A stretch of DNA of 64,000 nucleotides, taken from contig JAULBX010007773.1 of assembly GCA_032358255.1 (NCBI GenBank), positions 1-64,000 on the forward strand, read 5' to 3'. Under the pieces are notes generated by a model, which ran no database searches, was not told the DNA's origin, and saw only the letters and a program-made list of their open reading frames with translations. Numbering within the stretch: the stretch's first letter is position 1; every line of letters starts with the position of its first letter. The DNA comes from Heterotrichella gracilis. Taxonomy: Eukaryota > Sar > Xanthophyceae > Tribonematales > Xanthonemataceae. A program made the position numbers and the translations under genes. Shown one piece after another: positions 1-64,000 of the stretch.

Positions 1-286
1 CCGGCCCCCAGCCCCCGCCCCCCCCCCCCCCCCCCCCCCCCCTCCCGCCACCTGTCACATGCTGTTCACATGCGCTGCTCATCGGCACCAGCCCTTGCCA
101 CAAGTGCCTGCCACTTGCCACTTGGCCAGCCAGCCCCATGCCACTTGTCGCATCCTTACGCACCAACATGCCACTGCCACTGCCGCGCAAACAACTCCTG
201 CAGCCACCCGCCAGGTGTCGAGCGCTCACGCGTTCACCTTGGGACCACCCCGCCACATGTCTCCACCCGCCAGGTGTCAAGAGCGC
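1..286. other. Left-edge non-coding stretch with poly-C run and short repeats
   Basis: This stretch lies downstream (in the minus sense) of the biotin carboxylase stop codon. It starts with a homopolymer of about 25 C at 18-42, followed by short CCACTTG/TGCCACTTG-type repeats. It also holds a degenerate copy (197-245) of the end of the neighbouring last exon, including its stop region; the genuine copy is at 264-309. No gene is supported here. Confidence 0.6.
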
Positions 287-1438
287 TCACGCGTTGACCT
301 TGACCACCCGCTTGTGTGCGCGCGCAGCCGCCTTCTCCACGATGCCGATGGCTGTCTTGACCACCATGGGCTTGGCCAGCTTGTCTGCGTGCTTCACGAT
401 GAAGCCGGTGTCCACCTCGCCCTGCTTGAACTCATCAACGTCCTGAACAAGATGGTGAGAGGAGGGGGTGAGGGAGGGGGGGTAGGCAAATGAAACTGAG
501 GGGTTCACGGGAATACTTGACAAGGATGTAAGTCGGTCAGTGAGTGCAGAAGATGGCTGAGATAGCTCTGACCAGGGTTTACATGTGTAGGAATAACCAG
601 AGCATATACATAGCAATAAAATAATATATGCACAGATTATGTATATTTATATCCATATATTTTAATTCCTACATATACATGCGCGGTGCAACCTGGGCTT
701 AGTAGAGCAACAGCGGGTGGCTTGGCGAGCAGACAAAACACAGCGGCCATTTACCACACCAGCCTTTTACCACAGTGGGCCATTTTCCCACTCACCATGA
801 TGAGCAGGTGTAGGGTTGGTGGTGCGAAACTGGAAATCACCGTCTCAGTCAGGGCCCAGTTCATCCTGATGATGGCCTAATCCCTATCCTCCACCCACAC
901 TTTCAACCCTAAACCCTAAAACCAAACCCCGAGGCCTTCCTGCCCATCACCCACCGCCGCAGCCCACTTCAAACCATGCACACTCACCATGATGAGCAGG
1001 TGGTAGGGGATGGTGGTGGGCACCCCGTAGATCACCGTCTCCGCCAGGGCCCGCTTCATCCTGATGATGGCCTGATCCCTCACTTTCCACGCACACTTTC
1101 AACCCTAAACCCTACACCCCTAAACCTAAGACCTCCGCCTCCCCTTCCCCTCCACCACCTACACATCACCAAGCACACTCACCATGATGAGCAGGTGGTA
1201 GGGGATGGTGGTGGGGACCCCGTAGATCACCGTCTCGGCCAGGGCGCGCTTCATCCGGATAATGGCCTGGTCCCTATCCTCCGCCCACACAATCAGCTTC
1301 CCCAGCAGGCTGTCGTAGTTTGGAGGCACCAGGTAGTCGGGGTACAGGTGGGAATCCATGCGCACGTTGGGGCCGCCGGGTGGCAGGTACCCGATGACGC
1401 GGCCGGGGCCTGGGCGGAAGTTTTGGAAGGGGTCCTCT

Positions 1439-1469
<31 letters not shown>

Positions 1470-4400
1470 TCATCTGTGGGGGGGTGGGGGTTGGGTTGCA
1501 GGGAGAGGGAGAAAGTGGGCAAGAGGGGTGTATCAAGATGGGAGCGAAAGGAGGAGAATGAGGGCATATGTTGTACACATTGCATGACGAAGTTATCACT
1601 GTTTGGTAAGTGAAAGGTAGTGACTGATTGAGTGGCTTTAATGCCCTTAGACAGGCCCAGCAACAACCCTTCTCCTCCTCACACAAAGCTTGTCCAATAC
1701 GCCCTTTTATAACCCTGCCGCATTTCCCTCTGGCAGCCACGCAATCCCCCCTCCAAATCCCTTGCCTGACCAAAACCCAGACACCAGCCAAACCCTGTTA
1801 CCGCAGCCTACCCTCCCTTAAACAATTTCAGGTCCGCTTTCCAACCCACAGTCAAATGCACACCCAGTAATGCCCATGGCTGTCAAACTCACGAGGCCTG
1901 CTGCCTGGATGTGGCTGTATAGGTCCCATGGCACAGTACAGTACATTAGCTTCCACACCCAGCACAGTGACCATGCACAATGCCATGGAACCTGAAGAGC
2001 AACATCAAGGTGGCAGGACTCATGGGCGCCTGACAGCAATGGGGCCACCGACTCCGCAATTTGGCTGGGGATTGGAAAAGGACCCACATAGAAAAAAATG
2101 TGCCAAGGGGTGGGGTTTGGTAGGCCCACAACTGACCCTGGGCAGCCCATCGTTGTACAGCTTGCCCATTTCAACAGCCATGTGGTCATCGGCCAAAGAC
2201 GTTGTGCCTTGTAGTGTTCCCTTTCTCTCTTCCTCCTCTTACTGTACCAATGCTGTCAATGCACTGCTGCGCCAAGTGCTATAGCATCGTGCTCTACCAC
2301 CTCCCACTGCCCTCCTCACAGGCCCTACCTATCCTCTCGCTTGACCGTCAACCCCTCCCACATTGCTCTGCTGCTGCTGGACGAGCCAGCACGGATCATC
2401 CTAAACCCTACCTGCATGCCCCCTTACTTGATCGCCAGCCCTTCCGACCTCAATCTGCTGCTGGATGAGGTCCACATCAAAAACCCTAAACCCTAAACCC
2501 TACACCCTACCTGGATGTCCTCCTGCTTGAGCGTGAGCCTCTCCCCCATGGCCACCTTGATCTGCTGCTGGATGAGGTCAACGCCGGTCACCATCTCAGT
2601 CACGGGGTGCTCAACCTGGGGGGTACATGGGTGGCGTTAGGGTTTTGCGTCTCGTCACGGGGTGCTCAGCTCAGTCCCAGTCACAAGGTACAATTAAAAT
2701 GACTATTGCAGCATTGATTTGGTCACAATGCATAGTGCCAAAGCTTTACCTGGATGCTAGTGTTCATCTCCATGAGCAGACACCCAGGGTTGTACACCCA
2801 ACCCTACAACTTAACCCTTCCCGACGCGGGTGTTCACCTCCATGTGGTACACACCTACACCCTAACCCTCCACCCTAACCCTGACCCTACCTGGATACGC
2901 TTGTTCATCTCCAAGAGGTAGAACCCCTACACCCTCAACCTTGAACCCTGGCCCTCCACCCTACCTGGATACGCGTGTTCATCTCCATGAAGTAGAACCC
3001 CTTCTTCTCCCACAGGAACTCGATGGTGCCCACGCCCACGTAGCCGATGGACTTGGCGGCGTTCACGGCGGCAATGCCCATGGCCTTGCGGACCTGGAGG
3101 GAGGGGCAGGATAAAGATGTTGGGTTAGGGTTTAGGGTTCTAGGGTTTAGGATTTGCGATGCCCATGTTACTCCACCAGCCTGTGATTGGACGCTTCTCC
3201 TTGACAGTAATTCAAGTTGATGCTTTCCATGCAGTGGTCTGCCGGGTTGCGCATGCATTTCCACTTGGCCAATCGTATGACTAATTGAAATGTCCGCTCG
3301 CCACGTCCTTGTACTCAATGTTGGTTGGTTTGTGCGAATGAAAATGCATGCGCCATCTGGCAGCAACATGCATGCGCCAAGGCCAGGTCAGGAGTGCCCA
3401 CTACAACAAGACACATCGACCCCCTATATAAACCCTCAAAAGCGATAGCAGCTCACGGGAACGTGTTCTCACAGTTTTGAAAAAGCACTGATCCTCAACA
3501 CCACATGCAAACATTGGACCCCACGTTTGGCCACCGCCCCTGCATAGCCCCATGCCCGATGCCGGGCTTTGCACCACATGCACATGCACACCCTTCACCC
3601 CTCTTAAGTATCGAGTGCCAGTGGCGTTCATGAATCGGTGCCCATCAGCATGCACCCTGGCCCCACCCCCCGGTGAGCACATATGGCGCTTTAGTGTGTG
3701 AACCTGGCCTTCTCTAGCCCCAACCTCTTCCAAGGCATGCACATTGCGACTGCAAGGTTTCCATAGCCACGCCCGCCCCCTCCCTCCCCCTCCCAAGGCG
3801 TGTACCTCTGGCCCGTCAAAACCGTGGACATTATACCCTAAATCCCGTTTTTCTCCAGCGCGAATTTAGGCAATAGCCCTGGCTCTAAACCCTGGCATCC
3901 GCGCGTACCTCTGGCGTGAGTGCTGGTGAAGGCGCCTCCTCCACCAGCTTCTGGTTGCGCCTCTGGATGGAGCAGTCGCGCTCGTTCAGGTGGATCACGT
4001 TGCCGTACTTGTCAGCAAGGACCTGCACAGGCGGGGTGGGCATGTTCATCAATCCACGGATGATTGCTACGCAGCCCGTCCACGAAGGTATTGATGGTTG
4101 CCAGGCCTCGTTGCGTGCTCTTGGCTGCACAGCCAGTTGCCTCAGATTGGCGTTGCATGATACTAGGCCCGGCATGGCCACACTCCAATCACCCGCCTCG
4201 GCCACCCCCCGCACCTGAAACTCGATGTGGCGTGGGTTCTGCACGTATCTCTCCAGGTACACCGCCCCGTTGCCGAACGCCGCCTCCGCCTCCTGCGTTG
4301 CCTGCCGCAGCAGCTGGATGAACTCACTCTCCTCCATGCACAGACGCATGCCGCGCCCGCCGCCGCCGGCGGTGGCCTTGATCATGACGGGGAAGCCAAT

Positions 4401-6567
4401 CTGCAAGGGGGAAAGGGGAGGGGTAAGGGACAGCCCCGAGGGGGATGCAGGGAGGGAGGTATCATGAAGGTCTAGGCTATCTGCAGGTGGGGAGGAGAGC
4501 GGGGGGGGAGACAGTGCCGGGGGTGAGGCACCGGGGAGGGAGTGATCATGGTGGCAAGCCTATCTGTGGGTGGGAGGGAGGGGAAGAGGGCAGGGGAGGT
4601 TGATCACGATCGGCAAGCTTTCAACTGTAGAGAGGTGGGGGCAGGGAGGGGAGGAAGGAGGTGTGCATGGCGGTGGGGTGGTGGGGTGGGGCCAACAAGG
4701 GGAGGAGCAGATGGTCTGGGGAGCAGTGGGTGGCATGCAGGTGGGTGAGGGAAGGGTGGTGAGGCACACGAGGGAGTAGAGTGCTGCACATCTGACGTGG
4801 GCTTGTGATGCCTCATCAGCAACAGGCTGGTAGGCAACATTCACTGCCATGTTTTATTTATCTTTACCATGCCACGCAGGAAACTAGGCAGCATGGCGCA
4901 GGCTTTGCTGGCGTACCTTGATTGCAGTGTCGATAGCGTCTTGCTCGTCCTTGCAGAGGCCGTCGCTGCCAGGCACTGTGGGCACGCCCGCTTGCTGCAC
5001 GCGAAATCACCAGGCGATTCAGTCTACCTTTCATGCGTTGCCAGCAAAGACGTGGCTGAAATCCGTGGTGAAATTTGACTCGAACACCTGGCCTGGGCGC
5101 ATTTGTGGGTGCGACCTGAGACAAAACCTAGCACGACCCATGGAAACCTAAGCTTGCTGCAGGCGACGCGACAACCCTTCACAGGACTGCCATGCAGCCA
5201 AGGGTGAAAGCTATGGATGGGTGGCACATCGCTGGATGTGATGCATGAACAGGCACAAGATACGGCGCAGGCGCAGGCGCCAGGGAGGGAAAGGAATTCA
5301 GCCCACCACACACAGTCACTGGCAGGTGAAATGCATTGTTGGTCACGCCATGACCAATCTTTGCCATGCCTCGCATGGCATGAACGGCGCAGAGCCCATG
5401 CAAGGGGGTAAACTCGCGCGGAGCAGAGGACTGATCACATACAAGGGGGTAATTTTCGCAGAGCAGAGGACTGGTCACATGCATAAGCGCTTCACCGTGT
5501 GCTCGATACCAATGTCCCAAGCCCTGAAGCATGCCAGTAATCCCTTTTCACCACGCTCACGATGTAAACACCATTACGTCTTAGGGCACGCCATTGTATG
5601 TATCCCACAGGTTCCCTGCATACCTTCATCGTCTCACGGGCAGTTGCCTTGTCGCCCATGGTCTGGATGTGCTCGGGCCTGGGGCCGATGAACTCGATGC
5701 CGTGGTCGTTGCAGATGGACACAAACTCGGCGCGCTCGGACAGGAAGCCATAACCCTACGCAAGGGCAATTGTGCAGGAATAAGGCGGTGCACATGGGGC
5801 CAGTGGCAGGTGTCTCAGCTGGCGGGTGGATGTGCTGCCATGCTGGTGGCATCCCCAGGCAGGTAGGGCACGTTAGGGACTGTATTGGTTGCATAAAGCC
5901 AGTGAAGTGCAGGCAGTCGAAAGGAACACAATGTTTCAAAGATTTGGTGCACAACTTACTGGGTGGATGGCGTCCACACCACGGCTGATGGCAGCTGAGA
6001 TGAGGTTGGGGATGTTGAGGTAGGACTCTGAGCTGGGTGCCTCTCCAATGCAGACAGCCTCATCAGCCAGCTGCGAAAAGAAATTGTTATTGATTTAAGG
6101 GCCATGGTATAAAAGTTGATAGGAGAAAGGTGAGAGGTTTGCTGGGCGTGGATTGGCACAGTAGTGGCAGTGGCATGCATGGTGGTGGAGAGAAGGCCCA
6201 GGGGAGTCCATACCTGCACGTGCAGGCAGTCCTTGTCAGCCAGGGAGTAGACAGCCACGGTCTGCAGGCCCATCTCCTTGCAGGCCCTGATGACACGCAC
6301 GGCGATCTCCCCGCGGTTTGCAATCATGACCTTCTTGAAGGTGCACTCGGCTGGCACGACCTGCCTGGAGGATGATCTGGTGGCGACCAGTGGCCTTGAG
6401 GCCGTCAATGCGCCAACCTTGGGCAAGAACTCGCCTCCATCAGCGCACAGAAAGCTGCTCTTGGGCAAAGCCTGGGACTTGGAGAAGGATGATGGCCTAG
6501 GTGCGGCACTGGCTAGCCTACCACCGCCTACTACACCGTTCACCTGCACCACCCACACCAGGCACAT
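287..6567 (-). CDS. accC: Acetyl-CoA carboxylase biotin carboxylase subunit, plastid heteromeric type (10 exons)
   Basis: Biotin carboxylase carboxylates the biotin of BCCP using ATP and bicarbonate, the first half-reaction of plastid fatty-acid synthesis. Coding order of exons: 6567-6214, 6070-5960, 5755-5624, 4994-4917, 4400-4215, 4022-3909, 3093-2965, 2615-2511, 1473-1183, 442-287; 551 aa. About 80 N-terminal residues rich in Ser/Arg/Ala look like a transit peptide, then [18 protein letters not shown] opens the carboxylase domain. Visible motifs are the ATP-grasp loop GGGGRGM (about residues 237-243), [15 protein letters not shown] in exon 6, and [14 protein letters not shown] across the exon 7/8 junction, which carries the catalytic Arg. 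The sequence then matches bacterial and plant AccC to the end. There is no BCCP or carboxyltransferase domain, so this is the stand-alone subunit, not the multidomain cytosolic enzyme. All ten exons are multiples of three. The introns carry repeated copies of exon 7, 8 and 9 ends. The ATG at 6567 is the first in frame; an upstream exon is possible. Confidence 0.95.
790..1080 (-). repeat. Two extra copies of the exon 9 3' end plus splice donor in the accC last intron
   Basis: The genuine exon 9 end (about 1183-1280) is repeated at about 982-1080 and 790-899, with a period near 195 bp. The inner copy keeps the reading frame of the final ~25 codons and an intact GTGAG donor. The outer copy has decayed and carries an in-frame stop. 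CCCTAAA-type tracts lie between the copies. Confidence 0.85.
2322..2470 (-). repeat. Two extra copies of the exon 8 3' end in the accC intron
   Basis: The end of exon 8 with its donor (about 2506-2590) is repeated at 2402-2470 and, more decayed, at 2322-2395. The shared segment encodes DLIQQQI and runs to the GTAGGG-type donor. A CCCTAAA tract at 2481-2510 separates the genuine exon from its first copy. Confidence 0.8.
2481..2510. repeat. Telomere-like CCCTAAA tract abutting a splice donor
   Basis: Three to four CCCTAAA/CCCTACA units directly abut exon 8 of accC. In the sense direction the intron therefore opens as GTAGGG followed by TTTAGGG units, so the 5' splice site itself reads as part of a telomere-like array. 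Confidence 0.85.
2747..2928 (-). repeat. Three extra copies of the exon 7 3' end in the accC intron
   Basis: The last ~12 codons of exon 7 (EMNTRIQ, with the catalytic Arg) plus donor at 2961-3001 are repeated at 2887-2928, 2819-2851 and 2747-2780, spaced roughly 70 bp. The nearest copy keeps CAG|GTAGGG and the farthest keeps CAG|GTAAAG. The middle copy has lost the donor. Confidence 0.85.
5396..5483. repeat. Tandem duplication, unit about 43 bp, accC intron
   Basis: Two adjacent copies of a unit containing CAAGGGGGTAA and GAGCAGAGGACTG then a GTCACATG-like end lie in the intron between accC exons 3 and 4. They differ at a few positions. Confidence 0.8.
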
Positions 6568-8005
6568 GCGTCAAGGAACCACGCCAGGAGTTCACAGCGC
6601 TCGTTCGTTTGAGAGTTGGGTTCTACACTGGAACACCGCTCGACTCGTATTGGTGACCGAGATGCATGCCAACGTTGGTGTTTCGGAACCCAGGATGGAC
6701 TGCAAGCCTTGCACAAGGTCGATTGCTCGCAGCAGCAGGTGAGAGCCCACACACTTGCCAAGAAGTCTTACCACAGCGGTGCGCTTCATGCTCCTCATTG
6801 CACCCTCCATTGTTGCGAACTATTGTGCTAGCGGTGCTGCAATGCCAATGCTTATTGGGCTGCTCGCACCCACCGTCCCCTGATCTGTGTGCTTGTGCAA
6901 CCTACAGGCTGCGCAGTAACAATGCAGACTGACAGAACTACGATGGATGCGGAGCATGAACTCGCCTTCCAAGGCCTATATGCTTGAAACAGTTAGTAGC
7001 ACTCGTTCGGAGTGGCGAACGGATGGTTGGGACTTGGGCAGGGTTGCCACCTGGACCGGGCAGTGGCGTAATCGCTTGCTGACGTGGACTGGGCAGTGGC
7101 ATAATCGCTTTGCTGACGTTGGATCCGATCCACAGCAAATGGCATGGGTGGCTGCTGGCCTTTCTAATTGGGCACTGCCGCTGAGGTGCAGCGAGGTGCA
7201 CAGGTATGAGCCCTTCCCACAGGCAGGGTTGGAGGTACACAGCAGGTGATGGCCACCATGGCTAATGTCTGCTCCAAATTGGAAGTGAGCATGTAAACCA
7301 TCTTGCAAATTGGCCTGATCATCCTGCCAGGAAGTTTACAGGAGGTTCCCAGTTGGGTCCACTAGAGCACCTGACAACACGTAGGGTGGTAAAATGGCCA
7401 AATGCGTTTGTAGCAGACGCCAGCAAGAAACCTTCACCCCCTCCCTTTCCGGGGGATCAAAAAGCAGTGTCACAGCAGGCGCGGTGCATCACCTTAGAAT
7501 ATAATTGCTGCGTGCATCTGTTAGGGTCCAATGCTGAGAGAATAGTGTGTATTCCACTAAGGACACCATGACGTGCCTATCAAAAATTGAGTACCCACCA
7601 ACAAAACCAAGAAAAATCTTGAGTATCACCAAAGAAACAGTGTGTGGAATGCTGCGGAATGCATGACACTGCAACAAAACGCAGTGCAGAAAATGCCACT
7701 AAAAACACGCACCCGGTGCCATAAATGTGCACCCTGTCCCTCTGGTACTACTTCCCTGTTCTATGGTTACCTGGTTTTTAAAGAATAATCCATGCCCAGA
7801 CAGGCCCAGGTACAAAAAAACTACAGGAACATGATGTCAGGTCCCTCAAATCGCACAACCAGGTATCGCACATGGTCAAGCCGCAGACCATGCCCGCCAA
7901 GCGCCCTTACCGGGTCAATTTCCACCAAACAGCCTCCCCCACATCTCTGAAAGCCCAAAGCCATGTGCACCTTTGCGCACTGCCCAGCGTGCCAAAAGCC
8001 CGCGC
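6568..8005. other. Intergenic region upstream of accC and downstream of the MFS gene
   Basis: About 1.4 kb with no gene I can support. The accC-proximal part should hold its promoter and 5' UTR, but I recognise no specific site. It contains a two-copy tandem duplication of about 36 bp at 7049-7121 (GGGCAGTGGCRTAATCGCTT core). Confidence 0.6.
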
Positions 8006-11000
8006 CTACTCCCAGTCCTGGCGCTGGCTGCTTGCAAACAGCGTGTACACCACCAGGCCAAACACCTGGCAGATGGCGGTCGGGTAGAACAGCGCCAGCG
8101 CCCACGAGTTGGTGACGTCGAGCAGGTAGCCCGCTGCAGTCACCCCCAGCACGCCCGGCAGCGCACCCGCGGTGTTGCTGATGCCCAGCAGCGCCGCTGC
8201 GTACTTGGGCGACAGGTCCTGGTGGTTGCAGTAGAGGCCTGCGCGCGCCCAGGCGCCCAGGCCAAAGGCCACTGACAGGATGGCCACCAGGAGGTAGACG
8301 GGGCCGGTGCCGACGGTGGTGGGGGTGAGGTAGGCGCAGGCCAGCATGCAGATGGCGGGGCCTAGGAACGAGACGCCCTGTGGGCGTACGGCGAGGCATC
8401 AGAATGTAGTTACCATTACCTTGATGGCGATGCAATGCATGATTGATCAAACTGCTTGGCGCCGCATGGGCAAAGGCTGTGTGCTAATCTGAACATGCAT
8501 TGCTGGAACACGTGCATATAATTGCCCAACGCAGGGCCGAATTTAATGTAGCATGGCAGGTCATGCGCTTAACGGCCGAGCACCACAACCCGCTCACGAC
8601 CATGCCGCAATTGATGTTGGTGATGGCGCCACATGTACCCACACGTATACGCCTCACCTGCGCAATCTTCCGCACACGCGTGACCGACATCCCGCTGGAC
8701 ACCATGCCATCCGCCACCGGGCCCACAAACGGCGTCATGATGGTCATGGCGATGTAGGGGATGAGCGTGAGCAGGCTGGACTTCTCCACGTTCAGGCCCA
8801 GCGCCAGCTCAAAGTAGGAGGGCAGCCAGGCCAGGAGGGTGTAGTAGCCCCAGTTGTAGCAGAAGTGCGCCACGATGACGGCCCACACCGCGCGGCTCTT
8901 CAGGAACTTGCCCCATGGGACCGGCACCTTGGGCTTGGTGGCTGCGCGGGTGGGGGTAGCGGATCGGGTCACGTTGCGGTGATGACGTCAAGCGGGTTAC
9001 TCCCATGTGTGGTATCCATGTGTAAATGCAATCCATGTTGCAAGTGCAATCCATGCGTGGGCACTCAGCCCACATCTCCCTACATGTGCACCAGAATAGA
9101 CAATGCCATCTTGCACCGTGCCATGTGTGCACCAAATTCTGCACCAAAGGACTATCCGGCAATGCATCATTCTACCAAGTGTTAACGGAGCGCCCAGCCG
9201 TGCACCCCACCTGCCAGCCGGGTGATGACGTCTTGCGAGGAGTTGGGCACCTCCACATCCGCTGTCGACGGCTTGAACAGCGGCCACAGGGCGCACCATA
9301 TCAGGCCAAATGCAGCAAACGCGTAGAACACGATGGGCCACCCATAGCTCCTGATCAGCGGCCCGCACAGCAGCAGTCCCACAGCGCTGCCAACATCCAG
9401 TCCTCCAAACACTGTAGTCACAGCGCGCGCCCGCTCCTTCCTGTAACGCCATGCATCTCAGGTGAACGCAAGTATGATGCATGCATATGCGTGCACATGG
9501 CAGCAAAGTCGTTTTCATTGCATGATGTTTATGCTGCAGTCAGATCAATGCAGAGATATGCAAATACAGGGTGGTAGCAAGCCGCAAAAAAATGTAAACT
9601 CACTCTGGCACAAGGCGGGCCATGACATTTGTTGCAGATGATGGGGCAAGCCCTTCTCCCAGGCCCACCTGCAAGTGACATTCGAAGAATTGGTGTGGAG
9701 CACTAACGAGTATGTACCAAGCATGCATGAACTTGGTTTGCCACATTCAGCATTCCAACCATCAGCTAACAATGGGCACTGCATATCTGGCGAGGCATCT
9801 CCGTCCTGATTTCCTGATCACTAAGCAATAATGACAACTAGCATGTGTCAGTGCACCAAGCGTGATATGCAGCAGCACAGTTGCGTGCATGGGTACACTT
9901 ACAAAGACCCTGGATGCGCACAGCCATATCAGCCCCATGTGGGCAGCCGGTGGTGCCATGAGCGTGCCGATGGACCATAGAAAAACGCCAGCCAGCAGCA
10001 CCTTGGCTCCTCCCATCCTATCAGCCAAGGGATAAGGTTCAGCGCAATCACGAGCACTTAATTCCAGTTGTCCAAAGGTGAAAAATAATGAAATGCAGAC
10101 ATATGCATACATATGCTGGCCGCGTGACTTTGGTAGGGGGTTGCAAAGCACACGCGCAGCAAGTTTTTGTTGAATTTAGAATTATTTTTTAATGGGTACC
10201 GCATTCAAAGTTCTTTGGCTAAATATGACACATATGGGATGGCATGCCCGATAGATTATCCCCCGCACCTGGTGGATATCCATCCTGCTGGGACTTGAGT
10301 TAGGGCATACCCCCAAAAGAAGGCAGACGATACGAGACCCCTCTCCGTGGCTGACCAGCCCAACTCAGATGCCATGGGGATAACCGCGACTGACATGTTG
10401 ACCTGTCATGACGGTAGTATAAGTCAATTAGGCAATGTTCACAGACCACCAGCCATCCATCCGCCCTGGCACACAGCTTTCTTTGAGATTAACAAAAACT
10501 AAAAGACTACTTGGCAGTGCTTGCTTAGCATGCATACCTTGTCCATGTTGCACAAAATGAACGCGACCGCCATCATAGCAACTACCCGCCATCTGTGCGG
10601 CACTCCCATCCAGCTCCCTTGTGCATCGGGCTGAACTGCACTCGTCTCTGCTGCTTCAGTTCTTTGCTGGGTGCTGCTGGCAACCATGTCACGCTCCTCC
10701 CCACCCACAGATGGGTGGCCGTTTCCAGAGGCGCTCTGGCCATCCTTCTCATGGCCTTCAGGGCTGCTTGCAGAGGGCTCCTCTCCAGGGCCTGGTGCCT
10801 GAACCTCCTCAGTGTGTGCCTGTGTGTGCTGCCCATGCCTCCGCCGTGTGAGTTTGGGGTGCTGACAAGTAGAGAGGGGCTGAAACCTGCCCAATGCCAG
10901 TCTGCCACGCTCAGACGTCCTACTGATATGGTGTAGATTGAGGCAGCCAGATACCGGGCAAGCTGGCTGCCGTTGACACCACCCTGCAGTGGGCAGCCTG

Positions 11001-11011
11001 AGAGTTCCCAT
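8006..11011 (-). CDS. MFS anion/phosphate transporter of the SLC17/PHT4 (ANTR) type, 7 exons
   Basis: This is a major-facilitator transporter resembling plant PHT4/ANTR proteins, which move phosphate or organic anions across plastid or other membranes. Exons in coding order: 11011-10538, 10402-10269, 10017-9903, 9668-9604, 9440-9211, 8941-8658, 8377-8006; 557 aa. An N-terminal extension of about 130 residues (Arg/Ser/Gln-rich, then acidic) precedes the first membrane helix ending in FILCNMDK. Exon 2 continues VNMSVAVIPM and holds FFWGYALTQVPAGW, the family's GY.LTQ.PGG region. RVFVGLGEGLAP spans exons 3-4, corresponding to the family GxGEG motif. Later exons supply further hydrophobic helices (for example HFCYNWGYYTLLAWLPSYF and the C-terminal helix pairs). 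Plastid location is inferred from the extension. The substrate cannot be read from sequence. The ATG at 11011 is the first in frame; the true start could be internal. Confidence 0.88.
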
Positions 11012-12436
11012 GTCAAATGTCTGTGACAAGCGTCGTTGAATCTTCTCACAGGCTGGTGGATCACCCTGTCATGGCTTCCAGTGGGTCACAGAGCAGCATG
11101 GAGCACGAAGGCCTTGCGCATTGGCGCTACAGGTGTCAGTGGTGAAGTGGAATGGACACTCCGCACCGACCACTTATTCAAATCAGCTTCTGTGCATCAC
11201 TCGATTAACCACGGTGCCAAGGAGATGAAGCTCCCAAGGAAAGCGGTGCAATGCAAGCCTAAGAAGAACTCCGCACTCCTTTAGTTTAAACCTGAATGCA
11301 CGTGGACGTAACAAGCCAAGTGCACTTTACATCTGCAGATTACGGCTTGTGGCACGAGTTGCACCCCGATCACGTTGGCCAAGAATATCCGTTTATTGAT
11401 CGACAGCCGTAATATGCTGGTTGCTAGAACAGTCAGTAGAAGTCCCTCTTAACCTTGCTGATTATGGCAGCTCCAAGCCGTTGTGCAGTGGTTCTAGAAG
11501 CCATGGCCACCGGGTGGTGGGCCGCCCTCCTGCCCACTCGGGCTGCTGCCCGGGCATAACCCTTCTGCAACCCTAGAGGATGGATTAATGTCAGAAAAGT
11601 TGCTAGAATTCTTTAAAGAACGAAAGGGGACATTGGTGTGCCCCAGGACAGAATATTGTCTCAGCTCTAGCAAAGTTTTCTAGGGGTTTTGAATTGGGCT
11701 AACCCATTTGATGATTGAACAAGTGGAAGCAATGGGGCATGGCACCTGGCAGGCACCAATCGAGTAGGTCAAGTTGGCGGCGTTGTACGCCATCCACTTG
11801 CAACATTGTTCACAGTCGCACATGATATAAACCCTAAACACACTAAAGGTAATAAATTACAGCAGATAGGTGCGTCAGCTCTGTGTCACGGCGTGTTCAA
11901 CTGATATGGCAGATTGGGTAGGGCAAACAAAAACCAGTGCGGGATTTTCAAACCACAGTGAACACGTTGCACCCAGCTTCATTGTCTCTACTACCCACTG
12001 CAGAAGGTCACTGTTGAGTGTACAGAGCGTTGCATACAGAGGGCATGAGTACTGTCTTCACCAAATACATTTATGTGGTTGCTTGCCAGAGATCCGACTG
12101 CCAGCACTAGTAAGACCGGGCTGAGTGCTGAAAGGCAGAGCGCTGTCACATAAACCCAATGTTTTGTTCAAAGTAGCTTTGGCCTTCAACTTTGGCGTCT
12201 ATTTTTGCCTTGGTCCTTGCTTCTTTGAAGGCCATGTATGGCGCGCTGCTGCGGTGAGTTTCATCATGGTCTTTCTGCATCTTGTACCTGCAGGTGCCCA
12301 ACAGGTTAGGTTATACCTGCCTTGCGACAAAATTCAGCACCACGCTTGCTGCCCTGCCCCGGTGCCCACACTCCTGTCCATATGAAAGCTTTCAGCGTGC
12401 CCATATATTACCTAGGTTTTCACCACGGCATGAGAG
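11012..12436. other. Intergenic region, no gene seen
   Basis: About 1.4 kb between the MFS start and the 3' end of the ABM-domain gene. Short open frames occur, but none shows codon bias, splice structure or family motifs. It should include the MFS promoter. Confidence 0.55.
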
Positions 12437-13216
12437 TTACACTCGACTCATGTAGCCGACGTTAGACTCGTAAAAGCTTTGCCCTTCCGTCTTAACATCA
12501 AATTCCAGGTTCTTTCGTGCTGATTTGAACAAGTTATATGACTCAGAGCGTCTGTGCACGTCCGTGAAGTCAGATGGTGATGCGTACCTGCAATTGCCAG
12601 CGCCACTGCATTAGCTTGTAGTGCACACCACTGCTATGCACGTGCACCTGTGATGGTCAACTAAACTTGATGGTCAACTAAACCACCTGGTTGATCCAAG
12701 CACCCCGCAGGGACAGCCACCCACCTCTCATAGATCAGGATCTTGTTAGGGTTGGTGTCAGCGATGGACAGCTCGTAGGACAAGGTGTTGGGTTCATGCT
12801 CCCGGACATAGGTGGCCATAGGCTTCCAGAGCTCTATCCAGCGGTCTCTGTCCACTGTGTTCTTGAAGGTCAGCCCTACTGACAGCACGAAGACCTGCAG
12901 CCCACACATGGGTCAAGCCATGGCCCCCAGCAACAGGATCGCAGGAGGAGGATCGCAGAGCACAGCCAGCGTACCCCTTTGTGCTGTGCCACCCGCCTGG
13001 AGCTAAGCTGTCCATAGTGCTTTCCAGCCAAGAAGCCAAGGTAGGCCGTTATCACAAACGCCAACAGCACAAACCTGCAACAGATGTCGTAGTGTCACTA
13101 GGGCGCACCACACCACCCTGGGCACAGCAGCGCAAACCAGGACGAGGTAGGGCGCGACAGGCAATCAGACAAACTCACTTGGGAATGTGCCTTGCCCCTG
13201 ACTTTGTCTTGTCCAT
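12437..13216 (-). CDS. Small membrane-anchored protein with antibiotic-biosynthesis-monooxygenase (ABM)-like domain, 4 exons
   Basis: Exons in coding order: 13216-13179, 13074-12975, 12894-12725, 12587-12437; 152 aa. After a short basic N-terminus (MDKTKSGARHIPK) comes one hydrophobic segment (FVLLAFVITAYLGFLAG). It is followed by a ferredoxin-like ABM-type domain of about 100 residues: VFVLSVGLTFK, a helix region with WKPMATYVREHEPNTLSYEL, and KILIYERYASPSDFTDVHRRS, matching the ABM pattern (strand, helix, E-x-N-T-x-x-Y, YERY, then H near the end of the domain). Such dimeric domains act in haem degradation, quinone oxidation or ligand binding; no specific substrate can be inferred. The signal anchor suggests a membrane-tethered domain. 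A non-coding 5' exon is possible because an acceptor-like site lies just upstream of the ATG. The gene is divergent from the SAP gene. Confidence 0.8.
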
Positions 13217-14138
13217 TAAGCTCGACAGGAGGAGCGCAGTACGTTTCCCGTCCCTGTAAACAGCGATGGTTGGCACACACAGCCGCTTGAATGCAGTACT
13301 TCAGAGTACATTGTAACAGACTGAAGACAGTTCCACAGACAATAAGTCGATGATAACAACGTGGAAGCAAACGCTAGGCTTGTGTTTGATATGGGTTGGT
13401 AAAATAGCCGTTGTGGTACGGTTTGACGTGCATGTACCTTGTTTAACTGTCTGCTGGTTGGCAAGATCCAGTCTGTTCCATCACCAGCCGATCAGTTCCC
13501 CTTTGCTTCCGCGTATCACCTAAAGGCAATTGTCGTCTAGACTGCTCGCTACTGGTATGCTATGATGTATGACAGCCAAGGTGGGCAGAGAGCATGCGAA
13601 TATGGATCGTACTTAGACTAGTGGAGGTTCAGGCTAACTCGACTGAGATACATCGCCAACACCACTATCAACCAGGGAGAATAACGCTATCCGCAGAAGC
13701 TTTGATCCCTATCACCCGTCTTGTAGGCGCCCAGTTGGGCGAGCTGGGTATGGCCAAGGGGCACTACCGTACAGTGTCTTGGTGCCCGCATATGGTATAA
13801 AGGGGCGCTGATTTGACTACAGAGTTCGACAGCAGTCTGGCAACCCATTCACAGGTTGACACCCGGTCGTGCGACAAGACCGCACACAAACGAGCACCCT
13901 AGTTGGAGAGTAAGCACATCAAGTGGGCACACTCCTCCTGCGGCATGTCGTAGATTGCCTGTCAACGAAAAACCTCCTGTGTAGTCCCTTGTTTTCAACG
14001 TCGTCTACCTTGGCTCGTACTCGCCCTTTGAGTAACTCTGCTCAATTACAATAACAGCGTGGTGTGGCCACCACCCTAGTAATTCTTGCAGCATTGGAAA
14101 TAAGAGGACCTAATCAGGTTCCCTAGCCTCCCAGAGGC
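13217..14138. other. Divergent intergenic region (ABM-domain gene / SAP gene)
   Basis: About 0.9 kb shared upstream region of two divergently transcribed genes. No supported ORF, and no recognisable regulatory motif beyond what must be a bidirectional promoter region by position. Confidence 0.55.
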
Positions 14139-15153
14139 ATGGACGAACTGCTGCTGAACCTTCCATCAAGGTAAGTTTGTGCTGAAATGCTGGTCAGCGT
14201 TGCCTTGTGTCAATTGCCGGGTAGCATGCATATGCATGCATTGTCTTTCTAGTTCAATGCACGACATCCACTGGCGTGCAACCGCAGGGGTGCTTTTACT
14301 GCGCAATCTTCTCAGTTCGCTTCACTTATGACACCGCCTGCTCCATACGTCCACGCTCCGGGTCAGGAACCAGGTGAGCCATCGTGAATTCCAACATCGT
14401 TTGCCGTCTCTGAAAGTCCATAAAGGGTTACAGGTAAATGAACTCTAACCCATTACAGCAGGTCACCTTATGCATGTCTGTGTCACAGCGCAGGGTGCAG
14501 GTGTCACGTAGGTGGACTTGCATCATAGACACGTCTGGCCATAACTACAGTATAAGATGGAGCCAAATAACTCAGGACCTGGGTTGCGACGCAGGGTTCC
14601 AAATGATAAAGACAGATACAAGCAGCGTACTGATACGTGCCATCAGTAGCAAGAAGCGGCGAGAGGATGACAAAAAGAAACAGGACACCTCGAAGGACAA
14701 ACTCAAGAGGTGGGTACACACGGCTGTGGACGCTGCCGCCCAATAACCCCTTGTGGAAGTAGTGCTCACAAGGTCACTGTATGCCGCAGGCCTGCAACAG
14801 AGGCACCCGCCGATGCGCAAGCAGCGAAGAAAGGGCCTGCCAAATCTACAGCGGCGGCTGCGGCAGGTAAGTGGTGCACGTTGCCCAGTTTTCTATTTGT
14901 GCACATTATTAAATCCAATGCCCTTCCAAACGACTCACCCTGTGGCTCTACAGGTGGGCCAGGACCCAGTACCTCGGCGCAACCTGGGGCTAAGAGCCGG
15001 TACACCTCCAGGGAGCTGCAAGCCAAAACCCTCAAAGACCTGGCTGAGATTTTGAGAGGTGCAGGCCTGCAAGTCAGCGGCAAAAAGGACGAATTGATGG
15101 ACCGCATTCTGAAACACCAGGAGCGCCAGCGCCGTGCTGCGAAACCCAGCTAA
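14139..15153 (+). CDS. SAP-domain nucleic-acid-binding protein, 5 exons
   Basis: Exons: 14139-14170, 14288-14373, 14595-14709, 14790-14866, 14954-15153; 169 aa. The C-terminal ~45 residues form a SAP motif: YTSRELQAKTLKDLAEIL, then GLQVSGKKDELMDRIL, with the conserved hydrophobic/Gly pattern of the DNA/RNA-binding helix-turn-helix found in chromatin and RNA-processing proteins. Upstream is a highly charged KKRREDDKKKQD tract and an Ala/Pro/Ser-rich linker, suggesting a disordered nuclear protein with nuclear-localisation potential. The first two exons (MDELLLNLPSR and a Pro-rich stretch) were placed by phase and splice sites. The acceptor of exon 3 at 14595 is the least certain junction, because 14529 is also in phase. 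No partner or pathway can be assigned. Confidence 0.78.
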
Positions 15154-16072
15154 TGCACCGCATAGGATGGGAATTTTGGTTTTGCAGAAACCAAACGTTT
15201 TCATTGCAATCAGACTGCCTGTGACCACTTGATTCGGGGCATTATTTAGAATGCAGTAGCAGGTATCACAGACAAGGAAGTGTTTTCGAGAGGCTAGCTA
15301 AGCCTGTATGTACACAGCATGCTTTGTGTCGTGACCGCCTAATGTGATTGTGCCACTGGCACGCCACAGCCTAACCTCGGGCAGCGGGTGTGGGGGCATG
15401 GGAAGCATTGTGGAGCCTCTGAAGGGATCCTGCCCGCGTTTTCAGGCAAGCCACTGTCCCCTAGGGTGGCTGTACACTAGGGTGGGCAGATTCAGCCTGC
15501 CCCTTTCTGCATGTTTTCAACATCATGACGGGATGGGGTCATCAGGCATGCCATGGCGCCAATGGCGATGCCTATTATTCATTCAGATCAGACTTTTTGC
15601 ACACAGTCCTTTAAATGGTTTTGCTGTTGTTTCTCCTACGACAGCTTCTTGCGAGCTTTAAAGTGTAACTCGCCATCTCACCTTGTGGGCTCATTAGGGC
15701 CACTCCCCCTCAGTGCCAAGTTGTAAGCACAGACGTCAGAGTCCAGACTCTTGACGTCAGGGTGTGATTGACAACATGCGAATAAGCTGGACCAACGGTG
15801 TATTTCGTTCTTACTTGGACGCAGGCTGGTTGATATCAGAGCCTTTATCGGACCATATACCCCCGTGCAAGGGCATACCGTGACAGAAAGGGCACGGCCA
15901 CATGCATGTGTTGCTTGCAAAACGATAGCTACCCGTCGTGAGGCGTCAAAACTCCGTGTGACGGCACTGGAACCTTATTGAACCTCGCATGGGGTGGAGC
16001 ACCTATGTCTTCTGCTTTTTCTTTGCCTGGGAAAGGCCCCTGATTAGGAAGGCCACACCTTAAGTGGGCAGA
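15154..16072. other. Intergenic region upstream of the SOS1-like gene
   Basis: About 0.9 kb between tandem genes, holding the SAP gene's 3' UTR and the upstream region of the exchanger. No gene or clear repeat is supported. Confidence 0.55.
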
Positions 16073-19000
16073 ATGGCTGAGTACATGTTTAGGCTGCTGG
16101 GCGAAGCAGCATACCCGCCCGAGACGTCTGCAGACGTGTGTGTCAACGCCACGTACACGAACCGTGTTGAGGAATCGGGTGAGTCCAGCTGTGGTTTGCT
16201 CAATTGCCTTGTCCAGCCTAGGGTTTGCTTACATTCACCAGAAGTTTTTATCACACACCACTGCCAAGCGATGGCCTAGTGTCATCGCCACCCTGGTTTC
16301 ATCTTCAGCGTCTGCTTCGTGCACAGGATCAGTGTCTATCTGTTGCACACACTCGAGCTGTTGCACCTGTACCAGGGTTGTAGTACTTGGCGGACCCCCG
16401 ATCTTGCTCCCTGTGCAGGGGCTTACAACTACTGCGTGGTGCCTGCTTCTGGACAGGACGCCTTCCTGTTTGCCTTCCTGGGTATTGCTGTGGCATGTGT
16501 GGTGCAGTCCCGGCTCTCCACCACCTGGGTCCTCATTCTAGGTAAGCCACTGCCCACCATGCGTGCATGCCATGGGTGCCGTGGCTGCCACGCTGCAGAG
16601 CAGGACCATGCCAGTCAGCAGCAGAATCCCTATCCCTGGTGCGTAACGCTGGGTTTGTCACAGGTGGCATAGTGGGTGGCATATCTGTGCCACTCAACCT
16701 GGGGAGGCTCGGCAACTCAGTGTCTCTCTGGCTGGGGATCGAACCCGCGGAGATCTTCTACTATGCATTCCTGCCACCTCTGCTGCTGGACAGCGCCCTG
16801 CACATCGACTTTTATATATTTAAAAAGGTGCGCGCAGGGGGCCACTCCTCTGCTGGCCACTCCTCGGGTGCGGTGGGGACCCTTTCCAGGCAGCGCCTGA
16901 CCTCTATGGGTTTGTGCATGCCTGCCGGGTAGCCTGCCGGGTAGCCTGCCTGCATAATGCACCCCAACACCCCCACCATTGGGCAATCCTTCCACCATAC
17001 ATCGTTCTCCGAACCGCAGTGCTTTGTCACCTCCCTGCCATGCCCGCCTCAGGCACTCCCTGGTACCCCACAGGCCGCAAGCGGTCATCTTTGAAATTCT
17101 TATACACTCCCCTCGGTCCGGCGCAGATCGCGGTGCAAGTTGTCATCTTTGCGTTCCTCATCGTGCTGACAAGCTGCGTCATCATCACACCGTTCTTGCT
17201 CTACGTGCTGCGGCTGGCCTACCAGGACCCGCCCTGGACCTGGCTGGATGGCGCGCTGTTTGCCGCCATGATAGGCTCCACGGACGCCATCGCTGTCACC
17301 TCAGTGCTGTCAAAAGGTGCGCGCCAGAAGTTCAATGGTGGAATGAGAGGGAAGGCAGCAATTGCACCATGGGGAATGATCATGGGTGGTGGAGATTACC
17401 TGCTGGCAGGAGGAGTTGTACTGGCCATGCCCCATGCGCGCATGGGGCATGCGTGATGGGGTGCGCATGGGGACTCAAGGTGGCATGGCAGCACCACTTT
17501 ATCAGCATGGCTTCGCAGACCACTGTGGGAACAGTTGACATGCTGGGGAGCATGCATGTGGCACCTTGGACTTCAGTTTTGCATTGAGCATGGCAGCAAG
17601 TCTCCGATTGCCGGTCAGCTACATGTACCCCCATGCGTCAGCCTGGAACACCACATGCTGTGGGAATCGGGCCCAGCTAATTGTACCTAGGATAGATACC
17701 TTACAATTGGCAGGGCAAATACAAATGCAGAGGACACCAGGCAGCAAATGCAAAGGCAGCTGACTGGGGTGTGATGTGAGGGGGGCTGGGCTTCTCCAGT
17801 CAGGGGAGACTGGACCACCACCGCAGCACAGCTGCATACTCTGCCCACGGCAACACACTGCACCACCACTGCCCACTCCTCACCCCACCCACGACCACCC
17901 ACACAGGTGGCGGGCCGGAGCACCTCATCACCATTCTGGAGGGGGAATCGCTGCTGAACGATGCCTCGGCGCTCACCCTGTTCTACGTGTTCTTCGAGCG
18001 CGTGGTGCACCTGCAGACAAACCCCAGCGAGGGTGTGCCCACCGTGTGGGAGGTCATCCCCTACATCCTGTGGGAGACTTTTAAGCTGGCGGCAGGTGCG
18101 TGTGTTGTTTCGATTTTTTAATCTTTATTTATTTTTTAAATTTTTTTATTATTTTTTGTTGTTCTTTCTAGGCCCTGTAAACCCTACACCTGAACCAATC
18201 ATATGGGCATGGTGCCTTGTCTTGTGGTTTGGGGCAGGTGGGCTGTATGAGTTGTTATAGGGTTGAAGGGTTTAGGGTTTGGCAGCACACATCTCTGCCC
18301 AGCATCACGGCGTGGCTGGTCCATCAGCACTCGTGCTGAGGGGCAATCCGCACTGCTCCTGGCATACCGTCTTGCCCAAATCCACGCACATGTTTCCATG
18401 GCATGTATAGTAGCGCACATCCTGGGCATAATATGTGCCTGCCTGCACCTCCAGCCCTCATCGGCGCCTTGATTGGTGTGCGTGTGTGTCTCTCTTGCAG
18501 GCGGTCTGTGGATCGGCCTCATGTTTGCGTGGACCACCCGCTGGGTCCTGCGCTACATGCGCTGGGTGGGCTGCACACCCGCAATGGTACGCTGTCGCCA
18601 CACTGCGAGCCTTCCCTATATGTATGCATGCATGTGTGAACATGCGCTCACGCACGTTCTTGCAATTACCAGCACTGCTTGGAGGGACCTGGCGTGCACC
18701 GATGAAACCTTGGCATGGTTTTATTTAGCTGGCAGCAAACATGCACATTCTTCTCCACGTCCCGGGTAATCCACCCCAATCCCCAGCACTCATCCCCTGG
18801 GGCTGCGACCTCTGCTGCAGGAAACAGCGTTTGTGCTGTCCATGGCCTACCTCTCCTTCTACGTAGCGCAGTCCCCCTGGCACCTCTCCGGGGTGATTGC
18901 CGTGGTTGTGGTGGGGCTGTACGGCAACGCCACCTCCAAATTCGACATGCTGGGAAAAGCGGAGGAGTCTGGCACGTTCGACAGTGTATGGGCCACAGTG

Positions 19001-22000
19001 ACCTTTAGCATGAATGGCCTGGTGTTCTTCTTTTCTGGGGTGTCTGCAGTCAACTTCACTGTGCGGTGGGTGGCGGAAAGGGGGTAATCCAGGGAGGGTG
19101 GCGGGTGGAGGGATTTTGAGGGGGGGGGGCAATGGGTGGTGTCTGGTGGTGTCAAGGAATGGGGGGTGCATATTGGCGGTGGGTGGGAGATTACAGTTGG
19201 GTCAGTGCTGCACTGTATCACCGTTGATTGGGGGGACTTATAATGCAATGTAGTGGCAGGGGCAATGTAGCTCAGGTGTAGGGGTGTTGGGCCGATTTGT
19301 ACGGCATGGATGGCGTGCCTGGCAAGAACAGCATCACATGCAATGTTTAGTTACAGGCAATCCAGCAATACACCCAGATTAGCAGTCAGCTATGCATATG
19401 CGGTGCCAATCTATGTATATATTGTGGAAAGTCCACGAATATTCCGGGCGCACCCACCATCTGCCATGCATCTGCCCTGCATGCAAGCTTCCAGCACCTC
19501 ACATCAATGCCTCTGCTGCGCTTCTCCAGGTCCATCGAGGTCCTGAACAAGAGCGCCATCAGCTACGCAGCGCTGCCCGCCATCTGGGTGTTCCTCATCA
19601 TCTCACGCGGCTTCATGATCCTCATGTATAACCCACTGTTCTGGCTCACAGGCACAGGTACCGGCCCCATCAAATAAGCAACGCTGTCTCATCTTTCTCT
19701 TGGTTCTGCTGCTGTGAGCTGGTTCTGAAGCACACTGCTTTCGCTGGCTTCAACTGCATGCATGAGCTGGATGCATGGGGATCTGCATGCATGGGGATCA
19801 GATTCTGGACTATCACCCCATCTCGTGAGCTGCATGCTGAAGCACGTTGCTGTGGCTGCCTTCAGCTGGATGCTTGAAAGCAACGAATAATCATAGGGTG
19901 GTATTTCTGCAACCTTCTCCGTTTGCAACCCATTTCTGACTGGTGTGGTGGTGTTGCTGCAGCGCTGACCTGGCAGGAGATTGTGTTTGTTGCCTGGGCT
20001 GCCCTGCGCGGCTCAGTGTCCCTGATCATGATCCAGGTGGTGGTCACAGATGCAAAGCTGTCAGCAAGCAAGCAGCTGGTCATCGCACAGGTGCGGGCAT
20101 GATGTGCTTGTTGTGGTTTCTGAAATGTGGGGCATGCTTTCACAAGGGATTGTTTGCAGCTGCTCATGAGCATGTGTGCCTGTTCATTCTTTTTACTACT
20201 CCTGCGCACCATTGTGCACACCCTGCCTGGGTTGTACACAAGCGAGGACGCAGCACAGTGCAACCCCTGGCCCATCACCTGTCCCGCAGATAGCCTTCTG
20301 CAATGCCTAGATGCACACACAAGATCGTATTACTATACCTTATTTCCCTAACCCACAGAACCCGCCCCGCGGATGGCTTTTTGGGCCGCGCAGTGCACTG
20401 GCAAATATGGACCCTTAAACCCTAAACCCTAACTCGTGTTTCGCAGATGGCCTTCTGGACCGCCTGCTTTGTGCTGCTGACCCTTGTGGTGAACGCCTGG
20501 TCCATCCCCTGGGTCATGCGCCTGCTGGGCCTCAGCAAGGTGAGCACCGCAAAGCTGCGCATGCGGGAGAAGGCCAAGCGCGCGCTGCTGCGATTCACAT
20601 CCGCCGCCATCAGCGACCTGCAGCATGATGAGGACGAGCTGCTGAGAGGTGGGTGCTGTTCAGGGGTGATATTGTGTTTGGGAAGAGCCCATGAAAGTGC
20701 TCTGAGAAAACCCTAGTGAAGCAGCATGCCGTCAGCGACCTGCAGCATGATGAGGGCAGGCTGCTGAGAGGTGGGTGGGTGGGTGGGCGCGGCGTGGGGG
20801 TATATTACATTACATGACATTGCATGCGTCCCCCCGGAGGAATGTATTCACCGATGTGGGGTTAGGTGCTGTTTGCGAAAACCCTTGCGAATCATAGTGC
20901 GCTTTGCCTCGGCTGCCATCAGCAACCTGCCTGTGGGTGTAAGGGGCATGCCCAGCCGTCATGGGCTTGATGGCTTGTCGGCCCCTGAGGGGCATTGCAG
21001 CGGGATGTGAGCCCCATTGTGTGTCGCAGGTGTTGACTGGAAGACTGTCTCCCGCTACGTGGACATGAGCACCAGCCTGGGCGACTTTGTCATGGTGCAC
21101 GAAGCGCAGGGCAAGCCAATCGCGAGGTGGGGGGGTGGCGGTTGTTGATAAATGGTTGGATTTGGGTAGCCCACGGCCGTTGTTTACATTATACTCCTGG
21201 ACATGGGGTGCTGTCTGGGAGGCCTGCGTGCGGCACGTCCATTGGGGGATCTGGGTCACAATGTATCAAACTGTCAAAGGTTACCTTGGGGTTGAAGGTA
21301 TGTTTGCAGGCAATAGCTGCAGCAAGACGGAACACATGCATTTGCTGAACTCGCAGCATGTTGTCCCTATGATAAGAATAAGAAAAGTAGCGTACCCTGC
21401 AATGTACCCGTGTTGTTCCTGGGATCTTGACATCGCATGCCCATTTTTGCAGGGAGAACCTGGACGCCTCCGTGGATCCCCGGGAGGACAGCTCTGTGAG
21501 CGGGGATGCCCAGCCAAACCGCAGCCAGCGGAGCGCGGGAGACCTGCTGCGCACATCTGTGGCCAACCTGGGCCGGCTGTTTGCGGGCAAGCCTGCAGCC
21601 GAGGTGCAGCGCATGAAGCAGGATTTGGAGGTGGTCAAGGTGGCGATGGAGTAAGTGGGGTGGGAGAGGGCTGTGTAGATGGATCGGTGGGTAGTGGGGT
21701 GGATTGCTTGGGGGGTGGGATTGAATGGTGGAGATGGTTGTTGGGGCATGGGATGGAATCTTGGTGTGGGCTGGATGCAGGTGCAGTACCATGCGGGATT
21801 GCAGCGCATGACGCATGACCTGGAGGTGGCGATGGAGTAAGTGGGGCGGGCCATTGGGGATTGGGAGGGGATTGTGGTGGAGGTTGATTGCTGGGGAGTT
21901 GGGTGGATTGTTTGGGGGGTGGGATTGAATGGTGAATTGGGTTGTTGGGGAATGGGATGGAACTATGGTGTGGGGTGGATACAGTTGCAGTACCATGCAG

Positions 22001-25000
22001 GGTGCATTGCATGAAGCAAGACCTGGAGGTGGCCAAGGTGGCGATGTACTAAGTGGGGCGGATCGTGCGGGGGTGGGAGGTGATTGTGGTGGAGTTACAT
22101 TGCTGGGGAGTAGGGCGGGTTGTGTGAGGGGTGGGGTTGAAGATGGAGGAAATGGGTGGACTGGTTTGGGCATGGAACGTAGTCATGGGATAGACTAATC
22201 ACCGTTGCTGTTACATGCGTGCTGAGCTTCATCATTCACCGTAGTTTTGTGTAATTAAATAATTCTCCCCTTCCTGGTTGCGGCTGACAATATGGGCTCC
22301 CCCTTGCAGTGGGCCAGCACCTGTCAAGGACTCGCTGAGGGAGAAGACCCTGAGCTCCAGCATGTCAGAGGTAAGGCGCACGACAGAAAAATCCACACAT
22401 CTAACCCCCAAGCACAATTTTTTGTGCAAACCTGATTACATTGCTGCTCCTCATGATGTGCACTTGTTTAGTCAGCTGGCATCGAGCATTGTTCACGTCA
22501 TATGGCTCATAGATTACGAGTCACAGTACGCACGTCAGTGTGACGATAGTTATGATAAGATGCCTTGAGGGCCTAAAGCATGGTGGCTAGTTGTGATAGC
22601 TCGCCATGTTTGTAGGCTCACAAGGTGACATATCTTGACTGTGCTGGCACTGGCATGCATACCATGGCTAGGGCAGCAGGCCTATGTCACAGCAATTTTG
22701 CCACCATTCCCGGGGTTCAATTCCATGCACGCATTGCATGTCGCCTTCCCTTTGCTCAAGGCTGCTTTCAGACGCTGCTGGTTTCTTCACACATGTGCTT
22801 GTATGCCAGTGCGCCAGAGACATGACAGGTTGCTTGTAACTTCAACAAGGGGGCTGACTTGCTCATCTTGCTCTTGAGCGGGAAAGCATGTAACAAAGGT
22901 GGCTATGAGCTTGTTGAGTCAATATGGTTGCGCATACAGCACCTGTCACCACATCCCTCGTGCCTGTGCATGCCTCGTAAATCACTTCCTGTGGCCTGTG
23001 TTTTCCCAGCTGCACAAGAGGGCCGAGGGGGGGAGCGACAGCGATGACGTTGATCAGGAGGTGCCCTTCTACATGCCTGCTGACCTGGAGGACGGCTACG
23101 GCAGTGATGAGTCGGCGCCTTCATCGGGGAGCAGATCGCAGGTGCGGCGCCGATGAGGGTTTAGGGTTTAGGTCATAGGTGCATTGCAGGTACTGGTGAT
23201 CATGTGTGCAATTATTGTAATGCTGTGCAATATTATAATGATTGTTGTTGTTATTTATTCTTGCTTTTGAGCGGAAATGCATGTAATATATATGTAATAT
23301 GTTATTATATCTTATACTGAATTGTTATTATTATTCTTATAACCAATTAATTGGTTACAAGAAGAATTGTTCTTGTGATAAAGAATTAGTATTTTTTTAT
23401 TGTTATTATCGCATGTGCTGGCCTCACGACACCCACATACGCCTGACACATGCACCCAAATGGCTAACTGCAGGATGCGCCACCAGCCGTGCGCCCGCCC
23501 GCCCTCGCGCGCTTCTCCGTCACCAACATGGGCACCTCGCCATACCACATGGGCCCCACGCCCCACAACCACCACCGCAAGCCGCCCCAGCGGCGCGCGC
23601 CAGACCCCCCCCCCAAGGCACGCTCCGTGAAACTGGAGTCGGTGCGCGAAGGGGTGCGGTCGCCGTCCGCAGACGCCACCGCCGCCGCCGTGCCGCCACC
23701 GCCGGAGCCGCGGCGGGTCTCGCCGCATGATTCGGTGGTCTCTGCCCCCGCGCCTGGAGTGGACTCGAGCTCGGATGTGTCGGTGCCCACCACAGCCACT
23801 GCCGCAGCCACCGGCAGCATTACTGATGCTTCTGTTGGGGTCAGCGTGGCAGGGGCTGGGGCTGGGGGGGTGGCGGCAGGGCCGCCGGCGCTTGCGCGGG
23901 TGTCGGGTCTGGTGGTGCAGATTGGGTTTGAGGTTGCGGGGCATGAGGAGCAAGGCGGGGTGAAGCTGTCCCTGCGGGAGGTGGGCGTACCCCCTGCAAG
24001 TGGGCTGGGCATCGCTGCACAGGTGAGGGGGATGGCAGGAGGGGAATGGGGGGGATGCTGTGCGGGGTTTACCAATATCGCCAGTCTCCATTTGAAATGA
24101 ACTGCTGATGGAAGACTCTTATTGGCCTATCAATTGAGGAAAGGGGTTGATCATATCATTTGCGCGTGGCTTGTAGTGTGCATGTGCTGTTTGTGTTTTG
24201 GAATCCGAACAAGCACCCTGACATCCCTCCTTTGCCGCTGTGCAGCCCAGTCCAAGGCCTACTCCACTGCCCACCCCACGTGCGGCGGCCGAGGAGGTGG
24301 CAGGGGAGAGTAGTATGGATAGGGCAGGATCGGGCAGCAGGCGGCCGCCCACAAGGTGCGCTTTTCATCATCCCAAATCAATGAAAATTGGAATTTTCAG
24401 ATATTTGTATATTTTATAAGTATTCAAACCATGATCGCAAGATGACACTGCTTGCTGATCATCCAGTATCATGCGCCTGACTGTCCTTGCACCGGCACCA
24501 ATATCCATCACCACATGTATTGTCACCAGCCAACTCAAGGTCGCTCTGACACCCTCCGCCTAATTCAGAAACCCTGAACCCTAAACCCCGCTTGTTGCAG
24601 CAAGAGCAGCGGCGTCCAGCTGCGCAGCGGAGCCCTGGCCTACCTGGCCCAGCTGGAGCGCATGGAGAGCAAGGGCAAGCAGCCACTGGGCCATGCCAAC
24701 ACCACCGGTGTGCTGCCCAACACCTCCCGCCCCCCCCTCCCCTTTGGCCCCTCGCCCCTGGGGTCCAGCCAGTCGCTGGCTACCTCCAAGTCGGATGATG
24801 ACCTGGCGGGGGGGAGTACTGCAGCGAAGGCAAGCAGCTCCAGGGGGCTGGCGTCCACCAGGTGGGGGGGGTTCCAACCTGTACTCCATCGTGCTTTGGC
24901 CGGCTGGGGTATGTACGGGCAATTCTGCCAAACTTTGAAAAACTGTTGCAAAAATTGAACAGTTTCAGAATGGGGCAGGGACAGTGCTCCACATGTGGGG

Positions 25001-28000
25001 CCCCATACTTGCACACACTGGGACGCTTGGTTTCCACCTAGCACCATCCCTCCTATTACCTATAACATGAGCTCTAAAATGGTCGGAAAATCCCAGAAAG
25101 CTCTCCTGAACCCCTGCACAGGCTGCAGCGGCAGCGTGCATGCCCCCTGCGTGCCCCCCCTTTGCTTGGCATCTTACTGAGCTCCAAACATAAGTTCCAA
25201 TAATTGAACCAGAATACCCACAAAGGCTTCCTGCACCCCTGCAGTGGCCGCAGCAGCAGTGTGCAGCTGCGCAGCGGAGCCCTGGCCTACCTGGATCGGC
25301 TAGAGGGCAAGGGGTCTTCATCTCGCAGACCCCTGCCCGCGTTCAACCACGCCAACACAGTGGGTGCCCTCCCCTCTGGGTCCCGCCCCGCCATCCCCCC
25401 TGCCTTCCTGCAGCGCGCCTCCTTCAACCTGCGCCAAGGTGGGTGGGTGGGGGTGGGCGCGTGTGAGTAGGGGCAACATGAGCGGCTTGTTGAAAAGGAA
25501 TAAGCAGCACTGGTAGTTATTTATCGAGACATATATTTGGTATTCATTGGCTCTTATTCTGGAAAAAGTGGGACAAGAAAAACATACATAGTGATTAAGA
25601 AACAGCATTTGTTAGCGTACATTGTTTTGTTTTGTGCATTGCTTATTATTATAGATTGCTTTTCCTCCCCCTGCAGCCGGCGAGCAGCAGGAGACCTCCC
25701 TGCTCACCCGCCACGTCAGCACAAACAACTTGTCGCGACTGGCGTCAACGCCAAGGGGAGCAATGTCCACGGGGGATTCGCCCCGCGCGCCCTCTGTGCT
25801 CATGTCGGTGGACGCGCCATCGGGAGGTGAACCTCACAGACCCTAAACCCTAAATTGTGGTGCGATCTGTCCTCGTGTTGGTGGCCGCACCATCCGAAGG
25901 GTACACCCTGTACCCTGGCGCCCTCTAGGGACTAGACTGCTCTATCAAGTTCAAAGTCTAGCCTCCCATTGCTTGGAACACCATGTGTTGACACGCTTTT
26001 GCCACGCCCAACCATGTGCAGCTGTGCTGGAGTTTGGTGGGGAGAGGGATCAGTTTGGTAGTGCCCTACGACAAGACCTTCGCTAATCCGTTAACTTGCC
26101 TTGTCAATAATTAGGCGGTGTTGTATTCGAAATAAGTTAATCACAACTTCCTGGCCCCAGGCGTTGAGGTTGACCCCGAGGATCTGATTGAGGCCCGGCT
26201 GCGCCTGCTGGCTGGGCTCAAGAGGTACTTCCACAACAAGCGACTGGAGGGGCTGCTGTCAATCGAGGTAGGATTCAATAAATGATCATGGGAAAGTGAC
26301 AGCCCGGTGTTGGAATTTCAATCCTAATATCATGGCAAGTCAAAAGTGGTTGCAGAAGTCCTGTGTGGAAGGGTTGCCCAGCGACCCACATGGGCAGCAT
26401 GCACTGCACAAACCCACCCAATCTTCCACCCTGATGCACACACTTAACACCAGCCCACTCACGTCACACCCTCTCTCTGGTGCCCTGAACTTCGCGTCGG
26501 GATCACTGGGTAGCACAAAATGCTACCCTGGAATTCACATACTGACTGACTGACTGGCATCACCAGGGCATGCGCATCCTGGACCACGCCTGCGACGCGG
26601 CTGCCGACAAGGCGCACCTGCCGCTGCAGCTGTGGCGGACGCTTGCGGACGAGCTGAGCGGGCTGTACACGCGCACCACCGCCTCCATAAGCGTCAGCCT
26701 CACGCGCTTCAGGCGGGCCATACCCAAGCCGCTGCGCTTCCTGCGCCCGCCCCTGTTCTGGCTATCCAGTGCGTGCCGCTACCCGCTGCCTTGTCAGTAC
26801 ATGTTGTTTTCGTTTTCATTGCCGATAATGAAGTGGGATTGAATGTAAGTGCATGCAGCAATGTTGTGGTTGTCCCATATGCATGCATTGCAGTATATAC
26901 CTGACAGTTTCCGGCAGTGCCACATTCCAGCCCTGGCGTTCCTGCGGCCACCCATACGCAGCTGCTTTGGGGTCTCAGTCTCTGTGGATGCCATAGTTAT
27001 TATCATAATGATTGTGGCATGATCACATGATTGTGGCATGATCACCATGTCCTGGCAACACGGCTTATTTCGTGAATTTGCCTGTGTTGGCTTGCGTGCA
27101 ATATATGAACCCTAACCATGCACCATGACTCACAGTATATGTGCCTCCTGTGCAGAGCAACTGATTGGGCAGTTGTCGCGGACGATGCTTCTGTCTTGTG
27201 AGATAGCCATGGAGTACTGGCTGGCACTCAGCTACAGCCCGCAGGTGCACTGGCTGCAAACCCATGAGGAAGCGCGGCCGCTGCTGGTGCGTGAAACCCT
27301 AAACCCTAGACCTTGGTGGCTGATGGCCACGGCCTGGTGTGTGAAACCCAATGTGCTTGGATATTGGTCAATTGTTGCCTGTCGGCTGGGAGGTTGTGGT
27401 AACATTACAGTGGTGCCATCAGGCACTGAAGGGTTGGCAGAGTATGTATAGAGAACGCTTGTCATGATCGAGTGTCTGACTGCACTTGGGATCACGCAGG
27501 AGGAGATGGCTGAAGAAAGCAACAAAGTGCTCAAGTTCATAATCAAAAGAGAGGTTGAAGCACCAGACAGGTTCAGGGCGATTCAAACGTACAGGTGAGG
27601 TTTTATCACAGGAGATACCCCCATCTGATGTAGCATCAGAGGTGCTGCAAGCTGCAAAACAAAAAGCTCTTGAAAAGAATACAAAAAACACAAGTACCAA
27701 ATTGGGTAGATCACGCAAAGAACGCCTTCACTAATGGCACTGCGGTCACGATAGTGGTGACGATCAGCCCGATGTTGGCGATGCCCGACACAAGCGCACC
27801 CAGCTGCCTGCCCTTGGGGCCCTTCGACGCGTAGCCCTGGAAGTACATCACCCGCCCCACTAGGAACACCGCCCCAAACGTGGCAGCTGTGATGGGGTAC
27901 CTCGAGCCGCTGACGAGCAGGGTGGCCAGGAACGATGGCTGGGCCTCCAGCGAGTTCTGGTGGCCTCGCTGGATGCAGTTGAACTCGTGGGCCTGGGTCT

Positions 28001-31000
28001 CCCCGTGGGTTGCCTTGTCAGCGTAAAGGGCTGGGTAGGTCACCTTGTACTTTTTGCGTGCGCCTCCCACCTTGAAGGCCATCCAAATGTGGTGGACGAG
28101 GGAGGATGCAGCAACCTCCAGAACGACGAGGCCGAACGCCGGGGCAACCTTTGTGTAGTCCATGTTGGCGACAGTAGCTTGGAGAACCAAAGGAGTTCGA
28201 CGATGTGTGTTTGTAGCGGTTCTCGTTTATGTTCCGTGCTTGGCTGCCTTTGTAATGGTTGGAAATATGGCCAATTATGCGGTTAGCTGAGGCTGTGGTT
28301 CTGAGCCAAGCTGCCTGCTAACCAGTTACCTGCCGGGTTACGTAAAAACAAATGTGCCTACCGAATCAACTGTGCACTTGCTTGGGCCGTCTACCCATGT
28401 CAACAGTTGCCCATCACGCGGACTTGGGTGCTTGCACTTTCGCCCCGTGCTCTGCAAATTCGATATCCGGGCCACGGCATGAGTAATGCGGCATTCCGAG
28501 GCATGCCTGGCCCCATCATCCGTTCAACCACCAACTACTCACGTGGCCCCACTGCTGTAGCAGAACCTGGAGGCAGCTCAATTTCCTCGACCAGTCTTCT
28601 TTCCTAGTGCACCTCCACCATGACCTCACCACCCCATGCTCTGCTCGCCCCAAAACCCTAAGCAAACCCTGCCACCACCCCACTAATCACACGCCACACC
28701 AGACTTTGCTCGCCGCACCACACTTTGCTCGCCCCAAAACCCTACCAATCCCCTCTGCAGGGAGACCATGGCTGTGATATAGAGCCATGAAGCCTTTGGG
28801 AATCCCTTCGCAACCAACCACCCTGTCTTTTATGCACCACCCCTACCGACTCCACCCCAAAAACCCTATCAAAAACCCTACCAATCCCTGTGCAGGGCGG
28901 CCATGGCTGTGCTGAAGAAGCAGGCTGCCTTTGTGGAGCACCTACACGCAGTGGGCATGATCGACAAGGTGGAGTATGAGGAGCTGCTGGAGCCTATCGA
29001 CCAGAAAGTGCGGCACCTGGAGATTCGGGGGCCCGTGTGGCGCGCCCCGCTCCTGCGAGAGGTATGTGCTCCGGGGTCTGGGACGCGCCTCCTGCTTTGC
29101 TTTGCGTCTGCATTTCCTGGGATTTCTCTGCGGCCTATTTCCCTCCTTGTTGTCACTGGCTCCTCCTGCCTCTGGGTGGATTTTCCCTTCTGTTTCAATG
29201 TCTAGAAGCAAGCTGTTCAAATGCAGCTTTGGTCGTAAATCCCTAAAGGGTCCTTCTTCTTGCCCTCTTCTCAGGTGCTGCGTGGCCTGCCCTTCTTCCG
29301 TGAGCTGCCTGACAAGGTGTTTGAGCAAGTGATGGAGGGAGGCAGGGTCATAGGTATGGCTGCTCTCCAGTGGACATTCCCTGCCTTTCTTCCTTTCTTT
29401 CTATGCGCTCGAGCAGTTACAGTGCTTGCTTGCTTGCGCAATTGCATGCTTTCCTGCAGTATAGTCATTGACAGTTTGCTACGTGCCAAAAGCAAAGCAA
29501 CCCTGTCCAGGCACTGCTCATACCATCTCTCTGCCCTGGCGGTGTCAAGGCAGTGCAGTTGTTCCCACACCAGTCCATATCATGAATAAAGATACTGTGC
29601 AGATGCACGCGCCACTCACCTGTGCTAACAACCCCCACTCCCCCGCCCCATGCAGCCTTCAAGCGCGGCGAGATCCTGATGGATACCCACAGGCAGGCCA
29701 GTGCCGACTACAAGGATGGCATGTTCATTGTCATACAGGGCCTTGTCAGGTCAACCTACTTCCCGCCGGAGGACAATCAACAGGTCGGTGGCTGGAAAAT
29801 TGGGGTGCCAACCCTGACGCCTGTACAGCCTAAGTCCTAAAACCTTAAACCCTGTACCAGTCAAAAGTCTCACTAAAAGACAACCGACAGGTTGGGTGGT
29901 TGAACCCATCCTCACCAACATGGGCGCCCCATGCCCTGCCATGCACCTCCTACTTGCCATGCACCTCGCACCTGCCCCCACCCCTCACCCGTCACACCGT
30001 CACACCCCCCACCCCGCCCCCACAGGACTACTTCCTGGGTACTGGCGGCGTCATCGGCACCTTTGCCTCCCTGCTCACCGCCGACCTGCCTGGCCGCGTG
30101 TGCGCCCAGGCGGAGGGCAATGCCCTAGGCAAGGGTCCGCTGGTGTACCACTTTCCCCAGTCCCTGGTGGCCCACATCAGGGCCATGGCTGAGGGGGGGG
30201 ATGTGCACTACCAGCAGCTGATGCTGGACATGTTCAGGTGGGGGGTGTGGAGGGGTGGCTGGTGGGGGGGAGGACAAGCATTATGTGCTAGGCTATTATG
30301 GCAGTCTGATTATGAATGGGTAATGAACTCTTGCGTTTAGCGTTCTGTTAGTCGTGCTCATGCAGCTAACTATATGGCCTGTATATACACGAGTAAATAC
30401 CAACCAAAAGCTCCCGATGTCATTTTCCTGTCGTATTCAATGAAAGGAATTGAAGGTCCTCGTGTACCCTTTGCCGCACCCTAATCACCGCCGCCCTCCC
30501 TTGTGCAGGCTGGCTGCTCTGTTTGTGGTGGAGCGGCTCAAGTCCACTGTGGTTGATGTGGTGATGCGCCATGTGCACCACGTGGAGGTGGACAAGGGGG
30601 CTGGGCGCGTGCATGTCAGGTGGGGAGGGAAACACAAACACCCAGCAGGACATGTTGCGATAGCAAACACAAGTGAGGGTCTCAATCTGAGCACTGCGTG
30701 ATGCAATAGCATCTTGATCGATTAGATGTATTCAGACGTAGGTTGGCATGGCTTTACACGACCTGGATTTTAAGGTTTAGGATGCATTAGAGTCTTTTGC
30801 ATTGTCCATGTGGATTTATAACATGGAAGGCAGTGATAATATGGAAGGCAGTGCTGACATGGATCCCCTCCCCCCTTCCTTCTGTTGCAGGCACCGCCGC
30901 CCCGCCCGCCACGAGCACCACCCAGACCCCGATGTAGGGTCTCTGCCCAACCAGGGCCACATGTCCTCCTGGGCCAACTTTGACTCGGACTCTGAGAGCG

Positions 31001-33584
31001 CAGAGGAAGACGCCACATCCACATTCACACCAGATGAGGTGAGTTTGTTGCATTCATTCCAGCGATGCAGCCAGATCAGCAGTCAGTTTTGAGGTACTGG
31101 CAGGGAGGCAGAGGTGGTTCACAATGTGGCTCATGCACACCCATCAGATGCGGTGGGGCTTGCAGTGACATGCAAATGCACCCTAGTAAATGTTCCCCTT
31201 TTTGTTACTTTATTTCACCACCACCACAATAGCTGCGACAGCACGTGAGTTTCCCGGCAGCTGCGCCTCCTGGCAGGGGTATACTAATATACCAACTACT
31301 ACTATTATGTTAGTGTATTAGTTATACCCCTGCTCCCGGCAATTATGCACCTGGCAGTGCCCCTAACCGTTGACCAATTACCTGCCGCCCCTACCACACA
31401 GGGCCACCACACCCACACCCTGGGCTGGACTGCGGGAACCCCAAACCCTAAATGCAAACCCTAAACCCACTCCTGCCACACAGGGCCACCACACGCACAC
31501 CCTGGGGCCGGACGGGGTTGACGGCGGCAGCCCCCGCTACCCAGCTGACTTCAGCCAGGCAGGGGAGGAGGGGCGATCCCGGCGCCACCCGGCAGTGAAG
31601 CGCAAGCACCTCACACGCATCGCGCAAACCGTGCTGCCAGATGGTGCGCGCAGACCCAGCCGGGTAACACCCTGCCAATTTTAGGGTTTTTGATAGGTTT
31701 TTTCAGTGGAGCTGTCAAGGCTGGACGACATTGTTCGAGATGCCAATCATATTGCTGTCACTGGTTCTGCGTTACAAGCATTAGGGGTGGAGCTGCAAAG
31801 CATGTTTCACATGTGTGGCAGAGACATGCTGCATGGAGGCTGTCCAAGGAGATGCACAAGGCCCAAGGCTGATCTCCTTGCCCACAGCTTACATACCACA
31901 CAGGGCCATAAACCCTAAACCCTAAACCCTAAACCCTAAACCCTAACCGCACACATGCCCTGGTGTCCCCCTAATACTGCGCGCTTCACCCACCAGCACC
32001 CACCTGCACAGCTACCCACCCATCCTTGTCCTTGTGCACGTGAGGCCATTGCCGGTATAGCAAACCTTCACCCACTCAGGCACAATCACCTATCCCCCCA
32101 AATTGCCCTGCGCCCAATGATCTCCAAGGGGCTGTGCAATCACCCTACTACCACATGTTTTTCTCCAAGGGACTGTGCAATCACCCTACTACCGCACGTT
32201 TTACCCCACCAGTACCCACCCAGGCACAACCATTCACCCACCCTTTCCCCTAGTACCGCATGTTTTGCCCACCTGCACAACCACCCACCCTCCCCCATGT
32301 CCCTGTGCGCAGCGATCTCCGAGGGGGCTGTGCAATCACTCTGCCGCGTGTTTTACCCAAAAGCACACCCACCAACCCTTCCTCATTGTGTGCAGTGATC
32401 TCTGAAGTGAAGGACGGGCTGCCGCTGGCCTCGCTGCACCAGATACCCGAGGGCAGCCAGTTGACCCAGCGGGCGCACATGGTGGTGCTGGGGGGGCAGC
32501 TGCAGGTCATTGAGGCGGACTCAGGCTACATGCCCAAAGGTGTGGGGGGTGGGGGGTGGGGGGTGGCGCTGCGGGGGGAATGGCTGGGGGGGATGGTGGC
32601 GGTGGGTGGGCAGTGGGGAGGAGGGGTGAGGTTGTGAGTGTTGGTGTGTGTGTGGGGGGGGGGGTAGGGGTAGGGTCAAGGTTTATGGATATGCAACCCT
32701 TTTCGCATGCGTTCTCCGTGCGATTGTAGAAGCATGCGCATGTGCTGGAAAGCCGCTGTCAATGCAGGGCACAATCTAAGGTTCAGGGTTTGCATACCGT
32801 TGTTGGCCATTTGAAGGGTCCTCCCTGAGCCTTGCCTTGTGTGTGCGCTCCACAGGCACGCACCAATGCAGCGGCCCCTGCCTGGTGCCCTGGCTGTTCT
32901 CCTCGCCCATCTACCGCCACGTGCACCCGCTGCCGCGCGCCGTGCACCACGTGGCGGGCAAGGGGGGCGCGATAGTCATCATGTGCCACGAGGACCCCAT
33001 GCTGGGCCGCAGCCCCTTCCACAAGTCTGCGTCGGGGCTGCTGAGTCCCGGGGAGGGCAGTGACGGGGATGATGATGTTTCGGTGCGCTCGGCCACTAGC
33101 AAGTCCTCGTCCAGGATCGGGGAGCTGAAGAAGAGGTGCGGGGCAGCCCTGTTAGGGTTTCGGGTTAGGGTTTAGGGTTTCCTGTGTGTTCCACGATCGG
33201 GGAGTTGAAGAAGAGGTGTGGGGCAGCCATGTGTGTTGTACCTGGACTGTCACCTGTTCAGGTTTCAAGGGTTAGGGTTAGGGTTAGGGTTTCCTGTGTG
33301 TACCACCTGTGGGCATGCCATGAGGCGTTTTTCAGCTGGGCAATGTGGCTGAGGGGGGCCTGGGGAGCACTCCCTAGCTTGGCAACGTGACTGCTGATGA
33401 TGATTACTCTGCACACTGCTTGGCTTGTACTGCTACCCATGGTTGTGTGCGCTGATGGGCTGTGCCCCCCTGCCCCCCTGCCTGCAGGTTCTCGTTGTGG
33501 CCGCGCACCTTTGGGGGCCTGGAGGTGACCCGCACACACAGCATGAAGGGCATGCTGGGCAGGGAGATGGTGAGGCAGGAGTGA
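16073..33584 (+). CDS. SOS1-type plasma-membrane Na+/H+ exchanger with cyclic-nucleotide-binding-like domain, 33 exons
   Basis: Exons: 16073-16178, 16419-16541, 16664-16827, 17127-17316, 17907-18095, 18501-18586, 18821-19065, 19530-19657, 19963-20090, 20447-20648, 21030-21126, 21453-21650, 22310-22370, 23010-23141, 23474-24022, 24246-24355, 24601-24861, 25245-25438, 25677-25826, 26161-26267, 26567-26768, 27156-27286, 27500-27594, 28896-29061, 29275-29353, 29656-29783, 30026-30237, 30509-30619, 30891-31038, 31484-31643, 32396-32539, 32856-33135, 33488-33584. Total 5373 nt, 1790 aa, in frame throughout. Residues 1-510 form the CPA1 exchanger core, with STDAIAVTSVL and GESLLNDASALTLF (the ion-binding ND near 212) and ALRGSVSLIMIQ. 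Residues about 640-1110 are a low-complexity Ser/Pro/Ala insert. Residues about 1340-1500 (LRGLPFFRELPDKVFEQVM, FKRGEILM, GMFIVIQGLV) form a cNMP-binding-like fold. Plant SOS1 exports Na+ and is ~1150 aa, so this protein is much longer. Exons 17 and 18 are coding duplicates. Confidence 0.9.
17426..17451. repeat. Perfect 26-bp palindrome in intron 4 of the SOS1-like gene
   Basis: CATGCCCCATGCG is followed directly by its exact reverse complement, giving a loopless 13-bp-arm inverted repeat. It lies about 110 nt downstream of the exon 4 donor. The next outward base pair does not match. Confidence 0.95.
19348..19408 (-). repeat. 60-bp intronic dispersed repeat, copy 1
   Basis: Antisense copy in intron 7 of the SOS1-like gene. 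The shared core, read forward, is CTGACTGCTAATCTGG followed by TGTATTGCTGG and a GCATGTAACTA-like end, preceded by GGTGCCGCATGTGCA. Confidence 0.8.
20281..20446 (+). repeat. Repeated 3' splice site plus exon 10 start (two upstream copies)
   Basis: The exon 10 opening (CGCAGATGGCCTTCTGGACC at about 20442) is preceded by copies at about 20283-20310 (GCAGATAGCCTTCTG) and 20362-20396 (CGGATGGCTTTTTGGGCCGC). CCCTAAA units lie just before the genuine acceptor. Confidence 0.75.
20731..20940 (+). repeat. Copies of the exon 10 3' end plus donor
   Basis: The exon end at 20610-20660 (GACCTGCAGCATGATGAGG to CTGAGAG|GTGGG) is repeated at 20731-20778 with the donor intact, about 122 bp away. A shorter relic of the same region (TCGGCTGCCATCAGCAACCT) lies near 20908. 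Confidence 0.8.
21651..22061 (+). repeat. G-rich tandem array carrying two copies of the exon 12 3' end
   Basis: The exon 12 end (GAGGTGGTCAAGGTGGCGAT, donor at 21651) recurs at 21778-21845 with an intact GTAAGT and at 21975-22061, where the donor GT has mutated to CT. The intervening G-rich intron sequence is repeated too, giving a unit of roughly 190-210 bp. Confidence 0.85.
23324..23371. repeat. Inverted repeat with an 18-bp perfect palindromic centre, intron 14
   Basis: TAACCAATTAATTGGTTA at 23340-23357 is self-complementary. It is flanked by imperfect arms (ATTCTTAT on the left, ACAAGAAGAAT on the right) in a very AT-rich intron. Confidence 0.8.
25072..25265 (+). repeat. Duplicated acceptor region before exon 18
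   Basis: About 75 bp ending in CACCCCTGCAG and the start of exon 18 (about 25180-25265) has a decayed relative at 25072-25145 (CCTGCACAGGCTGCAGCGGC). Exon 18 itself duplicates the exon 17 start: both encode VQLRSGALAYL. Confidence 0.7.
27711..28163 (-). CDS. MAPEG-family protein (microsomal glutathione S-transferase 3-like), intronless, nested antisense in the SOS1-like intron 23
   Basis: This is a single-exon ORF of 150 aa starting at the ATG encoding MDYTKVAPAFG; a TTG further upstream is not needed. MAPEG proteins are four-helix membrane enzymes that conjugate glutathione to lipophilic electrophiles or reduce lipid hydroperoxides, usually in the ER or outer mitochondrial membrane. The diagnostic MGST3 signature is visible: ARKKYKVTYPALYADK in the first loop, then FNCIQRGHQNSLEAQPSFL, which carries the conserved Asn/Gln/Arg/Glu residues. 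Three further hydrophobic stretches follow (SRYPITAATFGAVFLVGRVM with YFQGYASKGP, then two helices to the end), and the length is typical (about 150). It lies wholly inside the 1.3-kb intron between exons 23 and 24 of the exchanger, on the opposite strand, with about 0.7 kb of upstream sequence in the same intron. Lack of introns in an intron-rich neighbourhood suggests retroposition or recent insertion. Confidence 0.92.
   Translation of the reverse strand: MDYTKVAPAFGLVVLEVAASSLVHHIWMAFKVGGARKKYKVTYPALYADKATHGETQAHEFNCIQRGHQNSLEAQPSFLATLLVSGSRYPITAATFGAVFLVGRVMYFQGYASKGPKGRQLGALVSGIANIGLIVTTIVTAVPLVKAFFA
28650..28920 (+). repeat. Duplicated 3' splice site plus exon 24 start, with CCCTA units
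   Basis: ACCCTACCAATCCC-x-CTGCAG followed by the exon opening (GCCATGGCTGTG) occurs at 28738-28790 as a copy with an in-frame TAG, and at 28877-28910 as the genuine site. GCTCGCCCCAAAACCCTA units repeat upstream. Confidence 0.8.
31043..31092 (-). repeat. 60-bp intronic dispersed repeat, copy 2
   Basis: Antisense copy (core CCAGATCAGCAGTCAG) beginning a few bases after the exon 29 donor at 31039 in the SOS1-like gene. Confidence 0.75.
31273..31333. repeat. Inverted repeat with 18-19 bp arms, SOS1-like intron 29
   Basis: GCAGGGGTATACTAATA at 31273-31290 is matched by its near-exact reverse complement at 31315-31333, with one single-base gap and a spacer of about 24 bp. It resembles a tiny MITE or a hairpin-forming element. 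Confidence 0.8.
31385..31510 (+). repeat. Duplicated acceptor plus exon 30 start with CCCTAAA between
   Basis: CACACAGGGCCACCACAC followed by CACACCCTGGG occurs at about 31396-31427 and again at the genuine exon start (31478-31507), period about 82 bp. Two CCCTAAA units lie between. Confidence 0.85.
31909..31946. repeat. Longest interstitial telomere-like array (five CCCTAAA units)
   Basis: Five perfect tandem CCCTAAA units sit in intron 30 of the SOS1-like gene. It is the longest perfect array in the window; shorter or degenerate tracts occur at more than a dozen other intronic positions. Confidence 0.95.
31990..32400 (+). repeat. Degenerate tandem array of acceptor-region copies before exon 31
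   Basis: The genuine exon 31 start (GCAGTGATCTCTGAAG, 32392) is preceded by related units at about 32118 (TGATCTCCAAGG), 32158 (TTCTCCAAGG) and 32309 (GCAGCGATCTCCGAGG). Each of these three is followed by a GCTGTGCAATCAC-like segment, and the intervening CACCCACC-rich sequence recurs. Confidence 0.75.
33113..33310 (+). repeat. Copy of the exon 32 3' end plus donor, with TTTAGGG units
   Basis: GATCGGGGAGCTGAAGAAGAG|GTGCGGGGCAGCC at the exon 32 donor (33136) is repeated 80 bp downstream at 33193-33229 with the donor intact. Each copy is followed by a GGGTTAGGGTTTAGGG-like tract and TTTCCTGTGTGT. Confidence 0.9.
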
Positions 33585-34756
33585 GGCCAGGGGGAGGGGG
33601 CTGCAAAGGAGCACGCGTCAGGGGAACGGGAGTAGTTTAGGCAGGTGGCAGGGTCAAGCTTTTTTAAGGACTTTGCAAAGGCATCGTGCATGGCTAGGGT
33701 TCGGGGCGGGTGCCAGTGTGGGTGGGGATCTCAAAAGATGTAGCTGGGCGTCAAGCCCAGGGGGCCTGCTAATACGAGTGGCACTGGCAATTGTGAAGAG
33801 GAGCAATGGAAAGCCGCCTGGTTGGGGGTGGGGAAGCGCTGCGCTGGCTTTCAGAACCATCATGGTACTCTCAAGTGGTATGCAGTTTATTGGAGCCGTT
33901 CTCAATGGGAGCGCAGGGATCATGCGTAGCCTTCAGGTCGCAGCTTTTCAATCATTTGTCATGCAGTAGTGGGAGCGTAGGATTGGTTGGATTGGTGACC
34001 CTCGTGGTGAGGGTACGATAGTCATGGCTAAAGTCATTAGATTTGATCAATTTTAGACCAAAGGCTTACCATTCACATTGTGTGTCATACACTTGGTTAC
34101 GGTGTTTCAATCACTGCCACAGTGGCCGTTCCCTTCATCTTTTTCTTTAGGCCTTAGGTCAGCAGCAGCGCTGTGGCAGGCCTGATTTATTTGCAACACC
34201 GTACATATTAGGGCATCATGCATCATACATGATATTATTAATATGTAAATTGCTTCAGGAAACAATGCATATCTGACTGTCACACGCGATTCAATTTTAA
34301 AATCATTCGAACAAATGCATTATTGACCATGCATGTAAATAATAGACAGTCCTCTTAAACTTTTTGTCAAATCGATACTGAGCCTTAAATTCGCTTTGGC
34401 GATTGCCAATTAATCACACGGCCTGCACTCAATGTGGTATTACCTTACTAAGTGTACGGTGTGCATCTGATCCAGCAGGTACACTCTTTCTGAAATCATA
34501 GTACATCTGAATGTTTAAAATCGTTCAAGCTTGCTGGGGCCAGTACTGGTAGCAATATTGTTGATATCCTGAACCAGGATCAATGACAACCATGATGCTG
34601 TATATTTAAAAATTTCCATGGAAACAATCAGCATCTAAATTGCAAAGAATTATCAGCATCGGATGCTCCAATCAATGACATTGTGCATTGGATTATGGAT
34701 TGCCGCTGATCAGCTGGGTAGTCTAAGACTGCCACTATAATTACTCCATGATCCCC
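33585..34756. other. Convergent intergenic region, AT-rich
   Basis: About 1.2 kb between the 3' ends of the exchanger and the Kelch gene. The right half (34050-34750) is notably AT-rich, with scattered ATCAGCATC-like words. No gene is seen. Confidence 0.55.
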
Positions 34757-37700
34757 TCATGATTTCGTGACAACGCTCTTTGAGCTGCTCCATGTGAATG
34801 ATCCATCGTCGTAGTTGGCTTTGACACAAAACACATACTCTGTGGCCTCTTTCAACCCGGACAGCTTCACGGTTGGCTCTGCTCCCGAGTACACCTCCCT
34901 CACAGCCCCTGACAGCGTCGACATCATAAGCTTGTAACCTGCATAAAGTGGGCAAGCTATAGCTGTGCATACATTTAATGTCAAAATGTCACATTTTGAT
35001 TGTCAATGAGCGCTGTGAAGCTCACAGCAGCAGAGGAGTACAATTCGACCACTGTCTTCAAAGCAATCCAGCAATGGCACGACTAGTCCTTTTTGTAAGC
35101 ACCCAGGGGCTACGTAGCTGTGTACACATGCCAGATGCAATGAGAGGCTCCCACACCCAGTGCACCCGTTTACGCGTAAAATAGTTCCACATAGGGTGGC
35201 TCACCAATGATGTGCTCAGAGTTCTTGGTGGGAGGGGTCCAGGTGAGCTCAATGGTGGTGGCAGTGAACACAGGCGAGTTGGTGATGTCAAGCACGTCGA
35301 TGTGCTGGGGCCGTGCCCGCTGCTGCTTCATGAGCTCGATGTCAGCGGGTGACACCACCTCAAGGATGCGGAGCTCGCTGAGCTGCTTGGTCTGCCTGCC
35401 ACAGTGGCACAGAATAGGGTAACGTTAATTCAGTTGACATTGTTGAACCTCTGTTCTGAACAATTAAATCAATGCAAATGTGCTATGTACATGGCGCGTG
35501 CTTCAGAAGCTGACCCCAATGCTCCCATGCGCTGGCCAATCATGGCAGACCCTCACCAAACACATGCTCCCACGCGCAACCCAACTTGGCGCACTTCAAC
35601 TATTATAGCATGTATCCACTTGTGAATGGTTGCGTGGAACTTACTGTCCCAGGCTTAAGCTGAAATCACTGACAGTAGGCTGATTTGTGATCATCGAGGT
35701 GTTCAGCCACTGTGATAGCTAGCGCACCTGTCTGGCACCAGAGTATATAGCCTTTTGCCGTGGCAAGCAGCATAGCTGGTGTTTACTTGCAGCCACAGCA
35801 GACCCAGACTCCAGCTCCCACTCTCCAGGCACTCCCACAGCGGGTCCTCTGTGTCATAGGCCTGCACAGACGCATCTCATGTGAACTCGATGTGGGTCAA
35901 CCTTTGAAGTAAATGCTATACCGCTCTACCTAATAGGGAAGTAGTATGATAGCCAGATTCAATGCCAGATGATCTTCATGTCAGCTTTACAGCAAAATTT
36001 GATGCAATCACAATAGCCGCTGGCCATGATGATAAGTTATGTTAAACAAGTCACTCCCATGCTTTGTTGCTGTATCTAATCTGCGTGCCACAATCACAAA
36101 ATTAAAATACTTCTTTGCGCACCAGCACATCTGCCAGGAACCTGGGATCCTTGCCCTGCTCCACCTGCTGCACCCCCCCATAGATGACGATGTACTTGCC
36201 CATCATCATGGCTGCAGCGCTCTCGCGCGGCGTGGGCCACAGGTCGCCCGGCGTGAAGGTGATCTGGTTCCACAGGCACGTCTGGAAGTCGAAGAAGAAC
36301 AGGTCGTTGAGCTGGCGGCGGGCATTGTTGCCTCCAAAGATCCACACCCGCAGGTGCTGCTGGTCATCGGGGTTGGTGACCTCTTCAGATGGTGGTTCAG
36401 GCTCTGCTGCCACCATGCAGGAGTTGTATCGCGCCTGGGGCGGGTCCACCTGGTAGGGTCCTTCGAGCTGCTTATACTCCGCCTGGACCATGGAAACTAC
36501 ATCAATATGGTTACATGTAGCCATGGCATGGCAACATGTTGAGGTGGTGCCAGGGGGAAATATATGGGATGCACAGAGGCTGACTACTAATCTGGCAATA
36601 CAGCTGGAATGCAGGTAACTACCTTTTTCCCCAAAGAACATATTTACATGCAATGCTGTGAGCCACGCATTCGTGTGAAACTCCCACCTGGTGCCAACTC
36701 ATGACATTCACATCCCACCACCAGAGGTCATTCAGGAGCTTGTCTGAGGCATCCCTTCCTCCAAACAAGTAGACCCTGGATTTCCCGACTGCAATTGCTG
36801 CTCCTGTGCGTGCGCATGGCCTGCGCTGGCTGTACTGCCCCACATTTTCTGCCCAGCGCATGGTTTCTGTGTTGAGCAACGCTGCCTGGGAACCATCAGA
36901 GCCAACAGTGTCGCCTCTCCTTCCCCTGTAAGGATGCACATCAATCAAACATTAATTTGAGGACGTCATGTCACCCCTGACAATGGCGCAATCATTGAAG
37001 AACAAGAATCATTGAGCAGAACGAAATACTTACCCGACCACAAAAAGCTTTGTCCGCATGACAGCCGCCGCGCTGTGCATGGTCGCCCCATGCTCTCGAA
37101 CCTTGCCAAAGGAGGGCTGCCACCTCATGTCATCAAGGTTGAGGAGATTGATTTCTTGTTGAGGCTGTGATGGATCCATGTTCCCTCCGTACATCACCAG
37201 TCGTTTATCACCTGGACAGTCAGGGCAAAAAAAAGTAAAATTCCAAACCCAACCCATGTCCTGCAAGCGCAATTGATCAGTTCCAACTGCAGTAAATAAA
37301 GCATTTAGGAGTGCCATGCATCATGCCTCAACTCAACCCAACAGTGCACACAGTTTGCGCAGCTGTGATAAGAACTTCTGGATACGGTTGTCTGGGATTG
37401 TCGTGCATGTTGTACCTAGGCATGTCAAGGAGTATCCGCCTCTGTCTGCCGGGCACTCCCCACACAGGCGGTGGCGCGACACAGTCAGCACCCAGGGCTC
37501 CCCAAAAAATATCTTCAACTCTTTCAAGCCTGCAAGTATTTGGTACAGGCATTGGTTTTCACGAGTATATGATCTGCACCATGCATGCCAATTGAAACCA
37601 ATACACCATTGTGCCGGCCGGCCAAACGAGTGCCATGTAGAGAGCAACAATGCAGCCACACCTGAAGCCTTCATGGTGAGCACATCGATCGTGCTCTGGG

Positions 37701-38733
37701 CTTGCGCATACTGCTCCAGCACCCCTTTGTGCTCCTCCTGCAGCTTCCCCAGCTCATGCTGCTGCTGCGCAATGACCTGATCCTGCTTCTCCAGCGTCTG
37801 CTCCATCAGGAACCGCTCCTGTATGATAATAATAGTAATCACATGCATTGGATTTCCCGCAAGAAAGCCAGATCAGCCATCAGCCTTGCACAAGCTCGTG
37901 CCACGGTGACCCAGCCCTGTCTTGGCATTGCTTGTACCTGGATGATGGCCTCAGCGTTAATCAGCTTCTCCTGCTTCTTGGCATTGTCGCGCTGCAGCTG
38001 CGCCAGTAGCTGCTCCTTCTCTTGCAGCTTGACCTCCAAGTCCCTCAGCTTCCACCGCAGGCTCTGCCCCTCGGCCTCCAGGTCTCGCACTTGGGACTCA
38101 GTGTATCCCAGCACATCGCTCTACAGCGGGTGAGTTGGTTAGCTACAAGCGTTTCAGCAGTACATCCAGATTAGCAGACTGAGTCAAGACCAGTCATGAT
38201 CATCCTGCACACGTGTTTTCTCCTGGCACTGTTTGTTGACCTGGGACGACCTTGTGCAATTTACACCGCATAAATTATGCAAGGCATTAAGCACCCTCAA
38301 CCCCCCCTTGACAACTCCTCCAGCAGGGACTCACATAATGCTCTTTGGTGTTACCAAGCCTGGTTTCAAGGTCTTTGATGAGCTTCTGCAGCAATTCTTG
38401 GTCTTCCTCCCGCCCTTTGAGCTTCTCACGCAAAAAGCACACCTCTATGTTTAAATTGGACCGCTCATCTTCCAGGCGCACCACATCATTCAGCAGAACG
38501 TCCCTGAAGCCAGAGAGTTTATCATTGTGAGTGTCCTTTTGACACTGCACAGTGCAGGTAAGTGGCGGGGACACGTGGATATACAGCAGTACAGATCAGT
38601 ACAGATAGCAACAGTACAAGATGCAACCCTGGGTGAGTTGGGTTACTTGATCACTTCCAATCTCCACTTACTCTCTTGGGGTGTCAGGCTTGGACTGTTC
38701 TTGCCCCTTTTTTTGAAGAGCTTTAGGTGGCAT
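34757..38733 (-). CDS. Coiled-coil / Kelch-repeat / fibronectin-III protein, 11 exons
   Basis: Exons in coding order: 38733-38672, 38503-38335, 38120-37938, 37818-37662, 37529-37416, 37211-37034, 36925-36688, 36482-36123, 35861-35787, 35391-35205, 34938-34757; 634 aa. After a basic N-terminus (MPPKALQKKGQEQSK), residues ~20-190 are a long heptad-rich coiled coil (Glu/Lys/Leu/Gln). Kelch blades follow at about 275-490, with paired Gly and aromatic signatures: RLVMYGGN, RVYLFGGRDASDKLLNDLWWWD, RVWIFGGNNARRQLNDLFFFD and YIVIYGG. A fibronectin-type-III-like domain closes the protein, with IELTWTPP, IIGYKLMM and TEYVFCVKANYDDG. The combination suggests a scaffold protein, possibly cytoskeletal or ciliary; that is inference. 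The acceptor at 35391 was chosen over the CAG four bases upstream in the sense strand (35395) because only it keeps phase. Two introns contain copies of the 60-bp repeat. Confidence 0.85.
36567..36621 (+). repeat. 60-bp intronic dispersed repeat, copy 3
   Basis: Copy with core CTGACTACTAATCTGG and end GCAGGTAACTA, in the intron between exons 7 and 8 of the Kelch gene (antisense to that gene). Confidence 0.75.
38139..38186 (-). repeat. 60-bp intronic dispersed repeat, copy 4
   Basis: Partial copy, core CCAGATTAGCAG, in the Kelch gene intron just before exon 3. It is in the sense orientation relative to that minus-strand gene. Confidence 0.7.
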
Positions 38734-39667
38734 GACTGAAGGTTGTTTAGGAGCAAAGCTTGGGGGGAGCTGAGGTTATTCAATGCTGCCAAAGGGTGGT
38801 CCACATCGCGTTCTCTTAGCAGCAGTTTCTATAATATCTTACTCGCATACATATCACTGTCTGTTGCTGCTGATATCTGCTGTATTGCTAACACTATGCC
38901 CTGTCCTGATAGAACTCCCATGGCACCACATTATTGAGCTGCAAATGTGGCACAGTTGACAGAGGCCCTGCGCTGCAGACCATTGATTTGGAATGAAATG
39001 CAAATAAAAGGCAGTCCTGCGTTTGTTGCCTACGCACAGACTCGCGGCAGGTGCTGGGTATGAACCGGGTGGCATGCATGTACATGCGGGTCACTGACTT
39101 TCAAATCATTTTCAAGACCAGCAAGACGCGTGCAAAAACTTGTACAAGCCAAAAAGCGGTTGTCGCTGCCGTCCTTTCACACTGTGTTTCAGCTGGCCAG
39201 CTGTCTCAGCAGAAGGCAAAGTCGTGGAGCACTGGCCAGTTGGGCACTAACCAAGAGTCTGCAGGAGGGGTGCACTCGAGGACCCAACGGGTGTAACTAC
39301 AGCGAGGTGAAACCAGCGAGCGTGGTACGTTTAGCAAGCTCGATGAAGCAAAATAACATTACCTTCGTATTTGGAACCCGAACAAAACACTAGCTGGTTT
39401 CGTTCAGGGTCTGCTTCCTGGGACGGATGTAAGCGGTGATTAGCAAGGACAACGAAATGTCGCAACATGAGCTGTCTGGCTTGAAGCCTTGCAGCCCGCT
39501 TTCTTACGTGTTTGCGGATATGGTTTCTTGACCGAGGCTAGTTCCTTAACCGGTTGTGCTCACAACAGTAGCTGGGTGTGTGACTCAACTTCGCTGCCTA
39601 GTGGCAAGCTGATGTACCATTAAACAGCCCAGGCAAGCACCTTGTTGCACAAGGCTGCTGGGTTAAA
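38734..39667. other. Divergent intergenic region (Kelch gene / AMSH gene)
   Basis: About 0.9 kb between two divergent starts, presumably holding both promoters. No gene, repeat or motif I can support. Confidence 0.55.
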
Positions 39668-42457
39668 ATGCCTGCGCCACGGCAAGGCAGCTCCAGAAGC
39701 CTCACGGTGAAACTGGCCGAGCAAGCTGCCCAGCAAGTGAGGCCTGTTAACAACGTCCTTGGACTCGACAAGTACTACCGTTCGGCTGAACTGCTGTTGC
39801 GACAGGTACTGCAGCTTTATAGTTTTACAGTTGACGTTCGCTCCAAGGCTGTTGCCCGCCTAGCAGGACACCATAAAGGCCATATGCATGCATATGCTCA
39901 ACCTTGGCACCTGTTTTCCAGGCTGGTGTGTACAGGGCAGAGCACAACAGTGAGCAGCTCTATGTCCTGCTCATGCGCTATGCAAGGTATGGTTCGTGTT
40001 TTATCACAGCTGCCAGGTACCCTCTGCCAACCCCTGGGTTTTCACTTGGTGCGTGTCTGTCTACAGCCTGGTGATAGAGGTGATTCCCAAGCACAAGGAC
40101 TACAGACAATACGATGCCAACTACGTAAAGTACAAGGAGGTAAATGAAGCTACAATTTTTGCTTGCTGACAGGCCTTTGTGGCAATGGCTTTCGCCCTAG
40201 CCTACAGCCTTGCATACCTATTTTTGCAGTACCTCCTAAAGTCCTACTTGCCGGAGCTAGAACGCCTGAAGATCGCTCTAGACACCAAGGAGCACCAGGA
40301 AAGCATCGAAAGGGGACCTTGGACCCCCAAGCGCACCGGCGACACCGTCAAGCTCCAAACCTCCACGTTGCCGCAGCTCAACTGGGAGGCGCTGTCAGGT
40401 CCAGGGGAGGTTGCCAGCGCAGCATCGGCAGCCGCAGCCTTCCAACAAACGGGGTTCAACTCCTCTTTCAGCAATGCCTCTGCACCTCCCTTGAGCGGCC
40501 TGGACCTGCTCACCGGCCCTGCATCGCCTCCTACCTCCGCCATGTACCAACTACCTCCTATGGGCACTTCCCTACTGCCAGCCAGCTTGACCTCGATGGG
40601 CAGCAGCAAGTACAGCACCGCGAGCCAAGCGGCCCTGCAAAAGCATGCGCTGCTGCCAACCATGCAGCAGGCCACAAGGAGGAGCGGATATGATTCGGGC
40701 AGTGCAAACGCATACAGCAGCAGGCCTCGGTACCCCACCGTGCCTCAAGACCTGCTCACTGGGGCCGACCTGGGGGCACCTCCCTCCCCACCTGGGGTGC
40801 AAGGCCAGATGGCGCAGCTGTCGATAGCATACCCGGAAGGCGTCCCGCCACCCACCCCTCGCCATGACTTGCAGCTGGGCCCGCAGCTAGTGGATGTAAG
40901 CTTTTCAATTTCTGTTCCTGGGATTAAATGGGTGTATCTGGATATGTATTGATAGCAAAATGGCGTCATTCCAGCTGTAGGCAGAGTCATTGCAGCAAAG
41001 CCTTGATGCTCATGTATGGTGACGGAAGGCTTAGGCAAGATGCATGGGCTAGTGCCAAAGCATGTCTAAAGATCTTCCATTCAAATGCGTGGATCCTGCC
41101 TGCCCTTTGGAGTTGGCCCTGACGCATGTGCTGTTGCAGGTTGGGTACGCTCCCGAGCCTACCATGCCGCTTCAGCCGGGGGAGGTGTGTTCACATTCAG
41201 GGCCGGAGGTAGCGCCACCAGTAGCGACGTCAGAAGGGGGGATCCAGAAGCGGGAAACGCTGCGGGACGTGCATGTCTCGGTTGCGGTCATGGATGAGTT
41301 CATGAGGCAAGTGCACTAAAACTCTTTGGTACTGCACAGTCAATGCTGCACTTGTTATTAACCCTTGCTTCTGCATCAGTGCATGTCCTGCAGCAAGCAT
41401 ACAATGCGTTTATCCCAACCACGGATTGCTGATCTGGCTTTTGTGCTTGAAATAATGTTTGTAGTAATCCCCAACCACTGCTCTGTGGCAGGTACGCGAC
41501 CTCAAACACCAGGCGCAACATTGAGTCCTGCGGCATCCTGTCGGGGACCCTCTCGGCCAATGACAGCGTGTTCACCATCACCACACTCATCATTCCCAAG
41601 CAGGAGGGCACCACAGACACAGTGCAGGTAAACAACACCTCCAACTTTTTGGTGTAGTGCGTGAACAAGTACATATAGTGTAGTTGCTTTACCCAACTTG
41701 GGTGTAACACCAGTAGCTTCCCAGTTACTATATGATGGATCAATAGGTGGTTCAAATTGTGCCAGGAAAGCGCTGCGTGGTGCCGCATGTGCAAGACTGA
41801 CTGCTAATCTGGCTGTATTGCTGGAATGCATGTAAGTAATTAACAACTGTATGGGGCTTACTGTATGATGGTTGGTGCAGGCCATGAACGAGGAGGAGAT
41901 CTTTGAGGTGCAGGACTCCCGGGGGATCTACCCACTGGGCTGGATCCACACGCACCCCTCGCAGACATGCTTCCTGTCATCGATAGACATCCACACGCAC
42001 TGCGGCTACCAGGTGGGTGCGAGAGTGATGCGTCTGGCATCGCACTCTTTGCAATTTGCGCATGGTTCAGCTTATGAATGTAGATGTGAACACAGCATCT
42101 CATGCTGTATTTAGCAAGGTAACTTCACCCCAATTTTGCACCAGCCTGTTGCTGATGGAGTTTTTAACTGCTTGGATTTTGGAACTCAATTACTGGCGCC
42201 ATGCATTCACGGGTGCTGCTTGGCCACAGACGATGCTTGATGAGGCGGTGGCCATTGTGATGGCCCCTAAAGACCCTAAGAACAAGTGCGGCATCTTCCG
42301 GCTCAGCACCCCCGGAGGCCTGAAGATGATACAGAAGTGCACCGGCCGGGGCTTCCATTCCCACCCGTCCACAGACACTGGCCAGCCCATCTATGAGCTG
42401 TGTGGCCACGTGTACCTCAACCCACGTGTGGAGCATGAGATTGTGGATTTGAGGTAG
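39668..42457 (+). CDS. AMSH-type K63-specific deubiquitinase (JAMM/MPN+ metalloprotease), 8 exons
   Basis: Exons: 39668-39805, 39922-39986, 40067-40139, 40230-40895, 41140-41306, 41492-41627, 41881-42012, 42230-42457; 534 aa. AMSH enzymes cleave Lys63-linked ubiquitin chains on endosomes with ESCRT-III. Residues 1-115 match the N-terminal MIT/USP8-like helical region ([46 protein letters not shown]). A long Ser/Ala/Pro linker follows. The catalytic domain starts at about 350 ([21 protein letters not shown]). The JAMM motif is complete: Glu381 in [10 protein letters not shown], and His438, His440 and Asp451 in [20 protein letters not shown]. The AMSH insertion [17 protein letters not shown] and FHSH region follow, as in plant AMSH3. 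The exon 5/6 intron begins GCAAGT (probable GC-AG). Intron 6 holds a 60-bp repeat copy. Confidence 0.94.
41779..41842 (+). repeat. 60-bp intronic dispersed repeat, copy 5 (best preserved)
   Basis: Full-length copy: GGTGCCGCATGTGCAAGA, then CTGACTGCTAATCTGG, then CTGTATTGCTGGAATGCATG, ending GTAAGTAA. It is in intron 6 of the AMSH gene, about 40 nt upstream of the exon 7 acceptor. Confidence 0.85.
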
Positions 42458-43949
42458 AGCAAATCACGTTGGTGGGAGTACAAAGCGCATGCGCTTGGTG
42501 CCCACCAGGCTGGTGGGATTGGCACCAGCAGGGCACCTGGGTCAATGTGGTTGATCACGTTAAGGAAGGTGCTAGCAACGACTCTGGCAGAATCCGATGG
42601 GGTACTCCATCAATCAGCCTGACAGATTTAGTGGTTATTATGCAGTACAGTTGTAACAACAGTTTTGGTTCAACACTAGGCTCAGGAAGGGGGAGATGCA
42701 CCACAGCTTTACTGGCACAATGGCCCTCTTGAGTTGAAACACTTGAGCCCGAGTATTCTAGCGGCGGTTATTTAGTTTCAGACGCTGACACTGTGTGTTG
42801 CCTCACAAAATGTGTCGCCCACACGTGCGTTGCTGTGGATTACTGCCAGTATGTATACTGAAGATAATTTGGGAGTGCCAGTAATGGCAATATAATCATT
42901 GCAGGACTTTGGCTTCCTTGCAATTGTAATGATTTTTGTTGAAATAAATATTTGTCATTGCAAATTGCAGCCAATGGTATGGCCATCATGGCAGGCGGCT
43001 GCACATGCCGCATGAAATTTATCCATTGTCAGTTAATGGATCCTCGATAGGATGGTTGGAAGGGTAAACCACGGTGGATAGGTGGTAATTTCGAAGTGAA
43101 TTACATGATTGGCTGCACATTGCATCCAGGTGTGAAGAAGATATTGGAAATATGTGGGGCAGGAGTCCTAGGAAAGAGACTTCCGACGGCAATGTAAATG
43201 CCGGCTGCCGCACACATATGGCGCGAAGACATGCACCTGGTGGTTTATAACCATTTTATGATCATACTGATTGCCGTTAATATGCCCAGTATACCATAGC
43301 TGTTACAGCAGATTCCATGCCCAATAGCTGCAGCTTTCCATAATGCCAAAGCGGCGGACAGTTGTAACAACAGTTGACTCATTGTTGGCCAGCCGGGACA
43401 GGACCAAATTCTCCCTAGGCAACTGTAACACATGTGGCAAACCTTAGGCTATCAATTTTGTGGTCCATATTGTTTGCCATACTCAGCGTTGGTGACAGCC
43501 AGTTTACTATTCTTATCATATACTGTGCACCATTCATGCATGAACTCGGGCGCGGAAACGCGGGGCGCAGATCCTGACCATGCATCACGATGGTATAAAA
43601 GCAAAAAAAAAATCGTCTTAACACTGTGTACACAAACTATGCCACAGCACTGGCAGAATATGTGCATGTGCTGCATGTGGTTTTTGTTCAATGGATGCAA
43701 AGTGCAGTGGCAGCGGCATGCAACACAAAGACCAAAGCTGCTGCCAAGAAAACCTCAGCAGGATCCAGCTATTTGCAAATATGCAGCCCATGATGCCAAA
43801 TATTGTGCACCATGCGATTGCACCCGCGACCCACACTAACAATTGTGACGTGACCAAGCCACCCAAGTGACATGTCCCTTGTTGCCAACCCTTTGTGGTG
43901 GCGCCTGCCAGGATGCCCGGCACTGTGCCCAGCATGACCCGCTCATGGT
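42458..43949. other. Convergent intergenic region, no gene seen
   Basis: About 1.5 kb between the 3' ends of the AMSH and LITAF genes. The word GTTGTAACAACAGTT occurs twice (about 42651 and 43361). No coding region is supported. Confidence 0.55.
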
Positions 43950-45369
43950 TTACATCCTCTGCCGCCGAATCTCTGTTTCGCAGCGCGGGCAGCGGTACAC
44001 TGTGTCCTTGCCGCAGTCCATGAAGCAGGGCAGGCAGAAGCACCAGGGGCAGCCGATGAAGCACAGCATTGTGGACATTAGCACCGTGATGAAGCCAACC
44101 TCCTGCATGCACAAGGGTCCCATTCTCACGACTGCAGCCGAGAGAAGCACCAGCTATGCATGTTTGCATGGCTTCAGGCGCACGAATGCCCACTGTAATA
44201 TGGTGTAAACACCAGTACATGGCATAGGTTAACCTTCATATTCAAGGCGGTATGTATGGCTCACATGGGCATTTTCACCTGTGCTGCAAACCATGAATTA
44301 AGGCTGGTTTTCTAAAGACCAGCAGTCGCCTCAAAATCAGTCTCTACAAGGAAGGCACCCACAGGGGACACAGGCCGCGGGCAGGGTACCCACCTTCTTG
44401 GGCAGCGCAGGGCCGACGTATCCACACACGCCGCAGTTGATCAGCTCTGGTGGGCCTGTGGAGCTGGTGACAGTGATGTTGTGCTCCACTAGGACTGGCC
44501 CCTGGCCGCCAGCTGGCAGTGCCTGGTACTCTGCATATGTGGGCGGATGCGCGGCTGGAGGGGGCGCCACGTACTGCTGCGAGCTGGCTTGCCAAACTGC
44601 ACCAGGGCATGTGCGCATGAGGTGAATTAAGTGAACAACACAAGTCTCATGCGAGCCAGCCTGCCAAAGTGCCTCAGGACAGTGCCATATGAGGCGATTG
44701 GAGTTGAAAAGGTAAGTTGTACTGCACAAGACACTGCCTGAGGATGTAGTCAGGGGAGGATGAAAACAGAGCCAACAAGAACCATATCAGCGTTGGCCAC
44801 AGTGCACTAGTTACTACTTCGTTATGCCTCCACAAGGGGCCACCTCAACAGGGCACTGAAGAGGCCCTGCAGCTGCCTATTGCTTAGCTGACCAAGGCAG
44901 GGTAACTGTGGTGAGGCATACCTTGTGTTTGCGTTACAGACGTCTGCGGCAAGTAGGGGTCATATGCAGGGTCATATGCCGGTGGGGGTGGGGGTTGGCC
45001 GCGCTGCAGGAGTATGGGCAAGTCTACTGTCAGCAAAAGAGTGTGACATGGGTTGACAAACCAACACACCACCTTCAAAAAAGACCAACGACTTGCAGCG
45101 CTGACAAGCACACCCGCTGCGCACTTGTGCAGTATGCAATTGGCACTTTCCACAAGCACATTCCTCCAGCCACCTACCATGTTGTTTGGGTCCAGGAGAG
45201 GAGCTGACGGCGTGCTTTCGATGGTAGCCTGGTACGTGGGGAATGCTCCTGCTTGCTGCACGGCAGGGTAGAGGTTCTGACCAGAGGGTGGAGGAGGGCA
45301 GTCAGGGGCTCCCTGTGCTTGTCCAAGATTTGGGGTCCCGTCGAGGAAGTCAGTATGCTTGGCACCCAT
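43950..45369 (-). CDS. LITAF-domain (LPS-induced TNF-alpha factor-like) membrane protein, 4 exons
   Basis: Exons in coding order: 45369-45178, 45003-44922, 44596-44394, 44102-43950; 209 aa. The N-terminal two-thirds is Pro/Gln/Tyr/Ala-rich and disordered-looking (PPPPPAYDPAYDPYLPQ), typical of LITAF proteins, whose PPxY-like motifs recruit ubiquitin ligases or ESCRT components. The C-terminus carries the split zinc ribbon: CGVC at Cys146/149, a hydrophobic Cys-rich membrane-inserted segment (GFITVLMSTMLCFIGCPWCF with CLPCFMDC), and CPRC at Cys197/200. Animal LITAF sits on the cytosolic face of late endosomes and lysosomes; plant relatives act as cell-death regulators at the plasma membrane. 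Location here is inferred. The ATG at 45369 gives an exact in-frame model. The 0.9-kb upstream region is shared with the divergent VTT gene. Confidence 0.87.
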
Positions 45370-46240
45370 TCGACTTGTAGGAGTTCTCAGTGTCCAAAGG
45401 GCTACCGCTGTGGGCACCCTGCAGCACGCAACCAGGGTTTTCAACTGGGCGGTTAGGCTTGGGGTGAAACGGGCTGCACTCGCCCACTGTGCATATGCAT
45501 GCACATGCAAAACAACGGGTTTTACAAGCCACTGACATTCCACTTCACGCCATCCACTCACCTTTATATGCTGCGGTTTATTGTTTGGAGGTTATTTGAT
45601 AGAATCTAGCTCGAGTTTGTGTCGTAACCGTACGAAAGGATAAACTGTTTTGGCCTAGGGTATTTACGCAGCTACGTATATTTTGCACAACAAGGTCAAC
45701 AATCTGATACAGAAACAGCATATGCCTTTACAACACTGCGTTATACAGTCGCTGGCGCAGGTTCTTGTAAAAAACGTGGTGGATTAAGCAGATGGTGCCG
45801 AGCTCATGCCCAAAAGAAAGCTGTCTATCCCGCGCATAATCTTTACGTCAACCAAGAGTTGACGCGTGGCACCAGCGTTTACCCTTAGCTAGGGCTTTAC
45901 ACGCAGGGCGGGCCGCCCACGGCGTCCACGGTGGATTCCACGTCAGCCTGATGGCAGTCGAGGGAGAGGCGAATAGTTGGCCACAAACGCTTCTTGTGGA
46001 AGCCCGGAAACACAAAGCGTTATGGGGCACCTGCACACGCATTTCTAACGGAGTATAGTGTTGCGTTAAAAGAGAACTTCTGTCGTTTGCCCCTGGTGAG
46101 TGCTTGCCCAGCAACGCAGCGCTTTGTTTTACCCCTCCAGTCTGCGAGTCGAAAGTGGCATCGCTCCGAGAACGGCATATCACCTCGCTGCTGAAGCACA
46201 ACCCATACCCACTGGCAGCTAGTAGGTACACAGCAGCATA
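45370..46240. other. Divergent intergenic region (LITAF gene / VTT gene)
   Basis: About 0.9 kb between divergent starts. I see no gene and no convincing regulatory motif. Confidence 0.55.
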
Positions 46241-48550
46241 ATGTCCAGTATTTGCCAACCGAGCACCAGCTATGGCACCAGCGTAGCCACTGGCGGTCGC
46301 CACCCCCGTCCCGTGCGGCATGTTGCCCACATACATATGCAACAGCCATCTAGCAGGCGGTTTCGTAGGACAGCCTGCAAAGACCTTTGCCGCAGCCTGC
46401 AGTCGGCTCTGCGGTCAGTCGAGGTGTCTGCACCACCCTCCGAGAGCAGATCACTAGTGGTGGAGAAACCCACAGGTTAGTACGATAACCCATCGTGCAT
46501 GCAGTGCATATTCGGTGCCAAGGTCTGGGCCTGCACACTAGCTCTGGGCGCTGTACAGCGCAAGCAAACCAAGCCATCCTGAGCCGAGACAGGCTTGGGA
46601 AATTTGTCTTTGCACACTGTTTGTCTCCTAACGTTCCGTGTGGTGATGGTGTGCAGTTTCAAGCTGGCTGCCCCGTGCCTCCACAGTGGCTGTTCAGGTG
46701 TTGGCAGTCGCTGCAGTCCACCAGCTGCTCCTGGTGCACCCCGCCCTGGCCTCAGGGGGAACACTACCCGTCGAAATCCTGCAGTCATGGCTGGTAAGGC
46801 CTACATGAGAGCATATATATGCTGGTTGTTTTTCTATAAGGGGAAGGCGCACAGTAGGTGGTGGTTAGCTGACCCTGTGTGGTGCTTCTGCTGCAGGAGC
46901 AAGTGCAGGCGCTTGGACCATATGGGCCAGTGCTGTTTGTTTTCACAGTGGCGGCCACAGAGCTCATCCCCCTTTTCCCCACACAGCCGCTGTCTCTGGC
47001 CAGCGGGCTACTGTTCGGGGCGCAGCAGGTACAACCCTTAACCTAAACTTTAAATTTTAAACACAGTCACTGACACTGGCCAGCTGGCTACTGTTCGGGG
47101 CGCAGCAGGTACAACCCTAAACCCTGTACACTGTAGTTGGCAGGGATACTGCAACCCGTGCTTTGCACCGCTGCCAGTGAAGAGTGGCTGCTGCTGCTTT
47201 GCTGCGAGCCACCTGTTGCACGTTCACAGATGAGGCCACACCTGCGTTAAGTATCCCACTGAGTTGCATAAATGAAAATTGGACAAAATTGCTGAAAATC
47301 CTTCATACAAGTTTACGTATGTTGCAGGGAGCGTTGTGCATGCTTACGGGCACCACACTGGCAGCGATCATCGCCTTTGCGATCGCAAGGGGGGCGGGCC
47401 GAAAACTCGCAGAGCGTATGGTCAGCATGGAGACAGAGGGGGACAAAGCTGGCCCCATGCAGAGGAAGATCGCAGAGCTGCGGGTAACAATTGAGAACGG
47501 TTCGTTTTGGGAGCAGTTCACTGCAGTCACTCTGCTCCGCTTGACGCCAATCTTGCCCTACAGGTACCACAACCCAGCCCATGTCTGCGCCCTGCTTGAT
47601 GTAGTAATAGCTTTTGCTCCAGTGCATGGGTCATTCAAGTTGATGGTGTATGTTCAAGTATGGCAACCCATCGACCGTTTTTCAGCATGCTGGCGTTGTG
47701 CCCTAGCCCTGCTTATTGACTCAAAATCAGCTTGCTCATGTGCATGCGTTTTGCCTGTTGATCGGAAATAAGCAAGCGCATGTGGAGGCGTTTGCCTGTT
47801 GATCCAAAAACCAGCATGCTCATGTGGTTCCTCCTGCCTGCAGCGCCAGCAACTATATCCTGGGCCTGACGCCGCTGCAGTACCCTGCATTCCTGGGGGG
47901 TACTGTGACGGGCATGACGGTATGGGCGGTGCTGTACGCATCCATTGGCGGGGCCAGCCGCTCGCTGCTCACGAGTGGAGTGGGCTTGGATGGCGTGCTC
48001 GCAGGTGTGCAGCCTGTCAACGTTGGTGGAATGTGACACGGATGTTGACTTGTGCTAAGTACATTGATCTTGATGTCAAGTGCTTGACAATGGTGGTGGA
48101 ATGTGTTGCTGATTTTGACCTGTGCCAAGGGCTCACTCAAATTGTGCTGCTGCATATGCAAATTGCGGTAGTGTTTTGGGTTGCATCTCTACAGGGGTAG
48201 CATGCCCCTGCCTTTCATGGGGACCTTTGCTTTTGCCAGTGTGTCTCTGACGACATGCTGGCCTGTACCTGTGCCCAAACTTAGTCATGGAGCAGGTATG
48301 TATCTGCTCATATGCTTCACGTCGTTATGTACTTTGTTGAATTGTTTTTGCAGAGATGGCGGGGAAGGCAGCAATGATCACAGAGAAGGCAGGCGAGGCA
48401 GCGCTGGCAGCAGGTGTTATGGCGGCAGCCTTCTACCTGCTCAAGCGGTCAGGTGTGCTGTTCACAAAGGCCAAGCCAGCCACCCATCCAGCTGAGGAGG
48501 AGGTGGACGCACAGGCTGAGCTGCTGGAGCGAGTGCGGAACCGGCGCTAG
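46241..48550 (+). CDS. VTT/DedA-domain membrane protein (TVP38/TMEM64 family), probably plastid-targeted, 6 exons
   Basis: Exons: 46241-46475, 46657-46793, 46897-47028, 47328-47563, 47844-48004, 48354-48550; 365 aa. The N-terminal ~80 residues are Ser/Arg/Gln-rich with few acidic residues, resembling a plastid transit peptide. A hydrophobic segment follows (STVAVQVLAVAAVHQLLLVH), then the SNARE-associated/VTT domain: ATELIPLFPTQPLSLASGLL, GALCMLTGTTLAAIIAFAIA, and the signature FTAVTLLRLTPILPYSASNY followed by ILGLTPLQYPAFLGGTVTGM. DedA/VMP1/TMEM41 relatives are lipid scramblases or transport half-transporters; the plastid substrate is unknown. The C-terminal tail (MAGKAAMITEKAGEAALAAG, a last helix, then an acidic and basic end) is extra to the domain. 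The intron after exon 3 contains a copy of that exon's last 14 codons with both splice sites (47067-47108). Confidence 0.87.
47067..47108 (+). repeat. Duplicated exon 3 end forming a potential 42-nt cassette exon (VTT gene)
   Basis: This 42-nt segment copies the last 14 codons of exon 3 (genuine 46987-47028), 80 bp downstream. It is bounded by ACACAG before and GTACAACCC after, keeps the same frame (SLTLASWLLFGAQQ) and has no stop. Using both sites would leave only a 38-nt upstream intron, which may be too short; the copied donor alone could also be used. A CCCTAAA unit follows. Confidence 0.8.
47708..47835. repeat. Three-copy degenerate tandem repeat, unit about 45 bp (VTT intron 4)
   Basis: Units with core TGCCTGTTGATC and AGCATGCTCATGTG-like ends recur three times just before the exon 5 acceptor. 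Confidence 0.7.
48019..48130. repeat. Two-copy tandem duplication, VTT intron 5
   Basis: GTTGGTGGAATGTG with a following TTGACTTGTGCTAAG segment at 48023-48060 recurs at 48090-48130 as GGTGGTGGAATGTG with TTGACCTGTGCCAAG, a period of about 68 bp. Confidence 0.75.
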
Positions 48551-50071
48551 GTCCCAAGCAATAAGGAGTACCTGGATTGATGCTGCCTGTTTAGACTAAG
48601 CTGGTGCACCATTTGAAGGAAGCGCTTGTGTTTGAGGGGGGGGGGGGGGGGGTATGGAGCATATTCGCAGTGGGGATTTTTTGCGGTGGGGGCAAAAATG
48701 TTCAATACTCCTCCCCTTGCCTGGGCATTTTTGCAGTGGGAGATTGAGCAGGGTATTTCTTTATTCCTGTTGCTGGCGAAGCGCATTAAACCCGGTTGCA
48801 CTGTTGCTGGCAAACCCTAAACCCTAATGGCTGCCACTGTCACTGTCACCGGGAAGGCTTGGTTTTGTGGTAGCGGGGTGCTTACAGAACTGTGCGTGGC
48901 ACTTGTAGTGCCTGCTGAAGTTTACTCGCAGTTGCTTTCTGCAGCAAAGTGTGTACCTTTATTGTGTAGTGCTTTTTGTATTGTCATTGTATTGCAAAAC
49001 AGATAAGCATTTTTTGTGGCAGCACTCGTCGGGTTTTGCAGCTTTTGGTTTCTGTGCCCATACCGGGTACAGTGGTATAAGTTTGGCCACTACTTTTAGC
49101 GTCTTGTGGTTTCAGATTGCTAGTGGGCTGTCAAACGCCCCTTGGACAGTTGATATTGGCCAACGCCTTGAGAAAGTTTAGCTTGCAAAGAACTGGAGGC
49201 ATTCAGGTTGGTACATTCAGCAGAAGACATATATTTCATGCACAGGGAGCGTGGCACGGTATTCAGCCATTGTTTCCCACTCATAGTCGTGCACGGGAAC
49301 ATGATGTTGCCTGCACACGCTGTTAGCAAGCGTGAACGGTCTGCAAGCTTCCACTTGCCTTTCGATGTACCAGTGGATTTGGCGCTGCGACCGGTCTTGA
49401 TGAGACTGGGTTTGTAAAAAACCCTGGTGGTGCTAGAGACCGGTTCAGGAGAAACGCTCCTCAACTCGCGACACGACTTAACGCTAGCAAAAATATTGAA
49501 AACGCATCTTCGCGAAACAGAGCCAATTCGTAACCGTTTTTGAAACGGAAAGTCCCACGCTGAACGTTTTATTCCTGCCTTCCTGTTGGTGGTCTCGTTA
49601 GCCGTGCACGATCTATCCAGTAACGAGCTAAATGCTATTTGGTGATCCCTCCAAAACGCTTTGCTTTGCACTCTGATTAACGCTAACGGTTCACTCCTGA
49701 GGTATTGGAAGTAAACTAGCTGTGTAAGAGTGGCATTCACCGTCTTAATCCATCGCGCCAAATCTGAGGAGCATTTCTCCTGAACCGGTCTCTGCTAGCA
49801 CAATACCCTAAGTCAGGGATTCGTATTTCAAGATTTATGTCATGCTGTCACATGCATGCATGCATATGCGCAGCTTGACCGGTGTCAGCTTGTGCTTAGC
49901 TGCCAAGCACCGCCTATGTTGGCATACTCGGTGCAAATTAACCGGCAAGGTCACCGCACACAAAACCAGCTGGATCCACCCACCATCACCACGCTTTTGA
50001 GCCTGATCCCTCCTCCAGGATTAGAACCCTAACTGCAGTTGCACCCCACTTGCACCTGAGCAGCAGTCGCG
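48551..50071. other. Intergenic region with a G17 run and one MITE-like element
   Basis: About 1.5 kb between tandem genes. It holds a run of 17 G at 48636-48652, a CCCTAAA pair near 48817 and the inverted-repeat element at 49431-49800. A long open frame on the minus strand (49120-49761) has no ATG near its start and no family motifs. Confidence 0.6.
49431..49800. mobile_element. MITE-like element, about 370 bp, with ~36-bp terminal inverted repeats
   Basis: The left end TGCTAGAGACCGGTTCAGGA continues GAAACGCTCCTC. The right end, read on the minus strand, is TGCTAGCAGAGACCGGTTCA continuing GGAGAAATGCTCCTC. The arms agree apart from a 2-nt indel and one substitution, and weaker similarity extends inward. 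No transposase is encoded, so if mobile it would depend on an autonomous relative. I could not identify a clear target-site duplication. Confidence 0.75.
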
Positions 50072-52325
50072 ATGTTGAAGAGCTTGGGGACCCTCCTCGT
50101 CGGTGTCCTCGCCGTGTTCGTAGGGTTGCTATACTACGTCCCTGAGTTGGAGCTCTTCCGTGGGCCTGTGTGGTTAGGAAAGGATGTGGTGCCAGACTTT
50201 GTGGAGGTGGGTCCTGGGCTGTGGAAACTGGACTACAGCTGGCACATGACGCCCTTTCACCAGGAGGTTCTCGACCTGTACCTGATCAAGTCAAAGGGTG
50301 GCTGGCTTTTGACGGATGGGGGTGGCAGTGACTCATGGCTCCATAAGCATGCAACAGGTATGGGGATACGTGCACGCAGTGTGGTTCCAGAGTGCCGTGT
50401 GGGTCCAGAGTGCCTTCCTGGAGTGCTGCCCAGTGACGCCTTGGGGACGTGTATCAAGCTCATCTTGCCTACTGGAGTCATAGTTTAGGTACATGCACAC
50501 CAGCAATACAGCCAGGTTAGTGGTCAGAACCTTGCACAAGCGGCGCAACCAGTCCTGTAGGCAATAAATTGTCCTGTTTATTGGGTTTGCTGATCTTGGG
50601 CGACCTGAGGTCCTGCTGCTTCAGGCCAGCCCAAGTGGCCTGGGCATAACTACCCCATTTTCCCTTCTGCACAATATCAACCATCATACAATCTTTGCAG
50701 GCGTGTTGGAAGCGACCAGTCGGGTCATTCCCGCAACAGAGAAGCTGAACTTCATTCTATGTGAGTATTTGAGCTATGCTCAGGGGTGGCCATGGTATGG
50801 ATGCGAGTGCATAAGAACCACGCAATACTGACTTGGCTATTGGGCTGCTTCTGCAGTGACACATGGCCATATCGACCATATTGGGGTTATTGACGCAGTG
50901 TTCAGCAAGGATCCATCCACCAAGGTATGCGCATGCTGTCTTGAGCAGAGGCACCCATTAAATCACTCCTAAAAACATTTATTATATATGGGAGTGAAAA
51001 AGTGTTAGCAGGATGGGCCTTGCATGCAACGCAATCTTTGCATATTGTCGTAGTCTAGTGCTGTATGGCCAAGAAAACCTGCAAGGGTGGGGTATGGGTA
51101 TGAGGGAATTGACAGCCCGATGTCATTGGGCTGCAGGTTATCTTCCATGAAGGCGAATCACCGTACATGCTCGGCACCGAGATATATTGCCCTTCAGCCA
51201 AAAACAGTTTGCCAGCGAGGTTCTTGGAACTGCTGGGGCTTTTCATCAAAGGCTGCACATACAAGGTAAACCCAGCTGTCCACCTTGGCACGATCACTCC
51301 CCTGCCTGATTCAGATGACCTTCGGCAGAGACAGGCTAGCGGGTGCAGAGGGTAATCATTGCATACCCTGTACACCTAAACCACAAGACCTCGTAACGTC
51401 AAGTGACGCACCTCTGCAACCACACTCCAATGGTTTTGCATTGAACCGCAAGCACCACTTCTCAGGGTTTTTATTACGTTCCGGCTGGGGTTCTACGCCA
51501 AGGGAGTTGTCCCCACCCAGGTGCTTGTCCCCACCCAGGTGCTTGTCCCCACCCAGGTGCTTGGGCACGATAATATCATGGATATGTGAAATTACTACTA
51601 TTACACTGACACACGTTTGTCATTGTGCCAGGTCCCAGAGAACAGGTCCATCGTGCTGCACGGGGCTGAAGGCAGCCTCGCGCAGTTTGGCGTCCCGGAG
51701 CTCTACTTTTACTTCACGCCAGGCCACAGCCCTGGCCACGTGGTGTACCTGCACAAGCCCAGCAAGGTGCTCCTGGGGGGCGACTTTGCAGACGTGATCA
51801 TCAACAAGGACTCTGGCAGCATGTTCCTCATGAACATGTGTGGCCAGGTGCGCAGCTCGCCATAGCGTTCACATGATGGGGTGTAGGGTTTTAGGATGTA
51901 GGGTAAACTCTGAACCCTAAACAGTGTTCACATGAAGGGGCTCAGGTGTGCGCATGCGCGTGGTTCTTTGTCGTATGCATGACCATGTGTAGGCAAGAAG
52001 AAGTTTCTACAACATGAGCTGCCAATGACCACGAATACATGCATAACTTGCTTTCCACCATTGCAGTACTGCTGAGTGAGTAAGACATGATTTACAAGCC
52101 CTGTCTGAAGTACAAACGCTTCTGTGTGGGCAGGACGAGTGCGACGAGGAGAAGGCGCACCAGTCTATTTGCAAGATAGCATATGATTTGGAGTACGACC
52201 TGGTGCTGCCGTACCACGATGCCACCAAGAAGGGGCTCACCAAGGCACAGCTGCAGCCGCTGGCAGAGGTGTACTCATCCTGCGGGCGGTTCAACTCTGC
52301 AGCTGCTGCGGCAGCAACAGAGTAG
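50072..52325 (+). CDS. Metallo-beta-lactamase-fold hydrolase with N-terminal membrane anchor, 6 exons
   Basis: Exons: 50072-50357, 50701-50760, 50857-50924, 51137-51265, 51632-51847, 52134-52325; 316 aa. An N-terminal hydrophobic segment (LGTLLVGVLAVFVGLLYYV) is a signal anchor. The MBL fold follows: LDLYLIKSKGGWLLTDGGGS, then the metal-binding THGHIDHIG (His118, His120, Asp122, His123), FTPGHSPGHVVY (His213), LLGGDFAD (Asp232) and PYHD (His281). All expected zinc ligands are therefore present and the enzyme should be active. The family includes thioesterase-like glyoxalases, lactonases and nucleases; the substrate cannot be inferred. The 3' exon ends in an Ala-rich tail. Intron 1 carries a 60-bp repeat copy, and intron 4 carries three 18-bp tandem units. 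Confidence 0.9.
50484..50550 (-). repeat. 60-bp intronic dispersed repeat, copy 6
   Basis: Near full-length antisense copy in intron 1 of the MBL gene, core CAGCAATACAGCCAGGTTAG followed by TGGTCAG and TTGCACAAGCGGCGCAACC. Confidence 0.8.
51509..51562 (+). repeat. Three perfect 18-bp tandem units in MBL intron 4
   Basis: GTCCCCACCCAGGTGCTT is repeated three times without mismatch, about 70 nt upstream of the exon 5 acceptor. Each unit contains CAGGTGC, so each offers a potential acceptor and donor. Confidence 0.95.
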
Positions 52326-52569
52326 GGGTTGGAAAGGGCAGTGAACTGGGCAAGTATCTTACACTGTCAGCTGAAGCTTGAAGCTGCATTTTATTTCCCA
52401 AACTGATTCACACCCTAGGAGGCAACGCTACTAATAGCATTGTATCACGTGATTCTAGTTCTGTCTGAGATTGCTTCCTTCCTTCCGAGTCATAATTGAG
52501 ATCTTGAGCAACACTGGTTGAGTCCCCATTGCTACGCTGCTGACTGCATTCCTGAAAATTGCTATTCAC

Positions 52570-53810
52570 TCATTGCGCCTTTGCCTCGAGTCCCAAGCAT
52601 GCCTTCTCCAGTACTCCTTGTTGGTATTGCCTTGATGCTACCCTCCGGGTGGCACCATCCACCACTCCCACCTCGCTGTAGAGGTTTGCACCGTTGACCT
52701 GCACGATGCTGTACACGCCCAGCGGGAAGAGCAGGAGCCCCGTGTCTGCATCTGTGGAGAACCTGTGCAGCAGAGGTAGCAGTCAAGTAGAGCACTAAAT
52801 ATTAAAACCTTCAAAAGAATTTGTAGAATACTGAAGTAAGAGGGTAAAGTTGTACTCCTCCGGTGTAAAGAGTTAGGTATTTTCGCGCCTTGACTTACGA
52901 ACATCACCAACAGTTGACAACTAGCAGCATTGAGTCACAGTGATTATTTATGTGTTGCCCACCTGATTGCCTGCGTACTGTCAGCTTTGATTTCCCCGCT
53001 GGTTCTGGTGAACGTTTTCCCGCTCTGCAGCTCCCATGTGCCCTGAAGGCTGGAAGCATCCAACCGCTCCTTCTCAGCAAACGCCCCAATCCCACCACCA
53101 CACCCGCTCAAGTCAGCACCGCGCACATAGGGCCCATCAAACTGCTCCCTGTGGACGTCCAGGGTCAGCAGGTCCAGGGTGTTGGTGTCATACCGCCTCT
53201 TGATGGACTGCGTCACCCTGATCCTCTCCTTGCCGGACGTGGACAAACAGTAGTGCAGCGTGACCGCGTCTGTCTCCCCCTCAAAGCTGTCGGGTCCCAG
53301 GCTGTAGCTCCCATCCTCCAGGAAGGTGGTGAAGGCCTCTGGAGAGACTGCGTCACTCAGCTGCTCTATGAAGGCAACGGCGTCCGCCTCACAGCCCACT
53401 GTGGGCATGAGGCGCTTCAGGCTGAGCTCAAAAGAGTCTTCCAGGGCGTGTGTGCTGCACTGCGTCTGCCAGTTGAACACCTTCACTCCCCACTCTGCGT
53501 ACGCCTCGGGCACGTAGCGTGACGGCACCTCCTGGGCAGTTGCATCCCTGTTGAAGGTCGCGGTAGAGCCCTCCCACTCGCCCGAAACAGCTGCAGCAAA
53601 GCTTGCCCATGCAGGGTCCTGGCTGGAGAGAGAGGTTGAAGCTTGTGGTACAGATGCCCTGCAGCACGTGTCTGCTGGAGCCCTGGGCTGCAGGTGCAGC
53701 TGAGCTAGCTGCTTGATGCTGCCGCCCTTGACGAGTGTGGTAGATTTCTTGCAGAGTAGCCTGGTGAGGTTGGGTGAAGACAGCGAAGTGGCCATGGCAG
53801 CAGTGTTCAT
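52570..53810 (-). CDS. Conserved plastid protein of unknown function (plant/algal family, lipocalin-like), 2 exons
   Basis: Exons in coding order: 53810-52963, 52762-52570; 346 aa. The first ~65 residues are Ser/Thr/Lys-rich with Ala near the start (MNTAAMATSLSSPNLTRLL), as in plastid transit peptides. The mature part begins WASFAAAVSGEWEGSTATFN and continues VPEAYAEWGVKVFNWQTQC, LMPTVGCEADAVAF, LSGCGGGIGAFAEKERL and LQGTWELQSGKTF. From memory of plant genomes, this matches a single-copy chloroplast protein family whose paired GxW motifs recall lipocalin-like or DUF3598-type barrels; the family name is uncertain. The second exon ends in a Gln/Arg/Ala-rich tail. No catalytic residues are apparent. 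The gene is convergent with the MBL gene (244 bp apart) and divergent from the TPR gene. Confidence 0.75.
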
Positions 53811-54271
53811 GGTATACCACCTCCAGTTGTTGCGTCACTGGTCAACCTTTATAATACAAACCCGATGCAACGACGTCCTGCACTGACTCTTAGCCCTTGG
53901 AGAAAAAATAGGCCTTGGTATATGCATGCATTGTGCCCACCTTATCTTATCCCACTCTGCCTCACATGCCTGTTGCCAACTTGCAGCAGCCCCAATGCAC
54001 ACCACAGACTGCGTTTTGATGGTATGTTGCTGGTCCACAACACAGCAGTCTAGACAGCTTTTTGGTTGGTCATCTAGCTGTTGGGCGGGTGGTGTATATT
54101 TGCGTTGGCATGTTGACATTGGGGCTGCCGGACTTTTGCAAAGCATCGTTGTAGATCCTAAGGGGTACCCCATAGAGAGGATAACAGCGAGGCCCACCTG
54201 GTATGCTGCCTGCATACTAGGCCACCGTGTCGTATTCTGCCTATTCTTTCCCGTTCCTGCTGAAGTAAGCC
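53811..54271. other. Divergent intergenic region between two plastid-protein genes
   Basis: A compact 461-bp spacer between two divergent genes whose products both appear plastid-targeted, consistent with a bidirectional promoter. No specific motif identified. Confidence 0.5.
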
Positions 54272-57200
54272 ATGGCAGGCGTCGCCACCTGCTCCATGTC
54301 TAGCAACCACACACTAGCTCGTCCAGGCCAAGCCACGTTTCTGCCAAGGCTTCTTCCAGCATCACGCAGCATCAGGCACTGCAGACTCCGGGTTGTGAGC
54401 AGCGATGCTCAGCGAAAGGGCTTTGGCAAAGTCGAGGAGAGCAGCAAGGTACTATTGGCAGCCATGCCACTTGCGTTCAATACTGTATGCACGATACCAT
54501 TCAACCTCGGTTGAATGCAGTTGAAACAGGTTCAAATAGCTTGATAGTATTGCCTGTGCACGTATGGTGCATGTGAAGCACATAGCTAGGTGCCAACCCT
54601 AGTGTCATATAAACCCGAATGGCGTTTGCACACAGTCCAGCAAGAGTGCACCAGAACAGAAGGGCAAGCGGGTGAAGCAAAAGGGGAAGAAGTCCATGCG
54701 CTTGCCTGGCGGGGGCCCACAGCAGCAGCAGCAGCTACAGCAACAGCCCACCGGCACGCTCAGCGACTCCGCCCTCCCCTCCTTGGTCAATTTCGACCCC
54801 CTTGAGGACCAATACAGGTGCACCCAACATTAAATCCCACAGCCTAGACTGTTGGTCTGCACTTCTGTCTGACGATGGGTCTGACACTCCAGCTGTCACG
54901 GAAGCATAGTGGGCTAGCTGTTGCAAACGCCACTTTGCATCCAATGCAACCCTGCCGAGCATTGCATTGCGTTGTCATGCACTGATATACCTGACAAGCA
55001 TTTGACTGGTGGTGCATGGCCTTACAGGCGCAAGGTCCAGGCCAAGCAGGATGGCGTGGAGGACCCGGCGGTTGAATTTGAGCAGCGGTTGGCAGCGTTG
55101 AAAGCAGAGGGCCGAGTGCGCAAAGCGGTGAGACGTGACCTGCACTGCACTGACTGACAAGCCCACATGGTCATCAATATCCTAGACATTGCCTGTGCAT
55201 TTAAGCACCTTAGCTAGGCCTCTCAATCCTTTCATGCCTGCCAACTGCCAAACGGCACGCACCCCGCATGCACTGGAAGTTATGCATGGAAGCTGAAGCC
55301 CGCATTGGGGTGTGTGGTCAGGAGTTGAAGCCAGACCAGCCCAAGAATGTGCTTGATGCGCAAGCCGGAAGCATCTACGACAACCCGCCGCCGCTCTCCC
55401 AGACCCTGTTCTCTAGCAGCCAAAGCCCGGCATCTCCCAGCGGCAGCAACGATGCATTTGGGCCCAGCAAGGTGCGCCACACATGCTCGATCAAGAAAAT
55501 AATGAGACATAAAATCAAACCCTATACCGTTGTACATGCCATTGGTGATGGGTACCTCGCCCTGGCCATGTACAACCATGTACCAGGCACATGCTCTGCA
55601 TGCTGTGCACCCATGGAGGGAATCCTGTCACTTCTGGGGTCAGAACTATCACGCTCAAGCTGCAGCTACAAGAGATAAGCAGCCCATTTAGTGCGTCGCG
55701 TGTGCTGCTGCACCAGTTTCATAGACAAATGCTTCATGTGTCTTGCAGATCGGCCTCACAATCGGCACTTTCCTGCTGATCGGTGTCTTCCTGATTGCTG
55801 GTGTGTCGGGCGACGTCTTCACCCCAAGCAGCTCTTCTAGTGGCTCAGACCAGGTATGTGTCCACACCTCCCTGCACCCAACTGAAACCCTATCACCGCC
55901 CATGCCATGGCAGAAGTTGTGGTTCTGTCCCCGGTACCCTACGCCAGGCACGCTTACCACACCCTTCTAAACCCCCAGCAAACAGCACATTCTGCCCCTC
56001 ACTGCCACAGCTGCGACTCACCCCCATACCAAATGTAGTGGCTCAATGCGCAGGCAGCAGTCTACGAAGCCAAGCTGAAACCCAAACCCTACCCAAAACC
56101 AGGTCAACCCTAGCAAACCTCACCTTTTGCCCTTTGCTGCCGCAGCTGCAACTCACCCCCGACCAGAAGGAGCGCCTCAAGGCGCAGGCAGCAGGGTACG
56201 AAGCCAAGCTGGCCGCCTCCCCCGAGGACACAACCTCCCTGGAAACTGCAGCAGCCATCTACTCAACCCTTGGCGATTTCCCCAAGGCCAACTCCCTGCT
56301 GAAGCGCCTGACAGAGGCCAAACCCCACGACCCCGATGTGTGGCGGCTGCTGGGAGAGGTCTGCTCCGCGCAGGGCGAGGCGGGCGGGGCGGTCGAGGCG
56401 TACCGGCAGGCCATTGCGGTGGCGCCGGTGGAGGATCTGGATCTGCTGCAGGGCCTGGCGGACGCGCTGATCGCTGATGGCAAGGCGCAGCAGGTGGGCC
56501 TAACCTCTGAACCCTGATTCTTATATAAAAAATAACCCTTCGCTGCATTGGCATCACATGCATGGCAGCCGCAACCCCTCTTGCCACACCCACACACCCC
56601 ATCCCACCCCACATCACCCAGCAGGTGACCTGCTGCAGCCTGCCACACACAGCCATGCGCCGCGCCCTAGGGTTCTTGTAGGGTTTTTCTCAGCCCACAT
56701 CGCATCCACCCTGCAGGCAGTCGAGGAGGTGAAGGCTGTCATGGCTCGAGTGGAAGCAGCCCCCGCAGAGGCTTCTGGCAGCGAGGATGGGTTGAGCGGC
56801 GTTGAGCTGAAGCTGTTGCTGGGGCGCGTGTTTTCTCAGTGGCGGGGCCATGGGGTGGATGCGCTGGCGGTGTACGATGGGATCATACAGGTAGGGTGTA
56901 GGGTGTAGGGTATTTTGGTGTTGTAGGGCCACAAGGGGGTGATCAGAGTGTAGGGATGTAGGGTTGACGGGGCTGGAAGCTGCTGCTGGGGCGCGTGTTC
57001 TCGCAGTGACGGGGCCATGGCGTGGATGCGCTGGGGGTGTACGATGGGATCTTACAGGTGGGGTGTGGGGTGTAGGGCTTCCGGTGTACGTTGAGATCAC
57101 ACAGATAGGGTGTAGGGTTCAGGGTTTCCGGTGTACCATATGTTGGGATTATGCAGATGCCAGGCAGGGCAGAGGTTTGTAGGGTTTAGGGTTTGCGGCT

Positions 57201-57496
57201 CCTGCGGGTCGAAGCGCCAGGACCGACCTGCTTGGCGCCGCATGTTGCAACGCTGGCTGCTGATCTGGCTGTATGGCTGGCATGAATGCCAGCACCTTCC
57301 TCCTGACTTCCGCTCCCTGGGCCATGTGCAGGACAACTCGGGCGACTTCCGAGGGTACCTAGCTAAGGGTTTGCTCCTCAAGAACCAGGGGCGTAAGGGC
57401 GATGCTGAGCGCATGTTCCTTCAGGCCAGGTTCTACGCGCCAAAGGAGATTCGGCCAACGGTGGACCGGCTGACCGCCCCTGAGAGCAAGTTTTAG
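54272..57496 (+). CDS. Plastid TPR membrane protein resembling the plant 'chloroplast lumen common family', 8 exons
   Basis: Exons: 54272-54448, 54645-54817, 55028-55127, 55322-55471, 55749-55853, 56146-56493, 56717-56890, 57332-57496; 463 aa. A transit-peptide-like N-terminus (Arg/Ser-rich, about 45 residues) leads into a Lys- and Gln-rich linker, then one transmembrane segment near residue 200 (IGLTIGTFLLIGVFLIAGV). The C-terminal half is helical TPR-like: LTPDQKERLKAQ, ETAAAIYSTLGDFPKANSLL, PDVWRLLGEVCSAQGEAGGA, VELKLLLGRVFSQW, and DFRGYLAKGLLLKNQGRKGD with DAERMFLQARFYAP at the end. This order matches plant proteins annotated as chloroplast lumen common family. Function is unknown, but TPRs imply a scaffold or assembly role at the thylakoid. 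The exon 2 acceptor at 54645 is four bases downstream of a CAG that would break phase. Introns 5 and 7 carry copies of exon 6 and exon 7 edges. Confidence 0.83.
55970..56095 (+). repeat. Copy of the exon 6 acceptor and exon start (TPR gene)
   Basis: The acceptor region and first ~60 nt of exon 6 (56115-56215) are duplicated about 135-140 bp upstream. CCACAGCTGCGACTCACCCC and, further on, a GCGCAGGCAGCAGTCTACGAAGCCAAGCTG-like run match the genuine exon. The copy has internal substitutions and is followed by CCCAAACCCTACC. Confidence 0.8.
56970..57160 (+). repeat. Successive copies of the exon 7 3' end plus donor (TPR gene)
   Basis: The exon 7 end (GTGTACGATGGGATCATACAG|GTAGGG, 56870-56896) recurs at 56975-57062 as a long copy with an in-frame TGA and ending CAG|GTGGGG, and as short relics at about 57080-57110 and 57129-57160. 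All are joined by TGTAGGG/TTTAGGG tracts. Confidence 0.85.
57233..57290 (+). repeat. 60-bp intronic dispersed repeat, copy 7
   Basis: Sense copy in TPR intron 7, GGCGCCGCATGTTGCAACG then CTGGCTGCTGATCTGG and CTGTATGGCTGG, about 40 nt upstream of the exon 8 acceptor. Confidence 0.8.
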
Positions 57497-58341
57497 AAAA
57501 AAAATATGAGTATCCACTTACTGAAGCTGTGTGCCATTGCCAAGTGCGAGAGTGTGTGGTGCGGAAGCAGCAGTGTGGGGGAGCGCTTGCCTTGGTGGTG
57601 AGTGGTGGGTCCCTCGCGCGTCCCTACCATCCACAAGGCATGTTCACTTGTGTTGAGACATTGCCTGCTCATCCTGGCATATTCTGGGCGATTGCGGGTG
57701 GTGGGAAGCAGGATGGCAATGTGATGTTGGCATGGGGTGTGCGGCTGGTTGCTATGTGGCATTAGGCATGCTGTTGCGGTGGAGTGGGACAGTTTTTACC
57801 AGTGATCTTGCACGTGTCACAACAGCAAAGCCCATTGTTGCTGTTACAGGCCCTGTATGGCCAGAGTGGTTCCGTTGCCGTTCACATGCATGCCACGGGA
57901 CTCCCTGTAGTACGAGAATGCCGTGATGGGGAACGCCTTGGTCACAATTGAGGATGCAGAAGAGTTGGGCAAGTTTGAAGTATCCAACTGCTTTGTCAAC
58001 AAAGTGGAATTTTCATTGAAAATCTTCTGGTTTCCAACAACCCAAAAACCCTAGCCGGGTATTTTTTCGCCTTGATGTGGCATGCACTTTTTGCCTGGCG
58101 CAGAAAGTCTCAAGGATGTGTTAAAGGCTCCCAAAGTCCTGCAATTTCAGGAGCGGAAACCGTGCACAGCTGTTGACACGCCTTGTTTGAGGCGTTCTAT
58201 GACCCTGCTCGTGAGTGGCAGTTGCATGCATCGACTGACCTCTCGCCGACAGTGACGGCATCCGAAACTCCCCATCTGCCGCCCACCTTTCCGTGGCGAC
58301 TGCAAGCCTCTACTTTCTGGTGTCAAGCAGCTGTGCCCGCC
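57497..58341. other. Intergenic region upstream of the PPP phosphatase
   Basis: About 0.85 kb between tandem genes. An open frame continues upstream of the phosphatase ATG but has no in-frame ATG, so I treat it as 5' UTR. No other gene is seen. Confidence 0.5.
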
Positions 58342-61167
58342 ATGTTGAAGGGCTTGTTTAAGCGCACCTTCACACAGACCCAGCTGGATGGCATAATTCA
58401 AAAGCTGCTCAGCCTACAGCTTGGCGCCACCGATGAACCCCCATTCTGCCTGGCACCCAGAGACACGAAGGCAATTTCTACAGCTGCAGCGTGAGTTGGG
58501 TTTGGTGGTGCCTCCTTAGGGTGGTTTGCCTTCTGCCTGCGTCTGCATCGTTCGTGGAATGCCGGAACATCGCTGGCGGAATATCAAGCCACCATAAAAA
58601 AATTGTGACACTGCCGTGTATTTCCCGCAAGGATGCCACTAATATAGGCTGCCCTGTGGTTATAACCCCGTGGAGGACTGTAAACCTCTTCCAGCACTAA
58701 CGATTGCGTGGTTTTTTCCTTAGACGTCGTACCACCATGGGTAGCTAGGGTTAGCACCTGTTGGCGTGGGTGCCACGGTACCGACTGGCAGCAGACATGT
58801 TTGACAAGGCTGCATAGAGGGTCTTTGCCACTTGAAGACCACATATGCATCGTCTTTGACACAGTTGATGGCTATGTACAGCACAGACTGTGTGACCTGG
58901 GCGGTGTTGCTTAGCTGACTATACTGTGCTGCTTTTTCCTTTCCCCTGACCAGGCAGTGGGTGCCACCTCTGGCTACTAGCACTCTCCTGCCAGGGAGAC
59001 TAACTAGCTTGGGACTCTCCTGACCCTGGATGTGTTTTGTTCCTGCAGTGAGCTGTTCATGTTAGACCCCCCACTGCTGCGCCTGACCTCCGCCATCACC
59101 ATCGTGGGCGACATCCACGGCCAGTTCCGAGACCTGCTGAGGATATTCAACGAGTGCGGGGTGCCGCCAAAGACCAAGTACCTGTTCCTTGGGGACTATG
59201 TCGACAGGTGCGCACATGAAGTTCTGGTGCATGGTGCCACTGGCGGCTGGGGTCTTTCCTGCGTGGAGCAACTTTTAAACTGGGATGGACTGGGTTGCAC
59301 AGAGGGTGCTGGAGGCTTCCCTCTATGTTACGTGCCTCCTTTGGGAGTTATTGCTGGTCCAATGCGGTCCAGCAGCTCAGCCAGTTGAACGGTCATCCGT
59401 GCACACGCATGTGCACCACTAGCAATGCTCATCACCATATGTGAACACCAGGCACGTGCGCCACTGGCAACGCTCATTACCACCTGTGGACCGGGCAGGG
59501 GTCGCCATGGGCTGGAGGTCATCAGCCTGCTGTCGGTCCTCAAGCTGCGCTACCCGGAGCACATCTACATGCTGCGGGGCAACCACGAGGCCACGGCGGT
59601 GACGGCCATGTATGGCTTTATGGCGGAGTGCCAGCAGCGCAGCAACCTCAACACCTGGAAGCACTTCTGCAAGTACGGCCAGCACGCACAAATGATGCAT
59701 GTGCACGCTTGTCGTCCTCACCACCCGCATGCCAATGGGCTTGGTGAAGAATTAGGATAAGGGAGCAGGGTTTAGGGTTTGTGGGAGGGCTGCGGGAGGC
59801 GGGAGGGCCAACCATGGTCCTACAAGCATGTTTGGAAAAAATGGGGCACGAGCAACAGCGCTGGCCCAATGCCCCAAAAAATGCTGGCTTCAAGTCTGAC
59901 GTGGCTGCCACCCATCAAGCAGCCACAGTGTTCCAGACCCAACAATCTAACGGCGCCTTGTTGCCTTCCAGGATGTTTGACTGCCTGCCCATGGCTGCTG
60001 TGGTGGACAACCGCATCTTCTGTGTGCATGGGGGCCTGTCGCCATATCTGGAGAACCTGCGCCAGATTGAGGTCTTGAAGCGGCCCATCGACATCAGCGA
60101 GTTTGGCGGGCTGCTGACCGACTTGACGTGGAGCGACCCACGGGAAAACATGACAGGTGGGTGGGCATGGCACAGCATGCCACGGTGGCATGGCATCCCA
60201 AAGCAGGCGTGGGCAGGAGTGCATTGCACAGGCATTCCCAGGGCGCCAATTCTCCTGAAAGTACTGAAGGTGCACCAAAGGCACTTGCATGCAGTAATAT
60301 GCATGTGATGCCTGAGAACACGGAGTACCGTATTAAACACATAAGAATAGGGACACGTGAGGGAATGACCAGCCTCCGAGGCTGCGACTCTTTCACTCCG
60401 CCTCTTCCCAAAACAACGCCCTTGCCATGAGGCGCCTATAATTTTTTAATTTTTTTATAGTTGTGGCCTGTTTCATACAGATTAAGCAGTGTGTATTTTT
60501 AAAGAACTAGTAAATTCATTTGTCAAGCAAATGTCTTTTCTGTACTCAGGGTTTTGTCCCAACGCGCGTGGTGCGGGCCACTTCTTTGGCCTGAACATGG
60601 TTGAGAAGTTCCTGGACCAGCACGGGCTTGAGATGATGGTTCGGTCGCATGAGTGGCGCATGGACGGTGTGACCATGTACAGCAACAAGCGGGTGGTCAC
60701 AATATTCTCAGCGCCAAACTACCGCCTGTGCCACAACAAAGGTACATGCACAGCTGCACACCGCAAGTCGCTTGGTTGTCCTTTCTTGCCATGTCCTGCA
60801 CATGTCGTGTCCGCATCGTGTCTCCCGTCCAACAGTAGCGCTGCTTCCGAGGATTGGGCAGTGGCGGTGCATATATTGCTTGCTATTGTACCGTTGTGTG
60901 GGCATGTACTGGATGCCATACTGGCACATTGGTACCGCATGCATATATTGCTGGCCACCCACACAGACGTTTCCTTTTGCAGGTGCTGTTCTGAGGGTGG
61001 CAGCCGACACAGGCGAGCTCAACTTCACAGTTTTTGACCCCCTGCCCGACTCTGAGGACATTTGCTCCGGGGTGATGGAGGTCGTGGACGATGGCTATGA
61101 CTCCGACGCAGACCTGGTCAGCCAGTTTGCAGGCACGGCCCCTCCCTTTGCTGCCTCCTCTTTTTAA
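58342..61167 (+). CDS. Divergent PPP-family serine/threonine phosphatase, 6 exons
   Basis: Exons: 58342-58490, 59049-59207, 59499-59672, 59972-60156, 60550-60741, 60983-61167; 347 aa. It has the PPP metallophosphatase core: GDIHGQ (70-75), GDYVDRG (98-104), GNHE (130-133), a VHGGLSP block, [15 protein letters not shown] and SAPNY. The two-metal ligands Asp71, His73, Asp99, Asn131 and two later His are in place, so activity is expected. It differs from PP1, PP2A and PP2B: after SAPNY the usual Cys and acidic/Gly segment is replaced by RLCHNKGAVL, the RSHE block resembles PP5/PP7 rather than PP1/PP2A (R-x-HQ), and the C-terminus is an acidic Asp/Glu/Ser tail. The N-terminus is short, with no EF-hand, Kelch or TPR. 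The start is the first in-frame ATG. Its placement among PPP subfamilies is uncertain. Confidence 0.87.
59404..59494 (+). repeat. Two-copy tandem duplication before exon 3 acceptor (PPP gene)
   Basis: CACGCATGTGCACCACTAGC with AATGCTCATCACCATATGTG (from 59404) is followed by CACGTGCGCCACTGGCAACG with CTCATTACCACCTGTGG (from 59453). The period is about 50 bp and it ends near the CAG acceptor at 59498. Confidence 0.8.
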
Positions 61168-61418
61168 GCCTCTGGAATACTGACAGGAGACTGCACAATG
61201 ATTTATGTATGATGTTAGGCGTTCATTCGTTACTTAGGCGTGCGTAGTTGTTGATGTTTTCTTTCCTCTTTATAATCTATACTTTTACACTTATACATGC
61301 ATGATTAAATTATATATAATAATGAAATAATACATTTTTTTATTTGCTTGGTTTGTATGCAGGGGCTGCCATCTCCCGCGCAAACAGCCTCTCCCGCCCA
61401 GTGGCTGCTCCCGTCACA
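61168..61418. other. Short AT-rich spacer or 3' UTR/intron
   Basis: About 250 bp, strongly AT-rich from 61255 to 61345. It separates the phosphatase stop codon from the next exon-like open frame. An acceptor-like TATGCAG at 61358-61364 suggests that the downstream frame begins with a spliced exon. Confidence 0.5.
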
Positions 61419-62133
61419 ATGGGCGTCGCCGAGGTGGCCAACCAGCCCCCGCCAGAGCTGGATGCGCAGGGCTTCATGAAATACACGGCGCCCGTCCAAC
61501 CCGAGGTGCCTGAGCTGGACTCAGCTGCCACCTCAGCCCTGTACTCAGATGGTGATCTGGATGGGGATGATGAGGATCACCACCTGCGGATCAGCACCAG
61601 GAGCAGTATGGAGGAGGCGGAGGGCATGATGACAAAGTACATGGACTCGTCACAGGTGCGGACCTCGCTTTGCATGCCCTAGCTGTGTTGAAATGGCTGG
61701 TGCAGGGATGGCGCAAGCTGTGCCAGGACAGGATTGGCTGGCGCAAGGCATGCAGGACCCCATAACCTGGATGGACTTTGACGCGCACTGTGTGCAAGGC
61801 TGCCTGCTGATCTGGCTGTATGCCTGGAATGCATGTAACTAACTATATTTCTGGTCACAATAGAGGCTTTTCAACTAACGTGAGTTCATATCACAGGTGG
61901 AGGCTGCCCTGCGGATGGATTCGCTGCTGCTGAGCGACGATTTTGACCGGGCGCTGGGGAGGACAGCCGAGGAGCTGCGGCGGCAGCAGCGGGCCGCTTC
62001 ATATGAATCGCTTGACCAATTGGATGTGGGCGAGGGGGGCCAAGTGCAGCGCAGGAGCAACTGTGATTTGGCAGCCCTGGAGGCGGCGTCTGTGCCTGTG
62101 GCGGAGATTGTGCTGCCTGTGATGTCCCAATAA
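61419..62133 (+). CDS. Acidic protein of unknown function, 2 exons (separate gene or alternative 3' exons of the phosphatase)
   Basis: Two exon-quality open frames join in phase: 61419-61655 and 61897-62133; 157 aa if the ATG at 61419 is used. The frame is open upstream to an acceptor at about 61364, so more exons may precede it. The sequence is acidic and Ser-rich (LYSDGDLDGDDEDHHLRIST), with a predicted helical second part (RALGRTAEELRRQQRAASYE). I recognise no family. It directly follows the phosphatase on the same strand, only 250 bp away. It could be an alternatively spliced C-terminus, but no donor in the phosphatase last exon gives the required phase, so a separate gene with a missed first exon is equally likely. 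The intron holds a 60-bp repeat copy. Confidence 0.5.
61780..61843 (+). repeat. 60-bp intronic dispersed repeat, copy 8
   Basis: Sense copy: GACGCGCACTGTGTGCAAGG, then CTGCCTGCTGATCTGG, CTGTATGCCTGGAATGCATG and TAACTAAC. It is in the intron of the acidic-protein gene, about 55 nt before the acceptor. Confidence 0.8.
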
Positions 62134-63680
62134 TTGTCAACCTGTAGCCAAGGGTAATAGTGCACATGATAGGTCTTTCTTGTTGCAGACATACTACCCT
62201 TGCCTGTAGTCTGATTTCCTGGCTGACTTGGCACGCGGGTAAAATGCGTCAACGCAGACAATGGCGCATGGCTGTATACCGTTTTTGTTGGTGTCGTTCG
62301 AAGTTTCGAGTGAATGCTGCTGATGTGGGCTGTCGGCTAGCTGATGTGTTGTGTTTATGAAGCAGAAGATTGCTGTTTTTTGCTGCCAGGCTGGGTGGAT
62401 GAGTGCCTTGAGCCTTCAAGCTAGGCTTCTCGTTTAGTCTACTGGCAGGCTCCATCTTCAAGTTGCATTTTCGTGTTTTCTTACAATACCTTACGAGTGT
62501 TACCCCACATTGCCTACCAACACCCTCTCACCATTAGGGAATTTCTGAGCTGTTCTCCTTTCTCTTAGTAGTCTTGCAAATGCTTTACCAGAGGATGTTT
62601 TCTTGACCCTCAAAGGTTGACACTGTCCTGACGCCACGATTGGTGCCGCCCTTAGTATATTGACGGCGGGGCTAAGCCTTAGCGAGAATCTCGGATAAGT
62701 TTCTCCTATGCAATCTTTGCCACAGACTGAGTGTGCAATATGGAATATGTTTCGAAAGAATTCTCCCATGTATTGCAGTGCCGCACGGATTGAATATGTT
62801 CATGCATCGGCGGCAACTCTATTAGCTTTACCAGTTGCTGATCAAGGGTACATGCAATCCTTGGGCGGCTGCCGGCAGTGCAATATCCTGCGGGTTGCGC
62901 TCAATTTGAAACTATTATAGCTATTCCTCAGTAAAACGCTCCAGTAACTGGATTGACTCAATTAAAATCCCTGATCCTCAAGATGCAGCAATCAGAGGAT
63001 CAGCAATACGAATACTCGTAATAGTACAACCCACATATAATGCAGCATGCTGGTATTACTCATCAAAAGGCTTGCCGCGTCTTAGACTATCACAAGTCCA
63101 ACGACGTCGAAGTTGTGTAAACAAAATGTCCTAATTCTCACTGGCTACTAGCCTGTGACAGGACCTGGTGTCTTGCCAGGTTGCTATAATACACACGTGT
63201 ACACCTGAACCTTCTTATGAATCGTGAAAGCAGTCTGAGAGCCAACACTGGGGCACTGCGATGAACAATGCATCAAATGAAGATGCAGCAGTGCTTGTCT
63301 TGGAAGGCTACTGGACAAAGTTTGGCACTTGTGTGGCATTTGGCACAGCACCCTCAACAGGCTGACCCAGGAAGTGGCAAAAGGCTTCCCTGCGGCAAAA
63401 CACCTCCCCAGGAACAGCTGGAGGGCTACAAAATTGGCCATTAATGGCTGGAAGCAGTGCTGTGACCTGCACCTGGTTGTTCTGCAGAAGGATGCATCCA
63501 AATCATATCATACCACAACGGTCCTGACGCACTACATGGCCATTGAGATTGAACAAGACTTGGTCAGACTTTCAGGTGCTGTCTACGCTTGAAAAACATG
63601 CGCCCAAGCAACCCATGTCGCCTGGTCCCCCACCTCCTTGCCCTAGAAGCACCCAGCAGCAAGATCACAGCTGCGCACCA
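62134..63680. other. Convergent intergenic region, no gene seen
   Basis: About 1.5 kb between the acidic-protein gene and the edge gene. Open frames are short and without family motifs or exon-like composition. Confidence 0.5.
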
Positions 63681-64000
63681 TCACCAGGCTGACCAGTTCC
63701 TTGGATTGAGCACCTTGGCAACATACTTGCAGGCTGACAGCAGCCAATGCTGTCGCGTTGCTGAGGACGGGCTTTGGAAGTCGAAATAGACCGTGTATTG
63801 CTCGTCCACGATGTTCCCGAGGGGAATCAGGAGGTACTGGCGGTTGCTGGCATTGAACAGCCTGGCTCCCGCTGGATAGCTGGCCACTGGCGCAACCACC
63901 TTGAACGCGGACGCAACTGGTACTTTGGTTGCGTCCTCAATTGGCTGTGCGGTGACTGCCAGCATCACCTCAGCGTTGTCCCCAAGGCTGCCTGGCACAG
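63681..64000 (-). CDS. C-terminal exon of an unrecognised gene, cut by the right edge
   Basis: A minus-strand frame stays open from the window edge to a TGA at 63681 (about 105 codons). It encodes a mix of beta-rich and aromatic stretches (EVMLAVTAQPIED, ARLFNASNRQYLLIPLGN, EQYTVYFDFQSP) and ends RNWSAW. A CAG at about 63992 may be an acceptor, so the visible part is probably the last exon. I do not recognise the family. Length and base composition favour a real exon over chance. Confidence 0.5.
   Translation of the reverse strand, partial: VPGSLGDNAEVMLAVTAQPIEDATKVPVASAFKVVAPVASYPAGARLFNASNRQYLLIPLGNIVDEQYTVYFDFQSPSSATRQHWLLSACKYVAKVLNPRNWSAW

Follow-up and report, generated by a model that had tools for sequence, protein, structure and literature searches.

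Local direct duplications of exon edges and telomere-like repeats in the introns of a 304-kb genome sample

Introduction

Why do introns carry copies of the exon edges that lie beside them, and what kind of process would put them there? The question is raised by a 64-kb stretch of genomic DNA (the window), for which a preliminary description had claimed that about a dozen exon edges in at least five genes are copied with their splice sites into the adjoining introns, donor copies lying downstream and acceptor copies upstream at spacings of 70-210 bp. It had taken this for an ongoing process focused on exon boundaries, for example staggered-break repair, which creates decoy or alternative splice sites. 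In the literature searched, which included few subscription journals and preprints, neither genome-wide exon-edge duplication nor telomere-like repeats at exon edges were reported.

Materials and Methods

The sample consisted of the window and 24 stretches of ten kb from the same assembly, amounting to 304 kb in 25 sequences. Genes were predicted with our own self-trained HMM gene finder, seeded with five stretches having Pfam matches, among which the match of the VTT seed was below the cut-off. The first gene model (20 sequences) underlies the intron-copy counts, the wrong-intron controls and a set of 59 edge clusters, and the retrained model (25 sequences) underlies a set of 72 clusters. Retraining shifted the cluster at 46981-47123 from non-coding to edge. 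The stretch L002 (contig C1), which has 36% GC and bacterial domains, was left out after the count of 93 repeat pairs given below. Simulations of uniform duplication excluded placements entirely within exons or across several borders.

The spliced predictions yield an MTHFR domain (positions 1-287 of the 287 of the model), a class I tRNA synthetase and PP5, as well as the domains of a Na+/H+ exchanger and of a VTT protein. Two arbitrarily chosen pieces had no match in Pfam. GTGNGK donors and TGCAG/G acceptors are splice-site habits of green algae. The telomere motif TTTAGGG is likely ancestral to green algae (PMC12636532). Going by this motif and these splice sites, the DNA probably comes from a green alga.

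Results

Self-comparison of the window, a check that the preliminary description had proposed, detects 19 pairs of direct repeats within 3 kb of each other (E at most 1e-3, 74-94% identity). Those with a spacing below 1.5 kb group into 14 clusters, of which, according to the gene models, 12 contain coding sequence and two are entirely intronic. The 12 edge clusters belong to the accC gene (3), the Na+/H+ exchanger gene (3), the next predicted gene (3), the VTT-domain gene (1) and the TPR gene (2), in agreement with the number of edges and genes first counted. The accC, exchanger, VTT and TPR genes have Pfam or PDB support, and for residues 1-254 of the predicted protein at 28.4-33.6 kb a Pfam search gave no match. 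A PPP gene, also named earlier, was not identified among the part of the window's predicted proteins that was scanned; a PP5-like gene is present in the sampled stretch L009, outside the window. The clusters are as follows.

789-1290, minus strand: accC exon end with donor GTGAGTG in three tandem copies, unit about 192 bp and containing AACCCTA repeats; the copy at 1176-1290 is the true exon end, matched by PDB biotin carboxylase
2400-2582, minus strand: accC gene, exon end with donor GTAGGG copied into the intron, AAACCCT telomeric repeats between the copies
2760-3002, minus strand: accC gene, array of units of about 70-74 bp, each of exon end, donor and telomere-like CCCTAAC stretches
20606-20777, plus strand: Na+/H+ exchanger gene, the exon-end 43 nt with GTGGGTG, copied 122 bp downstream at 92% identity
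21603-22141, plus strand: Na+/H+ exchanger gene, three copies in units of about 195 bp, exon end with donor and intron start
24605-25312, plus strand: Na+/H+ exchanger gene, acceptor-side copy 25092-25140 / 25217-25265, and a farther coding pair 24605 / 25252 (offset 647)
28736-28933, plus strand: acceptor with exon start, copied upstream, 81%; AAACCCT inside both copies and in between
31390-31506, plus strand: acceptor with exon start, 35 nt at 94% identity; AAACCCTAAA separates the copies
33110-33306, plus strand: exon end with donor, copied 80 bp downstream, 91%, filler TTAGGGTTT; a second, overlapping intronic repeat at 33156/33261
46981-47123, plus strand: VTT-domain gene, exon end with donor GTACAACCCTTAACC, copied 80 bp downstream, 90%
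55973-56211, plus strand: TPR gene, acceptor with exon start, copied upstream, 81%; AAACCCTA separates the copies
56809-57134, plus strand: TPR gene, exon end with donor GTAGGG and two more downstream copies, the second degenerate
19714-19877, plus strand: entirely intronic repeat cluster, the first of two
32080-32342, plus strand: entirely intronic repeat cluster, the second of two

The enrichment of such copies over background is found throughout the sample. In 304 kb there are 72 local direct-repeat clusters with offsets of 62-237 bp, close to the spacing first given; 67 join coding and non-coding sequence, three are non-coding and two wholly coding. One of the three non-coding clusters includes 5 coding nt. 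About 13% of introns (about one in seven or eight) contain a direct copy of their own exon edge. Among 337 introns with both flanking exons, the tail of the upstream exon is copied in 30 and the head of the downstream exon in 19 (Smith-Waterman score at least 30), against 0 of 3,370 and 1 of 3,370 when the same exons were compared with ten other introns each. Reverse-strand edges gave 0 copies in the own introns of this set, and so did the opposite ends of exons 160 nt or longer. The window and 20 stretches hold 93 repeat pairs, and one Markov-resampled replicate holds none.

Within 1.5 kb, 93 pairs are direct and 4 are inverted, with a median offset of 132 bp, and two direct pairs lie more than 1.5 kb apart within the same 10 kb. 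Since inverted and distant copies are so few, template switching in both orientations is unlikely. The copies are small local DNA duplications, not splicing products, and they lengthen the introns. Their offsets are not one smooth class, for 11 of 72 fall at 189-198 bp (scan P=0.011, for a range picked after seeing the list). The gap between the aligned copies is 0-129 nt (median 49.5 in 50 single-pair clusters), a figure that decay of the copy ends may inflate.

The copy lies on the expected side, downstream for donors and upstream for acceptors as had been described, in 48 of 51 single-edge clusters. These 51 comprise 29 donors, 17 acceptors, 5 stop codons and no start codon; because of the five stop-codon cases, exon-edge duplication is not splice-specific and splice sites are not required. 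Seven of the 12 pure-exon pairs derive from the exon interior, 14-70 nt off the edge. Interior copies of this kind are unexpected from simple tandem duplication unless the remainder has decayed.

The copies look dead. A frameshift or stop is present in 18 of 37, and the copies differ at 0.103 nonsynonymous and 0.224 synonymous substitutions per site, the values expected of a copy drifting at about 0.10 beside an exon whose changes are mostly silent, with weak residual constraint possible. GT is retained in 17 of 22 copies and AG in 11 of 14, and the mean identity of the exon part is 87%, so that the splice dinucleotides are no better conserved than the rest of the copy. Best-pair identity reaches at least 92% in 8 of 67 edge clusters and at least 96% in one, although the assembler may have collapsed very young copies; these values do not support the ongoing process of the preliminary description in an undiminished form.

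The focus on exon edges is real and goes well beyond a uniform-duplication null, because uniform small tandem duplication with simulated detection loss would give 139-149 non-coding clusters per 67 edge clusters, and three were found. Forward simulation gave 82 genic and 67 intergenic non-coding clusters (69 and 70 with heavier indels). The ratio of 67 to 3 also departs from what random breaks with no preference would leave, and in this respect the boundary focus first proposed is upheld. Relaxed searches at three thresholds gave 82, 90 and 100 edge pairs and 10, 16 and 24 non-coding pairs, of which 3, 6 and 8, all intronic, were free of edge clusters. In rice, the density of structural variants is lower in exons than in introns (PMC7971508), and therefore the coding focus needs an extra cause.

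Telomere-like repeats co-locate with the duplications. They were absent from the preliminary description. The telomere-like 7-mers are concentrated 0-60 nt from donors and 20-60 nt from acceptors, including those of introns without duplications, and introns have about six times the motif density of intergenic DNA. In single-pair edge clusters, 7-mers cover 11-14% of the intronic copy part, 11.5% of the gap and 2.4% of the next 60 nt; they are about five times denser in duplicated zones than just outside. Donors with a telomere 7-mer within 60 nt are duplicated in 28.6% (n=105) and those without in 8.3% (n=315), a ratio of 3.4, and the corresponding figures for acceptors are 29.5% (n=61) and 6.7% (n=359), a ratio of 4.4. 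At the gene level, duplication goes with a higher motif content in those introns that have no duplication (Spearman 0.43, P=0.002, 49 genes).

Among 45 single-pair edge clusters, the 7-mer lies in the gap only in 9, in the gap and both copies in 9, in both copies only in 4 and in copy 1 in 2 (in one of them also in the gap), and it is absent from copies and gap in 21. The motif is shared by both copies at 105 positions and is as dense in the copies as in the gap; therefore some telomere repeats predate the duplication. Downstream of stop codons the motif shows no such excess (2.0-3.1 per kb over the first 400 nt, 49 gene ends), and since stop codons are duplicated all the same, motif and duplication are not always linked.

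Other possible determinants of the duplications were rejected. Against CpG-driven repair, the duplication rate is uncorrelated with the CpG content of the exons (Spearman 0.02). A promoter-proximal bias is not seen, as introns overlapping edge clusters number 19 of 147, 37 of 127 and 22 of 111 in the successive thirds from 5' to 3', with an excess in the middle and none at the 5' side. Heterogeneity from gene to gene was suggested by the edges touched per stretch (chi2 109, 23 df), but this number counts both copies and both edges of an event; clusters per gene are weakly heterogeneous (62.8, 48 df).

Discussion

We favor, with a probability of about 0.5, the repair of staggered breaks in or near exons by fill-in and end joining, often with telomeric filler, whose products are kept only where the duplicate lies in non-coding DNA. 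A break with staggered ends would arise in or directly beside a coding exon; both single-stranded ends would be filled in and joined, turning an overlap of about 30-200 nt into a direct repeat, and some tens of nt of filler, frequently telomere-like (TTTAGGG), would often be added. The break, the fill-in, the end joining and any part played by telomerase or the CST-Pol alpha machinery are inferences. A duplicate wholly within an exon would damage the protein and be lost, while a duplicate reaching across a border (donor, acceptor or stop codon) would spare the original exon and leave the second copy to decay as non-coding DNA, and introns would thus grow and carry dead copies of exon edges. 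Staggered-break repair, already named in the preliminary description, fits because of the direct orientation, short range and frequent filler. The part of that proposal that ties it to splice sites at exon boundaries is not needed, given the five stop-codon clusters and the seven interior pairs among 12.

It can be suggested more tentatively that a repair process in this lineage starts specifically in coding DNA or at its borders, duplicating the exon edge and adding telomeric repeats, so that introns would grow mainly from dead copies of exon ends. Transcription, nucleosome edges or exon-only homology between diverged partners, for example, might expose or anchor the broken ends. A noticeable part of the intron sequence can be traced to a source close by, the neighboring exon edge. 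Should the coding focus extend to the whole genome, breaks or their repair would be uneven and concentrated on exons, and telomere-repeat addition may participate; if repair does start in coding DNA, introns would be a dated record of exon breaks.

Two other explanations take the coding focus or the telomere-like repeats as their starting point. The arrays near exon edges could have another origin (e.g., branch points or the donor-like GTAGGG) and be fragile, so that replication stalls, slips back 60-240 bp and duplicates the edge. The 7-mers that hug donors and acceptors even in duplication-free introns, the 3.4- and 4.4-fold higher duplication rates at motif edges, the gene-level correlation and the presence of the motif in both copies speak for it. 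We regard it as rather unlikely, because edges without a 7-mer within 60 nt are still duplicated in 6.7-8.3%, 21 of 45 clusters have no motif in copies or gap, and stop-codon borders are duplicated where motif density is not raised. It is less probable still that ordinary small tandem duplications occur everywhere and are recognizable only where coding constraint holds one copy, edges merely looking special. Geometry alone sets 23-46% of the non-coding and single-edge placements across edges, and exon columns are 89.0% alike against 85.1% for intron columns, so constraint does prolong visibility. But the simulated expectation of 139-149 already includes detection loss, the relaxed thresholds bring few extra non-coding pairs, and of the 59 edge clusters in the first gene model, 15 reach a score of 50 or more on their intronic part by itself, from which it follows that purely intronic duplications of that age would often be visible.

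Three further readings concern what the copies are. That they mark the birth of introns by Rogers-type tandem duplication, and not additions to existing introns, has a precedent in a potato gene that gained an intron via a duplication crossing an intron-exon boundary (PMC4974935). An intron running from copy 1 to copy 2 is not the arrangement found here, with the possible exception of the repeat L008 302-512, which has a donor predicted in copy 1 and an acceptor in copy 2; the copy lies on the side of existing-intron growth in 48 of 51 single-edge clusters, and in 41 of 51 fewer than 15 nt of it are labelled exon, which makes intron birth very improbable as the general case. Introners do not match either: five loci compared with the whole genome gave as dispersed matches only a (CCACAG)n repeat, a 75-bp element and short pieces, and as introner terminal inverted repeats the motifs at acceptors are oriented the wrong way. 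Retention as decoy or alternative splice sites, the function first suggested, could draw on the many copies that keep GT or AG and on the at least 15 nt of both copies labelled exon by the gene finder in 10 of 51 single-edge clusters; with retention equal to overall copy identity, 18 of 37 copies broken and a nonsynonymous rate that fits a drifting copy, we give it very little credence. An assembly artefact, in which mis-joined haplotypes alike in exons and unlike in introns would naturally yield local, direct, exon-anchored repeats, is hardly credible, since the second copies do not look like working alleles, being broken in 18 of 37 cases and showing differences at second codon positions (58 of 789), since arrays of at least three differing copies exist (in the window and in L017), and since five queries found no second haplotype contig in the whole assembly. 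No empty site from a relative or second haplotype emerged from these five loci or from a tRNA-synthetase paralogue (L029), which is too diverged for the purpose (protein pieces 32-75% identical, predicted exon borders mismatched).

Comparison With Known Systems

Staggered-break repair as favored here has close counterparts. Breaks with 3' overhangs give small duplications on fill-in by CST-Pol alpha-primase (Schimmel et al., 2021, PMC8355091), and among rice insertions of 50-200 bp, tandem duplications are the most frequent kind (PMC7971508). The duplications from such fill-in, and from patch-mediated repair in rice, share with ours that they are direct, apparently adjacent, tens to about 200 bp long and in need of no repeat family. 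In contrast, those described here are nearly restricted to the borders of coding DNA and often include about 50 nt of filler and telomere-like repeats.

Telomeric repeats can enter a genome where it breaks, and some of these insertions duplicate their target (Nergadze et al., 2007, PMC2246262; human and horse survey, PMC7215372). Such duplication was given for 6 of 130 rodent, 4 of 25 primate and 3 of 66 horse interstitial telomeric loci. The likeness lies in short telomere-type arrays in introns, hardly in exons, with occasional target duplication, and in our sample telomere-type repeats are present at the event site (11-14% in the zone against 2.4% beyond, absent in 21 of 45 clusters). The share of human interstitial telomeric sequences in introns is what random insertion predicts (PMC7215372), whereas the motifs here hug exon edges and have the roughly sixfold intronic density noted above.

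The potato RdRp gene, in which a tandem duplication spanning an intron-exon boundary gave rise to an intron (Ma et al., 2016, PMC4974935), shares with our clusters a duplicated exon edge, splice site and piece of intron. The potato case is that of one gene and a new intron, whereas in the present sample about one in seven or eight introns is involved and mainly existing introns are lengthened.

Exon Edges Are Copied Into Neighbouring Introns

The window is the opening 64 kb of contig C79, which belongs to an assembly of 68.5 Mb and 903 contigs. Its self-comparison gave 19 local direct-repeat pairs, and the alignments showed that the neighbouring intron repeats an exon end with its donor, or an acceptor with the exon start. 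Twenty-five further 10-kb stretches from other contigs served to test whether the pattern occurs outside the window as well. One of them, L002 (contig C1, 894 kb), has 36% GC and showed no local duplications in its 10 kb, and was left out. Its first 3.3 kb codes for bacterial domains (DUF4369, DUF5106 and AhpC/TSA thioredoxin-fold), so C1 probably stems from a bacterium assembled along with the rest, presumably one of the Bacteroidota, judging by domain habit. The other 24 stretches and the window form the data set of 304 kb. Gene models came from an HMM of codons, splice sites and introns, self-trained on the sequence without annotation and seeded with five Pfam-matching stretches. Its consensus sites are strong (donor CAG|GTGNGK, acceptor TGCAG|G), it predicts 408 exons that are 30 nt or longer, and whole domains are recovered in its spliced predictions, for example MTHFR (model positions 1–287 of 287).

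Among introns with both flanking exons, 45 of 337 (13%) hold a direct-orientation match to the 80 exonic nt next to them (score at least 30). The same exons matched length-matched other introns in 1 of 3,370 cases, and searches of the own intron gave no match, either with reverse-strand edges or with the opposite ends of long exons. One Markov resampling contained 0 pairs vs 93 in the real sequence. The copying of exon edges into introns proposed in the preliminary description is borne out and extends to the genome sample. There were four inverted pairs closer than 1.5 kb; direct pairs separated by 1.5 kb or more inside the same 10 kb numbered two.

Anatomy of the Clusters

The final set comprises 72 clusters of local direct repeats in the 304 kb, 67 of them including both coding and non-coding sequence (edge clusters), three non-coding and two wholly coding. 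The 51 single-border clusters involve 29 donors, 17 acceptors, five stop codons and no start codon, as one would predict if an ATG placed upstream does harm. In 48 of the 51, the copy lies downstream of the donor or stop, or upstream of the acceptor. The smallest offset per cluster is 62–136 bp (49 clusters), 158–169 bp (5) or 182–237 bp (18), with 11 clusters at 189–198 bp (scan P = 0.011, post hoc); any connection with nucleosome spacing is conjecture. The gap between aligned copies has a median of 49.5 nt (50 single-pair clusters), and seven of 12 wholly exonic source pairs originate 14–70 nt inside the exon edge.

Several other repeats were observed in the window and in L017, a sampled 10-kb stretch:

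L017 6914–7363: a unit of about 90 bp (acceptor and exon start), repeated several times within a gene for a class I tRNA synthetase (judged visually as valyl type); it is open in frame and therefore read by the gene finder as a protein repeat.
L017 9884–9999: a (CCACAG)n hexanucleotide repeat, with at least about 40 matching places in the genome among the matches listed.
Window 57213–57289: a 75-bp stretch inside an intron of the TPR gene, with at least about 40 relatives on other contigs (79–88% identity) among the matches listed and no tRNA or Rfam match; a short dispersed element.
Window 1–46: a C-rich run, mostly C, at the contig start.

A Deficit of Non-Coding Duplications Points to Births at Coding DNA

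When duplications were removed and units placed at random, 54–77% of the placements (among non-coding and single-edge ones) were wholly non-coding. Because non-coding pairs decay twice as fast, a decay-aware simulation of births, substitution and indels, followed by the identical search, was fitted to the identity seen in edge clusters. The fit predicts 82 intronic and 67 intergenic non-coding clusters, or 69 and 70 when indels are roughly tripled and constraint is strengthened. Only three were observed, all genic, a 23- to 27-fold deficit within genes, and there were 0 intergenic clusters vs 67–70 expected. In three looser searches, edge pairs numbered 82, 90 and 100. Non-coding pairs numbered 10, 16 and 24; 3, 6 and 8 of these lay away from any edge cluster, and no such pair was intergenic. 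A per-feature shuffle under these searches gave 0, 0 and 1 pairs, the single one wholly coding. Survival bias therefore does not account for the exon-edge focus, and the duplications must arise preferentially in coding DNA or where it ends. Splicing itself is excluded as the cause, because stop-codon borders are also duplicated. This coding-border focus is the surprising feature of these duplications.

Fate and Age of the Copies

Of the copies that include 30 nt or more of exon (37 in all), 12 carry a net frameshift, nine an in-frame stop and 18 either. Copy and exon differ by 0.224 per synonymous and 0.103 per nonsynonymous site, with 92, 58 and 138 differences at codon positions 1, 2 and 3 (785–789 sites each). 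These rates are roughly those predicted for a copy that drifts (about 0.10) next to an exon under constraint, the gap between positions 1 and 2 being unaccounted for. GT is retained in 17 of 22 copies and AG in 11 of 14. The copies look dead, and given these lesions, drift-like rates and retention figures, no function as decoy splice sites need be assumed. In the fitted age profile, very young events number 3.2, and the three bins that follow hold 22–29 each. Unless young copies were collapsed in assembly, this argues against a process that continues undiminished. The earlier interpretation is supported in part: for the focus on exon boundaries, and not for functional decoy sites or continued undiminished activity.

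Telomere-Like Repeats at Exon Edges

TTTAGGG or its complement, in one rotation or another, supplies the top four intron 7-mers; the rotations taken together have a density per kb of 9.6 in introns, 0.8 in exons and 1.7 between genes. They peak 0–40 nt downstream of donors in both orientations and 20–40 nt upstream of acceptors in the C-rich orientation, and their density past stop codons is only 2.0–3.1 per kb. CTNA-type pentamers, too, are most frequent in the branch-point zone, with which the acceptor-side peak overlaps, so part of that peak may be selected. In single-pair edge clusters the 7-mers cover 11–14% of the intronic copy parts, 11.5% of the gap and 2.4% of the sequence just beyond. 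A motif within 60 nt goes with a duplication rate 3.4 times (donor) or 4.4 times (acceptor) higher, and genes motif-rich in duplication-free introns carry more duplications (Spearman 0.43, P = 0.002, 49 genes). Motifs common to both copies show that some arrays are older than the duplication; causation can run in either direction. No earlier report of telomere-like repeats at exon edges was found in the literature searched.

Possible Mechanism and Comparison With Known Systems

Small direct duplications result when breaks with 3′ overhangs are filled in by CST-Pol alpha-primase, which also fills in the ends of telomeres (PMC8355091). In mammals, telomeric repeats are reported to be inserted at breaks, with occasional target duplication (PMC2246262, PMC7215372), and in rice, tandem duplications, enriched at 50–200 bp, are reported as the commonest source of insertions (PMC7971508). 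The best explanation of the duplications described here combines these processes: break fill-in, insertion of telomeric repeats and small tandem duplication as in rice. The start in coding DNA might be due to breaks linked to transcription or nucleosomes, or to repair from a diverged partner whose exons alone have enough similarity to serve as anchors. In a potato gene, a new intron arose from a duplication across an intron-exon boundary (PMC4974935); by analogy with that case, exon-edge duplications may be raw material for intron gain.
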